Part shown: positions 1-50,162 of the stretch, one piece after another | Numbering within the stretch: the stretch's first letter is position 1 | Layout: the number at the start of each line of letters is the position of its first letter | Assembly (NCBI RefSeq): GCF_003852705.1 | Contig: NZ_REFA01000017.1 | Location: 1 to 50,162, forward strand | Direction of reading: 5' to 3' | From: Amniculibacterium aquaticum | Lineage (GTDB): Bacteria > Bacteroidota > Bacteroidia > Flavobacteriales > Weeksellaceae | DNA length: 50,162 nucleotides | The notes under the pieces: generated by a model | Databases searched by the model: none | What the model saw: the letters and a program-made list of their open reading frames with translations, nothing else | What the model was told of the DNA's origin: nothing | Program-made: the position numbers and the translations under genes

Positions 1-120
1 ATTGAAAGGGTAATAAATATTTTAAACAACAGACCACGAAAAAGATTTGGTTTTAAAACGCCCAATGAAATTTTCGCTCAAAAATTGAATGAAAACTGTG
101 ATGTTGCATTTATAACTTGA
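1..120 (+). CDS. IS30 family transposase, C-terminal fragment (runs off window start)
   Basis: Reading frame 1 is open from base 1 to a TGA at 118-120 and gives 39 residues. It contains the stretch LNNRPRKRFGFKTPNEIF and ends in VAFIT. The NNRPRKR.....TPNE motif is the characteristic C-terminal end of the DDE catalytic domain of IS30 transposases, where the last part of the fold follows the catalytic glutamate. Only this tail is visible, so whether the enzyme is intact cannot be judged. The assignment to the IS30 family is by motif recognition. Confidence 0.8.
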   Translation: MERVINILNNRPRKRFGFKTPNEIFAQKLNENCDVAFIT

Positions 121-127
121 ATCCACC
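1..127 (+). mobile_element. Right end of an IS30-family insertion sequence
   Basis: The window opens inside an insertion sequence. The first 120 bases encode the C-terminus of an IS30-type transposase, and its stop codon lies within what looks like the right terminal inverted repeat (about 102-127, ending TTGAATCCACC). The left end is outside the window, so the inverted-repeat pairing cannot be checked here. The element ends about 20 bp before the start of the next gene. Confidence 0.6.
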
Positions 128-146
128 TTTCATTAAATTTTCTATC

Positions 147-764
147 ATGAAACTTATTTTTGAATCTCAGAATGTCCAAGATTATTTGGAAGAGATTCCA
201 TCGATCATCGATTTTAATCAACCTTTGGTTCAAGAAAAAATTAAAAATATTTGTTCTCAAACCGATATTCCGTTGGAAAGGGCAAAATTGGCTTTTGAAT
301 TGGCCAGAGATCAAATTCAGCATTCTTTTGATTTGAATTCAGAAAAAATAAACATTTCTGCAGAGGAAACTTTAGAAAATAAAGAAGGAATTTGTTTTGC
401 TAAATCTCATTTACTGGCCGCTTTGCTCCGAGGAATGGGTATTCCTACCGGGTTCTGTTACCAAAGGGTTCTAAGAAAAGGAAGTCTAGATTCCGGTTAT
501 GCTTTGCACGGACTGAATGCCGTTTTCTTGCCCGAAGTTGGTTGGTTCCGATTGGATCCTCGTGGAAATAAACCTGGAGTTGATGCTCAGTTTTCGGTGG
601 AAAAAGAGCAATTGGCTTATCCCATTCGTACCGAATTGGGAGAGGTGGATTATCCGCAGGTTTTTATAAAACCCAACACGAAAGTCTTGGATGCCATGAC
701 AAATTCTGAAAATTGCAAACAACTTTTCTTTAATCGTCCAGAAGTTTTAGAATCGTCATTTTAG
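147..764 (+). CDS. Transglutaminase-like cysteine peptidase family protein
   Basis: A 205-residue cytosolic protein with the transglutaminase/protease core fold. The catalytic triad is visible: Cys83 in EGICFAKSHL, His121 in ALHGLNAVF and Asp137 in RLDPRGNKPG. No signal peptide is seen. The ATG at 147 is chosen because MKLIFESQNV matches the usual start of this family; the frame is also open upstream to a TTG at 117, but that lies inside the IS30 inverted repeat. The substrate is unknown; related proteins are annotated only as transglutaminase-like and could be peptidases or amidases. The IS end lies about 20 bp upstream, so the native promoter has probably been replaced or separated from the gene. 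Confidence 0.8.
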   Translation: MKLIFESQNVQDYLEEIPSIIDFNQPLVQEKIKNICSQTDIPLERAKLAFELARDQIQHSFDLNSEKINISAEETLENKEGICFAKSHLLAALLRGMGIPTGFCYQRVLRKGSLDSGYALHGLNAVFLPEVGWFRLDPRGNKPGVDAQFSVEKEQLAYPIRTELGEVDYPQVFIKPNTKVLDAMTNSENCKQLFFNRPEVLESSF

Positions 765-809
765 AGATGAATTTGAACTTTATAATTTTGATGGGCACAA
801 AATTTAATA

Positions 810-839
810 TTGATTCTTCCATCAAAAAAATTATTTTTG
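810..839 (+). promoter_or_regulatory. Putative promoter of the TerC gene
   Basis: The Bacteroidetes -7 box TATTTTTG lies at 832-839. A TTG of the -33 element lies at 810-812, with the canonical 19-nt spacer. The start codon follows 19 nt after the box. Confidence 0.5.
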
Positions 840-858
840 TCGGATAAATTTTTATTAA

Positions 859-1683
859 ATGCTGACACTACTTTCCGTATTGGAATTTCCGAATTTTGCC
901 GAACCGCAGATCTGGATCTCACTTCTCACCCTTACTTTTTTAGAAATAGTTTTAGGGGTAGACAACATTATTTTTATCTCCATTATTTCCAACAAATTGC
1001 CGGAAGCCAAACAAAAACAAGCCCGCAACATCGGTTTGGTATTGGCCATGGTTTTCCGTGTGATGTTGCTGTTGATGCTCAATTGGATCATCGGCCTCAA
1101 AGATCCGGTGATGTCCTTGGGTTGGATACACGAACCGGGTACCGAAAATGCAATAGAACTGAGTTGGAAAGACATAATTCTGCTGGCAGGAGGTGTTTTC
1201 TTGATTGCAAAATCAACTTTCGAAATTCATGGGAAAATGCAAGGTGGACATGCCGATCATGCTCCTAAAACAGCCTCGTCCGGATTGTTGATGACCGTTA
1301 TTTTACAAATTATTTTGGTGGATATGGTTTTCTCATTGGACTCTATCCTTACCGCAGTAGGATTGGTGGACAATGTGGTTTTGATGATTATTGCTGTGGT
1401 GATTTCTATCGGAATTATGATGCTTTTCGCGGGTAAAATCTCGGCCATTATCAATAAATATCCAAGCTTACAGATGTTGGCGTTGTCTTTCTTGGTGGTA
1501 ATTGGAGTGATGTTGGTGTCCGAAGGAATCCATCAACATGTGAGCAAAAACATCATCTACTCGTGTTTGGCATTTAGTTTAATAGTCGAAATGTTGAACA
1601 TCACCATGAGAAACAAACAAGAAAAAGCCCTTCAGATTAATCCTGAATTGAATGAGGATCTAAGCATCAAAGAAGAAAAGTAA
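859..1683 (+). CDS. TerC family integral membrane protein
   Basis: A 274-residue polytopic membrane protein of the TerC/Alx family. Members are linked to metal (manganese) export, tellurite resistance or loading of metals at the membrane. The two signature acidic membrane motifs are present: LGVDNIIFI (Asp35) in the first helix and VDMVFSLDSI (Asp155, Asp161) in a later helix. About seven hydrophobic segments are visible, with a histidine-containing cytoplasmic loop near residues 124-136 (HGKMQGGHADHA). It stands alone, preceded by its own promoter. The family call is strong; the transported ion is not determinable from sequence. Confidence 0.88.
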   Translation: MLTLLSVLEFPNFAEPQIWISLLTLTFLEIVLGVDNIIFISIISNKLPEAKQKQARNIGLVLAMVFRVMLLLMLNWIIGLKDPVMSLGWIHEPGTENAIELSWKDIILLAGGVFLIAKSTFEIHGKMQGGHADHAPKTASSGLLMTVILQIILVDMVFSLDSILTAVGLVDNVVLMIIAVVISIGIMMLFAGKISAIINKYPSLQMLALSFLVVIGVMLVSEGIHQHVSKNIIYSCLAFSLIVEMLNITMRNKQEKALQINPELNEDLSIKEEK

Positions 1684-1744
1684 TTTTTCTAAAATTCAAC
1701 TAAGTACATAACAAAAATTGTAACAGCTATATAGGAATCTGATA

Positions 1745-1883
1745 AAAACCACATAGAAACATAGAATTATTGGTAATAAGATTGCATAGTTGCACTTAGT
1801 ATCCGTCAAAGACGGATTTCTATTGTGTACTACTCGTATTTATTTTCGCAACAAAGACACTATCTATGCACCTATGTGGTTTT
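1745..1883. repeat. 139-bp intergenic inverted-repeat element (REP/MITE-like)
   Basis: The outer arms are inverted copies of each other: 1745-1764 (AAAACCACATAG then CATAG) and 1864-1883, with only three mismatches over 20 bp. Between them sits a perfect small hairpin at 1801-1817 (ATCCGTC, 3-nt loop, GACGGAT). No ORF of substance is present. The stretch lies between terC and the flavin reductase gene and looks like a dispersed palindromic element rather than a gene. Confidence 0.5.
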
Positions 1884-1932
1884 GATTAAGCTATTCTATT
1901 TTTTGTCATGTATTAAAAAAAATCAAATAAAA

Positions 1933-1961
1933 AAATCCGTTTTCGTGTTGAAAACGGATTT
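1933..1961. terminator. Bidirectional intrinsic terminator
   Basis: A perfect 11-bp stem AAATCCGTTTT / AAAACGGATTT with a 7-nt loop, flanked by A-runs and T-runs. It can end transcripts of both the plus-strand unit upstream and the minus-strand flavin reductase gene. Confidence 0.75.
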
Positions 1962-1966
1962 TTATT

Positions 1967-2788
1967 TTATGTTTTTAGCAATTCCCAAGCATCTTCAATC
2001 TGATGAAGATGTAGAAGTTTTTGTGCCTCTCGATGCAAGTTTTCATCTGCCGAATATTCGCCTGCAGGATGTTGTTCTACATTGGCAAGCATGCCCAAAT
2101 CATTTCCTGTGAATACCGTACTGAACTTGATCTCTTTAGGTAAATTGTCAAAACCAATTCCCAGAGTTACCAAAGGTTTCGGGACTTCAAACAAGTTGTC
2201 GGCATTGTTTCTGGAGTACCAATTTCCGCCCAATCTGGCAACCATATCCAATTTTTTCTGATCCAGATTTCCGTTTTCGTCCAAGTACTCTTCACGAATA
2301 TGGATTTTTACCACTTCGCAAATGATGAGGTTTCCGGCACCGCCTTCTGTACCCAAATGTTTTACTTCTTGTACTTTGCATTCGAAATTCACCGGGCATT
2401 CTTCAATAAGTTTTGGGCTTACCAAATCGGCATCTTTCATGTTGAAACCGGCTTTGATGAACTCGTTTTCATCTTTTCCATATTCTGTAGAAGCCAAAGA
2501 AACCTGCTGAACAATAGGGTGGTTTACCGTGCCGATCACCACTTCCGGAACTTCTAAAATATTTTCCAAAGTATGTTTTGTCGTATTGTCCCTCACCCTT
2601 CTCGCTGGAGAAAAAATTAAAATTGGTGGTTGTGTGCTGAACATGTTGAAAAAACTAAACGGCGAAAGGTTGATCTTTCCGTCTTTGTCTACGGTAGATG
2701 CAAAGGCGATGGGTCTTGGCGAAATGGCCGTTTGCATAATGGTTTGCAACTGTACCGTGCTAATATCTTTTGGGAGAACTGTTTTCAT
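1967..2788 (-). CDS. Flavin reductase family protein (FMN-binding split barrel)
   Basis: A 273-residue protein with a flavin-reductase-like domain over residues 20-200. The start is SPRPIAFASTVDKDGKINLSPFSFFNMF in content, cited here as the conserved PRPIA and N(L)SPFSFF elements of FMN-binding split-barrel proteins. Such proteins bind FMN or are NAD(P)H:flavin oxidoreductases of two-component monooxygenases. No oxygenase partner is adjacent, so the role is unspecified. The C-terminal 60 residues (after FDNLPKEIKF) carry no obvious domain. The gene is transcribed towards a strong terminator hairpin just beyond its stop. The broken yoeB lies 32 nt upstream on the same strand. Confidence 0.8.
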   Translation of the reverse strand: MKTVLPKDISTVQLQTIMQTAISPRPIAFASTVDKDGKINLSPFSFFNMFSTQPPILIFSPARRVRDNTTKHTLENILEVPEVVIGTVNHPIVQQVSLASTEYGKDENEFIKAGFNMKDADLVSPKLIEECPVNFECKVQEVKHLGTEGGAGNLIICEVVKIHIREEYLDENGNLDQKKLDMVARLGGNWYSRNNADNLFEVPKPLVTLGIGFDNLPKEIKFSTVFTGNDLGMLANVEQHPAGEYSADENLHREAQKLLHLHQIEDAWELLKT

Positions 2789-2819
2789 TTCAAGTTAAAA
2801 AGTGGCTGTAATTGTTTGC

Positions 2820-3077
2820 TTAATCGTAGTGGTATCTGCATTTTGCAATGAGGATTTGGTCGTTTTCATATTTATAAATGAGTCGATGTTCGTCATCTAT
2901 TCTTCTGGACCAAAAACCGGAATATTTATGCTTCAAGGCTTCTGGTTTACCAATTCCATCAAAAGGATTTCTAGAAATATCTTTTAGAAGTTCGTTGATT
3001 CTTTTCAGTTTCTTTTTGTCTGTTTTTTACCAAAACAAATAATCTTCCCAAGATTCATCAACAAAAATATATTTCAT
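2820..3077 (-). pseudogene. yoeB: YoeB/Txe toxin, inactivated by an in-frame stop
   Basis: Reading the minus strand from the ATG at 3077 gives 16 residues ending DYLFW, then a TAA (codon 17), and then 68 more in-frame residues: KTDKKKLKRINELLKDI, NPFDGIGKPEALKH, SGFWSRRID, HRLIY and a terminal CRYHYD. This is the whole YoeB family pattern, an mRNA interferase of about 85 residues ending in a His-Tyr rich tail. Family members usually have WQK at the broken place, so a single CAA to TAA change explains the lesion. The ATG is 1 nt after the antitoxin stop, as in intact yefM-yoeB operons. Without readthrough no active toxin would be made. Confidence 0.85.
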
Positions 3078-3078
3078 C

Positions 3079-3333
3079 TTAGTCTTCGATCAATGGTTTG
3101 CTGAAGGAGTTATCCTTTTTTAATTTTTCAATAGCCGAATCCAATCTCATTTCGTTCTTTTTTGAGCTCAATTCATGATTGGTGGCCATCAGAGAATTGT
3201 ATTCATCCAAGGACATCACAACGATGCCAGAATCTTTTCCACGATTGATAATCAAGGTTTCAAAGTTTTTTGAAACCTTGTCCAAATAGGTTTTTATATC
3301 TTTTCTAAAATCGGATACGCTGGCTATTAACAT
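3079..3333 (-). CDS. yefM: YefM/Phd family antitoxin
   Basis: An 84-residue type II antitoxin. The N-terminal half (MLIASVSDFRKDIKTYLDKV, then LIINRGKDSGIVVMSLDEY) is the Phd/YefM dimerisation and DNA-binding domain. The C-terminal charged tail (residues 55-84) would wrap the YoeB toxin. Antitoxins of this family repress their own operon, usually better with toxin bound. The reading frame is intact although the partner toxin directly downstream carries a nonsense codon, so it may now act only as a repressor, or to counter a related toxin elsewhere. No clear -7 box was found. Confidence 0.85.
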   Translation of the reverse strand: MLIASVSDFRKDIKTYLDKVSKNFETLIINRGKDSGIVVMSLDEYNSLMATNHELSSKKNEMRLDSAIEKLKKDNSFSKPLIED

Positions 3334-3427
3334 AATTTGATGTATTTATTTGTACAAATTTATGTACAAAATTGAACATTTCAAAATAGTATTATTTATT
3401 TGGTAAACCGCTTGATTGGGTTTGATG

Positions 3428-4678
3428 TTATTTTGCCGGTAAAACTTTTCCGGATACTTCACCAAAACCTACTCGGATACCGTCTTTCTCAGCATAACCT
3501 CTCATGATGATGGTATCGTGATCTTCAATAAATTTTCTTTCGCTTCCGTTGGAAAGTTTCAAAGGTTCAGTACCTCTCCAAGTCAGTTCCAACATGGATC
3601 CGAAAGAAGATTTTTCGCTACCGGAAATGGTTCCGCTGGCATACATGTCTCCCACTTCAACATTACAACCGTTCACCGTGTGGTGCGCCAATTGTTGACT
3701 CATGTTCCAATACATAAAGTTGTAGTTGCTTTTGGAAATTAGGTTTTCTTCACCATTTTCCGGTTGAAGATAAACTTCCAGGTTGATGTCGAAATTTTTA
3801 TCACCTTCGAATTTCAAATAATCCAAAACCTCAGGATCTTGTTTAGGAGAAGCGGTTCTGAAAGGTTCCAAAGCTTCTAAAGTAACCACCCAAGGAGAGA
3901 TGGAGCTGCAGAAATTTTTCCCTAAAAATGGTCCTAACGGAACATATTCCCAAGATTGAATGTCTCTTGCCGACCAGTCGTTGAAGATCACCATTCCGAA
4001 GATGGCATCTTCTGCTTCTTTGGTAGAAATGGATTCGCCCAATTCTGTATTTCTATTCACGATGAACGCCATTTCCAACTCGAAATCCAATTGTTTGGAA
4101 GGACCAAAAACCGGTTTTTCGGCATCGGCAGGTTTCATTTGTCCTTTGGGTCTGTGGAAATTTACACCGGAAACGACAATGGACGAAGCTCTACCGTGAT
4201 AGCCCACAGGAAGGTGTTTCCAGTTCGGGAGCAATGCGTTTGCAGGATCTCTGAACATTTTACCAACATTGGTGGCGTGTTCTATACTGCTGTAGAAATC
4301 GGTATAGTTTTGAACATGAATCGGCATGAGCATTTCCACTTTATCCAAGTCGTAGAAGCATTCTTCAATGGTTTTTTGATCCAATGATAGGGGAGAGCCT
4401 TCTGTGAAGAGTTCTTGCAATCTTTTTCTAACAGCAGAAGTGGTATTTTTTCCGAGTTCAATAAACTCATTCAGGGTGTACGCTTCAAAAACATTTTCTT
4501 TCAGCCCAGCGATGTCATCAAAAAAACTGTAATCATAAAGAGAAGCCAAATCGACCACCATATCGCCAATTCGAGTGGCACAAGCAATGTATTCTTTATT
4601 AAAAACAGCAACCCCAAACGGGATGTTATGGATGGAAAAATCGGATTGTTTTTCGTCGTAGGAAATGAAAGATTTCAT
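3428..4678 (-). CDS. fahA: Fumarylacetoacetase (tyrosine degradation)
   Basis: A 416-residue enzyme hydrolysing 4-fumarylacetoacetate to fumarate and acetoacetate, the last step of tyrosine catabolism (EC 3.7.1.2). The residues known in mammalian FAH are all visible: Asp127 and catalytic His134 in TDFYSSIEHATNVG, Glu200 and Glu202 in DFELEMAF, and Asp234 in FNDWSARDIQ, which bind the metal. Length matches the family (about 420). The N-terminal SH3-like domain and C-terminal barrel are both complete. The upstream pathway enzyme homogentisate dioxygenase lies about 5 kb away on the same strand but in a separate transcription unit. Maleylacetoacetate isomerase and 4-hydroxyphenylpyruvate dioxygenase are not in the window. 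Confidence 0.95.
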   Translation of the reverse strand: MKSFISYDEKQSDFSIHNIPFGVAVFNKEYIACATRIGDMVVDLASLYDYSFFDDIAGLKENVFEAYTLNEFIELGKNTTSAVRKRLQELFTEGSPLSLDQKTIEECFYDLDKVEMLMPIHVQNYTDFYSSIEHATNVGKMFRDPANALLPNWKHLPVGYHGRASSIVVSGVNFHRPKGQMKPADAEKPVFGPSKQLDFELEMAFIVNRNTELGESISTKEAEDAIFGMVIFNDWSARDIQSWEYVPLGPFLGKNFCSSISPWVVTLEALEPFRTASPKQDPEVLDYLKFEGDKNFDINLEVYLQPENGEENLISKSNYNFMYWNMSQQLAHHTVNGCNVEVGDMYASGTISGSEKSSFGSMLELTWRGTEPLKLSNGSERKFIEDHDTIIMRGYAEKDGIRVGFGEVSGKVLPAK

Positions 4679-4843
4679 AATGTTATACTTTATTTGATTT
4701 TTTTGATTTTCTTAAATAATCCTCATTCAAGAGGAATTGGAATGCGTAAAAGTACAAAAAAAACGATGAATTGGGTGATAACAATTCTTTCTAAATGTAA
4801 AAATGACTAACTTTGTTTCTATAATTTTCTAAAATAGAATACG

Positions 4844-5566
4844 ATGAAAAAATTAATGTCAGCTGTAATTTTTACAGGAATTATCGCGTTTTCTTCATGC
4901 AATCAAAGCATCAATGCACAGACTAATAATCTAGCAGTAACAGAGTATGCCAATGAATTAAAAAAGAATCCTGAAATTCAATTGATTGATGTGAGAACGC
5001 CTGAAGAGTTTGCCGATGGTCATTTGGAAAATGCAGTGAACATCGATTGGAACAGTAAAAGTTTTGACAAACTGGTTTCAACATTAGACAAGAAAAAACC
5101 TGTATTTGTCTATTGTCTCAGTGGTGGTAGAAGCGAAAAAGCGGCTAATAAATTAACTAAAATAGGATTTCTGTCGGTAACCAATTTGGCTGGTGGCATG
5201 ATGAAGTGGCGTGGTGAAAACCTACCTGAAGTGAAAGGACAAGTCGCTCAAAATAGGGGTATGGACACGGGTGAATATGAAACTCTTATTGGTAATACTC
5301 CGGTTTTGTTGGTAGATTTCTATGCCGATTGGTGTGCTCCGTGCAAAAAAATGAAGCCGTATTTGGACGAAATCGATAAAAAAATGTCCAAAGAGGTAAA
5401 GGTGCTTCGTATTAATGTGGATAAGAATAAACATTTGGTTAATAATTTAGGAATTGATGCATTGCCTGTTCTGAGATTGTATAAAAACAAGAATTTGGTG
5501 TGGAACAAACAAGGTTTTGTGCCTAAAGAAGAAGTGCTGAAAAAGTTAGCAGAAATTAAAAAATAA
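4844..5566 (+). CDS. Lipoprotein with fused rhodanese and thioredoxin domains
   Basis: A 240-residue two-domain protein. Residues 1-19 form a lipoprotein signal peptide (lipobox FSSC, Cys19), so it should be tethered in the periplasm. Residues 35-128 are a rhodanese domain with its active-site loop CLSGGRS (Cys91). Residues 145-240 are a thioredoxin domain with the redox motif WCAPC (Cys164, Cys167) and the cis-proline region ALPVLRL. Sulfur transfer or persulfide reduction, with the thioredoxin half recycling the rhodanese cysteine, is an attractive but unproven role. A -7 box TAACTTTG at 4808-4815 precedes it, and a terminator hairpin follows 8 nt after the stop. The fusion is clear in one uninterrupted frame. 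Confidence 0.85.
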   Translation: MKKLMSAVIFTGIIAFSSCNQSINAQTNNLAVTEYANELKKNPEIQLIDVRTPEEFADGHLENAVNIDWNSKSFDKLVSTLDKKKPVFVYCLSGGRSEKAANKLTKIGFLSVTNLAGGMMKWRGENLPEVKGQVAQNRGMDTGEYETLIGNTPVLLVDFYADWCAPCKKMKPYLDEIDKKMSKEVKVLRINVDKNKHLVNNLGIDALPVLRLYKNKNLVWNKQGFVPKEEVLKKLAEIKK

Positions 5567-5573
5567 TACATCG

Positions 5574-5598
5574 AGTCGATCTTAGGATCGACTTTTTT
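5574..5598 (+). terminator. Intrinsic terminator after the rhodanese-thioredoxin gene
   Basis: An 8-bp perfect stem AGTCGATC / GATCGACT with a TTAG loop, followed by a run of T. The T-run overlaps the 3' end of the convergent protease gene. Confidence 0.75.
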
Positions 5599-6916
5599 AT
5601 TCGGAAATGGGGATTGGATCTTTTAAAATAAATGAAAAATCCATCTTCTTTTCGTTTCTGCTAATGGTCACGAAAATCTCCTTACCTTCTTCGGATTTCA
5701 TGAGGTTGATGAGGTCTTGCAAGGACAGGTTAGAGGCAGGTTTTCCGTTGATGGCCAGGATGATGTCGTCTTTTTTTAGTCCCGATTGATCTGCTGGAGA
5801 GTTGGGTCTGCATGCAGCAATTGCAAAAACGGGTTTCAACTGAAATTTGTATTGAAAGTTCGAAAAAACGGCATTCTCATCTTCATTTTTCTTATGTTTT
5901 TTTTCGTCCATGCTCACCCAAATTTTTTCCCATTGCATGCCTTGATGTTTAAATTCTAAGCCACTCATGTTGAAATGATAGGGATCATCAAAGTCTTTAT
6001 TCTTTTTTAAGTAGATTTTTTGGTTTTTATAATCAAAAACGACATCAAATCTTTTAAGAATTTCATCGCCTACGGATCCTACGCGGTTGGTGACAAGGTT
6101 CAGACTTTTTATGGCCTCGTCATCGGGCAATGAAACGGTTGTTTTGTTTAGCATAAATGAGCCAAAATTTACGGTACTTATCCGACTTTTTTTACCGTGG
6201 ATATCACCATTAAAGCCTCTGCCCAGATAGTCTTCAAAAAATGGAGCTCCCAGCTGGAAGTTCTCGATTTTGTTTGGGAATAACCACAAAGCATCGCTAT
6301 TTCCGGTGTCGATTAATAATTTGGATTTTTTATTATCGCTTTTTAATTGGACTTGAGCTTCAAGGTAGGGTTTGTTGTTTTCTATTGAAATGGGGATTTC
6401 TTGGTAGTTTTTAGTTTTTCTTTTTGCTAAAACACGGTCTTTGTATAAAGTTATTCTTTTCTTTTGGTAATCTATTTTTACCGGATGATTTTCAAAGAAA
6501 TCATAACCGATAATTCCATTTACAGGGATGCCAATTTGTGATGAAAAATTAAAATCGGTATTGAGGATGATGTACAAAGTATGAGAATTGTCCAATAGTT
6601 TTCCAATTTCTAATTTATTTTTTTTTGAAACCAAACCTTGGGTTTCGGTTCCTTCACCCAGACCCGTAAAATTAATTTTCTCCGTATTTTTCAGGGTGAT
6701 TTCCTTTTCTTCTATGCTAAAAATGATGGTTTCAGAAACCCCCGTATCCAAAAGCAAAGTCATCGGGATTCCGTTGATTTCAGATTCAATAAAAATAAGG
6801 TTGTTGATCAGACGAAAAGGAATTTTTATTTGACTCGTGTTTTCAGGAATTTGAAGTCCATTCTGTCCGAAAATCAAATTGAAAAAAAATAAAAGTATGA
6901 ATACTGGATATTTCAT
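5597..6916 (-). CDS. Secreted aspartyl protease with two DTG lobes and a PDZ domain
   Basis: A 439-residue protein with a signal peptide (residues 1-17, cleavage after IFG). Two retropepsin-like lobes follow, each with its own catalytic motif: LLLDTGVSET (Asp57) and LLIDTGNSDALW (Asp203). A C-terminal PDZ domain occupies residues 355-430 (SPADQSGLKKDDIILAING). Pepsin-like enzymes use two DTG aspartates; most bacterial retropepsin-like proteins have one and dimerise. Here both lobes are in one chain, suggesting a monomeric bilobal active site. Location should be periplasmic or extracellular. The substrate is unknown. The gene is convergent with the upstream-lying lipoprotein gene and has no operon partner. 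Confidence 0.8.
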   Translation of the reverse strand: MKYPVFILLFFFNLIFGQNGLQIPENTSQIKIPFRLINNLIFIESEINGIPMTLLLDTGVSETIIFSIEEKEITLKNTEKINFTGLGEGTETQGLVSKKNKLEIGKLLDNSHTLYIILNTDFNFSSQIGIPVNGIIGYDFFENHPVKIDYQKKRITLYKDRVLAKRKTKNYQEIPISIENNKPYLEAQVQLKSDNKKSKLLIDTGNSDALWLFPNKIENFQLGAPFFEDYLGRGFNGDIHGKKSRISTVNFGSFMLNKTTVSLPDDEAIKSLNLVTNRVGSVGDEILKRFDVVFDYKNQKIYLKKNKDFDDPYHFNMSGLEFKHQGMQWEKIWVSMDEKKHKKNEDENAVFSNFQYKFQLKPVFAIAACRPNSPADQSGLKKDDIILAINGKPASNLSLQDLINLMKSEEGKEIFVTISRNEKKMDFSFILKDPIPISE

Positions 6917-7114
6917 AGTTTAAAATTAGTCTTTTTTCTAGATTCAACAATTTTTCCGATTCATTCTTTGTGTTTTTTTTTACATGAGTGATGAATAGCC
7001 GCTGTAATTTTATAATTTCATAATTTGTTGAAGAAAACTGACTTCCCTCATTTCAAATTTTAAAGATTAAGCGTATTTTTGAACATTATTAAAAATCACA
7101 CAAATACTTGTATT

Positions 7115-8395
7115 ATGTCGAAATATGTTAGTATAGAAGAAGCGGTTTCTGTCGTTAAAAGCGGAAATAGAATTTTTGGTCATGGAAGCGCCTGTACTCC
7201 TAATGTTTTTTATGATGAATTGGCAAAGCAATCGGCTAATCTTCGTGGAGTAGAATTGGTATCCATCACCCAACAAGGAAATGTAGAAATTGCGAAACCT
7301 CAGTATAAAGATTCTTTTTACATCAACTCATTGTTTACTTCCACTCCGGTTCGCGAAGCCGTAAATTGTGAGAGAGGAGATTTTATTCCCATTTTCTTAT
7401 CCGAAATTCCAACTTTATTTAGAAATAATATTCTTCCGTTGGATGTGTCTATTGTTACTGTTTCTCCTCCGGATCTGCACGGATACTGCTCTTTAGGGAC
7501 TTCTGTAGATGTAGCCAGAGCAGCTGTTGATTCGGCCAAAACTGTTGTAGCAATTGTTAACCCTAAAATGCCTAGAACCCATGGAGACTCTATGGTACAT
7601 GTGGACAGAATTGATAAAATGGTATGGCATGAAGAAGAATTGATGACCTTAGATTACGGAGCAAAAGTTACCGATGTCGAATTGCAAATTGGTAAAAATG
7701 TTGCCGAACTTATCGATGACAAAGCGACCATACAAATGGGGATTGGGACCATTCCGGATGCCGTATTAAAAGCTTTGAGTAACCATAAAGATTTGGGAAT
7801 TCATACCGAAATGCTCAGTGATGGAGCCATAGACCTAATCTTGAAAGATGTGGTGAACAATAAATACAAAGGAACACACATCAACAGAACGATTACTGCA
7901 TTTTGTTTTGGGACTAAAAAATTGTATGATTTTGTAGACGATAATCCATCCATCGCTTTTATGGATGTTCAGCATGTTAATTTCCCAATTAACATCATGA
8001 AAAATAAAAGAATGCACGCCATCAATTCGGCAATAGAAATCGATCTTACCGGTCAGGTTTGTGCAGACTCTATCGGTACTTATCAGTACAGTGGAATAGG
8101 TGGACAAATGGATTTTATGCGTGGTGCAGCACTTTCTGAAGGTGGAAAACCCATTATGGCTATTTCCTCCAGAACCAACAAAGGTGTGCCAAGAATTGTT
8201 CCTTTCCTAAAACAAGGTGCAGGAGTGGTAACCACCAGAGGGCACATCCATTATGTTTGTACCGAATACGGAACGGCCTATCTTTACGGGAAAAGCTTGA
8301 GACAAAGAGCAAAAGCTCTTATCGAAATTTCTCACCCGGATGATAGAGAAATGCTAGAAAGAGCCGCTTTCGAAAGATTTAAAGTTGAAATTTAA
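7115..8395 (+). CDS. Acetyl-CoA hydrolase/transferase family (CoA-transferase)
   Basis: A 426-residue class I CoA-transferase of the acetyl-CoA hydrolase / 4-hydroxybutyrate CoA-transferase family. It has the N-terminal CoA-transferase domain, the conserved GIGTIPDAVL loop, the catalytic glutamate in LGIHTEMLSDG, and the CoA-binding GIGGQMDFMRGA motif with downstream RGHIHYVCTEYG. The likely reaction is CoA transfer between acetyl-CoA and a carboxylic acid, or acetyl-CoA hydrolysis; the acceptor cannot be told. The frame is open to an ATG at 7079, but a -7 box TATTTTTG at 7074-7081 overlaps that codon. MSKYVSIEEA at 7115 is therefore the better start. The gene stands alone and ends at a strong terminator. 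Confidence 0.88.
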   Translation: MSKYVSIEEAVSVVKSGNRIFGHGSACTPNVFYDELAKQSANLRGVELVSITQQGNVEIAKPQYKDSFYINSLFTSTPVREAVNCERGDFIPIFLSEIPTLFRNNILPLDVSIVTVSPPDLHGYCSLGTSVDVARAAVDSAKTVVAIVNPKMPRTHGDSMVHVDRIDKMVWHEEELMTLDYGAKVTDVELQIGKNVAELIDDKATIQMGIGTIPDAVLKALSNHKDLGIHTEMLSDGAIDLILKDVVNNKYKGTHINRTITAFCFGTKKLYDFVDDNPSIAFMDVQHVNFPINIMKNKRMHAINSAIEIDLTGQVCADSIGTYQYSGIGGQMDFMRGAALSEGGKPIMAISSRTNKGVPRIVPFLKQGAGVVTTRGHIHYVCTEYGTAYLYGKSLRQRAKALIEISHPDDREMLERAAFERFKVEI

Positions 8396-8412
8396 ACTTC
8401 TTTTATACCTGT

Positions 8413-8442
8413 AAGACTGTCAGATTTGGCAGTCTTTTTTTG
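8413..8442 (+). terminator. Intrinsic terminator after the CoA-transferase gene
   Basis: Stem AAGACTG / CAGTCTT (8413-8419 with 8430-8436), 10-nt loop, then a T-run. Confidence 0.75.
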
Positions 8443-8561
8443 CAAATTAATTGTAAAATATTTTGCAAAATGCTGATGTTGAATGCTTTGTGAAAGTTTT
8501 GAGATCATTGTTTCTATTTCAGGAATAATTATTGTATAGTTGTTCGTGTTAAAATTTAACT

Positions 8562-9707
8562 ATGAAAAATAAATTTGCAATCGTTTTTTCTCTAATCGTT
8601 CTTGCAGCCTGTGAGCCAGGTGATGTACAAAAAACCAAAGATGCCATCAGTTCTGTGGAAGAGTTGATGAATAAAACTACAGACGGGATGAAAACCCTAG
8701 ACTCTATTTCCAAAATTATTGGGGATACAGCGCAAGTCAACTCTCAAATTAAAAACATTCAGAAACAAATAGACGAACATCGTAACAACGGGACTTTGGA
8801 TCATTTTGATGTTGATTCAATGGTAAAAGTTGCCAAAAAATCGGTTCCTGAACTAACGAAAAAAGCAGAAACCATCAAGGCCATCGATTCTGCAGCTACT
8901 GCTCTTAAAAACACCGATAATCCGGTAGAAATCGTAAGTTCTGTAGCAAAAATTTTGGATCAATTGGGAAATGATAAAACCGCATCCAATCAAAAAAATG
9001 AAACGAAATCCGAAGTAAAGAAAGAAGTTGCGCCTCCTTCTTCTGAAAGAATAGAAATTCGAGATAACGCGACACAATTGGTTTCCGATCCGTTGGTACA
9101 AACGGCAAAAATGGATTTTGGAGTTCAGAATTTAGCAACGACCAATCAAAAATTAAACGATGTATTAAGTCAATATAATGTTGTTATTTCATCAGATAAA
9201 ACCATAACCGAAGAAGGTCAGCATAAAAAAGAACTTGTTTTGGAGATGCCCAACAACCAATTTTCTCGTTTTATTGGTGATTTAGAAAGTGAATTCGGCA
9301 GTCCAAAATTCAAATTAATAGAATCAACAGGAAGCGATAGGATTCCCGAACAAAAATCGACCGTACAACTTAGTTTTACAGAAAACGCATCTTTGGCAAA
9401 TACTGCTTTTGAAACGGAAAATCCCTCTGAAGGCACTAAAGATGAAGGTGTAGGTGCTGCATTTGCAAAAGGTTGGGATGGACTTTCTAAGGTAGGCTTG
9501 TGGCTAATTCCTTTTTGGCCTTTGTTTTTAATTGGTGGATTGCTGTGGTTTTTTATTTCAAAATTTTCAAAGAAAAAAGAAAGTAAATTGCCTCAACAAG
9601 AGTATCACAGGACGGAAAATATGGATTCTTCCGAAACCAACAATATCGTCGAGGATGCTCAACCCAAGAACGACGATACCGATTATTCTAAATTTATGCC
9701 TAAATAA
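8562..9707 (+). CDS. Putative lipoprotein with C-terminal membrane segment, function unknown
   Basis: A 381-residue protein not recognised as a named family. A lipoprotein signal is clear (LIVLAACEPG, lipidated Cys17). Residues 18-130 are rich in charged helix-forming sequence with likely coiled coil (VEELMNKTTDGMK, QIKNIQKQIDEH). Residues 130-290 contain a globular-looking part with two beta-rich segments around KELVLEMPNNQFSRFI and STVQLSFTENAS. A single transmembrane helix runs from 311 to 334 (PFWPLFLIGGLLWFF), followed by a Lys-rich then acidic tail. A protein anchored by both a lipid and a transmembrane helix is unusual. The overall shape (lipobox, helical part, C-terminal helix plus cytosolic tail) resembles DUF4349-like envelope proteins, but this is only a comparison. 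It is monocistronic. Confidence 0.65.
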   Translation: MKNKFAIVFSLIVLAACEPGDVQKTKDAISSVEELMNKTTDGMKTLDSISKIIGDTAQVNSQIKNIQKQIDEHRNNGTLDHFDVDSMVKVAKKSVPELTKKAETIKAIDSAATALKNTDNPVEIVSSVAKILDQLGNDKTASNQKNETKSEVKKEVAPPSSERIEIRDNATQLVSDPLVQTAKMDFGVQNLATTNQKLNDVLSQYNVVISSDKTITEEGQHKKELVLEMPNNQFSRFIGDLESEFGSPKFKLIESTGSDRIPEQKSTVQLSFTENASLANTAFETENPSEGTKDEGVGAAFAKGWDGLSKVGLWLIPFWPLFLIGGLLWFFISKFSKKKESKLPQQEYHRTENMDSSETNNIVEDAQPKNDDTDYSKFMPK

Positions 9708-9710
9708 CAA

Positions 9711-9738
9711 AAGGCTGCTCGATTTGGGCAGCCTTTTT
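9711..9738. terminator. Bidirectional terminator between convergent genes
   Basis: Perfect 8-bp stem AAGGCTGC / GCAGCCTT (9711-9718 with 9728-9735) with T-run on the plus strand. It lies between the lipoprotein gene and hmgA, which converge on it. Confidence 0.7.
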
Positions 9739-9755
9739 CGTATATTTCTAGTGGA

Positions 9756-10943
9756 TTATTCCTGACTTCTGTCTTCTTTATGGTTGCTTTCGTCTTCCAA
9801 CCAGGAAGTTAGATAACTGGTGTCTTCCACTTTCATCGCTTCTTCAGTCAACTTCAAAGGTCTGAAAGGATCTACCATAACGGCATATTCTTCAGTTGAT
9901 TTTTTTCCGATACTTCTTTCCATTGCTCCAGGATGTGGTCCATGAACGATGCCACCAGGATGTAGGGTAAAGTCCATCAAATCGATATGGTTACGGCTCA
10001 TAAAATCGCCTTCGGTGTAGAATAAAACTTCGTCCGAATCGATATTGGAGTGATTGTACGGTGCCGGAATGGCTTGTGGATGGTAGTCGTACAGACGAGC
10101 TACAAATGAACAAATTACAAAATTATGAGCTTCGAAATTTTGATGAATTGGCGGTGGTAGATGCACTCTACCGGTGATGGGCTCAAAATTTTTGATGTTG
10201 AATTTGTACGGGTAGAAGAAGCCGTCCCAACCCACAACATCAAAAGGATGTGTGGCATAAATGAAATCCCAAAGTTGGTTTTCTTTTTTTACTTTAATTA
10301 AAAATTCGCCTTTTTGGTCGATGGGTTCAACAAAAGTTGGCGCTACAATGTCTCTTTCACAAAAAGGAGAGTGTTCTAGCAATTGTCCAAACTCGTTTCT
10401 GTATCTTTTCGGTGTGTATATTGGAGAGTTGGCTTCAATAAAAAGAAAAACATTATTTTCCGTAGAAAATTCCATTTGGTAGATCGTTCCTCTTGGTACT
10501 ATCAAATAATCGCCTTGTTCAAAATCCAGATTTCCCAGCATGGTTTTCATGGTACCTTTACCTTCGTGTACGAAAAGCATCTCGTCGCAATCTCCATTTT
10601 TATAGAAATAATCCATGGATTTTTTTGGCTTGGCTAATCCCATTTTCAGGTCGTTGTTGAACATGAGTATCTTTCTACTGTCCATAAAATCGTTCTCAGG
10701 ACTTACATCTTTCCCCTTGAACATTCTTGGAGTAGCATTTTTTTCAATTGCAATTTTTGGACTTACATCTACGGCATCGCCCACACGAAGGATCTGAGTA
10801 GGTCTGTGGATGTGATACAGTAACGATGAAATTCCATGAAAACCTTCGGTACCGAAGAGTTGTTCGTAGTAGAATTTGTCATCTTTCGATTTGAAGATGG
10901 TATGTCTTTTTTGTGGGATATTTCCCAGTTTTTCGTATCTCAT
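9756..10943 (-). CDS. hmgA: Homogentisate 1,2-dioxygenase
   Basis: A 395-residue cupin-fold iron dioxygenase that opens the homogentisate ring to maleylacetoacetate (EC 1.13.11.5) in tyrosine and phenylalanine catabolism. It starts MRYEKLGNIPQKRHT and shows the family landmarks GFHGISSLLYHIHRPT, EGKGTMKTMLG, the metal-binding region NHSNIDSDEVLFYTEG and the C-terminal LHPGGIVHGPHPGAMERS. The length is the shorter bacteroidetal type (about 390) rather than the 430-445 residues of human or Pseudomonas enzymes. It stands alone, divergent from nothing nearby and convergent with the lipoprotein gene. Fumarylacetoacetase, two steps later in the pathway, lies about 5 kb away. Confidence 0.92.
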   Translation of the reverse strand: MRYEKLGNIPQKRHTIFKSKDDKFYYEQLFGTEGFHGISSLLYHIHRPTQILRVGDAVDVSPKIAIEKNATPRMFKGKDVSPENDFMDSRKILMFNNDLKMGLAKPKKSMDYFYKNGDCDEMLFVHEGKGTMKTMLGNLDFEQGDYLIVPRGTIYQMEFSTENNVFLFIEANSPIYTPKRYRNEFGQLLEHSPFCERDIVAPTFVEPIDQKGEFLIKVKKENQLWDFIYATHPFDVVGWDGFFYPYKFNIKNFEPITGRVHLPPPIHQNFEAHNFVICSFVARLYDYHPQAIPAPYNHSNIDSDEVLFYTEGDFMSRNHIDLMDFTLHPGGIVHGPHPGAMERSIGKKSTEEYAVMVDPFRPLKLTEEAMKVEDTSYLTSWLEDESNHKEDRSQE

Positions 10944-11019
10944 TTTTATAGATTATGATTTTTGTAAAATTACTATTTTTTTTGTTTTTATATGGTACTA
11001 ATTTCTCAATTGTATCACA

Positions 11020-11055
11020 AAAAAACGAAAACCTACAGGCGATGCTGCAGGTTTT
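11020..11055 (-). terminator. Terminator of the plsC / Mur-ligase-like operon
   Basis: An 11-bp stem with one mismatch (AAAACCTACAG 11028-11038 with CTGCAGGTTTT 11045-11055). On the minus strand it is followed by a T-rich run. Confidence 0.65.
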
Positions 11056-11090
11056 ATCTTTTCTTTTGTTGATGAAAGTGTGTCAATATT

Positions 11091-11627
11091 TTAGGAAGCA
11101 AAGTGAAGTAGAGCTTCATAAAATTCTTCTTCTTGTATGCCCAATTGCTGACAAAGCAGACGAGTGGCTTCGATGTATTGAGCGTTTTGTGTGCTGCTTT
11201 TTATCGAGATCAGTCCAAGGTCTGTTTCTAAAGAAATCATTTCGCCATTTTCTTGATGATCAGGTGTGGTAAAAGGGATTTTTCTAAAATATTTTTCTGC
11301 CGATTGAATGGCTTTTGTTAGTTTTTCATTTTCTTGGTTGTAGATAACAATTCCTCCGGAGGTAATGCTGTTTAAGAAATCCGGATAGTGCTCGGAATAA
11401 TCCGTTACTACAGCAATGGTGGGCTCTAAAGAGCAAATGTTATCGTTGTTTTTGTCTAGGGCTAGCAATACAAAATCATTCTGATTGTGGCTGATGGTTT
11501 CATCAAATTTTACAGCATCTATGGTTTTACCCAAAAAATCCAAAGTAGATAGGGTAAGGTTGAAAATGTGCTCACTGCCTTCTCCAACGACTGCAACTCT
11601 TGTTTGTTGTTTATATTGATTTTTCAA
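11091..11627 (-). CDS. Hypothetical protein, faint resemblance to Mur ligase central domain
   Basis: A 178-residue protein not securely recognised. It begins with a possible nucleotide-binding strand-loop (TRVAVVGEGSEHI). Its middle part (AVVTDYSEHYPDFLNSI, SGGIVIYNQENEKL) resembles the strand-and-loop pattern of UDP-N-acetylmuramate ligases of the MurC/Mpl group, where GG(I/L)IIYNEED follows the ATP-binding domain. The P-loop and the C-terminal glutamate-ligase domain are missing, and the length is well below the 450 residues of a real ligase. It is therefore either a degenerate relative or an unrelated fold. It lies 9 nt downstream of plsC and is surely cotranscribed with it. Confidence 0.5.
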   Translation of the reverse strand: MKNQYKQQTRVAVVGEGSEHIFNLTLSTLDFLGKTIDAVKFDETISHNQNDFVLLALDKNNDNICSLEPTIAVVTDYSEHYPDFLNSITSGGIVIYNQENEKLTKAIQSAEKYFRKIPFTTPDHQENGEMISLETDLGLISIKSSTQNAQYIEATRLLCQQLGIQEEEFYEALLHFAS

Positions 11628-11636
11628 AATACGATT

Positions 11637-12452
11637 TTATAAATTGTTCGATTGGGTATTTTTATCCTGTAGTTTTTTTGCTTTCAGCTCTTCATCGTAA
11701 TCGTGTAAGATATTGAATTCGTTGGTTTGCTCGATAGCGGTCATGATTTTGTCCAAAATTTGCTGTGCATTTTCGTTGTCGTAATCGATATCCAATGGTG
11801 CTTTGAATTCTAGAGTTGGTTTTACTCCTGTAACTTTCACTCGAAGTCCTTTTTTGTCAAAAGCCCTACGGAATCCGTTTATTTTGATAGGAATTACAAC
11901 GGGTCTTTGGTTTTTCACCAATTTGGCCGTTCCTTTTCTTCCTTGTGCAAATGCGGTGGTAGTCCCTTGTGGAAAGGTGATGACCCAACCTGTGGAAAGG
12001 GCTTTCATGATGTTATCTACCTCGTTCAAGTCTACCATTCGGTTTACATTTTTTCCTTCTGCCCTCCAAGTTCTTTTTACGGTAACAGCACCTGCCAATT
12101 TGAAAATTTTGGAGAGTATTCCTTTGTTCATGGTCTCTTCGGCTGCGATATAATAAAAATCGACCTTAGGATTCAGGAGGTAAACCGGGTTTTTTATGGA
12201 GTTCATATAACCGTTGTTGGCAGCACAGAAAGCATGATACATGGCTGCAACATCGGCAAAATAAGTTTGATGATTGGATACGAACAATACATTAGAATCA
12301 GGCAATCCCAAAAGGTTTTCGGTACCGGAAATTTTTAGTTTGTTGAAACCGTTAAATCTTCTATAGGAAATCATTCCTAAAATAAAGATAATCAACCTTT
12401 TCAAGATATACAGATGTCCGAATGCATCGGTAAATATACTTTTCTTCGACAT
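11637..12452 (-). CDS. plsC: 1-acyl-sn-glycerol-3-phosphate acyltransferase family protein
   Basis: A 271-residue membrane-associated acyltransferase of the PlsC/LPLAT family, which makes phosphatidic acid by acylating lysophosphatidate. A hydrophobic N-terminal segment (LIIFILGMISY) is followed by the catalytic block SNHQTYFADVAAM (His61, Asp67) and a second block FPQGTTTAFAQGRKGTA. Both blocks depart from the textbook motifs: five residues instead of four separate His and Asp, and FPEGT reads FPQGT. This may be normal for the bacteroidetal subgroup. A possible -7 box TATTTTTG at 12473-12480 (minus strand) overlaps the end of the upstream Nudix gene. The gene is the first of a two-gene unit. 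Confidence 0.8.
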   Translation of the reverse strand: MSKKSIFTDAFGHLYILKRLIIFILGMISYRRFNGFNKLKISGTENLLGLPDSNVLFVSNHQTYFADVAAMYHAFCAANNGYMNSIKNPVYLLNPKVDFYYIAAEETMNKGILSKIFKLAGAVTVKRTWRAEGKNVNRMVDLNEVDNIMKALSTGWVITFPQGTTTAFAQGRKGTAKLVKNQRPVVIPIKINGFRRAFDKKGLRVKVTGVKPTLEFKAPLDIDYDNENAQQILDKIMTAIEQTNEFNILHDYDEELKAKKLQDKNTQSNNL

Positions 12453-12480
12453 TTTTTATGGTACAAGAAATGCAAAAATA

Positions 12481-13110
12481 TTATAAATTTTTGAGTATTT
12501 GGCTAAATTCAAACAAAATCATGGAGGTGGCACCCCAGATGTGGTATCCCTGGTACTCAATTACCGGTACTTCGACTCCTCTGGATGATGGAAGTGCTTT
12601 AAGCTCTGGACTGGAACTGAGTTTTACAAGGTCCGAAACTCGAAACTCAATAAGCTCTACAGCCTCGCTCTCTTGCAATTTGAATTTTGGATTTTTTTTG
12701 GTAAATGAAATAAAGGGATGTACAAAAAAATTACTTGGTGGTATGTACATGGGACTCATCTCACGGATGATTTTTACATAATGCTTGTCGATGCCAATTT
12801 CTTCAGAAGTTTCTCGGATGGCAGTTTCTGCAAAGTTGAGGTCTTCTGGATCACGACTGCCACCTGGAAAGGAAACTTGTCCACTGTGTTTGTCGTGTGC
12901 GTTTATCGTTCTTTGCATCAGAGGGAAGTACCATTCGTTATCTTTTAGGTACAAAAGAATGTTAACCGCAGCAAATCTAGGGTTCTTCTCTAAAATTTCT
13001 TCGTAACTGTACAAGGGTCTGTACGGTGGCGAGTAGATTTTATGAGCATTTTCGCCCAAGAGATCGGCGTTTTTAATTTTTTCGATTAAATCTTTCCCAA
13101 TGCTTTTCAT
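12481..13110 (-). CDS. Nudix hydrolase, CoA pyrophosphatase (NudL/UPF0035) type
   Basis: A 209-residue Nudix enzyme. The UPF0035 signature typical of coenzyme A pyrophosphatases is present (MQRTINAHDKHSGQVSFPGG, residues 65-84). The Nudix box follows, with the extended spacing of that subgroup and the metal-binding core RETSEEIG at 99-106. The expected activity is hydrolysis of CoA or its derivatives to phosphopantetheine and 3',5'-ADP; substrate preference is family knowledge only. The -7 box TATATTTG ends just 4 nt before the ATG, predicting a leaderless message. plsC follows 28 nt downstream on the same strand. Confidence 0.85.
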   Translation of the reverse strand: MKSIGKDLIEKIKNADLLGENAHKIYSPPYRPLYSYEEILEKNPRFAAVNILLYLKDNEWYFPLMQRTINAHDKHSGQVSFPGGSRDPEDLNFAETAIRETSEEIGIDKHYVKIIREMSPMYIPPSNFFVHPFISFTKKNPKFKLQESEAVELIEFRVSDLVKLSSSPELKALPSSRGVEVPVIEYQGYHIWGATSMILFEFSQILKNL

Positions 13111-13114
13111 AGTT

Positions 13115-13122
13115 CAAATATA
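13115..13122 (-). promoter_or_regulatory. -7 box of the Nudix gene, 4 nt from the ATG
   Basis: TATATTTG on the minus strand, then four bases (AACT) and the start codon at 13110. No clear -33 TTG is seen at the usual spacing. The position predicts transcription starting at or very near the ATG. Confidence 0.45.
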
Positions 13123-13210
13123 GTTCAAAATAAGGAATAATTGCATAGGTATTCTTCAATTTTGTATGCAGACTCGGTCTTTGGATTTTGAATATTTCAT
13201 GGAATATGAT

Positions 13211-13241
13211 AAAAAAAAGACTGTCGATTTGGACAGTCTTT
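13211..13241 (-). terminator. Terminator of the RNase G operon
   Basis: Perfect 10-bp stem AAAGACTGTC / GACAGTCTTT (13216-13225 with 13232-13241), 6-nt loop, with a U-run on the minus-strand transcript. Confidence 0.75.
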
Positions 13242-13264
13242 ATTTAGATAAATTTTTGGGATTT

Positions 13265-14818
13265 TTAGTTAGAATCTCCCATCAATTCTTCTTTATTGGC
13301 ATTGTAAATTTTATATTCCAAGTATTTAAAACTATCTCTCGGAATGATGGTCACCCATTTTTTGTATTTAAAAAACCATTTCATCTGTATGCTGTTCAGC
13401 CCTTTGGTTAGGTAGGCTTCAACAAAAGGATGTACATGGAGGAAAAGTTTTCCTTTTTCACTTTGCATGAGGTTGCGGATGGTTTCACCCATTCTTTCGA
13501 TCACCACTATTGGTGCTAGGATTTCTCCATCGGCATTTGGGTTTTCTTCTTTGGTTTCAATGTATTTTTCTGGTCTTACCCTTTGTCTGGTCATTTGTAT
13601 CAGACCAAATTTACTTGGGGGCAGGATTTTATGTTTCGCCTTGTCACGATTCATTTCATTTTTAAAATGTTCGTGCAATTCTCTTCGGTGATCCGGATTG
13701 ACCATGTCAATAAAATCCACCACGATAATACCTCCCATATCTCTCAGTCGTAGTTGTCTTGCTATTTCTGTAGCCGCCATTTTGTTCACATTCAGTGCAT
13801 GGTCTTTGTTGGTGGCAGAGTTGATGTTGGGGCCGGAGTTTACATCCACTACATGTAGGGCTTCTGTATGTTCTATCACCAGATAGGCACCTTTAGAGCT
13901 TGGGATGTTTACATGTTTACCAAAGCTTTGTTTCAGTTGTTTCTCGACATTGTAATATTCTAACAATGGGATGTGAGAGTCGTAAAACTGAACAATATTT
14001 TTTCTTTCAGGAGCGATAAGTTCTATGTAATTGCGCATGTCGCTTGACAATTGCTCGTCGTCGCAAATAATGCTTACAAATTCTGCATTAAAGTTATCTC
14101 TAAGTATGGCCGATGCTTTATCCTCTTCGCTTAAAACTTTGGAGGGTACTTTATTTTTTTGAATATTTTTAAAAGTAGTTTCCCATTTTTCGATTAGGGA
14201 ATTCATGTCGTTGTGCAGTTCAGCTACTTTTTTTCCTTCGGCTACGGTTCTGATAATTACGCCAAAGCCTTCGGGTTTGATACTTTCGATCAGGGTACGA
14301 AGTCTATCTTTTTCTTCTGTACTTCTTATTTTTTTTGAAATTGAAACTTTATTGTCGAAAGGGATTAGGACAAGAAAACGACCTGTAAGTGATATTTGGG
14401 TAGAGATTCTTGGTCCTTTGGTGGATATGGGTTCTTTTGTAATTTGCAACAAAACCACATCGTCTTTTGCAATTACTTTGTCCACCGTGCCGTGTTTGTC
14501 AATTTCTTTTTGAGTTTCAAAATTTTTCAGACCGGCAGTCTGCTGTTTTTTGTGGAAAGTATCTTTAATGAATTTTTGATAACTTAAAAAATCTGGACCT
14601 AAGTCCTGATAGTGTAAAAATGCATCTTTTTCGTAACCAATATTTACAAAAGCTGCATTAAGGTTGGGTGCCAATTTTTTTACTTTGCCTAAAAACAAAT
14701 CGCCTACCACAAACTCGTTTTGGTCTTCTTCCTCGTGCAATTCAAAGAGGCGGCCATCTTCGAGTAGGGCAATTTTTGTGCGATCATCTTCATGAGAAAT
14801 AATCAATTCTTTCTTCAT
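13265..14818 (-). CDS. rng: Ribonuclease E/G family endoribonuclease (RNase G)
   Basis: A 517-residue single-strand endoribonuclease involved in rRNA 5'-end maturation and mRNA decay. Residues 36-120 form the S1 domain (GDLFLGKVKKL, LNAAFVNIGYEKDAFLHY). The RNase H-like catalytic part carries the metal-binding aspartates in VVDVNSGPN and GGIIVVDFIDM. The 5'-sensor elements are in the same region. The CxxC zinc-link that dimerises Escherichia coli RNase E/G is absent: after MTRQRVRP the sequence reads EENPNADGEILAP, with no cysteine. There is no long C-terminal scaffold, so it is RNase G-sized. It follows hup and a 29-residue basic peptide gene on the same strand, and ends at a strong terminator. 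Confidence 0.92.
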   Translation of the reverse strand: MKKELIISHEDDRTKIALLEDGRLFELHEEEDQNEFVVGDLFLGKVKKLAPNLNAAFVNIGYEKDAFLHYQDLGPDFLSYQKFIKDTFHKKQQTAGLKNFETQKEIDKHGTVDKVIAKDDVVLLQITKEPISTKGPRISTQISLTGRFLVLIPFDNKVSISKKIRSTEEKDRLRTLIESIKPEGFGVIIRTVAEGKKVAELHNDMNSLIEKWETTFKNIQKNKVPSKVLSEEDKASAILRDNFNAEFVSIICDDEQLSSDMRNYIELIAPERKNIVQFYDSHIPLLEYYNVEKQLKQSFGKHVNIPSSKGAYLVIEHTEALHVVDVNSGPNINSATNKDHALNVNKMAATEIARQLRLRDMGGIIVVDFIDMVNPDHRRELHEHFKNEMNRDKAKHKILPPSKFGLIQMTRQRVRPEKYIETKEENPNADGEILAPIVVIERMGETIRNLMQSEKGKLFLHVHPFVEAYLTKGLNSIQMKWFFKYKKWVTIIPRDSFKYLEYKIYNANKEELMGDSN

Positions 14819-14992
14819 TGCTCTTGTTTGTTAGGCTTTTCCTGGTTTGGTAGGAAAAGTAGTTGTTTAGATTTAGTTCTATTAGGATACTCAATTGTAA
14901 TTTATTTTTTAATAATTGAGTAAAAACAAAAATATAGTTAATGAAAGTTTTTAAAATTTTCATCAACTATATTTTATATGGGTTTAGAAAAA

Positions 14993-15082
14993 TTATTTTT
15001 TCTTATGTCTGTTAGCTCTTCTTCTTTTCTTTCTCTTGTGAGTCGCTACCTTGTGTCTTTTTCTTTTTTTACCGCTTGGCAT
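14993..15082 (-). CDS. 29-residue very basic peptide, probable ribosome-associated protein
   Basis: A very short ORF from an ATG at 15082. The peptide starts MPSGKKRKRHKVATHKRKK and ends ANRHKKK; 20 of 29 residues are Lys, Arg or His. The coding frame is clean and sits between hup and rng on the same strand, 35 nt after the hup stop. Small basic peptides of this kind next to rng/hup recur in Flavobacteriia as I remember them. The composition is that of an rRNA-binding ribosomal peptide (compare bTHX, or the small extra protein described from the Flavobacterium ribosome), but the exact identity is not established here. Confidence 0.7.
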   Translation of the reverse strand: MPSGKKRKRHKVATHKRKKRRRANRHKKK

Positions 15083-15117
15083 AATCTTATAGTTTTAAAA
15101 AGTTAATATTCAGTGAA

Positions 15118-15408
15118 TTATTTTACTTGTACTTTTGTTTTTACTTTTTCTACAAAAGTCTTTGATGGTTTGAAAGCCGGAATGTTGTGCGCCGGAATTT
15201 CGATTGCAGTATTTTTTGAAATATTTCTTCCCGTTTTTGCTGCTCTGGTCTTGATGATGAATGACCCAAAACCTCTAAGATAAACATTGTCTCCGCTGTA
15301 CATAGATGTTCTTATCTCTTGCATGAAAGCTTCGATAACTTTCTGAGTCTCATTCTTTTCTGTTCCCAATTTATTAGAGATAATATTTACCAATTCTGCC
15401 TTTGTCAT
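15118..15408 (-). CDS. hup: HU family DNA-binding protein
   Basis: A 96-residue nucleoid protein of the HU/IHF family that bends DNA as a dimer. It begins MTKAELVNIISNKLG. The flanking DNA-binding beta arm is recognised by LRGFGSFIIKTRAAKTGRN and IPAHNIPAFKPSKTF, the standard signature. The length is 90-100 residues, as in the family. A promoter with a TATATTTG -7 box lies in the 47-bp gap to the divergent mutY. The 29-residue peptide gene and rng follow on the same strand. Confidence 0.93.
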   Translation of the reverse strand: MTKAELVNIISNKLGTEKNETQKVIEAFMQEIRTSMYSGDNVYLRGFGSFIIKTRAAKTGRNISKNTAIEIPAHNIPAFKPSKTFVEKVKTKVQVK

Positions 15409-15437
15409 TTCCTTTATTTATTTATAATTTTGGTGTG

Positions 15438-15469
15438 CAAATATAAAACTAATTTTTGAAAACTAACAA
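15438..15469 (-). promoter_or_regulatory. Putative hup promoter
   Basis: -7 box TATATTTG at 15445-15438 on the minus strand and TTG at 15469-15467, 21 nt apart. The -33 element lies inside the first codons of divergent mutY. Confidence 0.5.
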
Positions 15470-16517
15470 ACAAAACCCTGATTTTCCACACCTTGGTAAA
15501 AAATTATTGAAATGGTACGATTTTCATGGCCGTGACCTGCCATTTCGAAATACTCAAACTCCTTATAATATATGGATCAGTGAAATTATTTTTCAACAAA
15601 CCCGTATAGATCAAGGTCTGTCGTATTATACTAAATTTATTCATCGATTCCCAACGATTTCGGATTTGGCAGTGGCTCCACAAGATGAAGTCTTATTGTA
15701 TTGGAAGGGTTTAGGCTATTATTCCAGAGCTCTTAATTTGCATAAAACAGCTAAAATTATTCATGGCGATAGAAATGGGATTTTCCCTACGGCTTATCAA
15801 GATCTTTTAAAGTTGCCCGGAATTGGCAAGTACACGGCAGCGGCCATAGTAAGCATTTGTTACGGCGTTGCAATGCCAGCAGTCGATGGTAATTTTTATC
15901 GAGTTTTTAGTCGTTTGTTTGCTGATGATTTTGATGTGTCGAACGCTTCTGCTTTTCAATATTATTCAGATTTGGCCTTGAGGGTGATGCCTAAGACAAA
16001 TCCTGGAGAATTTAACCAAGCGATTATGGATCTAGGATCTTCGGTGTGCAAACCCAAAAATCCAGATTGCGATAAATGCCCTTTTGTGGACGATTGCTTG
16101 GCTTTTCAGCTGGGAAAAGTACAAGAGTTTCCTTACAAATCCAAAAAACAAAAAGTTTCAGAACAATCGATGGACTATTATTTTATCACCTTTCAAGATC
16201 GGTTTTTTATACAACAACGAGACGATCTTGGGATTTGGAAAAAACTTTTTGAGCTCCCACAGACATTGCCCGATCGACTTTCAGAATGCATCGTTTCTAC
16301 ATCAACCGTAGAACATAAACTCTCTCATCGGAAATTGAAAATTAATTTCCACCATGTGGTTGTAGAAGATGAAAAGGATTTTATTTCCATCGCGAAGTCC
16401 AACTCAAATATTTGTATAAATCCTTTGCAGTTGCAACGCTACGCATTTCCCAACCCCATCGATAATTATTTAAAAACAAGGGCGTTTTCTTCTTCAATTC
16501 CATTAAATTCTTTGTGA
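15456..16517 (+). CDS. mutY: A/G-specific adenine DNA glycosylase MutY
   Basis: A 353-residue base-excision glycosylase that removes adenine opposite 8-oxoguanine. Visible features: the N-terminal GRDLPFR, catalytic Glu43 in SEIIFQQTR, the helix-hairpin-helix LPGIGKYTAAAI, catalytic Asp144 in AVDGNFYRV, and the iron-sulfur loop with Cys198, Cys205, Cys208 and Cys214 (spacing 6, 2, 5). A NUDIX-like C-terminal domain recognising 8-oxoG starts near residue 235. No ATG is available: a stop codon lies two codons upstream, and the first usable codon is TTG at 15456, giving MKTNKQNPDFP. It is divergent from hup by 47 bp. gldD follows 41 nt downstream. Confidence 0.92.
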   Translation: MKTNKQNPDFPHLGKKLLKWYDFHGRDLPFRNTQTPYNIWISEIIFQQTRIDQGLSYYTKFIHRFPTISDLAVAPQDEVLLYWKGLGYYSRALNLHKTAKIIHGDRNGIFPTAYQDLLKLPGIGKYTAAAIVSICYGVAMPAVDGNFYRVFSRLFADDFDVSNASAFQYYSDLALRVMPKTNPGEFNQAIMDLGSSVCKPKNPDCDKCPFVDDCLAFQLGKVQEFPYKSKKQKVSEQSMDYYFITFQDRFFIQQRDDLGIWKKLFELPQTLPDRLSECIVSTSTVEHKLSHRKLKINFHHVVVEDEKDFISIAKSNSNICINPLQLQRYAFPNPIDNYLKTRAFSSSIPLNSL

Positions 16518-16546
16518 AGAATATGAGCAACTTCCGATTAAAAATG

Positions 16547-16554
16547 TATTTTTG
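16547..16554 (+). promoter_or_regulatory. -7 box of gldD, 4 nt from the ATG
   Basis: TATTTTTG followed by CCGA and the ATG at 16559. No convincing -33 TTG is seen. This supports the start at 16559 over upstream in-frame codons and predicts a leaderless message. Confidence 0.4.
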
Positions 16555-16558
16555 CCGA

Positions 16559-17110
16559 ATGCTTAAAAAAATAGTCTTTGTTTTATTAGGAAGTCTTCTG
16601 TTTTCATGTTCAGAAGACGCACATCCAAAACCGTATGGAGAGCTTCGTTTGGAATATCCAAAGGCTCAATACCAAAAGTTTGATGCCTGTTCTTATGATT
16701 TTGAATATTCGAATTTTGCAAAAATCACGGATGCCAAAAAACCATGTTGGTATTACATCGATTACCCGGAAATGAAGGCAAAGGTATTTATTACCTATTT
16801 CCCAATAAAAAATGATTTCGTTCAGCATGTCAAAGAATCCGAGAAAATGGTTTACGAACACACCATTAAGGCAAGTTCTATCGATACGAAATCGTTCAAC
16901 TATCCCGATAGAAAAGTTTACGGAAATTTCTACGAACTCAAAGGGCAAAGTGCTTCAAACATTCAGTTTTACATTACCGATAGCACCAAGCATTATGTTA
17001 CAGGAAACTTATACTTCAACACAAGACCCAAGCCGGACTCTTTAGCTCCTGCTGTTGGATACATCAAACAAGATCTATTAAGATTAATCGATACATTTCA
17101 TTGGAAATAA
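16559..17110 (+). CDS. gldD: Gliding motility lipoprotein GldD
   Basis: A 183-residue lipoprotein (signal peptide with lipobox LLFSC, Cys17) matching GldD. It shows the PKPYGELRLEYPKAQY segment after the signal and the C-terminal LYFNTRPKPDSLAPA with YIKQDLLRLIDTFHW. GldD is one of the Gld proteins needed for gliding and for the type IX secretion machinery in Flavobacterium, and is anchored in the cell envelope. The frame is open upstream to 16514, but the -7 box at 16547-16554 and the signal peptide argue for the ATG at 16559. In Flavobacterium johnsoniae mutY, ssb and gldE precede gldD; here mutY is the direct neighbour, with neither ssb nor gldE between. Confidence 0.9.
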   Translation: MLKKIVFVLLGSLLFSCSEDAHPKPYGELRLEYPKAQYQKFDACSYDFEYSNFAKITDAKKPCWYYIDYPEMKAKVFITYFPIKNDFVQHVKESEKMVYEHTIKASSIDTKSFNYPDRKVYGNFYELKGQSASNIQFYITDSTKHYVTGNLYFNTRPKPDSLAPAVGYIKQDLLRLIDTFHWK

Positions 17111-17138
17111 TTTTAACATTAAAAAATACTTAGAAAAT

Positions 17139-18059
17139 ATGAAACTTATTGCAGTAGGGACGGTTGCTTTTGACGCCATTGAAACCCCTTTCGGAAAAAC
17201 AGATAAAATATTAGGTGGAGCTGCAACTTACATCGGTCTTGCCGCTGCCGCTATGAAAACTCCAGTTCATTTGGTGTCCGTAATCGGTGGAGATTTTCCA
17301 CAAGATTATCTGGATATGATGACCGGAAAAGGCATCAACCTGGACGGTGTAGAAATGGTGAAAGAAGGAAAAACCTTTTTCTGGAGCGGAAAGTACCACA
17401 ACGATCTCAATACTCGAGATACTTTGGCTACTGAGCTGAATGTTTTGGAAAATTTCGATCCTAAAATTCCGGAATCGGCTCAAGATGCAGAAGTTCTATT
17501 GATGGGGAATCTTCATCCTGCTGTACAACTTTCGGTATTAGAAAAAATGAACAACAGACCAAAATTGGTGGTCTTGGATACCATGAATTTTTGGATGGAT
17601 CATACTTGGGATCTTTTGATGGAAGTTATTGCCAAAACCGATGTCATTACCATCAACGACGAAGAAGCAAGACAGCTTTCCGGAGAATATTCTTTGGTGA
17701 AAGCCGCTAAAAAAATTCACGAATTGGGACCTAAATATGTGATCATCAAAAAAGGAGAACACGGTGCTTTGCTTTTCCATGAAGGGAGAATTTTTGCCAT
17801 TCCGGCATTGCCATTAGAAGAGGTTTTCGATCCAACAGGTGCAGGAGATACTTTTGCCGGAGGTTTTGTTTCCTACCTTGCGAAAAAAGGAGATTTTTCC
17901 TTTGAAAATATGAAAGCAGCCATTATCGCAGGTTCTGCAATGGCATCGTTTACGGTAGAGAAATTTGGAACCGAAAGGTTAGAAGAAATTACAGAAACCG
18001 ATATCTTAAATCGCGTGAACGACTTCAAAGAACTTACCACTTTTGATGTGGTTATCTAA
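17139..18059 (+). CDS. PfkB family carbohydrate/nucleoside kinase
   Basis: A 306-residue ribokinase-type kinase. The N-terminal glycine motif LGGAATYIGLAAA and the C-terminal PfkB signature DPTGAGDTFAGG (Asp231 to Asp237, the last being the catalytic base) are both complete. Residues KKGEHGALLF form the usual segment before the ATP site. The substrate (sugar, sugar phosphate or nucleoside) cannot be assigned; related flavobacterial proteins are annotated only as PfkB family or sugar kinase. It lies 28 nt after gldD on the same strand and may be cotranscribed. Confidence 0.88.
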   Translation: MKLIAVGTVAFDAIETPFGKTDKILGGAATYIGLAAAAMKTPVHLVSVIGGDFPQDYLDMMTGKGINLDGVEMVKEGKTFFWSGKYHNDLNTRDTLATELNVLENFDPKIPESAQDAEVLLMGNLHPAVQLSVLEKMNNRPKLVVLDTMNFWMDHTWDLLMEVIAKTDVITINDEEARQLSGEYSLVKAAKKIHELGPKYVIIKKGEHGALLFHEGRIFAIPALPLEEVFDPTGAGDTFAGGFVSYLAKKGDFSFENMKAAIIAGSAMASFTVEKFGTERLEEITETDILNRVNDFKELTTFDVVI

Positions 18060-18096
18060 TAAAATATCAATTTTAAGAAATAATTATCATTAATTT

Positions 18097-18129
18097 TTGG
18101 ACGCTATTGTCCATAGAATTATATATTTG
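18097..18129 (+). promoter_or_regulatory. Putative promoter of the peptidylprolyl isomerase gene
   Basis: -7 box TATATTTG at 18122-18129, TTG at 18097-18099, 22-nt spacer. The start codon is 21 nt after the box. Confidence 0.5.
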
Positions 18130-18150
18130 CAATTCTATTAAAAATTAAAT

Positions 18151-19512
18151 ATGACGAAAAAAATAAATTTAACCTTAATATTAGGATTTTTTATGCTCCT
18201 TTTTACGGTTAAAATGAATGCGCAATTGAAACCAGGTGAAATGGTGGACGGGATAGCGGCTGTAATTGGTAACGAAATTGTGTTGGAGTCCGATGTACAG
18301 GAGCAAATGAACTATGCCAAACAGCAAGGTGAGAAAATTACCGACAAATGCCAATTTATGGAGAGAATTCTTAGCCAGAAACTCTTGATCAACGAAGCCA
18401 AAAAAGATACTTTGATTGAGAAAAGAGATGCTGCAATCCGTGAAAGAGCAAACGAAAAGTACAACCAAATGCTGATGTCTTTCCCGGACGAAAAAACCAT
18501 GCTGGATGCCTATAAATTCCGTACCGGTTTCGAAATGAAAAATGCCATCGAAAAAATAGATATTGATAGCTATTACGGTCAGTCAAAATACCAAAGAATC
18601 ACCGAAAAAGTAGATGTAACACCCAACGAAGTTACCAATTTCTATACCACCAATCAGTACCAACTTCCTGAGGTAAAAGACGAAGTAACTTTGGCTAAAA
18701 TCTCTATGTTTCCTGTGCTTACCGAAGCCCATAAACAAGAAATTATCGATCGTTTGAAGAAAATAAAACAAGATATTTTGGGAGGCGAATCTTTTGACAG
18801 CCAAGCCAGAATTTATTCTGAAGACGAAGGAAGTGCTGCAAACGGTGGTCTGTACAAAAACATATCGAAAGGACAAATGGTAAAACCTTTTGAAGCAGCA
18901 GCTCTTAACTTGCAAGAAGGTGAAATTTCTGATCCCATCGAATCCGAATTCGGGTTTCATATCATTCAATTGATCAAAAAAGCAGGTAAAAAATACGATG
19001 CCAAGCACATCTTGATTAAATCGACTCCAAACGACGAAGAGATGGCGAATGCTAAGAAAGAATTGGAAAAAATAAAGCAAAGCATTTTGGACGGTAAAAT
19101 GACTTTTAAAGAAGCTGCATTCAAATATTCCGACGATAAAAAAACAAAATTTAACGGCGGAGTTATGGCCGATGAAAACGGTGATAAGATTGAAAAATTA
19201 AACCTTCCTCCAACTCTAGGTTACCACATTGCCGGACTTAATAAAGGCGATATGACGGATGTTTTTGAAGAAGATGTCAACAAAAGAAAAGCCGTAGCTT
19301 TGGTAAAAGTAGAAGAGGTAATCCCGGCGCATAAACTTACTTTAGAATCCGACTATGACCGTGTAAAACAAATGGCACTGAACCATAAGAAAAACGGAAT
19401 CGTAGAAAAATGGGTGAACGGCGAATTGCCAAATGTATTCATCTCCATCGATAAAAGATATAAAGATTGTAACTTCAAAACCGACTGGAATAAGCAATCT
19501 CTTTCTAAATAA
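18151..19512 (+). CDS. SurA-like periplasmic peptidylprolyl isomerase
   Basis: A 453-residue periplasmic chaperone with a signal peptide (residues 1-24, ending MNAQ). Residues 30-165 match the SurA N-terminal domain (VDGIAAVIGNEIVLESDVQEQ), the part that binds unfolded outer-membrane proteins. Two parvulin (PpiC) domains follow at about 175-275 (SEDEGSAANGGLYKNISKGQ) and 285-390 (KHILIKSTPND, FKYSDDKKTKFNGG). The expected role is folding of beta-barrel proteins before insertion by Bam. It is a single-gene unit with its own promoter and terminator. Confidence 0.9.
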   Translation: MTKKINLTLILGFFMLLFTVKMNAQLKPGEMVDGIAAVIGNEIVLESDVQEQMNYAKQQGEKITDKCQFMERILSQKLLINEAKKDTLIEKRDAAIRERANEKYNQMLMSFPDEKTMLDAYKFRTGFEMKNAIEKIDIDSYYGQSKYQRITEKVDVTPNEVTNFYTTNQYQLPEVKDEVTLAKISMFPVLTEAHKQEIIDRLKKIKQDILGGESFDSQARIYSEDEGSAANGGLYKNISKGQMVKPFEAAALNLQEGEISDPIESEFGFHIIQLIKKAGKKYDAKHILIKSTPNDEEMANAKKELEKIKQSILDGKMTFKEAAFKYSDDKKTKFNGGVMADENGDKIEKLNLPPTLGYHIAGLNKGDMTDVFEEDVNKRKAVALVKVEEVIPAHKLTLESDYDRVKQMALNHKKNGIVEKWVNGELPNVFISIDKRYKDCNFKTDWNKQSLSK

Positions 19513-19523
19513 AACAAATTTAT

Positions 19524-19550
19524 CCTCAATTTTTATTGAGGGTTTTTTTT
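19524..19550 (+). terminator. Intrinsic terminator after the isomerase gene
   Basis: 7-bp stem CCTCAAT / ATTGAGG with a TTTT loop followed by eight T. Confidence 0.75.
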
Positions 19551-19625
19551 GTTCAAATCGAAATTTGTATTTTTACCAACATGAGTAGTTTTATAGACTT
19601 TGGTTTGGCCAAAAAACAAATAGAT

Positions 19626-20570
19626 ATGCAAGAAAATAGAAACAAAATCACCCACTTATTTCAAATCCAGTATCCCATCATCCAAGGCGGTATGATCTGG
19701 CATTCCGGATGGAAATTGGCTTCTGCCGTATCCAATGCCGGAGGTTTGGGACTGATCGGTGCCGGAAGCATGTATCCGGATGTTTTACGAGAAAATATTC
19801 AAAAATGCAAAGCAGCAACCAACAAACCTTTCGGGGTCAATATTCCCATGCTTTATCCCAATTTGGACGAAGTCATTAACATCGTTTTGGAAGAAGGTGT
19901 GAAAATCGTTTTTACCTCGGCAGGCAATCCGAAAACCTACACCGAAGCCTTACAAAAAGAAGGACTGAAGGTGGCTCATGTGGTTTCTTCGACCAAATTC
20001 GCCATGAAATGCGAAGACGCAGGTGTAGATGCGGTTGTTGCAGAAGGTTTTGAAGCCGGTGGACACAACGGAAGAGACGAAACCACCACGCTTTGTCTGA
20101 TTCCAAATGTTAGAAAACACATTACCAAACCACTGATTGCAGCGGGTGGAATTTCCTTGGGTTCGCAAATGAAAGCTGCCATGATTCTAGGAGCCGATGG
20201 GGTGCAGATAGGTTCTCGATTTGCAGCAACAACAGAAGCAAGTGCCCATCAGAACTGGAAAGATAAAATTGTTGAACTGAACGAAGGCGATACGCATCTT
20301 ACCCTGAAAGAGTTGGCACCTGTTCGGTTGGTGAAAAATAAATTCTTCCACGATTTGGAAGAAATTTACCAGTCCGGTAGAAATACAGAAGAACTAAAAA
20401 CGGCTTTGGGAAGAGCAAGAGCCAAAAAAGGAATGTTTGAAGGAGATTTGGTGGAAGGCGAATTGGAAATTGGACAATGCTCGGCTCTGATTCATGAAAT
20501 TTTACCGGTGAGTAAAGTCTTCGAAAATTTAATTAATGAATTTAACCAATCTATTAACCCAACCATTTAG
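19626..20570 (+). CDS. Nitronate monooxygenase / FabK-like flavoprotein
   Basis: A 314-residue TIM-barrel FMN protein. Motifs: IQYPIIQGGMIWHSG, SNAGGLGLIGAG, GFEAGGHNGRD and AAGGISLGSQMKAAMILGADGVQIGSRF, the last being the phosphate-binding part of the FMN site. The family includes nitronate monooxygenase (formerly 2-nitropropane dioxygenase) and the enoyl-ACP reductase FabK; the sequence alone does not decide between them. The frame is open to 19536. The start MQENRNKITHLF at 19626 is preferred because homologs begin there; the ATG at 19581 would add 15 residues. It is convergent with a rhodanese gene across a terminator. Confidence 0.82.
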   Translation: MQENRNKITHLFQIQYPIIQGGMIWHSGWKLASAVSNAGGLGLIGAGSMYPDVLRENIQKCKAATNKPFGVNIPMLYPNLDEVINIVLEEGVKIVFTSAGNPKTYTEALQKEGLKVAHVVSSTKFAMKCEDAGVDAVVAEGFEAGGHNGRDETTTLCLIPNVRKHITKPLIAAGGISLGSQMKAAMILGADGVQIGSRFAATTEASAHQNWKDKIVELNEGDTHLTLKELAPVRLVKNKFFHDLEEIYQSGRNTEELKTALGRARAKKGMFEGDLVEGELEIGQCSALIHEILPVSKVFENLINEFNQSINPTI

Positions 20571-20587
20571 GAAATAATGTCAAAAGA

Positions 20588-20619
20588 AAATCCCTTGTCA
20601 CAGTTTAGACAAGGGATTT
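20588..20619. terminator. Bidirectional terminator between convergent genes
   Basis: Perfect 12-bp stem AAATCCCTTGTC / GACAAGGGATTT with an 8-nt loop, between the nitronate monooxygenase gene and the rhodanese gene. Confidence 0.75.
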
Positions 20620-20622
20620 ATT

Positions 20623-20907
20623 TTATAGATTTTCTAGGGTGTCTTTCAGTTGAGCGTAACCACCACCGTTGTATCCGTTTTTGAATCCGTTGGACTCTAG
20701 CAACTCCAAAGCTTTTCCGCTACGGTTACCGCTTTTACAAAAAAGAACAACGGGACCTTCTAGAGATAAAATTTCATCTTTACGGTCTTCAACTTCACCC
20801 AAAGGGATGTTGATGGCATTATCCATTTCCCCATCCATTTCCAATTCCATAGGTTCTCTAACATCGATTAAGGTGTAGTTCCCTGATTTTAAAATTTCTT
20901 CTAGCAT
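20623..20907 (-). CDS. Single-domain rhodanese-like protein (copy 1)
   Basis: A 94-residue cytosolic rhodanese domain without signal peptide. It carries the entry motif LIDVREPMELEMDGEMDNA and the six-residue active-site loop CKSGNRS (Cys57), suiting persulfide (sulfur) rather than phosphate chemistry. About half its residues match the adjacent upstream gene, so the two are tandem duplicates. The downstream partner of such proteins is usually unspecified sulfur trafficking. A possible -7 box TATTTTTG lies at 20928-20935 on the minus strand. Confidence 0.85.
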   Translation of the reverse strand: MLEEILKSGNYTLIDVREPMELEMDGEMDNAINIPLGEVEDRKDEILSLEGPVVLFCKSGNRSGKALELLESNGFKNGYNGGGYAQLKDTLENL

Positions 20908-21013
20908 GATTTTATTTTTTTATGGGTCAAAAATAAAACTTTCAATACGAATATTGAAAGTTTTTGTAAAAAAAATAGTCGAAGATGAGTCTTCTAAGTC
21001 GCTTTTTGTCTTC

Positions 21014-21304
21014 TTAGTTTTGGTTTCCCATTAACATGTTCAAAAATCCAAAACCACCACCGTTGCTGACATCGTTGATGTTGTGGTTTTGTAGAAACTG
21101 TACTGCCGAAGCCGATCGGCCTCCGCTTCTGCAAAAAAGAATTTTGTGATTGCTAATGTTTTTTATTTCATTCAGTCGGCCCTCAATTTCGCCCAAAGGA
21201 ATGTTGATGGCTTCTTCAAATTTTCCATCCATCTCCAATTCAATCGGTTCTCTAACATCGATTAAGGTATAATTGCCGGTTTTCAATATTTCTTGTAAGT
21301 CCAT
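21014..21304 (-). CDS. Single-domain rhodanese-like protein (copy 2)
   Basis: A 96-residue rhodanese domain, paralog of the downstream gene. It has LIDVREPIELEMDGKFEEA, then the loop CRSGGRS (Cys58), and ends in GGGFGFLNMLMGNQN. The frame is open to an ATG at 21325, but a -7 box TACATTTG (minus strand, 21330-21323) overlaps that codon. Transcription should begin downstream of it, so the ATG at 21304 is the real start. It is divergent from queG with only 55 bp between the starts. Confidence 0.85.
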   Translation of the reverse strand: MDLQEILKTGNYTLIDVREPIELEMDGKFEEAINIPLGEIEGRLNEIKNISNHKILFCRSGGRSASAVQFLQNHNINDVSNGGGFGFLNMLMGNQN

Positions 21305-21316
21305 TGTACTAATATT

Positions 21317-21348
21317 TTGATGCAAATGTATATTAACTCTTATCTTTG
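21317..21348. promoter_or_regulatory. Back-to-back promoters of queG and the rhodanese gene
   Basis: Plus strand: TATCTTTG at 21341-21348 with TTG at 21317-21319 (21-nt spacer), serving queG. Minus strand: TACATTTG at 21330-21323, serving the rhodanese gene. The two -7 boxes are only 10 bp apart, so the two polymerases would compete for the same DNA. Confidence 0.5.
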
Positions 21349-21359
21349 CACAGTAATTT

Positions 21360-22313
21360 ATGTCACAAAAGGAAAATTTTTCTCATCTTATAAAATCCAA
21401 AGCCAAAAAATTTGGTTTTCAATCGTGTGGGATTTCACAAGCCGGTTTTTTAGAATCTGAAGCGCAACCTCTTGAAAATTATCTTAAAAATAACTATCAG
21501 GGCGAGATGAAATATTTGGAAAATCACTTTGATAAACGGTTGGATCCCAGACTTTTGGTGGATGGAGCAAAATCGGTTATTTCTTTGTCCTACAATTATT
21601 TTCCTGAAGAGAAACTTTCTACCCTGGAGAATTTTAAAATTTCAAAATACGCTTATGCACAAGATTATCATGAGGTGATCAAGGACATTCTTCGGGAGAT
21701 GTTGGTCGAATTGCAAGAAGAAATAGGCGAGTTCTCGTTTAGGATTTTCACCGATTCGGCACCGGTTTTAGAAAAAGCCTGGGCCAAAAAATCAGGATTG
21801 GGATGGGTCGGAAAAAATGCTTTGCTGTTGACCAAACAACGAGGATCTTTTCAGTTTTTAGCAGAAATTATTTGCGATTTAGAATTGGAAACAGATCATG
21901 CCGTAACCGATCATTGTGGTTCGTGCAGAAAGTGCATTGATGCATGTCCTACCGATGCGATTGTCTCGGACCGAGTGATTAATGGGAGCAAATGCATTTC
22001 GTATCTAACCATAGAACTGAAAAACGAACTTCCCTCGGAGTTTATGGGTAAAATGGACGATTGGATGTTTGGTTGCGATATCTGTCAAGATGTCTGTCCG
22101 TGGAATCGTTTTGCCCTGCCGCACAACGAAGACCGGTTCCGGCCCAACGATTTTTTAAAATCCTATACCAAAAAAGAATGGCGAGAGATAACCCAAGAGA
22201 TGTTCTCAGAAATCTTTAGAAAATCACCTGTGAAAAGGACAAAATTTGCGGGTTTAAAAAGAAATATTGAGTTTTTAGATTCCAGCAAGGATGAGGTTTT
22301 TTCTGTCGATTAA
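21360..22313 (+). CDS. queG: Epoxyqueuosine reductase QueG
   Basis: A 317-residue cobalamin- and iron-sulfur-dependent enzyme that reduces epoxyqueuosine to queuosine in tRNA wobble positions (EC 1.17.99.6). Catalytic aspartate region [19 protein letters not shown] and WVGKNALL are present. Two 4Fe-4S motifs follow: [15 protein letters not shown] and [10 protein letters not shown]. Length matches the short QueG forms without the HEAT-like C-terminal extension. It is probably cotranscribed with lpd 44 nt downstream, although the two pathways are unrelated. Confidence 0.93.
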
Positions 22314-22357
22314 AATAATAAGAAAAATCCGTATATTCGCAAAAATAAATTCTGAAA

Positions 22358-23749
22358 ATGAACTACGATATCATTGTTATTGGAAGTGGTCCCGGTGGTT
22401 ATGTAACAGCCATCAGAGCGGCACAACTTGGTTTTAAAACTGCTATTATTGAAAAAGAAAACCTTGGAGGTATCTGTCTTAACTGGGGTTGTATCCCAAC
22501 GAAAGCTTTGTTGAAATCTGCTCATGTTTTCAATTATTTGAAACATGCTGAAGACTACGGTTTGAATAAAGTTGAAAATCCCGGGTTCGATTTTACCAAA
22601 GTGGTTCAAAGAAGCCGTGGCGTTGCTCAAAAAATGAGCGGCGGTATCCAATTCTTAATGAAAAAAAATAAAATTGATGTGATCCTTGGAACTGCTACCG
22701 TAAAACCCGGTAAAAAAGTTTCAGTAACGGATAAAGATGGAAAAGTACAAGAATATGCAGCTCCTCACATCATTATTGCAACAGGTGCAAGATCCAGAGT
22801 ATTGCCAAATCTTCCACAAGATGGAGTGAAGGTCATCGGATACAGACAAGCATTGACATTGCCAGAACAACCAAAATCCATGATCGTTGTAGGTTCTGGA
22901 GCTATTGGAGTAGAGTTTGCAGACTTCTATAACGCAATGGGGACAAAAGTAACCATCGTAGAGTTTATGCCAAGCATTGTTCCGGTTGAGGACGAAGATG
23001 TGTCTAAACACCTTGAAAAATCGTTGAAAAAATCCGGTATCGAAATCATGACCAACGCTTCTGTTGAATCTGTAGATACCAGCGGAAACGGTGTGAAAGC
23101 TTCTGTGAAAACGGCTTCTGGAAATGTAACTTTAGAAGCAGATGTTTTACTTTCTGCGGTAGGTATCGCTGCCAACATAGAAGGAATTGGTCTGGAAGAA
23201 GTAGGAATTAAGACCGATAAAGGTAGAGTTTTGGTCAACGAGTGGTACGAAACTTCTGTACCGGGATATTATGCCATTGGAGATATCCTTCCAACTCAAG
23301 CTCTTGCTCATGTCGCTTCTGCAGAAGGAATTACATGTGTTGAGAAAATTAAAGGCATACATACTGAAAAAATTGACTACGGAAACATCCCTGGATGTAC
23401 CTACTGTCACCCAGAAGTAGCTTCTGTAGGTCTTACAGAAAAGCAAGCCAAAGAGAAAGGTTATGAACTGAAAGTGGGCAAATTCCCATTCTCGGCTTCT
23501 GGAAAAGCTACCGCAAACGGAGATACCGATGGTTTTATCAAAGTTATTTTCGATGCCAAATACGGAGAGTGGCTTGGTTGCCACATGGTAGGTGACGGTG
23601 TAACCGACATGATTGCCGAAGCTGTTGTTGCTAGAAAACTAGAAACTACAGGTCACGAAATCCTAAAATCCATCCATCCACATCCAACCATTTCTGAAGC
23701 GGTGATGGAAGCTGTAGCTGCAGCGTATGGAGAGGTAATCCATATTTAA
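22358..23749 (+). CDS. lpdA: Dihydrolipoyl dehydrogenase (E3)
   Basis: A 463-residue FAD disulfide oxidoreductase, the E3 subunit of 2-oxoacid dehydrogenase and glycine cleavage complexes (EC 1.8.1.4). FAD motif IGSGPGGYVTAIRAAQLG; redox disulfide GGICLNWGCIPTKALL (Cys40, Cys45); NAD motif VGSGAIGVEFADFYNAMG; FAD motif 2 YAIGDI; C-terminal His-Glu pair in HPHPTISEAVMEA. The redox motif has GICLNW where GTCLNV is commoner, a known variant. No E1 or E2 genes are adjacent. It ends at a strong terminator. Confidence 0.95.
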   Translation: MNYDIIVIGSGPGGYVTAIRAAQLGFKTAIIEKENLGGICLNWGCIPTKALLKSAHVFNYLKHAEDYGLNKVENPGFDFTKVVQRSRGVAQKMSGGIQFLMKKNKIDVILGTATVKPGKKVSVTDKDGKVQEYAAPHIIIATGARSRVLPNLPQDGVKVIGYRQALTLPEQPKSMIVVGSGAIGVEFADFYNAMGTKVTIVEFMPSIVPVEDEDVSKHLEKSLKKSGIEIMTNASVESVDTSGNGVKASVKTASGNVTLEADVLLSAVGIAANIEGIGLEEVGIKTDKGRVLVNEWYETSVPGYYAIGDILPTQALAHVASAEGITCVEKIKGIHTEKIDYGNIPGCTYCHPEVASVGLTEKQAKEKGYELKVGKFPFSASGKATANGDTDGFIKVIFDAKYGEWLGCHMVGDGVTDMIAEAVVARKLETTGHEILKSIHPHPTISEAVMEAVAAAYGEVIHI

Positions 23750-23773
23750 CATAATATATTCCAAAATATGATT

Positions 23774-23801
23774 AAAACCACAGAAATTCTGTGGTTTTTT
23801 T
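23774..23801 (+). terminator. Intrinsic terminator after lpdA
   Basis: 10-bp stem AAAACCACAG / CTGTGGTTTT (23774-23783 with 23789-23798), followed by T-run. It abuts the -7 box of the next gene. Confidence 0.75.
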
Positions 23802-23803
23802 GT

Positions 23804-23811
23804 TATATTTG
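23804..23811 (+). promoter_or_regulatory. -7 box of the patatin gene, 4 nt from the ATG
   Basis: TATATTTG then ATAC and the ATG at 23816. The position where a -33 element would lie is occupied by the lpdA terminator stem. Predicts a leaderless message. Confidence 0.45.
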
Positions 23812-23815
23812 ATAC

Positions 23816-24604
23816 ATGGAAAATATCGAAACAATAGGATTGGTACTTTCCGGTGGTGGAACAAAAGGTGTGGCTCACGCCGGAGTACTTAAGTTTTTGA
23901 ACGAAAAAGACATTGCTGTTGACCGTATTGCATGCTGCAGTGCGGGTTCTATCGTTGCTGCTTTGTATTCAGTGGGCAAAAGTCCTGAGGAAATTCTTCA
24001 CTTTTTTCAGTCCATTTATCTGTTTAGTTGGAAACACCTGACCATTAGTAAATCCGGTTTTTTGTCCAGCACTACTTTCAGAGAACATCTAGAACCCATA
24101 TTGGGAGATTTGAAAATTGGTGATTTGGAGGTGGATTTAAAAATTGTTGCAACCGAAATGGTTAGCGGCAGTCAAGTGGTTTTTGATAAGGAGTTTAACT
24201 TGATTGACGCTGTAAGTGCATCGTGCTCTATCCCGGGGATTTCTGTACCTTTTATCAAAGACGATAAAGTCTATTGTGACGGCGGCGTACTTAATAATTT
24301 TCCGGCAGACATTATTCGGTTTGATTGCGATAAAATTATTGGAGTTTTTCTCTCTCCACCTCAAAGTGTTCAGCCTAAAGATTTGGATTCTATAAAATCG
24401 GTAATATCAAGGTCGTATGACTTAATATCGTATCGAACCGAGCAATATAAATTTGCCTACTGCGATTGGTTCATCACTTCTCAAGATTTGGCTCAATTTG
24501 GTACCTTTGAGAAAAAAGCTTCTCGATTGCAAGAAATATACGACTTGGGTTATCAGTCGGCTCAGGAAACCTATTCTTGGGGCGATGAGGAAATTGCAAT
24601 TTAA
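23816..24604 (+). CDS. Patatin-like phospholipase family protein
   Basis: A 262-residue cytosolic patatin-fold lipase/esterase using a Ser-Asp dyad. The oxyanion-hole glycines are in LSGGGTKGVAHAGVL (residues 11-25), the nucleophile Ser42 in ACCSAGSIVAAL, and the catalytic Asp155 in YCDGGVLNNFP. The nucleophile elbow is normally GxSxG; here the first glycine is Cys40 (C-C-S-A-G), a rare substitution. The substrate is unknown. The stop overlaps the stop of the convergent oxidoreductase gene by 3 nt. Confidence 0.88.
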   Translation: MENIETIGLVLSGGGTKGVAHAGVLKFLNEKDIAVDRIACCSAGSIVAALYSVGKSPEEILHFFQSIYLFSWKHLTISKSGFLSSTTFREHLEPILGDLKIGDLEVDLKIVATEMVSGSQVVFDKEFNLIDAVSASCSIPGISVPFIKDDKVYCDGGVLNNFPADIIRFDCDKIIGVFLSPPQSVQPKDLDSIKSVISRSYDLISYRTEQYKFAYCDWFITSQDLAQFGTFEKKASRLQEIYDLGYQSAQETYSWGDEEIAI

Positions 24605-25257
24605 TTGTTGTTTTCTTCCGATTCTGTCCAAATTTCTTGAAGTCTGATGAATCTTAACCCCTTTTCCTTGTTTTGGGAAATCTTCAACATGGCTTTTGCT
24701 AAAATTGATGTTGGTAATGGCTTGTATTTCTTGAAAAATGTAAACTTTGTGATCCCGTTTAAAATACTAACCGACCATCGTTCTCCTAATCTATCCGAAT
24801 TTTTTCTGAACAACAATCCGGGTTGAAAAATGCGGAGTTGAGGGAATTTTAATCGAATGATTTCTTCTTCTAATTCTCCTTTCATTTTAGAATAGAATAA
24901 TTTGGAATGGGAGTTTGCGCCGTAGGACGATATCAAGATGAAGTGTTCTGTTCCGTTTTCCCGTGCTGCTTTTGCAAAATTCAATTGATAATCAAAATCG
25001 ATTTTCTTTTGCAACTTCTTGCTTCCTGCAGCTTTCAAGGTAGTACCCAAGCATGAAAAAGCAATATCACCTTTTACCAAATTTTTCCATTGATCGTATT
25101 GATCAAAATTGATGATGCAATGGTTGAGTTTTGGATGTTGTATGTCAAGTGGCTTTCTGCCCAAAGAAAGTACGGCATCTGTATTTTCCGATTGCAAAAG
25201 TTCTTGTAAAAGATCTTTTCCTGTGGCTCCTGTGGCTCCAATAATTACGGCTTTCAT
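24601..25257 (-). CDS. NAD(P)-binding atypical SDR / NAD(P)H-binding protein
   Basis: A 218-residue Rossmann-fold protein. The N-terminal nucleotide-binding motif GATGATG (residues 7-13), an early LGRKPLDIQHP stretch and the mid-domain FSCLGTTLKAAGSKKLQKKID resemble the HTATIP2/TIP30-like atypical short-chain dehydrogenases. The usual YxxxK active site is represented by SSYGANSHSKLFYSKMKGELE. Catalytic activity is uncertain; many relatives act as redox sensors. The 3' end overlaps the patatin gene stop (convergent). Confidence 0.82.
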   Translation of the reverse strand: MKAVIIGATGATGKDLLQELLQSENTDAVLSLGRKPLDIQHPKLNHCIINFDQYDQWKNLVKGDIAFSCLGTTLKAAGSKKLQKKIDFDYQLNFAKAARENGTEHFILISSYGANSHSKLFYSKMKGELEEEIIRLKFPQLRIFQPGLLFRKNSDRLGERWSVSILNGITKFTFFKKYKPLPTSILAKAMLKISQNKEKGLRFIRLQEIWTESEENNN

Positions 25258-25288
25258 TGTTTAATTTTGTTTAAATTTAGTATTTTTG
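25257..25288 (+). promoter_or_regulatory. Putative promoter of the YjbR gene
   Basis: -7 box TATTTTTG at 25281-25288; TTG at 25257-25259, 21-nt spacer; start codon 16 nt after the box. Confidence 0.5.
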
Positions 25289-25304
25289 AATGAAATAAAG
25301 AGCT

Positions 25305-25658
25305 ATGGAAGCAGAAGAAATACGGCAATATTGTTTATCCAAAAAAGGGGTGACCGAAAGTTTCCCTTTTGATCAAGATACTTTGGTGTTCAAAGTAGGT
25401 GGGAAAATATTTCTGTTGATGGCTTTGGAAAATCATCCCATTGTTTTTTCGGCTAAGGCAAATCCTGATTGGTCGGAAGAGTTACGAGAACGCTATTTTC
25501 AAATTTCTGGAGCTTATCACATGAACAAAACCCATTGGAACTCTGTGCTTTGCGAAGGCCTTTTGCCGGCATTAATTCTGGAATTGATCGATCATTCTTA
25601 CGATTTGGTTTATCAATCTTTAACCAAAAAAGTAAAAGTTGAAATCGAGAATTTGTAA
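25305..25658 (+). CDS. MmcQ/YjbR family DNA-binding protein
   Basis: A 117-residue protein of the MmcQ/YjbR family (cyaY-like fold, double-wing DNA-binding motif). Recognisable parts are KKGVTESFPFDQDTLVFKVGGKIF, the middle SAKANPDW and the C-terminal SGAYHMNKTHWNSV and IDHSYDLVY. Family members have been seen to bind DNA non-specifically or were named from quorum or mitomycin contexts; a precise role is unknown. It is convergent with ribF with 4 nt between the stop codons. Confidence 0.85.
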   Translation: MEAEEIRQYCLSKKGVTESFPFDQDTLVFKVGGKIFLLMALENHPIVFSAKANPDWSEELRERYFQISGAYHMNKTHWNSVLCEGLLPALILELIDHSYDLVYQSLTKKVKVEIENL

Positions 25659-25662
25659 GTTT

Positions 25663-26595
25663 TTACGGTAGTTTTTGAAAATATTTTCTGGTCAATTCTT
25701 CGTCTTCTTTTAGTCGTTCTATCAATTTCTCCAAAGATTCGAATTTTATCTCATCGTGCAAAAATTCCTTGAAATGGACTTCTATTTTTTGATCGTAAAT
25801 TTCTTCTGAAAAATCCAAGATGTTCACCTCCACGGTTAGTTGTTGGCCATTGACGGTTGGGTTGTTGCCAATGCTTAGCATCCCTTTGTATACCGTGTTT
25901 TCATGAATAACTTCCACAATATAAGCTCCTTTTTTGGGGAGAATTTTTATAGGATCCCAATCTAAATTTGCAGTTGGAAAACCTATGGTTCTGCCAATTT
26001 TTTTACCATGAATAACCGTTCCCGAAATGGAGTAGGGATATCCTAACATTTCGTTGGCTTCAGAAATGGAGCTTTCGGAAAGGGCTTTTCTAATCTTTGT
26101 AGATGAAATGTTGTGGTTGTGAATGTTCACAGCATCCATTTGCTCAACTTCATAATCCAATTCCGAACCTAAGGTTTTTAAAAGTTCAAAATTTCCACTT
26201 TTATTTTTTCCAAAAACATGATCGTGACCAATGACCAAATATTTTACATTCAGTTTTTCGACTAAAATTTTTCGTACAAATTCTTCACCACTCAGGTTTC
26301 TAAATTCTTCATCAAAAGTTTTTAAAATAAGATGGTCTATACCGAATTTCTCCAAGAGATGGGCTTTTTCATCTATCGTATTCAGAAGTTGCAAATCATC
26401 ATTTGGGTTGATCACCAATCTCGGATGTGGCCAAAAAGTGAGAATTGCCGTTTCCGAATTCGGAATCTCTTGAGATTTTTCTTTCAGATGATGAATGATC
26501 GATTGATGCCCCAAATGCACCCCATCAAACATTCCTAAGGACAATACCAAAGGTTTTTTAGCTGAATAATTTTCTAATTGCTTGATGAGTTTCAC
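25663..26595 (-). CDS. ribF: Bifunctional riboflavin kinase / FAD synthetase
   Basis: A 310-residue enzyme making FMN from riboflavin and FAD from FMN (EC 2.7.1.26, 2.7.7.2). N-terminal nucleotidyltransferase domain: LGMFDGVHLGHQSI, VIGHDHVFGKNKSG and the SSTKIRKAL signature. C-terminal riboflavin kinase domain: GRTIGFPTANLDW and the acidic VEVNILDFSEEIYDQ. Length matches RibF of other bacteria. A possible -7 box TATTTTTG lies at 26624-26631 on the minus strand. No FMN riboswitch is seen in its short leader. Confidence 0.93.
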   Translation of the reverse strand: MKLIKQLENYSAKKPLVLSLGMFDGVHLGHQSIIHHLKEKSQEIPNSETAILTFWPHPRLVINPNDDLQLLNTIDEKAHLLEKFGIDHLILKTFDEEFRNLSGEEFVRKILVEKLNVKYLVIGHDHVFGKNKSGNFELLKTLGSELDYEVEQMDAVNIHNHNISSTKIRKALSESSISEANEMLGYPYSISGTVIHGKKIGRTIGFPTANLDWDPIKILPKKGAYIVEVIHENTVYKGMLSIGNNPTVNGQQLTVEVNILDFSEEIYDQKIEVHFKEFLHDEIKFESLEKLIERLKEDEELTRKYFQKLP

Positions 26596-26670
26596 TGTAG
26601 CTTGAGGCTTTTTTTTGAAGTTGCAAAAATAGGGTATTTCGATGACTTTTAGGGTTTAAAATCCATAAAA

Positions 26671-26702
26671 AAATCCTTATCAAAATTTGATGATAAGGAT
26701 TT
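26671..26702 (-). terminator. Terminator of the M1 aminopeptidase gene
   Basis: Perfect 12-bp stem AAATCCTTATCA / TGATAAGGATTT (26671-26682 with 26691-26702), 8-nt loop, with a U-run on the minus-strand transcript. Confidence 0.75.
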
Positions 26703-26741
26703 TAAAACCATTCGCCAATAGCTTTGGCAAATAAGTACGAC

Positions 26742-29237
26742 TTATTTGTAAGCTTCTATCGCTTTGTTAATGGCATCAATTTGTTGGTTGATGGTCGGAC
26801 TGTTGGGGTTGGCTTTCAAAACCGTCATTTTTTTAGCCAAACCGTCTTTTAACATTTGCGATAGCATCATTTTTACCTGAGGGTTATCCGGCATTTGGGA
26901 TTTTGCCATTATCAAAAGCTTGGTGATGCTTTCAGTAGCTTTTATATTGTCGGAGGACATGATCCAGTTAAAGCCTTCTTCAGCAGTTTTTCCTAATTCG
27001 ATATCTTGAAATTTCAAGAACGGATAAAAGGCAACCACCTGTCCAATGGCAGGCATTTGCTTTTCAATTTTGTTTTTAACAATTAGGGGTAAAAGATTGG
27101 TCAATTCCTCTTCATTGGAGCCTTCAAGGTCGATGTTGGACAGTATTTCTTTTATTTTATCCGAATTCAAACTAGCCAAACCACTAAGTGATGCACTTTT
27201 TACAGCATTGGAAACGGCGGTTGATCCTTTCTCGTAAATGCCTAAATATTTTGGATTTTTTGTTTTGACCAAAGATGAAATTGCAGCAGCTTGTACCAAA
27301 GTTTTTGCATCGTTGGTGGCTAATTTTTCCACTTCGGCAATGGTGTTTTTTGAAGCATTTTGTGTGAGATCCAAACCGTTCAATGCCTTAATTTTTGTTC
27401 TGAAAAAAGGATCTTTCAAAGCTGCCGTTAGTAGCTTTATAGAGGCTTCGTCTTTGCTTGTGTTTTCAGCCACCTTCTTAACCGCTTGGTATCGTCCGTA
27501 AAAATCTTTGGTACCTAAATATTGACTGAGATATTGTGCATTTGTTTTGTCGTCATTGATGTCGGCAACTAAGATCCCGTCGGGGTTTAGATTGATGAGC
27601 TCCGGAGTTTTGGTGTTGGAAAAGTTAAACGAATTTTTTTGTTTGGCATCTACCCAAATTTTTTGTCTTTGGGCTTTTCCATCAACAAAAACATCTACGG
27701 TTAGTGGGAATTCAAAATACTGATCTTGGTTTTGGGTAATGGTCAGTGTGGTTTCTTTTTTTACAGGTTCAAAGGTGTAACTGTACGAGATTTTAGGATT
27801 TCCACTGCCAAAATACCATTGGTTGAAAAACCAGTTGAGATCTTTTCCTGAAACTTTTTCGAACGACAGCCTCAACTGATGCGCTTCTGCATTTTGATAT
27901 TCGTTGGTTTTCAAGAAGTCAGTAATGCCCGCGAAAAAAGCATCGTCGCCCAAGTAATTTCTAAGCATGTGCAAGATTCCGCCTCCTTTTTGGTAGGTCA
28001 CCAAATCGAAAACATCTTCACGAGATTCGTAATCGAATCGTACCAAATCTTTTTTGAAATCTCGTGGATTGTGCAGGTACATTCCAACATCGCTCATCAA
28101 ATGATAATCGGCGGCATCTTTTCCGTATTTGTATTCGTTCCACAAATATTCGGAGTAGTTGGCGAAAGATTCATTTACAGTCAGGTTGCTCCAGCTTTCA
28201 GCGGTAACCAAATCTCCAAACCAATGATGGAATAACTCGTGGGCGATGGTGTTTTCCCATTTGTTTTCATCGATTAATTGACCCGGTTTTTGCTGTGCCG
28301 AAGATCCGTGCAGGGTGCAGGTCGTGTTTTCCATAGCACCAGAAATGTAGTCTTGACCGGTTATTTGAGCGTATTTTTGCCAAGGATAATCATAATTTAA
28401 TTTTTTAGAGAAAAATTCCATCATTTCCGGAGTATTTCCGAAAATTTGTTGTGCATACGGTTCGTATTCTTTTTCTACATAATAATCTACAGCGATATTT
28501 CTCCATTTGTCCTTAATCACGGCATAGTCGCCAACACCCATGAAAAATAAGTACGGAGAATGCTTTTTGTCCATCACCCAATGGTCGGTTCTCAATCCGC
28601 CAGATTCTTTCTTTTGCTCTTTAAGGATCCCGTTGGAAAGGGTGATGTATTTGTCAGGAACCGTCATGTAAATTTCCTGAGTGGTTTTTTGGTTGGTTTT
28701 GTCAATGGTAGGGAACCATGCCGAAGACGATTCGGTCTCTCCTTGGGTCCAGATTTGTGTTGCTTTGTTTGAATCTTTTCCTTGAGCGTTGATAAAGTAC
28801 AAACCTTTGGCATCGTTGATGGCTGCAGACCCTTTTTGTTTTACCTCATTGGGTCTTGCCGTGTATTTGATATAGACGGTATAGTCTTGATTTTTCTGAT
28901 AGGTTTTATCCAGATTTATTTTAAGGATATCGTTTTTATAATCGTATTTCAATGGTTTTTTATCCAAAGAAATTTCATGGATCAACATGCCTTTGGCATT
29001 CAGTACCAAAGAGTCTGTAGGGTAGAAGTAGGGACTCGCTGTCAACCATTCTTCCCCATTAACTTGTTCTTTTTGATAATCGAAGCTGACCTTTAGTTTG
29101 GTGTGTTTTAACTCGGTCATTTTGTTGTGAGTAGCTCTGTAAATGGGAGTTCTGCCAGAGGTAGCCGTTTGAGCTTGGATAAGATTGAATGGCAATACAG
29201 CTGCTAGAAGTACTGCGGATACGATTATTTTCTTCAT
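26742..29237 (-). CDS. pepN: M1 family zinc metallopeptidase (aminopeptidase N-like)
   Basis: An 831-residue secreted zinc aminopeptidase. Signal peptide 1-22 (ending IQAQ). The substrate-binding motif SGAMENTT (GAMEN) and the zinc site HELFHHWFGDLVTAESWSNL (His333, Glu334, His337), followed by the third ligand in VNESFANY, are all intact. C-terminal helical-repeat domain from about residue 560. Expected to trim N-terminal residues from peptides in the periplasm for nutrition. Divergent from glk. The 278 bp upstream have no gene; only a -7 box for glk is visible there. Confidence 0.92.
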   Translation of the reverse strand: MKKIIVSAVLLAAVLPFNLIQAQTATSGRTPIYRATHNKMTELKHTKLKVSFDYQKEQVNGEEWLTASPYFYPTDSLVLNAKGMLIHEISLDKKPLKYDYKNDILKINLDKTYQKNQDYTVYIKYTARPNEVKQKGSAAINDAKGLYFINAQGKDSNKATQIWTQGETESSSAWFPTIDKTNQKTTQEIYMTVPDKYITLSNGILKEQKKESGGLRTDHWVMDKKHSPYLFFMGVGDYAVIKDKWRNIAVDYYVEKEYEPYAQQIFGNTPEMMEFFSKKLNYDYPWQKYAQITGQDYISGAMENTTCTLHGSSAQQKPGQLIDENKWENTIAHELFHHWFGDLVTAESWSNLTVNESFANYSEYLWNEYKYGKDAADYHLMSDVGMYLHNPRDFKKDLVRFDYESREDVFDLVTYQKGGGILHMLRNYLGDDAFFAGITDFLKTNEYQNAEAHQLRLSFEKVSGKDLNWFFNQWYFGSGNPKISYSYTFEPVKKETTLTITQNQDQYFEFPLTVDVFVDGKAQRQKIWVDAKQKNSFNFSNTKTPELINLNPDGILVADINDDKTNAQYLSQYLGTKDFYGRYQAVKKVAENTSKDEASIKLLTAALKDPFFRTKIKALNGLDLTQNASKNTIAEVEKLATNDAKTLVQAAAISSLVKTKNPKYLGIYEKGSTAVSNAVKSASLSGLASLNSDKIKEILSNIDLEGSNEEELTNLLPLIVKNKIEKQMPAIGQVVAFYPFLKFQDIELGKTAEEGFNWIMSSDNIKATESITKLLIMAKSQMPDNPQVKMMLSQMLKDGLAKKMTVLKANPNSPTINQQIDAINKAIEAYK

Positions 29238-29515
29238 TTTTAGTTGTTAATTTTTTGACCTAATCTTGAATTTTCATTCCATTGAAGTTTCTAAAGGTCA
29301 ATTGGTCCTTGTTTCTTTTGATTTTTTTTGCAATTCAACAAAGTTAATGTTTTTTGGAACAGATGTAAAAGTTGAATTTTGAAATTTATTGAATTAAACG
29401 GTTTTTGTTGTGAATTTTAACAAAATTTAAGATTGTTATGTAAATAATTCAAAATAATGAAAAAATATTTTAAATTATTGAATTCTATTATTATCTTTGA
29501 TGAAAACCATTTGTC

Positions 29516-30568
29516 ATGATTGCCAACTCCAAATTCAAATTGTACCTGCCAGGACTGAAGAAAAGACAGGATAATGACAGTACCATTCTTGTGGCTGACT
29601 TAGGCGAAGAAACCAGTATTCTAGGACTTTTTATGGTCAAAGACGGTTGCGTCTATTTGCAAAAAGAAGAAATTGTAGATACCCATAATTTTTCGGATTT
29701 CGAAGATATGATTGGGTATTTTATTAGAAACCATCAGTTGGAAAATATCACAAGAATTGTGGCCTCTTTGCCGGGTTTTGTTTTGCACGGAAAGTCCAAC
29801 CCCAAACGATTGCATTGGGAATTGGATGCCTACGATTTGAAAGAAAAATTGGGTGTAGAAAGGGTGTGTCTCATCAACGATTTAGAAGCTGCTGCTTATG
29901 GTTTGGCCGGCGTATCGGATCCGCAATTGGTAACCGTCTTTCAGCCAGAAAATACCATTCCAAAAGGGAATATGGCGGTTATAGCTCCTGGAAATGGACT
30001 GGGTGAAGCCGGACTTTTTTATGATGGAAAATACCTTCGCCCCTTTGCTACAGAAGGTGGGCACTGCGAATTTTCGCCAAGAACCAATGTCGAAGTCGAA
30101 TTTTATCAGTTTCTCAATCATATTTACGGAATTGTCACCTGGGAACATGTGCTTTCAAAACACGGATTGTACAACATCTACCGCTTTCTGAGGGATGTCA
30201 AAAGGCATCCAGAACCGGAATGGTTAAACGATTACCTTTGTCAGGGCGATTTTAGTCAACAATTGTATTCCGCAGCAGTAGAAGAGAAAGTGTCAATTTG
30301 CCAAGTTACCATAGAAACTTATTTGGAATTTTTGGCCAGAGAAGCCAACAGTTTGGCACTGAAATTGAAAGCTACAGGAGGTTTGGTATTGGCAGGTGAA
30401 CTGCCTATATTATTGAAAAAGCACATCAGTTGGCAAAGTTTTTATGATAAATTTAAAATTAGTGATAAAATGGAAAATTTATTAAAAGAAATTCCGATAC
30501 ATATCGTAACCAATCATAAAATTTCACTTTACGGTGCAGCCTATTTTGCTGCTTTTTCTGAAGATTAA
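29516..30568 (+). CDS. glk: Glucokinase
   Basis: A 350-residue sugar kinase of the Glk (ROK-independent, group B) type, phosphorylating glucose to glucose 6-phosphate (EC 2.7.1.2). Landmarks: VADLGEETSILGL (phosphate 1), VASLPGFVLHG, catalytic aspartate in LINDLEAAAYGLAG, APGNGLGEAGLF, and EGGHCEFSPR for sugar recognition. ATP-site glycines near LKATGGLVLAGE. A -7 box TATCTTTG lies at 29492-29499, 16 nt before the ATG. YceI genes follow on the same strand 23 nt downstream. Confidence 0.85.
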   Translation: MIANSKFKLYLPGLKKRQDNDSTILVADLGEETSILGLFMVKDGCVYLQKEEIVDTHNFSDFEDMIGYFIRNHQLENITRIVASLPGFVLHGKSNPKRLHWELDAYDLKEKLGVERVCLINDLEAAAYGLAGVSDPQLVTVFQPENTIPKGNMAVIAPGNGLGEAGLFYDGKYLRPFATEGGHCEFSPRTNVEVEFYQFLNHIYGIVTWEHVLSKHGLYNIYRFLRDVKRHPEPEWLNDYLCQGDFSQQLYSAAVEEKVSICQVTIETYLEFLAREANSLALKLKATGGLVLAGELPILLKKHISWQSFYDKFKISDKMENLLKEIPIHIVTNHKISLYGAAYFAAFSED

Positions 30569-30591
30569 TCAGAAAAAAAAGTTTAAATCTC

Positions 30592-31176
30592 ATGCATTCA
30601 TTTAAAAATTTAACAGCAGCACTTTTGCTGATCTCCGGTTTGGCTTTTGGACAGGCGAACAAGAAAATTCAAAACTCAACCATCACTTGGAAAGCATACA
30701 AAGCCCTAAATGCTGATGCCATGTCGCATTGGGGGACTGTAAAACTAAAAGCTGGAAATATCGTAACCAACAGCAATAACGAAATTGTAGGCGGTAATTT
30801 CATCATCGATCTGTCCACCATTTTGGCCGATGATATGAAAGGAAATAAAAAAATGAAACTCATGCTGGAAAATCATCTGAAAAGCGACGATTTTTTTGAT
30901 GTGAAGAATTTTCCAACCGCTTTTTTCAAATTAACTACAGTAAAGCCCAATAACGATAAAAAATACAACTACATTTTTTCCGGAAATCTAACCATCCGAA
31001 ATGTGTCCAAACCCATTTCTTTTCCTGTTTTTGTTAGTAATGATGGAAATAAAACTACCGTTCAATCGGCATTATTTACTTTCAATAGAAAAGATTATGA
31101 CCTGAATTACAACATCTTCGAAGATATGATTCTGAAAAATGAAGTGGAGATGACGGTGAAATTCATGGCCAAGTAA
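30592..31176 (+). CDS. YceI family periplasmic lipid-binding protein (copy 1)
   Basis: A 194-residue secreted lipocalin-like protein. Signal peptide 1-20 (GLAFGQ). The core shows WKAYKALNADAMSHWGTVKL and the typical KSDDFFDVKNFPTAFFK, with a C-terminal NRKDYDLNYNIFED and VEMTVKF. YceI proteins bind polyisoprenoids or amphiphiles in the periplasm; the ligand here is unknown. It is 23 nt after glk and about 76 nt before a second YceI gene with its own promoter. Confidence 0.88.
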   Translation: MHSFKNLTAALLLISGLAFGQANKKIQNSTITWKAYKALNADAMSHWGTVKLKAGNIVTNSNNEIVGGNFIIDLSTILADDMKGNKKMKLMLENHLKSDDFFDVKNFPTAFFKLTTVKPNNDKKYNYIFSGNLTIRNVSKPISFPVFVSNDGNKTTVQSALFTFNRKDYDLNYNIFEDMILKNEVEMTVKFMAK

Positions 31177-31198
31177 TAAAACATCTCAAAAAAACTTG

Positions 31199-31227
31199 TG
31201 CTTTTTCATTTTCTTTTTATATTTTTG
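31199..31227 (+). promoter_or_regulatory. Putative promoter of the second YceI gene
   Basis: -7 box TATTTTTG at 31220-31227 with a TTG just upstream at 31196-31198 (21-nt spacer); start codon 25 nt after the box. Confidence 0.45.
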
Positions 31228-31252
31228 GTCAATGTTTAAATAATTTTTAAGA

Positions 31253-31858
31253 ATGAAAAAATTTTCTCTTTTAGTTTTCATGTTTGTTGGGTTTTTCTTC
31301 GCAACATCACAAATGAAAACCGTTCAGTTGGTAGGCGAAAAATCCTCTAAAGTAATCAGTTCATCCGTTAATTGGTGGGGCTACAAAATCATCAGAAGCG
31401 AACCTTTTAGCCACAACGGACAATTAAAATTGAAAAATGGTAAGTTCAACTTCAAAGACGGAAAACTGATCGATGCCGATTTTATCATCGATATGCGTTC
31501 ATTAACCATTGACAATGCCGCAGGTGCCGACAAGGAAAAATGGACCAAAGATCTAAAAAGCTCTAACTTTTTCGATGTTAAAAAATATCCATTAGCACTT
31601 TTCCACATTTCCAAAGTGTTGCCAAACGATAAAAACGACGGTTTCAACTCTCTTGTCATTGGCGAAGTAACCATAAAAGGCAAAAGAAAAACCATTTCTT
31701 TCCCTGCAAATGTCAACATCAACGGGTATTCTGTAAGCATGGAAACGGCAAAAATTACCATCAACAGGCACGAGTTCAATGTCTTCTACAAACCGGGAAT
31801 CAAAGACTATGTCATCAAAGACGAAATGGATATCCAGGTTAAATTAGCCACCAAATAA
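31253..31858 (+). CDS. YceI family periplasmic lipid-binding protein (copy 2)
   Basis: A 201-residue secreted paralog of the upstream gene. Signal peptide 1-19 (FFFATSQ). Core: SSVNWWGYKIIRSEPFSHNG, LKSSNFFDVKKYPLALFH, and TINRHEFNVFYKPGIKDYVIKDE, the last being the usual YceI C-terminal pattern. Identity to copy 1 is moderate, so this is an old duplication. It may bind a different lipid. It ends at a terminator. Confidence 0.88.
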   Translation: MKKFSLLVFMFVGFFFATSQMKTVQLVGEKSSKVISSSVNWWGYKIIRSEPFSHNGQLKLKNGKFNFKDGKLIDADFIIDMRSLTIDNAAGADKEKWTKDLKSSNFFDVKKYPLALFHISKVLPNDKNDGFNSLVIGEVTIKGKRKTISFPANVNINGYSVSMETAKITINRHEFNVFYKPGIKDYVIKDEMDIQVKLATK

Positions 31859-31870
31859 TTTATATAACTC

Positions 31871-31902
31871 AAGAGCAGCTGTTTGGTTGCTCTTTTTTTT
31901 TC
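31871..31902 (+). terminator. Intrinsic terminator after the YceI pair
   Basis: Stem AAGAGCA / TGCTCTT (31871-31877 with 31888-31894) followed by a long T-run. Confidence 0.65.
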
Positions 31903-31912
31903 AAAAAAAATT

Positions 31913-32554
31913 ATGAAACTTTATACGATCAGCGGTTTGGGAGCCGATTACAAAGTCCTAGAAAAATTGCAATTTCCATCAAGATATGAAGTGGTTTTTC
32001 TGGACTGGCTGATCCCTGAAAAAAAAGAAGATTTCCACAGCTATGTCAACAGAATGGCTGCGAAAATCGATACTTCCAAGCCTTTTGTACTTTTGGGATA
32101 TTCTTTTGGCGGGATTGTGGTACAGGAAATTAACCAAATTTTTCCAGCCGAAAAAGTCATCATCTTGGGTTCTATAAAATCGGATTTGGAGAAGTCAAAA
32201 TTCATTAATTTAGGTAAGATAACCAAAATTCCTAAGTTGCTGCCCGAACGATTTTTCAACGAAAAAAACATCACAGCATATTCTTTTTTACGCAAACTCT
32301 TCGACTCCAAAAACCCTAAAGTTTTAGACTATTTTACAGTCCGAAATGCCTATTACCTCAAATGGTCCATCGAAAAAATTGCAGAATGGAAACACCAATC
32401 CAATGCCGAAATTATTCAGATATTGGGTGACAAAGACATCGTTTTCCCCATCAAAAATTCCAAACCCGACTTTGTCATTAAAGGCGGTACCCATCTTTTC
32501 CCGCTCACCAAAGCCAAAGAGGTTTCCGAAATTTTACAACAAATTTTGGATTAG
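31913..32554 (+). CDS. Alpha/beta hydrolase
   Basis: A 213-residue alpha/beta hydrolase without signal peptide. Nucleophile elbow LLGYSFGGIVVQ (Ser64), acid candidate in ILGDKDIVFP, and catalytic His in GGTHLFPL near the end. The start MKLYTISGLGADYKV at 31913 is taken as it is followed directly by the first strand of the fold and lies just after the upstream terminator; the frame is open to 31883. The substrate is unknown. It is followed by an intergenic element with a long hairpin. Confidence 0.82.
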   Translation: MKLYTISGLGADYKVLEKLQFPSRYEVVFLDWLIPEKKEDFHSYVNRMAAKIDTSKPFVLLGYSFGGIVVQEINQIFPAEKVIILGSIKSDLEKSKFINLGKITKIPKLLPERFFNEKNITAYSFLRKLFDSKNPKVLDYFTVRNAYYLKWSIEKIAEWKHQSNAEIIQILGDKDIVFPIKNSKPDFVIKGGTHLFPLTKAKEVSEILQQILD

Positions 32555-32580
32555 TAGCTTCACCATTTAAGATGCTTTCA

Positions 32581-32662
32581 ATCCCGGTCCGGCTGTACGC
32601 TGTATCTTTTGTGCCAAGGCTTTTCCCAAGGCATACAAAAGGATGCCGCTTCCATCCGGGCT
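32581..32662. repeat. 82-bp imperfect palindrome, REP-like intergenic element
   Basis: Two arms, 32581-32615 (ATCCCGG at the tip, CTTTTGTGCC at the base) and 32630-32662 (GGCATACAAAAGGAT, then ATCCGGGCT), pair imperfectly over about 33 bp with a 14-nt loop. The stretch is more GC-rich than its surroundings and encodes nothing. Elements of this look are dispersed in flavobacterial genomes; it may also end the hydrolase transcript. The rest of 32555-32767 shows no gene. Confidence 0.5.
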
Positions 32663-32767
32663 AGAAGATCAGGAAAAGATTTTTAGCTATGAAGCAGCAG
32701 TTTTTGGGATAGCAAAAATATCACAGGTTCTTATTGTTTTTATAACGAAAATGAAAGACTTTTTCGC

Positions 32768-32775
32768 TATTTTTG
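32768..32775 (+). promoter_or_regulatory. -7 box of sdaA, 4 nt from the ATG
   Basis: TATTTTTG, then TACT and the ATG at 32780. A TTG at 32734-32736 is too far for a normal -33. Predicts a leaderless message. Confidence 0.45.
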
Positions 32776-32779
32776 TACT

Positions 32780-34198
32780 ATGCAATCGATAAGTGTTTTT
32801 GAAATTATAAAAGTCGGCATCGGCCCATCCAGTTCGCATACCATGGGACCTTGGAATGCTGCACAACTTTTTTTAGAACTCATCCAGAGAACTCATAAAA
32901 TTGAAGATGTTAAGGAAGTTTTTGTAGAGTTTTTTGGCTCATTGGCAAAGACAGGCATCGGTCACGGTACCGATATTGCTGGGATGCTAGGACTTTCAGG
33001 TGAAAACTTCATCACCATAGATACCACAAAAATTGATGTAAAAGTCGAAGAAATAAAATCTTCACAAATCATGAATCTTGGCGGTGTCAAAAAAATACCC
33101 TTCATCTACGGACATCATTTAATTCTTAATAAATCCAAATCCCTAGATTTTCATCCCAACGGAATGATCTTCAAAGCCATTTTCGAAAACGGTGATGAAA
33201 TCTCTCAAGATTATTATTCCGTGGGTGGTGGTTTTGTAGCTACCAAAGAAGAAAATTCCATAGAAAGCAATTGTGTGCGTACTCTGTACCCTTGTCATCA
33301 TGGCGAAGATATCAAAAGAAATGTAGAAAAGTTAGGTCTGTCCAAAATTTCAGATCTTATATTTCTGAATGAAGAAAGTTGGAGAACTCGTGAAGAGACC
33401 GAGAATCAAGCATTGTACATCTGGAAACACATCAAAGAATGCATCTACAAAGGCGTGAACAAAGAAGGAATATTGCCGGGTGGATTGAAAGTGAAAAGAA
33501 GAGCTCCTGAGTTTAACCGTAGATTGTTGGGCGAAAAAATCTATAAAAACCTCGACGAATGGTACACCATGATTGCCGATACGGACAGAAGTTTTACTCA
33601 AATTTCGCGTTGGGTATCGTGTTTTGCTTTGGCGGTGAACGAAGAAAATGCAAGCTTTGGAAGGATCATTACTGCTCCTACCAACGGTGCTAGTGGAGTT
33701 ATCCCTGCGGTATTGATGTATTCTCAACTTTTTACAGAAGGTAAAGGCGATGATAATATTATCCGCTTTCTTTTAGTTGCAGGTGAGATTGGTACTCTTT
33801 TCAAGAAAAATGCAACCATTTCCGCAGCAATGGGCGGTTGCCAAGCAGAAATAGGTGTTTCTTCGGCAATGGCTGCAGCGGGGTTAACCGAAATTTTGGG
33901 CGGAACTCCAGGTCAGGTCTTGATGGCTGCAGAAATCGCTATGGAACACCATTTGGGACTCACTTGTGACCCGATCGGAGGTTTGGTACAAATCCCGTGT
34001 ATAGAAAGAAATTCCATGGGAGCCATAAAAGCCATTACAGCAGCACAAATTGCTCTAGACAGCGATCCGGAAAGTGCAAAGGTAAGTTTAGACGCCGTGA
34101 TACAATCCATGTGGGATACGGCACAATCCATGAGCGAACGCTTCAAAGAAACCTCCGAAGGTGGCTTGGCCATTTCGGTAAATGTACCGGAATGTTAG
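32780..34198 (+). CDS. sdaA: L-serine ammonia-lyase (iron-sulfur, single chain)
   Basis: A 472-residue single-chain L-serine dehydratase converting serine to pyruvate and ammonia (EC 4.3.1.17). N-terminal beta domain with [10 protein letters not shown] (residues 15-24). C-terminal catalytic domain with [12 protein letters not shown] and the 4Fe-4S cysteines in [22 protein letters not shown] and further IERNS. The spacing Cys-x10-Cys matches the known iron-sulfur serine dehydratases. Length agrees with the type II family (about 455-475). It is a single gene. Confidence 0.93.
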
Positions 34199-34331
34199 TT
34201 TTTTTTTGAAATATTAAAGTATAAAAACGAACCAACCATATTCTAATTGTATAATTTTGAACTGAAGTTTAGCAAAAATAATTTGTTTTTTTTTGTGTTG
34301 TATATTTGTTATTAATCATAAAAAAACAGTT

Positions 34332-34610
34332 ATGAAGTTAAAAGTAGCTTATGGAAATTCAGTTTATTTGTTTAAAGTGGTTTCAGTGAAAAATGATTTT
34401 AAGTTTTTCTATAAGAATAGGGATAATCTATATGATTATAATTATTTTTCATTTCAAAAATTTACTTGTTCCTTAGAATGTAGATTAAAACACTATAAGG
34501 ATTTTAAAAGTCAAATTTTTGGAAATTGTTGGATATGTAATTCCTATTCTAAATGTGGTAATCATTTAGATTTGTTAACTCCAGAGAAGGATGAAATAAT
34601 TAAAATATAA
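34332..34610 (+). CDS. Orphan cysteine-containing small protein, unknown function
   Basis: A 92-residue protein with no recognised family. It starts MKLKVAYGNSVYLFKVVSV; a -7 box TATATTTG at 34301-34308 lies 23 nt upstream and favours this ATG over the open frame to 34293. The C-terminal half has five cysteines: Cys-x3-Cys (TCSLECRL), then CWIC and C in NSYSKCGNH, a pattern that could hold a zinc. Codon and base composition are very A+T-rich compared with the flanking genes, and it stands next to a palindromic element, which suggests it arrived from elsewhere. Its stop codon overlaps that element by two bases. Confidence 0.5.
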   Translation: MKLKVAYGNSVYLFKVVSVKNDFKFFYKNRDNLYDYNYFSFQKFTCSLECRLKHYKDFKSQIFGNCWICNSYSKCGNHLDLLTPEKDEIIKI

Positions 34611-34869
34611 ATCATTTCATTGTTGTCCGATATAAAACACAAATGAATCGAAGGATTGAATGGCAATAGGAAAATAGGATAGGTCGCTCCTCTGGAGCTT
34701 TGATATTATCTGATTTATTTTTTCTATTATCAGTAGATCTCTCCGAGACCAGATATAACTCCGATAGGAGTAAAACTGCTAATAGTTAATATTTATTAAA
34801 GAAAGTAAAGCTCTAAAGGAGCGACCTGTCAATTGTATTTATTTTCATTGGACAATAATGAAATAATTT
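34609..34869. repeat. 261-bp element with nested inverted repeats (MITE-like)
   Basis: Outer arms of 23 bp at 34609-34631 and 34847-34869 are inverted copies (about 20 of 23 match). Inner arms at 34681-34701 (AGGTCGCTCC...) and 34807-34827 are inverted copies (19 of 21). A third pair, near 34723-34732 and 34777-34786 (CTATTATCAG / CTGCTAATAG), lies inside. The whole could fold as one long hairpin. No ORF of note. Non-coding 34611-34889 is thus explained. It looks like a non-autonomous mobile or shufflable element, but no transposase is near. Confidence 0.55.
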
Positions 34870-34889
34870 ACCTATTGGTATTTAAGTTT

Positions 34890-35660
34890 CTACAACTCCC
34901 CAGTAACTCCCAAACCAAACAAGGCAAAGTCGTACTTCGCGGGATCTTTTGGATCAAGGATTCTTAGAGTTTTGTCCAGTTCTTCCACGGTTTTCCAGTC
35001 GTTTTGTTTTCTATGGACTAGGTTTAGTCTTCGGGAGATGTTTCCGGTGTGCACATCGAGTGGGATGGATAGAACCGATGGTGAAATGCTTTTCCAAATA
35101 CCAAAATCAACTCCTTTTTTGTCTTGCCTTACCATCCACCTCAGGAACATCATCAGCCTTTTTGCAGATGAATTTTTATACGGTGATGCAATGTGTTTTT
35201 GGGATCGATGCAAAAGATTGTCACCTAAAAATGAGACTCTAAACCTTTCGATGCTGTGGTAGCAATTGCTTTCGTTATCATTTAACAGAAACAAAGTTTC
35301 CAAGCTGTTGTTTTCTTGATAAATTCTTTTCAAATTCCACAGAAACGATTGGAAGTCTTCGGCTGAAAAAGTCCGGTGAATGGCTTTGTCCGACAGGTTT
35401 TTCAAATCTTTTTTGGTGAAATTCATTACAAAATCATAGGGCGAGTTTCCCATGAAATTCAACATTTTATGTGCGTCGTTGATGATGGATTTTCTATTGC
35501 CCCAAGCGATGATGGATGCAAGAAATCCTGCAATTTCTATATCTTGTTTTTCTGTGAAAAGATGCGGAATTTGTATTGGATCGTTTTCGATAAAATCGGG
35601 ACGGTTGTAAAGATTTTCTTTTTCGTCTAAGAAAATTTTTAGTTCTTCTAATTTCATCAA
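34890..35660 (-). CDS. TIGR02757 (DUF2400) family protein
   Basis: A 256-residue conserved protein of the TIGR02757 group, widespread in Bacteroidetes. Helical throughout; recognisable are LASIIAWGNRKSIINDAHKML, SAKRLMMFLRWMVRQDK and SPSVLSIPLDVHTGNISRRL with the final ILDPKDPAKYDFALFGLGVTG. The C-terminal part resembles the helix-hairpin-helix DNA glycosylase fold by overall pattern, but this is a guess. It is the last gene of a minus-strand operon, starting 1 nt after the RNase Z stop. Confidence 0.85.
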   Translation of the reverse strand: MMKLEELKIFLDEKENLYNRPDFIENDPIQIPHLFTEKQDIEIAGFLASIIAWGNRKSIINDAHKMLNFMGNSPYDFVMNFTKKDLKNLSDKAIHRTFSAEDFQSFLWNLKRIYQENNSLETLFLLNDNESNCYHSIERFRVSFLGDNLLHRSQKHIASPYKNSSAKRLMMFLRWMVRQDKKGVDFGIWKSISPSVLSIPLDVHTGNISRRLNLVHRKQNDWKTVEELDKTLRILDPKDPAKYDFALFGLGVTGEL

Positions 35661-35661
35661 A

Positions 35662-36576
35662 TTAAAATTTGAATTCCTCTAAAATTTTTGGAACTACTGA
35701 ATTTTCAAATACCGTTTGGGCTTCAGCTTTGAAAACGGAAGTGTCCAAATATCGGTTGGAAAAGTGTCCTAAAATCAGTTTGCCAACTTCAGCTTTTTTT
35801 GCAATCGTAGCGGCTTCCAAAGCTGTGGAGTGTCCGGTATAATCGGCCATTTCTTTTAGATCGTGTAAGAAAGTGGCTTCGTGGTACAAGACATCAACAC
35901 CTTTGATGGTAGGGATTATTTTTTCTGAATATCGGGTATCGCTGCAAAAAGCATACGAAACCGAAGGGCTGGGTTCTGTTGTAAGGCTTTCGTTTTTCAG
36001 TACAAAACCATCGCTCAGTACAAAATCTTTTCCTCTTTTGAGGTTGTGGTAGTCGCAGGTTTCAATTTCCGGATATTTTGAAATTTCCACCATGTTCAGG
36101 TGTCTTTCCTTTGGTTTTTCCTTGAAAAGATAGCCGTTGCAATAGATTCTGTGATCGAGCGGAATGGTAAAAACCTCAATTCTTTGGTCTTCAAAAATTT
36201 TTTCTGAGTTTTTTGAACTCAATTCATGGTACACCAATTCAAAGCCTTTGTTGGTTTCTGAAAGTCTGAAAATGGTTTCCAACATTTCTTTTATACCTTT
36301 CGGTCCATAAATGTGCAAAGGCGTTTCCCTGCCCAATAATCTAAATGAAGAAATAAGCCCCGGCAGACCAAAACAATGATCTCCGTGCAAGTGGGAGATA
36401 AAGATGTTGTTGATCTTGGAAAATTTGGCTTTTGCCTTTCTCAGTTGTACTTGGGTTCCCTCGCCACAATCGATCAGAAAGTGTCGCTCTTCCATTTCCA
36501 AAATTTGTGCTGTTGGCGAAGAATTAACGGTCGGAATGGCCGAATTGAAACCCAATATTGTAAGTTTAGTACTCAA
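35662..36576 (-). CDS. rnz: Ribonuclease Z
   Basis: A 304-residue metallo-beta-lactamase-fold endonuclease that trims the 3' end of tRNA precursors (EC 3.1.26.11). Zinc motif SHLHGDHCFGLPGL (His62, His64, Asp66, His67), the further histidine in the AFCSDTRYSEKI region and the terminal GHFSNRY block, and the flexible-arm region near YHELSSKNSEKIF are present. Length matches RNase Z (about 305). It sits between rdgB and the TIGR02757 gene in the same operon. Confidence 0.93.
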   Translation of the reverse strand: MSTKLTILGFNSAIPTVNSSPTAQILEMEERHFLIDCGEGTQVQLRKAKAKFSKINNIFISHLHGDHCFGLPGLISSFRLLGRETPLHIYGPKGIKEMLETIFRLSETNKGFELVYHELSSKNSEKIFEDQRIEVFTIPLDHRIYCNGYLFKEKPKERHLNMVEISKYPEIETCDYHNLKRGKDFVLSDGFVLKNESLTTEPSPSVSYAFCSDTRYSEKIIPTIKGVDVLYHEATFLHDLKEMADYTGHSTALEAATIAKKAEVGKLILGHFSNRYLDTSVFKAEAQTVFENSVVPKILEEFKF

Positions 36577-36592
36577 AATTTGTAATGTTTTT

Positions 36593-37165
36593 TTATTCAG
36601 CTATGACTTTTAAAAATTTGTCAAAAGCTTTTTTTCTGTGGCTAATTTTATTTTTTTCTTCGGGTTGCATTTCTGCAAAAGTGATTTCATGACCTTCCGG
36701 AACGAAAATCGGATCGTATCCAAAACCTTGATGCCCCTTATTTTCAGTCAGGATATTTCCATGAACTGTACCTTCAAAAAATTGTGCTCCGTTTTCATCA
36801 AAAAGACATAAAACGGTGATGAAATACGCTTTTCTATTCTCCACATTTTCCATTTCGCCCAAAACTTTGGATATGTTTTTTTCAAAATCGTGATTTCCGG
36901 CATAACGAGCTGAAAAAATACCAGGTCTTCCGTCTAGGGCTTCTATTACCAGTCCAGAATCGTCACCAATAGAAGGAATTCCGGTTTTCTCAAAACAGTA
37001 TTGCGCTTTGATCTGGGCATTGGCTTCAAAAGTTAATCCGTCTTCGATAATTTCATCGTGAAGGTCAAAATCTGAAAGACTTTTCACCAAGAAATCTTTT
37101 CCTAAAATTTGTTGAATTTCTTCTTTTTTATGAAGATTATGAGTGGCAACTAAAAGGTTTTTCAT
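36593..37165 (-). CDS. rdgB: XTP/dITP diphosphatase (non-canonical purine NTPase)
   Basis: A 190-residue house-cleaning enzyme of the HAM1/RdgB family, which hydrolyses dITP, XTP and ITP to the monophosphates (EC 3.6.1.66). N-terminal phosphate-binding motif VATHNLHKKEEI, the signature SIGDDSGLVIEALDGRPGIFSARYAG region (cited by GDDSGL and SARYAG) and the closing FGYDPIFVPEG and KNKISHRKKAF. It starts 2 nt after the CPBP gene stop and is 16 nt ahead of rnz. Confidence 0.93.
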   Translation of the reverse strand: MKNLLVATHNLHKKEEIQQILGKDFLVKSLSDFDLHDEIIEDGLTFEANAQIKAQYCFEKTGIPSIGDDSGLVIEALDGRPGIFSARYAGNHDFEKNISKVLGEMENVENRKAYFITVLCLFDENGAQFFEGTVHGNILTENKGHQGFGYDPIFVPEGHEITFAEMQPEEKNKISHRKKAFDKFLKVIAE

Positions 37166-37167
37166 GT

Positions 37168-38028
37168 TTATTTTGATAGAAAATTAGTAGTGTTCGAATT
37201 TGTTTTTTGATAAAAATAATAGGCAGAAATGGATAAGACCACTGCACCTATCGCTAAAATGATAAAGTCTGAAGTATGAAGAGCAGCGGAAAAACTTTCT
37301 GTTTTCAGATTTGAAATCATAATGGACGCAATCCCGTTGTTGAATGCGTGAAGCATAATGGGCAAGAGCAGAGATTCTGTTCTTTCATAAATCCACCCCA
37401 GAATAATTCCCAAGAAAAAAGCACCTACGGCTTGCCAAGGATAACCGTGAATGGCTCCAAATATAAGAGCCGAAATGAGTATGGCATTTTTGGGATTAAC
37501 ACCCTTATTCAGCATTCCTTTCAAGATAATTCCTCGGAATAATAATTCTTCTAAAATGGGTGCAAAAACGACCGTCATCACGACCATACTTATGGTTGAT
37601 GTAGAGATGCTTTCCATTTGCTCGGAGAAACTTTCGTACCATGAACCAAACCAAGGTCCGGAAATTGGGATCAAAGAAACGATGAATTCCGAGACCAACA
37701 TCATCCCGATCATCATCGCTAAAGCCAAAATAGAAACGATAAAATTTGAACCTTTCAACGGTAAGGGAAAGGAAAATCCTTTGGGTTTTAATAAAGTGAA
37801 ATAGAATACAACCAGAGGGAAACCCATGGTAAAAAGATAGGCAATGGGCATAAACCAAGAAGATTTTAGTACATTTTCATCGCTCGCACTTCCAAGGATT
37901 AATGCCAAGATGCCGGTTGCTATTTGACCAAAGATAAAGCCTCCCGCCAAAACGGATATTTCTGACCAACCCATTTTGAAAGGTGGGATTGCATTTGGAT
38001 GTTGGACGGTGTTTTCGTTTGAAATCAT
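37168..38028 (-). CDS. CPBP family intramembrane metalloprotease
   Basis: A 286-residue multi-pass membrane protein with a CAAX protease (CPBP, Abi) domain: motif 1 ILEELLFRG (EExxxR), motif 2 FGAIHG and motif 3 PIMLHAFNNG carry the metal-site glutamates and histidines. The start is MISNENT at 38028 rather than the more upstream frame (38091), since a -7 box TATCTTTG (38057-38050, minus strand) precedes it by 21 nt. The role is unknown; relatives act on prenylated peptides or in bacteriocin immunity. It heads the operon CPBP-rdgB-rnz-TIGR02757. Confidence 0.85.
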   Translation of the reverse strand: MISNENTVQHPNAIPPFKMGWSEISVLAGGFIFGQIATGILALILGSASDENVLKSSWFMPIAYLFTMGFPLVVFYFTLLKPKGFSFPLPLKGSNFIVSILALAMMIGMMLVSEFIVSLIPISGPWFGSWYESFSEQMESISTSTISMVVMTVVFAPILEELLFRGIILKGMLNKGVNPKNAILISALIFGAIHGYPWQAVGAFFLGIILGWIYERTESLLLPIMLHAFNNGIASIMISNLKTESFSAALHTSDFIILAIGAVVLSISAYYFYQKTNSNTTNFLSK

Positions 38029-38172
38029 GGAGTAAATTAAAAATATACGCAAAGATAATTTTTTGAAAGTCAAAAAACTAAAAAAAAGCAAAATTCTAAC
38101 CGCTTCAATATTTTCACATCTCGTTAAAAATCACGATTTTTGCAAACAATTTTATATACAAAATTTCAAATA

Positions 38173-39762
38173 ATGTCTTTACTACAAGAAATTGCCAAGA
38201 GAAAAACCTTCGGAATTATTTCCCACCCCGATGCCGGAAAAACTACCTTAACGGAAAAATTACTCCTTTTTGGGGGAGCAATTCAGGAAGCGGGTGCAGT
38301 TAAATCCAATAAAATAAAGAAAGGAGCGACTTCCGACTTTATGGAAATCGAAAGACAAAGAGGGATTTCTGTTGCGACTTCGGTATTGGCATTTGAGTAT
38401 AAGGATCATAAAATTAATATTTTAGATACTCCTGGACATAAGGATTTTGCTGAGGACACTTACAGAACTTTAACAGCGGTTGATTCTGTTATTGTGGTGA
38501 TTGATGTTGCCAAAGGGGTTGAGGAGCAAACTGAAAAATTGGTACAGGTTTGTCGTATGAGAAACATCCCAATGCTGGTCTTCATCAACAAATTGGATAG
38601 GGAAGGAAAAGATGCCTTTGATCTTTTGGATGAGGTGGAGCAAAAATTGGGACTTACCGTTTGCCCTCTTTCGTTACCTATTGGTATGGGAGCCGATTTC
38701 CAAGGGATCTACAACATATGGGAGAAAAATATTGAATTTTTCTTGGAAGAAAAAAAACAAAAAATTGGTGAATCCATTAGGATAACTGATGTTGCCGATG
38801 CCCAAGTTGATGAAATGATTGGGGAAAAAGCGGCACAAACCCTAAGAGACGAATTGGAATTGGTGGAATCTGTCTATCCAGAATTCAACCGAGACGATTA
38901 TATGAAAGGCGATTTGCAACCGGTATTTTTCGGTTCGGCATTGCATAATTTCGGAGTTAGAGAATTGTTGGATGCCTTTATCGACATTGCTCCGATGCCT
39001 CAACCTAAAGAAACGGAAGAAAGAATTGTAAAGCCAGAAGAAAAGAATTTTACAGGTTTTGTATTTAAAATTCACGCCAATATGGATCCCAAGCACAGAG
39101 ACCGTTTGGCTTTTGTGAAGATTGTTTCCGGAACTTTTAAAAAGAACGAAAACTACCTTTTGGTACGAGAAGGAAAGAAGATGAAATTCTCTTCGCCCAA
39201 TGCATTTTTTGCAGATAAAAAAGAAGTGGTGGACGAGTCCTTCCCTGGAGATATCGTTGGGCTTCATGATACAGGAAATTTCAGAATTGGCGATACTTTG
39301 ACGGCTGGAGAAAAAATTCAGTTCAAAGGAATTCCGAGCTTCTCACCGGAACATTTCCGTTACATTAACAATACCGATCCTTTGAAAGCGAAGCAATTGG
39401 CAAAAGGAATCGACCAGTTGATGGACGAAGGAGTCGCACAGCTGTTTACTTTAGAAATGAACGGTAGAAAAATTATTGGTACCGTAGGAGCTTTGCAGTA
39501 CGAAGTAATCCAATACCGATTGGAACACGAATACGGCGCTAAATGCAGCTACGAAACCCTTTCAATGCACAAAGCGTGTTGGGTAGAAGCCGATGAGAGA
39601 TCTGAAGAATTCCGAGAATTTGCTCGATTGAAACAAAGATTTTTAGCTAGAGATAAGTACAACCAATTGGTTTTCTTGGCCGATTCTTCTTTTACCATTC
39701 ACATGACTCAGGAAAAATTCCCAAATGTGAAGCTTCATTTTATCAGTGAATACAAAAATTAA
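38173..39762 (+). CDS. prfC: Peptide chain release factor 3
   Basis: A 529-residue translational GTPase that recycles RF1/RF2 after termination. G1 motif SHPDAGKTTLTEKLL, G3 DTPGHKDFAEDTYR, G4 NKLDREGK, and the RF3-specific C-terminal block QFEV-like (GALQYEVIQYRLEHEYGAKC, cited by LQYEVI and EHEYG) are present. The frame is open to 38140, but MSLLQEIAKRKTF at 38173 matches the family start. Single gene; about 158 bp separate it from thyA. Confidence 0.94.
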   Translation: MSLLQEIAKRKTFGIISHPDAGKTTLTEKLLLFGGAIQEAGAVKSNKIKKGATSDFMEIERQRGISVATSVLAFEYKDHKINILDTPGHKDFAEDTYRTLTAVDSVIVVIDVAKGVEEQTEKLVQVCRMRNIPMLVFINKLDREGKDAFDLLDEVEQKLGLTVCPLSLPIGMGADFQGIYNIWEKNIEFFLEEKKQKIGESIRITDVADAQVDEMIGEKAAQTLRDELELVESVYPEFNRDDYMKGDLQPVFFGSALHNFGVRELLDAFIDIAPMPQPKETEERIVKPEEKNFTGFVFKIHANMDPKHRDRLAFVKIVSGTFKKNENYLLVREGKKMKFSSPNAFFADKKEVVDESFPGDIVGLHDTGNFRIGDTLTAGEKIQFKGIPSFSPEHFRYINNTDPLKAKQLAKGIDQLMDEGVAQLFTLEMNGRKIIGTVGALQYEVIQYRLEHEYGAKCSYETLSMHKACWVEADERSEEFREFARLKQRFLARDKYNQLVFLADSSFTIHMTQEKFPNVKLHFISEYKN

Positions 39763-39920
39763 GAACCTGTTTAAATTTTATATCTATACAAAAAGGCAGA
39801 TAAGAAAGATTAGAAATAGCCGAATTATAATTTCGGTAAAATTTTAAACGAGCTCTTAATTTTAGTTTCAAAATTTTATTAATTTTAGAATCTTTAATTT
39901 TTTCATCTTAAAAAAAAGCC

Positions 39921-40715
39921 ATGCAGAATTATCTTGATTTATTACAACATATTTTGGACAACGGTTCCGACAAAACGGACAGAACGGGTACTGGTACTAG
40001 AAGTGTTTTTGGGTATCAGCTTCGTTATGATTTGTCCAAAGGTTTTCCGTTGGTAACGACCAAAAAAGTGCATCTTAAATCAATAATTTACGAATTGTTA
40101 TGGTTTTTGAAAGGTGATACCAATATCCAATATCTGAAAGATCATGGAGTAAGTATTTGGGACGAATGGGCTGATGAAAACGGAGATTTGGGACCGGTTT
40201 ATGGTGCGCAATGGAGAAGTTGGTTGGGTGCAGATGGAAAAGTTGTGGATCAGATTACTGAAGTTATCGACCAAATTAAAAAAAATCCGGACTCCAGAAG
40301 ATTGATCGTCTCTGCTTGGAATGTTGCTGAGTTGCCCAAAATGGCGCTGGCACCTTGTCATGCCTTTTTTCAGTTTTATGTGAACGATGGTAAATTGTCT
40401 TTGCAGCTTTACCAAAGATCTGCAGATGTATTTCTTGGTGTCCCGTTTAACATTGCAAGCTATACATTGTTACAAATGATGGTGGCACAAGTTTGTGGAC
40501 TAGAATTGGGAGATTTTGTACATTCCTTCGGCGATGTTCATATATATAACAATCATTTCGAACAAGTAAAAAGACAACTTTCTAGAGAAACGAGAGAGTT
40601 GCCAACCATGAAATTAAATCCAAATATTAAATCCATTTTCGATTTTGATTATGATGATTTTACTTTGGAAAATTACAATCCACATCCAGGAATTAAAGCG
40701 CCCGTAGCAATTTAA
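39921..40715 (+). CDS. thyA: Thymidylate synthase
   Basis: A 264-residue enzyme of dTMP synthesis (EC 2.1.1.45). Starts [15 protein letters not shown]; folate site [18 protein letters not shown], catalytic cysteine in [13 protein letters not shown], substrate residues in [19 protein letters not shown] and HIYNNHFEQ. Length equals that of the E. coli enzyme (264). folA, a frequent neighbour elsewhere, is not adjacent. A terminator follows. Confidence 0.96.
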
Positions 40716-40736
40716 TAGGAGCAACAGTAATAAAAA

Positions 40737-40768
40737 AATAAAGCCGGCATTTATTTACCGGCTTTATT
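40737..40768 (+). terminator. Intrinsic terminator after thyA
   Basis: 11-bp stem AATAAAGCCGG / CCGGCTTTATT, 10-nt loop; T-run short. Confidence 0.65.
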
Positions 40769-40897
40769 AGTCATCATCTTGTGTTTTGAAGAAAATAGAA
40801 AGTATGTGTCAAATGTATAAGCTTTTTAATCTTCGCAAAAGAGGAAAATCACCCTAAATTAAATATTGTTTAACTTTTTATTTGAAGCATAAAAAAA

Positions 40898-40917
40898 ACC
40901 GTCAAAAATTTGACGGT
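40898..40917 (-). terminator. Intrinsic terminator after rplS
   Basis: ACCGTCAAA / TTTGACGGT stem; on the minus strand it is followed by a U-run (A-run at 40891-40898). Confidence 0.7.
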
Positions 40918-40940
40918 CCATTTTTTCTTCTGGGGAAAGA

Positions 40941-41294
40941 TTACTTTTTGTAAGGAACATCCTTAATTCTAGCTTTCTTACCTCTAAGAGCTCTAAAGTA
41001 GTAGATTCTTGCTCTTCTAACTTTACCTCTTCTGTCCACTTCAATTTTTTGTAAAGCAGGTAGGTTGATCGGGAATACTCTTTCTACACCAACATCACCA
41101 CTCATTTTTCTGATGGTAAAAGTTTTAGTAGCTCCGGTACCTCTCAACTGGATTACAGTTCCTTTGAAGAACTGAGTTCTTGTTTTGTTACCTTCTTTAA
41201 TTTCGTAATACACAGTAATTGTGTCTCCTGCTTTGAATGCAGGGAATTCTTTTTTCGCAATGTACTTATCTTGTACATACTTTAATAAATCCAT
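40941..41294 (-). CDS. rplS: 50S ribosomal protein L19
   Basis: A 117-residue ribosomal protein bL19. Starts MDLLKYVQDKYIAKKEF, with FKAGDTITVYYEIKEGNKTR and RVFPINLPALQKIEV, RRGKVRRARIYYFRAL. The frame is open to 41330, but the family starts at 41294. Promoter visible upstream. Single gene here; the usual rimM/trmD partners are not adjacent. Confidence 0.96.
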   Translation of the reverse strand: MDLLKYVQDKYIAKKEFPAFKAGDTITVYYEIKEGNKTRTQFFKGTVIQLRGTGATKTFTIRKMSGDVGVERVFPINLPALQKIEVDRRGKVRRARIYYFRALRGKKARIKDVPYKK

Positions 41295-41364
41295 TTTTAT
41301 ATAATATAAAATGTTAAAGTCAAACAACATTCACGGCTTTCGTCAGAGGTTGGATAACAGTCGG

Positions 41365-41394
41365 CAAAATTAATATTTTTTTGTAAATAAACAA
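41365..41394 (-). promoter_or_regulatory. Putative rplS promoter
   Basis: -7 box TAATTTTG (41372-41365) and TTG at 41394-41392, 19-nt spacer, the canonical distance. Confidence 0.55.
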
Positions 41395-41403
41395 GTAAAT
41401 TAA

Positions 41404-41961
41404 TTACAAAATTTTAATGTTGTTTTTAAAACACGAGTGGATGTCTTCATTGTTTCTAAGCAACATTTGCTGAAAGCCCAATAGAGAAATTTTAGCACAA
41501 ACTTCGGCATCATCGCCTGCTCTGTGATGTTTGAAGTCAATTTGATGAACTTGTGCAAGGTTGCCCAAACCATAACTCTTGAGTCCAAGCCAAGATTTTT
41601 TTGCAATTTGTAAAGAACAAAGATAATTGATGCTGGGCTTAGGAATGTTGTAATAATCCAGACAAGCTCGAAGTACACCGGCATCAAAACTCGCATTGTG
41701 TGCGATCAGCATGTGGTTGCCAATAAGATTTTGTACTTCTGCCCAAATGCCTTCAAAGGTTTCTGAATTTTCCACATCGTCCGGAGATATTCCGTGTACT
41801 GCAATGTTGTGTCGGTTGAAGTAGGGGAAACTGGGTGGTTTTATTAACCAAGATTTCGACAATACAATGCTTCCATTTTCCACCAAAGAAATTCCGATTT
41901 CACAAGCCGAATTTCTTTCATGGGTAGCCGTTTCAAAATCTATTGCACAAAAATTAATCAT
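41404..41961 (-). CDS. DEDDh 3'-5' exonuclease (DnaQ-like)
   Basis: A 185-residue exonuclease. Exo I motif AIDFETATH, Exo II around AHNASFDAGVL, and Exo III HRAGDDAEVC give the DEDDh set. No polymerase domain is attached. It resembles the proofreading epsilon-like exonucleases found as stand-alone proteins. It is the last gene of a three-gene minus-strand operon with an acyltransferase and a glycosyltransferase, 7 nt after the latter. Confidence 0.85.
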   Translation of the reverse strand: MINFCAIDFETATHERNSACEIGISLVENGSIVLSKSWLIKPPSFPYFNRHNIAVHGISPDDVENSETFEGIWAEVQNLIGNHMLIAHNASFDAGVLRACLDYYNIPKPSINYLCSLQIAKKSWLGLKSYGLGNLAQVHQIDFKHHRAGDDAEVCAKISLLGFQQMLLRNNEDIHSCFKNNIKIL

Positions 41962-41968
41962 TTGGTTT

Positions 41969-42937
41969 TTATTTTAAAAAATGCTTGAAAATTAAGTATT
42001 TATTGTTGTAGAATTTCTTTTTTTGTGATTTTTGCCTAAGTTTCCAAGTTTGTAAAGCTTGGCCGTAGAATGCGAAATGTGCTCGTACCACAGCCCAAAG
42101 ATGTGAAAATCCCATTTGCTTCCAAAAATGCAATCCTGCAAGACCGTCCAGGCAAAGTCGTATAAAAATGATGAAAAACACCTGTGGGAAAGGTAAGTTT
42201 TTAAGCATCATGCTCAGATTGTTTCTGAAGTTGAGGTAGGTTTTTTGTGGTGATTGTTTGTTAAGCGTCCCACCGCCTACATGGTAAACCTCAGATTTGT
42301 AAGTATAAAAAATTTTTCTCCCCGAATTGATAAGCCTCCAACAAAGATCAATTTCTTCTTGATGGGCAAAAAAGCGGGCGTCAAATCCTTTTTGATCCCA
42401 AAAATCTTTAGACCGTATGAATAAAGCACAACCTGAGGCCCAGAAGATTTCCGTTTCGTCATCAAATTGCCCAAGGTCTTTTTCCAAGTGGTCAAAAACA
42501 CGACCGCGACAGTAGGGATATCCCAAATTGTCGATTAATCCACCGGCAGCTCCTGCAAATTCGAAATGGTCTCTATTGTGATACGATTTTATTTTTGGCT
42601 GTACAGCAGCGATGTTTTGGTCTTTGTCGAAAAGAGCGATAACAGGATCAATCCAATTTTCCGTAGCTTCTACATCCGAGTTGAGCAGGCAATAAAACTC
42701 AGTATCTATTTTCATTAAACCTTCGTTGTATCCCCCTGCAAATCCGTAGTTTTTGTTGTTTACGATGATCTTTATTTCAGGATAATTTTGTTTGATGAAA
42801 TCCAAACTGTCATCCGTAGAAGCATTGTCTATGATGTAGATGTCTGTAGTTTTAGAATGCTCTACCACAGTGGGTAGAAATTTCTCCAACCACGATTTTC
42901 CGTTCCAATTCAGGATAACAACAGCAAGTCTTTTCAA
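41969..42937 (-). CDS. Glycosyltransferase family 2 protein
   Basis: A 322-residue GT-A-fold glycosyltransferase. It opens VVILNWNGKSWLEKFLP; nucleotide-sugar site IDNASTDDSL; the DxD-like acidic set LLNSDVEATENW; the acceptor-side ALFIRSKDFW. The C-terminal part (residues 235-300) is amphipathic with a hydrophobic stretch (FIIFIRLCLDGLAGLHFW), so it is membrane-associated. It follows an LpxL-like gene by 13 nt and may act in lipopolysaccharide or glycolipid assembly. Confidence 0.87.
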   Translation of the reverse strand: MKRLAVVILNWNGKSWLEKFLPTVVEHSKTTDIYIIDNASTDDSLDFIKQNYPEIKIIVNNKNYGFAGGYNEGLMKIDTEFYCLLNSDVEATENWIDPVIALFDKDQNIAAVQPKIKSYHNRDHFEFAGAAGGLIDNLGYPYCRGRVFDHLEKDLGQFDDETEIFWASGCALFIRSKDFWDQKGFDARFFAHQEEIDLCWRLINSGRKIFYTYKSEVYHVGGGTLNKQSPQKTYLNFRNNLSMMLKNLPFPQVFFIIFIRLCLDGLAGLHFWKQMGFSHLWAVVRAHFAFYGQALQTWKLRQKSQKKKFYNNKYLIFKHFLK

Positions 42938-42950
42938 ATTTTTTAAGGAT

Positions 42951-43832
42951 TTAGTTTAGATTTTCCATTCTTTTGATGGCGTGTTGGTATTTCCATTTTC
43001 TATGGCTCCACAGGTAATTGTCCGGATTTTTTCTAATGGTTGCTTCTAACATTCTGTGGAATTTATTGACCACTTCAAATTCTTTAAATTTTTCGCCATC
43101 CGGGAAAATTCGATAATAATTGACTTGATAATAGCCTCGCTTCACCTTTTTCATATCACAATAGATAAAGTGATAATCCATTCGGGTTGCCAATTTGTCG
43201 TAACCGATAAAAGCAGGAGTCCTTTGGTTCAGGAAATTCACTCCATAATCGACCATATCCACATGCGGACTGGGATCGGCAACAAACATGTAGACCGAAT
43301 TGCCGTCGTTGGTGTTTCTAAAAATGTGTTTTAGTACATCGTTGGCTTCAATCGCTTGGTTTCCGTAGTTTCCACGGATTTTTTTTATCTGATCTTCCCA
43401 AAAAGAATTGTTCACTTTTCTGTAAACAGCATAGGTGTTTTTTTGAGGTAAAATTGTAGATAAAGCATTGAACCACTCCCAGTTGAATACATGACCTGTA
43501 AGTAAAATGATATTTTTCCCTTCGGATTTTGCTTGATGAAAAACCTCTTGGTTGATGTGCTGAACTCGAACTCTAAGTTCATTTGAAGAAATGGTAAAGG
43601 ATTTCACCGTTTCTACAAGATAATCGGTGAAATTTCTAAAAAAAGCTTTACTAACGGATTTTAGTTCTTGGTCTGACTTTTCAGGAAAAGAGTTTTTCAA
43701 GTTGTTGTACACCACTTTTTTACGATAACCTACCAAATAATAATTGGTGTAAAATAGAAAGTCCGAAAAAAAATAATGAATTTTTAACGGCAATCTGGAG
43801 ATCAGTAAAACAATTTGGAACAATAATTTCAT
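42951..43832 (-). CDS. Lysophospholipid / lipid A (LpxL/HtrB-like) acyltransferase
   Basis: A 293-residue inner-membrane acyltransferase with the LpxL/LABT fold. Catalytic His in ILLTGHVFNWEWFNAL (HX4E), NKxPxx-like ALSTILPQKNTYAVYR, and YMFVADPSPHVDMVDYGVNFL. N-terminal hydrophobic segment. Should transfer a secondary acyl chain to lipid A or a related lipid. The frame is open to 43865; the ATG at 43832 (MKLLFQIVLLISRLPL) follows a -7 box TAAATTTG (43849-43842) by 9 nt. Heads an operon with the glycosyltransferase and exonuclease. Confidence 0.85.
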   Translation of the reverse strand: MKLLFQIVLLISRLPLKIHYFFSDFLFYTNYYLVGYRKKVVYNNLKNSFPEKSDQELKSVSKAFFRNFTDYLVETVKSFTISSNELRVRVQHINQEVFHQAKSEGKNIILLTGHVFNWEWFNALSTILPQKNTYAVYRKVNNSFWEDQIKKIRGNYGNQAIEANDVLKHIFRNTNDGNSVYMFVADPSPHVDMVDYGVNFLNQRTPAFIGYDKLATRMDYHFIYCDMKKVKRGYYQVNYYRIFPDGEKFKEFEVVNKFHRMLEATIRKNPDNYLWSHRKWKYQHAIKRMENLN

Positions 43833-43841
43833 ATGCAATTG

Positions 43842-43870
43842 CAAATTTAAAGAATTATCCATCATACCAA
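43842..43870 (-). promoter_or_regulatory. Putative promoter of the acyltransferase operon
   Basis: -7 box TAAATTTG at 43849-43842 (minus) with TTG at 43870-43868, 18-nt spacer. Confidence 0.45.
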
Positions 43871-43925
43871 AGTTTAAATTCTTTTTAAATTGTACTTTTG
43901 GTCTTGTTAAAAAAAATAAAAAATT

Positions 43926-44477
43926 ATGAAAAATACTGTTTTAAAATTAGCTGTTCTTTCTTTCGTCATGCTAGGCTTGTCGGTTCAGGCTCAGAAAAAG
44001 AAAGATGAAAAAAAAGTAGAATTGTCGGTTGCCGAGAAAAAGAAAGCTCTAGAAGCTGAAAAAGCGAGGTTGATAAAACCGTATAATCCCAAAGAAAATG
44101 CAGAGGTTGAATTGTCGAAATTGATAGAAAAAGCTCAAGCTGAAAATAAGAATATCATCGTGCAAGCCGGGGGTAACTGGTGCATTTGGTGTCTGCGCTT
44201 TAACCAATTTGTTCAAGATACTCCAGAGTTAAAATCATTTGTGGATAAGCATTTCTTGTACTATCACCTCAATTGGTCTCCGGATAATAAAAATGAAGCA
44301 CTATTCGAAAAGTACGGTAATCCAGGAGAAAAATACGGATATCCTGTATTTATTATTCTGAATAAAAACGGAGAAATGATCCATGTACAAGAGAGTTCTG
44401 GTTTCGAGGAAGGCAAAGGATACAGTGTGGATAAAGTGAAAGAATTTTTCGAAAAATGGGCAGAAGCATCCAAGTAA
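43926..44477 (+). CDS. Secreted thioredoxin-like protein
   Basis: A 183-residue periplasmic protein with signal peptide (residues 1-22, LSVQAQ) and a Lys/Glu-rich linker (residues 24-60). The thioredoxin-fold domain has CIWC (Cys86, Cys89) in NWCIWCLRFNQF, resembling the DUF255/thioredoxin_7 type. Likely a periplasmic disulfide reductase; partner unknown. A -7 box TACTTTTG lies at 43893-43900. The first 139-bp repeat begins 21 nt after its stop. Confidence 0.83.
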   Translation: MKNTVLKLAVLSFVMLGLSVQAQKKKDEKKVELSVAEKKKALEAEKARLIKPYNPKENAEVELSKLIEKAQAENKNIIVQAGGNWCIWCLRFNQFVQDTPELKSFVDKHFLYYHLNWSPDNKNEALFEKYGNPGEKYGYPVFIILNKNGEMIHVQESSGFEEGKGYSVDKVKEFFEKWAEASK

Positions 44478-44498
44478 AATTTTGAATTGTACTTGGAT

Positions 44499-44637
44499 CA
44501 ATCCCGTCCTAAATAGAAGAAATAAGAAGGTATTTAAGTAACTCTAATTATCTTAGAGGTTGTAAAACAAAAAACCTTCTTATGGATTCAAAAATAACAT
44601 TATTGACTTATCCTTTTAATTAATAATTGATTTGTAA
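44499..44637 (+). repeat. 139-bp dispersed direct repeat, copy A
   Basis: One of three same-orientation copies in the last 6 kb; identical base for base to copy B. It begins CAATCCCGTCC and contains two nested inverted repeats: ATAAGAAGGT / ACCTTCTTAT (10 bp, about 50 nt apart) and CTCTAA / TTAGAG inside. An ATGGATTCAAAAATAAC stretch near the end could be the start of a lost reading frame. It lies 20 bp from the 3' end of the immunity-like pseudogene. Confidence 0.8.
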
Positions 44638-44648
44638 TAATGTTGAGC

Positions 44649-44721
44649 ACCAGTCTTTTAAACAAGTAATTGATGCCTTTTTTTACAAGTATTTATCGAT
44701 TTTTTTACTTTAAACAAGTTC
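44649..44721. repeat. 73-bp inverted repeat arm, partner at 50039-50111
   Basis: This stretch, the tail of the immunity-like pseudogene, is found again at 50039-50111 in the opposite orientation with 67 of 73 bases matching by my count. Nearly 5.4 kb lies between, holding the whole RHS cluster. Confidence 0.75.
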
Positions 44722-44951
44722 AATAATAAAACACTAAAAACAACTATCAATTTTTCAACTACTGATGTTTTTCCTAAACTAATATGTCCATAAATTAGAA
44801 CTCTTAAAAAAGCAAAAATATTTAATAAAAATGTAATTACTAACATTACTATTATATATATACCATTTTCTCCACTCTCACCAAAGTATTAATATTGTAC
44901 GTTGGCTCCAAGTCAATAAATGTATCTGAAAAATTTTTTAATTTTTTTCAT
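44658..44951 (-). pseudogene. Immunity-like membrane protein, paralog of 44998-45408, broken by two stops
   Basis: From the ATG at 44951 the frame runs MKKIKKFFRYIY, stop, LGANVQY, stop, then YFGESGENGIYIIVMLVI and on to a TAA at 44658. The neighbouring gene reads MEKIKKVFRYIYW then IFGESGDNGVYVIAIF, so this is a decayed duplicate. A TGG to TGA change accounts for the first stop. The hydrophobic helices remain in the C-terminal half. Without readthrough it cannot give a full protein. Confidence 0.75.
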
Positions 44952-44997
44952 ATTTTAAAAAGGATTTATATTTAAAGCTGCGAACTTTGATACAATA

Positions 44998-45408
44998 TCA
45001 TTGGTTTGCAAGGTTCAATATAAAGACAAAAGAAACTGCAGAAAACAGCCATAATATGAAAAATATAATAGTATGGAATATCCTTTTCTTTTTACTTATG
45101 TTTAAAAATTCTGGATTATTTTTTATTGGAATATGTTTAGTTTTCTTTCTTACAACATAATATATTGTAAATCCGATAATTAAAAATGATAATTTAAAAA
45201 TATTTTTAAAATTATAACCGGAAACATCTGTGAAACTTTCGTTATCAAAGAGTAGTACCCTAATTACAGAAAATAAAAAAAATATTATGGACATTATAAA
45301 AATGGCGATAACATACACCCCATTATCTCCGCTCTCCCCAAAAATCCTGTAATTCTGATGTGCAAATATCCAATAAATATATCTAAATACTTTTTTAATT
45401 TTTTCCAT
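44998..45408 (-). CDS. Three-helix membrane protein, putative immunity protein to tip 1
   Basis: A 136-residue protein with three hydrophobic segments: YVIAIFIMSIIFFLFSVIRV (about 32-51), IFKLSFLIIGFTIYYVV (about 69-86) and TIIFFILWLFSAVSFVFIL (about 112-131). No recognised family. It starts 7 nt after the stop of the RHS fragment, on the same strand. Size, topology and position agree with the two other tip-linked membrane genes in this cluster, so an immunity role is inferred by context only. Confidence 0.5.
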   Translation of the reverse strand: MEKIKKVFRYIYWIFAHQNYRIFGESGDNGVYVIAIFIMSIIFFLFSVIRVLLFDNESFTDVSGYNFKNIFKLSFLIIGFTIYYVVRKKTKHIPIKNNPEFLNISKKKRIFHTIIFFILWLFSAVSFVFILNLANQ

Positions 45409-45415
45409 GTGTAAA

Positions 45416-46894
45416 TTAAAATTTAATTAATGTTGCATTATTTCCTAAACTATTATCGATTTCCTCAGCTATCATATCATTTAGACCCTTCCCATCATTA
45501 AAAAATGCAACCCCAATATCTGCGCCCATCCAAATCCAGCCAACAGGCCCCGCATATGCGGATACAACATTTATTGTCATTTTGGAAACTTCACCTGCCG
45601 TTATTTTACCATCATAAACTGCTTCGGCACCATCTAAAACATAACCCGCAAAACCTGCCTTTTTTGCTATTTTTCCTAATGATCCTGAAAATGCTTTTGC
45701 AGTAGCAGCAGATATTCTTTTTCCTTGTACCCCTCGCAAGAATTTACCATTAGCTTGCTTTGCTAGTTCACTCATCCTATGGTAATTTCCTTTAGCATCT
45801 AACCAACCGTATTTACTATAGCTTGCTGCTGCCATACCACTATGTACAAAATCAGTAGAGTTGGCTGCTAGTTTTGCAGTATTCCATAATCTATCAGCAG
45901 CATAATCCCATCCGTATTTATCATTCCCATACTTAGAATTCCAATCATGCATAAAAGCATTAAAATGATCTTGCAATTGTTGTCCCCAACCTTTTCCTCT
46001 AACAATAACTTCAGGTATATCGATAGTGTTGAGACCATCATTACCGCTTCCAAAATTTCCGCCATTATAACCGAAACTACCAGATGCAGCACCAGAACCA
46101 ACACCAGAACCACCTCCAAATCCGCCGCCACCGCCACCATTGGCTGCGACATATTGTACAAAAGCACTAAACTGGGCACCACTCGCAAAATTATGCCAAT
46201 CTCCAAAATTAATTCCTTCTACATACTCCCATCCAGAATAAATATTGGGCATAGAGTCTTTAAGGCTTTGTATTTGCGAGGTATATCTTCCATCGGGATC
46301 AATCATCATGATGGGATTATTAACCACATACGCATAGGGACTAAAGCTATGGTACTTTTCTGCCAACTGATCTATGCCAAACCATCTTCCCAGCTCGGGT
46401 TGGTAGTTTCGCCAGCCGTAATCATACATGCCGTTTTCCTGCAATTCTTTTCCATTATACTTATGGGTATACGACGGGTTGCCGGTATTCCCCGTGTTGT
46501 ACCCATCGTGCTTTAGCCCAAAAGGATAATAGTTGTTTTCTTCTAGCACTACCGCTGCTCCGCTGCTGTTTTTGGTATAGCTAAGTCTTACATTTCCTAA
46601 ATGGTCTTTGTAATTGTAAATATACTTGGCGTTTTTAAAATCATAGTATCCTTCTGCATTTGGATAAAACTGTAATGTAGTAGTACTGGATACGGTTTCA
46701 TAAACAAATCCGTCCAAATAATCGATGGTTTTGCTGCCTACTACTTTTTTTATCTTTGTGCCATCTGCTCTATATTGGTAGGAAACATTTTGTCCGTTAT
46801 TGGTAGTTATTGCCATTGGAAGATTCAGGAAATTATAGGTAATTCCTGTAACACCTTTGTCCAAATTAGAAGTTTGGTTTCCATTGTTATCGTA
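45416..46894 (-). pseudogene. RHS/YD-repeat protein, N-terminally truncated, with toxin-like tip 1
   Basis: The frame opens directly after a TGA at 46897-46895 with YDNNGNQTSNLDK, a YD repeat in mid-protein, 9 nt after the stop of the preceding membrane-protein gene. No ATG fits the true start. The RHS core follows: DHLGNVRLSYTKNS, YYPFGLKHDGYN, YNGKELQENGMYDYGWRNYQ and the core end NPIMMIDPDGR. Then comes a polymorphic C-terminal tip of about 280 residues: Gly-rich linker (GGGGGGFGGG), IPEVIVRGKGWGQQ, and a hydrophobic end DGAEAVYDGKITAGE to ADIGVAFF. Intact RHS proteins are over 1000 residues. The 5' part was lost by recombination, so expression is doubtful. Confidence 0.8.
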
Positions 46895-46903
46895 TCAATA
46901 AAA

Positions 46904-47311
46904 TCAATATTTATTCAAAATACCTAAAATTAAAAGAATAAGCAACGGAAATAATAAAAGTGAAAAAATTAACCAACCTCGTTTTTTTTTAATTTCACTT
47001 AATTCTTGTTTCCATTTGTTTTCAAGATTTTTTTTAACTTTTGTTGAATAAATTTCATCGTTAATAAAAGTTAACACTAAAAATATCAACCCCCAACCTA
47101 ACGATATGTTTTTTGAGTTGCCTACCATTTCAGATTTATTATATAAAATTTTAATAAATAATATTATTATAACGGCTAATGATGTGGATTGAAACATACT
47201 TAATCCTATTGCAGCTGTAATGCCAGTATCTTTATCCCATTTATAATAAAATTTATAAATACGATAATACATATAATCAAATAAATTCTTAATTTTTCTA
47301 ATAATTACCAT
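46904..47311 (-). CDS. Three-helix membrane protein, putative immunity protein to tip 2
   Basis: A 135-residue protein with hydrophobic segments at about 34-58 (STSLAVIIILFIKILY), 72-90 (ISLGWGLIFLVLTFI) and 111-133 (WLIFSLLLFPLLILLILGIL). It starts inside the last codons of the tip-2 fragment (ATGGTAA overlap, 7 nt), the coupling seen in toxin-immunity pairs. The N-terminal IRKIKNLFDYMYYRIY is reminiscent of the IKKVFRYIYW of the tip-1 partner. Function inferred by context. Confidence 0.5.
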   Translation of the reverse strand: MVIIRKIKNLFDYMYYRIYKFYYKWDKDTGITAAIGLSMFQSTSLAVIIILFIKILYNKSEMVGNSKNISLGWGLIFLVLTFINDEIYSTKVKKNLENKWKQELSEIKKKRGWLIFSLLLFPLLILLILGILNKY

Positions 47312-47503
47312 CTTCCTAAAATTGTATTATCAATACCTGCTCCAATTCTATCTGTCAATGTAGTACCTGTAGTTAAGCCAACTGTCAAATCTATTGCGCC
47401 ATATACCCATCCATATGGGGTAAAAGTTGTTACCAATCCTATTCCAACTTTAACAACATCACCTGCTGTTAGCCCATTTTTATCAGTTGCACCTTCAATC
47501 CCG
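47305..47503 (-). pseudogene. RHS toxin-like tip 2, C-terminal fragment only
   Basis: About 65 codons in frame: DGIEGATDKNGLTAGDVVKV, then TTFTPYGWVYGAIDLTVGLT and DRIGAGIDNTILGRW, stop at 47305. It aligns with the end of tip 1 (DGAEAVYDGKITAGEVSK...GPVGWIWMGADIGVAFF...EEIDNSL). An in-frame TAG lies directly upstream, inside copy B of the 139-bp repeat, so everything before is missing. The fragment is therefore an orphan tip end, left attached to its partner gene. Confidence 0.75.
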
Positions 47504-47634
47504 TCCTAAATAGAAGAAATAAGAAGGTATTTAAGTAACTCTAATTATCTTAGAGGTTGTAAAACAAAAAACCTTCTTATGGATTCAAAAATAACATTAT
47601 TGACTTATCCTTTTAATTAATAATTGATTTGTAA
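47496..47634 (+). repeat. 139-bp dispersed direct repeat, copy B
   Basis: Base-for-base identical to copy A by my reading. It truncates tip 2 and lies 38 bp from the 3' end of the tip-3 membrane gene. The first bases (CAATCCCGTCC) also serve as the D-G-I codons of tip 2, so the exact junction is blurred. Confidence 0.85.
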
Positions 47635-47672
47635 AAATTGTACGATTTTTTGGGGGCAGCATAAACATTTAA

Positions 47673-48071
47673 TCATTTAAAAAATCTTGCACTTGAAAGT
47701 ATCAATATAAAAAGAGCAACACTGCATATTACAATGAAAATTGCCGAAATAAAAAACAGTATTCTTTTCCATCGAGGAGTTACCTTATAAAGACTTTCCA
47801 GTTCTTGCATAGAAAAAATTGTCAAAATATACTTTTTTATTAATCGTCTGGTAACCAAAAACTCAAAGGGAACAGCTATGACCATAATAGAAAATATGCT
47901 TCTAAAACCTAATTCAAAACATATAAGGCTAATAATTCCGTAAACAACAAATGAAATATTGGAAGTAGTAATATTAAGTAAAGACTCCTTTAAATCTGCA
48001 CCTTTAAATTGTCCTATCTTCTGTCCACAGTAATTAATGAATAGCCACTGTTTTATTATTGATTTAATCAT
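47673..48071 (-). CDS. Membrane protein, putative immunity protein to tip 3
   Basis: A 132-residue protein with hydrophobic segments FVVYGIISLICFELGF, SIFSIMVIAVPFEFLV and ILFFISAIFIVICSVALFIL. No family recognised. Its ATG overlaps the stop of the tip-3 gene by 8 nt (ATGATTAA). Same size and topology as the other two tip-linked membrane proteins, but the sequence is mostly different, as expected for cognate immunity proteins. Confidence 0.5.
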   Translation of the reverse strand: MIKSIIKQWLFINYCGQKIGQFKGADLKESLLNITTSNISFVVYGIISLICFELGFRSIFSIMVIAVPFEFLVTRRLIKKYILTIFSMQELESLYKVTPRWKRILFFISAIFIVICSVALFILILSSARFFK

Positions 48072-48783
48072 AGATATGTGTATTTATACCGCCAAATTGA
48101 GCATCTAGTTTATCTCCAATATCAAAAGTATAATCTAAAACCCCATAAGCTAAAACAAATGGTGCTGTAACAGGAAAAGCTAAACCTACTGTTAAAAGAC
48201 CAAGATTTACAGCTGTAGAAGTTTTTACATTTCCATCATCTAACCAATCTGCTAGACCAGCAACAGCAGACAATGCTGTACTTAATTTACCTAACTTTCC
48301 AGCCACTTTCCCTGCTTTGCTCATAAATGCCTTGCTGTTTTGATAAATTTTCCCAGACTTCATATTAGTAATTTTAGAAAGCTCGTAAGCCATTTTACGT
48401 TTAAAATCATTAGGGATTCTATTATATCCTTTTACAGCTACATCTGTATATCCAAGACCCCCGTTAAAGTTTTTTTCAGTAAATGCTATAGCTTCGCCAA
48501 CAGTTGTTTTTATTAATCTATCAGAAAAAGAATCAATATTATTAGAAACACCTACCGTCCAATTCCCAAACTTATCCGCGGTACTCACAAACTTTCTATG
48601 CCAAGTCCCCAAATCCATTCCTCCTGGTATGCTACCGCCACCAGTCCACCAGTTGTAATAAAAACCACCATTTGCATAACTTACATTACCTCCTGCATGA
48701 TGAAAACCACCAGAAAAATTAACATAACTGCCTACCAAACTTCCACTGCCTCCAATAGGATTATAGGTTCCGCCAGGATTCAT
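48064..48783 (-). CDS. RHS toxin-like tip 3 (C-terminal part of an RHS-type protein)
   Basis: The frame is open well upstream of the ATG at 48783 (GDDIATPWGTNSHWQAVTQS and a Gly run), so this is the tip end of a longer protein, not a gene with its own start; 239 residues from the ATG. Gly/Asn-rich start, central KFGNWTVGVSNNIDSFS, and a hydrophobic C-terminal region (KAGKVAGKLGKLSTALSAVAG, DDGNVKTSTAVNLGLLTVGL, APFVLAYGVLDY) similar in plan to tips 1 and 2. No nuclease motif is seen; a membrane-acting toxin is an inference from the hydrophobic end and the membrane-bound partner. Confidence 0.55.
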   Translation of the reverse strand: MNPGGTYNPIGGSGSLVGSYVNFSGGFHHAGGNVSYANGGFYYNWWTGGGSIPGGMDLGTWHRKFVSTADKFGNWTVGVSNNIDSFSDRLIKTTVGEAIAFTEKNFNGGLGYTDVAVKGYNRIPNDFKRKMAYELSKITNMKSGKIYQNSKAFMSKAGKVAGKLGKLSTALSAVAGLADWLDDGNVKTSTAVNLGLLTVGLAFPVTAPFVLAYGVLDYTFDIGDKLDAQFGGINTHIYD

Positions 48784-48866
48784 GGAACTATAACTTCCTG
48801 TCCAATGATTGGTAGCGACAAAACCGCCACCACCACCAGAACTTCCTCCAGTATCAAGACTTTGTG

Positions 48867-49793
48867 TTACCGCCTGCCAATGGGAGTTGGTTCCCCATGG
48901 TGTTGCAATATCATCCCCGATTTTTCGGAACGGCTTTCGCCTCCAATAATATACCCCGTTGAAGTTAAAGCTATGGTTCTCAAATGATCATCCCCGTTTC
49001 CTCCAAAATTTTTCTCCCACTCAACCTTATTATCCTTCGAAATCTTAACAATCCAATAATCTCCCTCTCCATTATTTTCAGTCTTTTTTGAACCCCCTAT
49101 ATCACTTCGGGAGTAAATTCCAAGTAATGCTCCTCCATCTTTGGTGGGAATCATTTTTTCTACTTCATCTAAGCCTTTACCTCCCAAAATAATTTGTGAA
49201 AGTTCCTTTCCATTTTTATCCAGTCTTATAATGAGGACATCTTTGGAGCCATATCCCTTAGCAGAATTTTGAACATTTCCTGCAATAACAAAACCTAAAT
49301 CCGTTGTTTGAATAACTGCTCGTGATTCTTCATCAGAGCTAGTTCCTATGGTTTTCTGCCAAAGTTCATCTCCAAATTCATTGAGGCGAATCAACCAAAT
49401 ATCTGATCCTCCATTAGATTCTTGTTTTTTATCTAATCCCACATTTGAATAAGTGGTTCCTGAAACAATAAATCCTCCTTCTTGAGTGGCAACAGTTGAT
49501 CCGATAAAATCATGGTTTTTTCCCGAAAAGTACTTTTCCCAAACCTGTTCGCCCTGTTGGTTTAGTTTTACCAAATGGAAATCATATCCAGTGTTTTGGT
49601 TTTTGGCAGAAATATCGTGGTTATTGGATTGAATAGAACTTCCAGAGATGAGATACTGCCCATCTATAGTAGTGGTTACTTGGTTTTAAAAATCTTGTGT
49701 GGAAGACTGAACGTCTTTTTGCCATAAAACCTCTTGAGCAGATAGGTTTATAAACCCAAGCAATGCTACGACAAGAGTATTTTTTTTCTTCAT
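48867..49793 (-). pseudogene. N-terminal part of RHS-locus protein (signal peptide + repeat propeller), broken
   Basis: From the ATG at 49793: signal peptide MKKKNTLVVALLGFINLSAQ, then EVLWQKDVQSSTQDF and a TAA (codon 36, 49688-49686), after which the frame continues in the same register (NQVTTTIDGQYLISGSS). Repeats of about 50 residues follow, with WEKYF, GGSDIWLIRLNEFGDELWQK, and GEGDYWIVKISKDNKVEWEK, a beta-propeller-like pattern. The frame then leaves the expected path at a run of four G near 48917: one more G would join SEKSG to DDIATPWG of tip 3. So there are two lesions: a nonsense codon and a frameshift. The YD/RHS core that normally links the two parts is missing. Confidence 0.75.
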
Positions 49794-49878
49794 ATGAATA
49801 GGTGTTTTTCCATGTTATAAAAATGACATTAACTTTTTAGTAATTGTTTTTCAATTTGTTTTTCAAAATTTTGCATTT

Positions 49879-49886
49879 CAAAAATA
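49879..49886 (-). promoter_or_regulatory. Possible -7 box upstream of the RHS locus
   Basis: TATTTTTG on the minus strand, 85 nt before the ATG at 49793. The rest of 49794-49924 shows no gene. Confidence 0.3.
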
Positions 49887-49924
49887 TAAAAAAATTTACC
49901 TTCAGCAAATATTTTTAAAAAGAA

Positions 49925-50036
49925 CAATCCCGTCCTAAATAGAAGAAATAAGAAGGAATTTAAGTAACTCTAATTATCTTAGAGGTTGTAAAACAAAAAA
50001 CCTTCTTATGGATTCAAAAATAACATTATTTTGACT
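49925..50036 (+). repeat. 139-bp dispersed direct repeat, copy C (shortened)
   Basis: The same orientation as copies A and B. It matches the first 105 or so bases with one substitution (AAGGAATT for AAGGTATT, which breaks the last pair of the outer stem), then diverges after AACATTATT and runs into the immunity-gene-tail fragment. Confidence 0.8.
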
Positions 50037-50038
50037 AT

Positions 50039-50111
50039 GAACTTGTTTAAAGTAAAAAAATCGATAAACACCTTTAAAAAAAGGCGTTAATTATTTGTTT
50101 AAAAGACTGGT
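50039..50111 (+). repeat. Inverted copy of the immunity-like gene tail
   Basis: Plus-strand codons NLFKVKKSINTFKKRR match the tail of the pseudogene at 44658-44721 read from the other strand (about 92% identical). It is a fragment of a further, oppositely oriented copy. The remaining bases to 50162 show nothing else I can identify. Confidence 0.7.
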
Positions 50112-50162
50112 ATTCAGTATATTAGAGGAAAAATAACTACAAATTTCTCTATGCAAAAGAAT

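Follow-up and report, generated by a model that had tools for sequence, protein, structure and literature searches.

Four genes of Amniculibacterium aquaticum with a -7 box exactly 4 nt before the ATG: predicted leaderless mRNAs

The window, that is, the whole stretch of 50,162 nt of Amniculibacterium aquaticum DNA that was analysed, contains four genes in which a -7 promoter box is followed by exactly 4 nt and the ATG (Table 1): a Nudix hydrolase gene, the gliding-motility gene gldD, a gene for a patatin-like phospholipase and sdaA. GldD and the L-serine ammonia-lyase score over the curated cut-offs of their NCBIfam families, and the names of the Nudix and patatin proteins come from families whose cut-offs they stay under. 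The arrangement TAnnTTTG, four bases and ATG had been pointed out at these genes in the first-pass annotation, and direct reading together with a script confirmed it at all four sites. Each of the four boxes has the form of the TAHHTTTG -7 element, as have 27 of the 27 gap-4 boxes found at chosen starts in the genome sample described below (gap being the number of nucleotides between the box and the ATG).

Table 1. Positions in the window of the four gap-4 boxes, their genes and the terminator-like hairpins
Feature	Position	Strand	Details
Nudix -7 promoter box, TATATTTG	13122-13115	-	then AACT and ATG 13110; gap 4 nt; read directly and located by script
Nudix hydrolase (CoA pyrophosphatase-like) gene, predicted leaderless	12481..13110	-	NF007980, E 2.8e-22, 79.3 bits, under curated cut-off of 134
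Hairpin resembling an intrinsic terminator, upstream of the Nudix promoter and on its strand	13216..13241	-	
gldD -7 promoter box, TATTTTTG	16547..16554	+	then CCGA and ATG 16559; gap 4 nt
gldD gliding-motility lipoprotein gene, predicted leaderless	16559..17110	+	TIGR03512, 230.8 bits, cut-off 120
Terminator-like hairpin, ending 5 nt ahead of the patatin -7 box	23774..23798	+	
Patatin -7 promoter box, TATATTTG	23804..23811	+	then ATAC and ATG 23816; gap 4 nt
Patatin-like phospholipase gene (RssA-like), predicted leaderless	23816..24604	+	NF007623, E 2e-22, under cut-off
sdaA -7 promoter box, TATTTTTG	32768..32775	+	then TACT and ATG 32780; gap 4 nt
sdaA L-serine ammonia-lyase gene, predicted leaderless	32780..34198	+	TIGR00720, 537.5 bits, cut-off 345.1

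In the whole window there are six TANNTTTG-N4-ATG places, namely the four genes, 31220 and 42783. Neither of the last two is likely to be a gene start: at 31220 the box is followed by ATG TTT AAA TAA, and 42783 lies antisense within the ORF 41969-42937. In the region 31220-31253 the likely gene start is ATG 31253, and the encoded protein looks signal-peptide-like by eye; if transcription starts as predicted at the 31220 box, the mRNA would open with a 5′-terminal AUG mini-ORF of three codons. On the minus strand near 50022, 47593 and 44596, TATTTTTGaatccataagaaggttttttgt is surrounded by near-identical sequence in 3 copies, a repeated promoter-like or leader-like segment. A scan of sigma-70-type promoters gave 52 matches against 53.5 in shuffles, and is uninformative for this phylum.

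The distance from box to ATG was then counted in 60 stretches (1.2 Mb), which together with the window come to 1.25 Mb, or 49% of the 2.55 Mb genome; 1,209 genes were called in this sample with a purpose-made Markov-model caller. Pairs were counted for each ATG leaving at least 75% of its frame or, alternatively, for one chosen start per gene. The distribution over the 1.25 Mb is bimodal, with 29 pairs at a gap of 4, 15 at 5, 38 over 6-13 and 280 over 14-33; when only the chosen start of each gene is used, the counts become 27, 10, 22 and 200. At the chosen ATG starts, gaps of 4-5 account for 37 of the 279 box pairs with gaps of 4-40, or about 13%. As a control, 29 words of the same letters gave a mean of 1.86 and a maximum of 6 at gap 4, compared with 29 for the real box, and a pattern count of the whole genome found 108 occurrences at gap 4 as against 48 for the reversed pattern. 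That is to say, the genome-wide peak at 4 for which the first-pass annotation had proposed to look exists, on half the genome, as a large excess over control words; because of this excess, the outcome that the same annotation had named as speaking against leaderless starts, no surplus of the 4-nt distance over chance, is not what was found.

It might be argued that the spike at 4 is due to sequences favoured at start codons, be they translation signals or stretches rich in T, and not to promoters, given that start regions are AT-rich and that Kozak-like preferences in Bacteroidetes are described in passages of PMC6847099. However, words of the same letters never exceed 6 at gap 4, the same word makes a hump at 14-33, the range expected of leadered promoters, and the position of the spike coincides with the published distance from the box to the transcription start site, so that such a preference is regarded as a very improbable explanation. 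As to that distance, it has been reported in the relevant passages that the -7 box of F. psychrophilum lies at -12 to -5, i.e., 4 nt from the mapped start site (PMC9723704), and that many candidates in F. johnsoniae have 4 or 5 nt between the box and the start site predicted by RNA-seq (PMC6847099). The spike at 4 and the shoulder at 5 are the same two values as these Flavobacterium spacings. Since the published spacing is 4 or 4-5 nt, transcription would be expected to begin on the A of the ATG when the gap is 4; if the start lies 4 nt past the box, the leaders would fall into a group of 0-1 nt, a valley at 2-9 nt and a broad hump at about 10-29 nt.

The explanation proposed for the four genes is as follows. 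Each gene would have its own promoter, read by the housekeeping sigma factor of Bacteroidetes through the box TAHHTTTG, and the placement of this box would make RNA polymerase start at the A of the ATG. The messages would be without a leader, ribosomes would begin at the 5′-terminal AUG, and the four genes would belong to a genome-wide class that covers about 13% of the box-start pairs (37/279). Both the actual 5′ end and 5′-terminal initiation on these messages are what we infer from the position of the box.

Recognisable -33 elements had also been described as lacking at the four genes, and this stands as an observation: TTG is absent at the usual spacing (17-23 nt before the box) for all four boxes, and the TTGs within 45 nt before the box lie at 34 and 3 nt for Nudix, 32 for gldD, 1 for patatin and 31 for sdaA. 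As an argument it does not hold, because most leadered promoters lack TTTG too. At the usual -33 spacing, TTTG is present in 15.5% of the leadered promoters and in 7% of those with gap 4, and because it is rare also in the leadered promoters here, a missing -33 element is not distinctive. In F. johnsoniae the -33 element is likewise described, in passages of PMC6847099, as much less evident. For both reasons, its absence does not decide whether the four belong to the sigma-ABfr promoters.

The gap-4 starts of the sample comprise 29 ATG, 0 GTG and 0 TTG, GTG and TTG being few anyway (18 of 218 leadered chosen starts); GTG at gap 4 occurs in two loci of relatives (L232 and L285). There is no downstream A-rich signal in the 37 gap-4/5 genes, where the share of A at +4 to +18 is 0.476 as compared with 0.461 in leadered genes (P 0.40). 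The base just before the ATG is C or T in 19 of 27 gap-4 genes and in 85 of 199 cases at the matching place of leadered promoters, which is only suggestive of a pyrimidine preference at this place in the gap-4 genes. When 28 of the 29 gap-4 proteins were scanned (one, spanning two stretches, was omitted), 5 of the 28 exceeded the curated cut-offs of the translation-related families fmt, rbfA, truB, prfB and smpB, a raw count without a background set. These five genes sit on the genome stretches L109, L111, L112, L118 and L119.

Among the four genes, gldD has the most constant box. Its nearest named relatives, found with GldD, belong mostly to Chryseobacterium and Kaistella, and in the best 80 of 158 loci kept from these records the box stands at gap 4 in 79, the remaining locus having TATTTTTA in the same place. 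In whole genomes of the window's family, gldD was found in 54 of 60, and all of the 30 best loci that were read, the window's own included, have gap 4, one of them with a GTG start; these two samples overlap in species. Thinning these to less than 70% upstream identity left 22 loci, in which each of the six constant box letters, T, A, T, T, T and G, carried 2.0 bits, compared with an average of 0.39 bits across -60 to -13. In a second family of the order, with a relaxed box at gap 4 or 5 before any candidate ATG, no such box was seen in 30 gldD loci, a result that does not support gldD leaderlessness being ancient in the order.

A constant box could nevertheless be a minor one, with most of the message leadered by read-through from upstream promoters. 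gldD lies 41 nt downstream of the preceding ORF, so that it is likely to receive read-through transcription from upstream as well. For F. psychrophilum gldD, transcription from the mutY and ssb promoters has been proposed in silico (in the part of PMC5682007 concerned). For the four genes as a whole, however, read-through as the main source is judged unlikely: terminator-like hairpins lie ahead of patatin and Nudix, and the gldD box is fixed in 30/30 family loci while little else upstream is conserved. Since the hairpin ends so close ahead of the patatin box, the patatin message plausibly starts no more than about 17 nt from the ATG, and given the upstream hairpins on the same strand, both the patatin and the Nudix messages plausibly start at their boxes.

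The start codons themselves also have to be considered, since, with mis-assigned codons, the true starts would lie further downstream, in which case the leaders would be ordinary, or, in gldD, ahead of the box. The gene caller did pick GTG 16514, with which the mechanical gldD ORF begins, over ATG 16559, there are further in-frame ATGs at 16523 and 16544 (36 and 15 nt upstream), and the patatin protein aligns by tblastn from its first residue in no more than 7 of 30 relatives. Against this, the N-termini at these ATGs are conserved, tblastn alignments from residue 1 being obtained in 30/30 loci for sdaA, in 80/80 for GldD (best 80 of 158) and in 24/30 for Nudix; 25 of the 30 gldD family loci have no in-frame ATG upstream; a lipoprotein-like signal follows directly after ATG 16559; and the patatin protein has GGGTKG from residue 13, which leaves no room for a much later start. 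Mis-assignment is thus rated as very improbable, and the ATGs are probably the true protein starts, judged by conservation only, less firmly so for patatin (7/30) and for gldD with its in-frame upstream ATGs.

For each of the other genes, the family comparison likewise covered the 30 best loci, with the window's own genome counted among them. The Nudix gene has gap 4 in 17/30 loci, or in 21/30 with the relaxed TAHHTTTR box, and in the two other genomes of the window's genus it had no match. For patatin, gap 4 was found in 3/30 loci with the strict and 9/30 with the relaxed box, several of the 30 being distant paralogs. In the patatin loci L242, L244, L245, L233, L235 and L236, TAnnTTTG is replaced by TAnnTTTA at the same 4-nt distance, so the last letter of the box may be variable in patatin relatives; in L242, L244 and L245 the TAnnTTTA box comes directly after a sequence that looks by eye like a terminator hairpin. 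As for sdaA, the 4/30 loci with gap 4 comprise the three from the window's genus and a single further one; in the remainder of the 30 the nearest strict box lies at 7-30 nt, and 7 loci have none.

Whether the distance is kept can also be seen across a whole set of genes. For this, 40 stretches (0.8 Mb) of the genome of another genus in the family (G026) were set against the half of the window's genome that had been sampled, and 126 ortholog pairs passed the filters (identity of at least 45%, coverage of at least 70%, alignment near the N-terminus and ATG start). A gap of 4-5 is kept in 7 of 11 pairs, all 7 with the identical gap, while only 3 of the other 115 pairs have a gap of 4-5 in the other genome (odds ratio 65, Fisher P 4e-7). 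For the 14 pairs leadered in both genomes, the same gap was found in 2 and a gap within 1 nt in 7. The kept seven include rbfA, prfB, uvrC, an aroE-like gene and an LptF/G-like permease (the last two under cut-offs); sdaA is among the four that are not kept, with gap 7 in the other genus. In addition, rbfA, which encodes a 30S assembly factor, has gap 4 in 17, gap 5 in 5 and gaps of 7-8 in 8 of 30 family loci, and in the second family of the order it has gap 4 or 5 in 23/30 loci (relaxed box, any candidate ATG), so that a leaderless rbfA is predicted to be conserved across both families (loci L321-L350 and L381-L410). smpB was rejected as another conserved gap-4 case, with gap 4 in 1/30 loci, its own.

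At the level of the phylum, the pattern was counted at gap 4 and gap 10 in 247 genomes; these are whole-genome counts with much background, and not counts of gene starts. In the window's class, gap 4 is the more frequent of the two in 60 of 61 genomes (4,871 vs 2,545), and it outnumbers gap 1 in 59 of 61 (4,871 vs 2,743); outside the class, it exceeds gap 10 in 134 of 186 (4,548 vs 3,621). One family outside the class (f24, 9 genomes) has 215 occurrences at gap 4, compared with 38 for gap 10 and 36 for gap 1; its ratio of gap 4 to gap 10, 5.7, is above that of the other well-counted families, and it is perhaps a lineage rich in leaderless genes. In three large families outside the class, the ratio is only 1.09-1.23.

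In summary, the gap-4 excess, the kept distance and the published spacing support well the leaderless mRNAs that the first-pass annotation had predicted. It is thus highly likely, as far as box position and conservation can tell, that the four genes have their own housekeeping promoters, are transcribed from the A of the ATG and give leaderless messages. The leaderless case is strongest for gldD and Nudix; that of patatin rests on the terminator and that of sdaA on its genus. A wider reading is tentative and rather doubtful, namely that the Flavobacteriales may possess a conserved leaderless gene set whose promoters are held by selection at a distance of exactly 4 nt from the start codon, with leaders of about 2-9 nt as a partial barrier between the leaderless and the leadered state, and that, should the ordinary 30S route of initiation fail, some factors of the translation machinery may still be expressed by way of leaderless initiation. 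The last part is suggested by the presence of rbfA, prfB, fmt, truB and smpB in the class. The genes that support a conserved set are rbfA (both families), prfB, uvrC and the aroE-like gene (two genera) and gldD (every family locus read); that the barrier would be partial agrees with the 8 of 30 rbfA loci at gaps 7-8. How Bacteroidetes ribosomes choose their starts is still being worked out, and a box 4 nt before the ATG provides an easily read list of genes expected to use 5′-terminal initiation. Moreover, the box of a given gene can have another position in other lineages, so that cases of the gldD and rbfA type are natural test pairs: sdaA has the box at 4 nt here and at 7-30 nt in most other genera with a box, and gldD lacks such a box in the second family.

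As regards known systems, Shine-Dalgarno sequences are described as naturally absent from Bacteroidetes mRNA in passages of PMC6847099. The prediction of TA-led leaderless genes (PMC3160421, as far as its passages go) follows the same logic, in which a gene counts as leaderless if its start codon comes about 10-12 bp after a promoter box; the boxes used there were TANNNT, and Bacteroidetes had many "atypical" genes. In E. coli, leaderless genes are described as keeping up translation under kasugamycin, with a drop for leadered ones (PMC4929434). For B. thetaiotaomicron, the share of 5′ UTRs under 10 nt is about 3.7%, and these short-leader mRNAs share the sigma factor type and the box with the present genes, but the examples quoted in the passages of PMC7366714 differ, being transposases, sensor kinases and transporters. 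In Flavobacterium, the mRNAs of 890 CDSs of F. psychrophilum include 5.5% leaderless ones (PMC9723704), and in F. johnsoniae 87% of the transcripts with a probable promoter have leaders longer than 10 nt and 13% do not (PMC6847099), both according to the passages concerned. The -7 box is the same in these species and here; they belong, however, to a different family from that of the window, and their 5′ ends were mapped or predicted by RNA-seq, whereas here the box position is used. The passages on Flavobacterium leaderless mRNAs, supplements being outside their scope, give neither gene identities nor bimodality nor conservation across genera. Within the open-access listings searched and the passages of PMC9723704, PMC6847099, PMC7366714, PMC3160421, PMC5682007 and PMC9031893, no report of gene-by-gene conservation of the exact spacing was found, and this conservation appears to be new. 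Leaderless mRNAs as such have already been reported in Flavobacterium and Bacteroides, and the four genes described here would be new members of that class.
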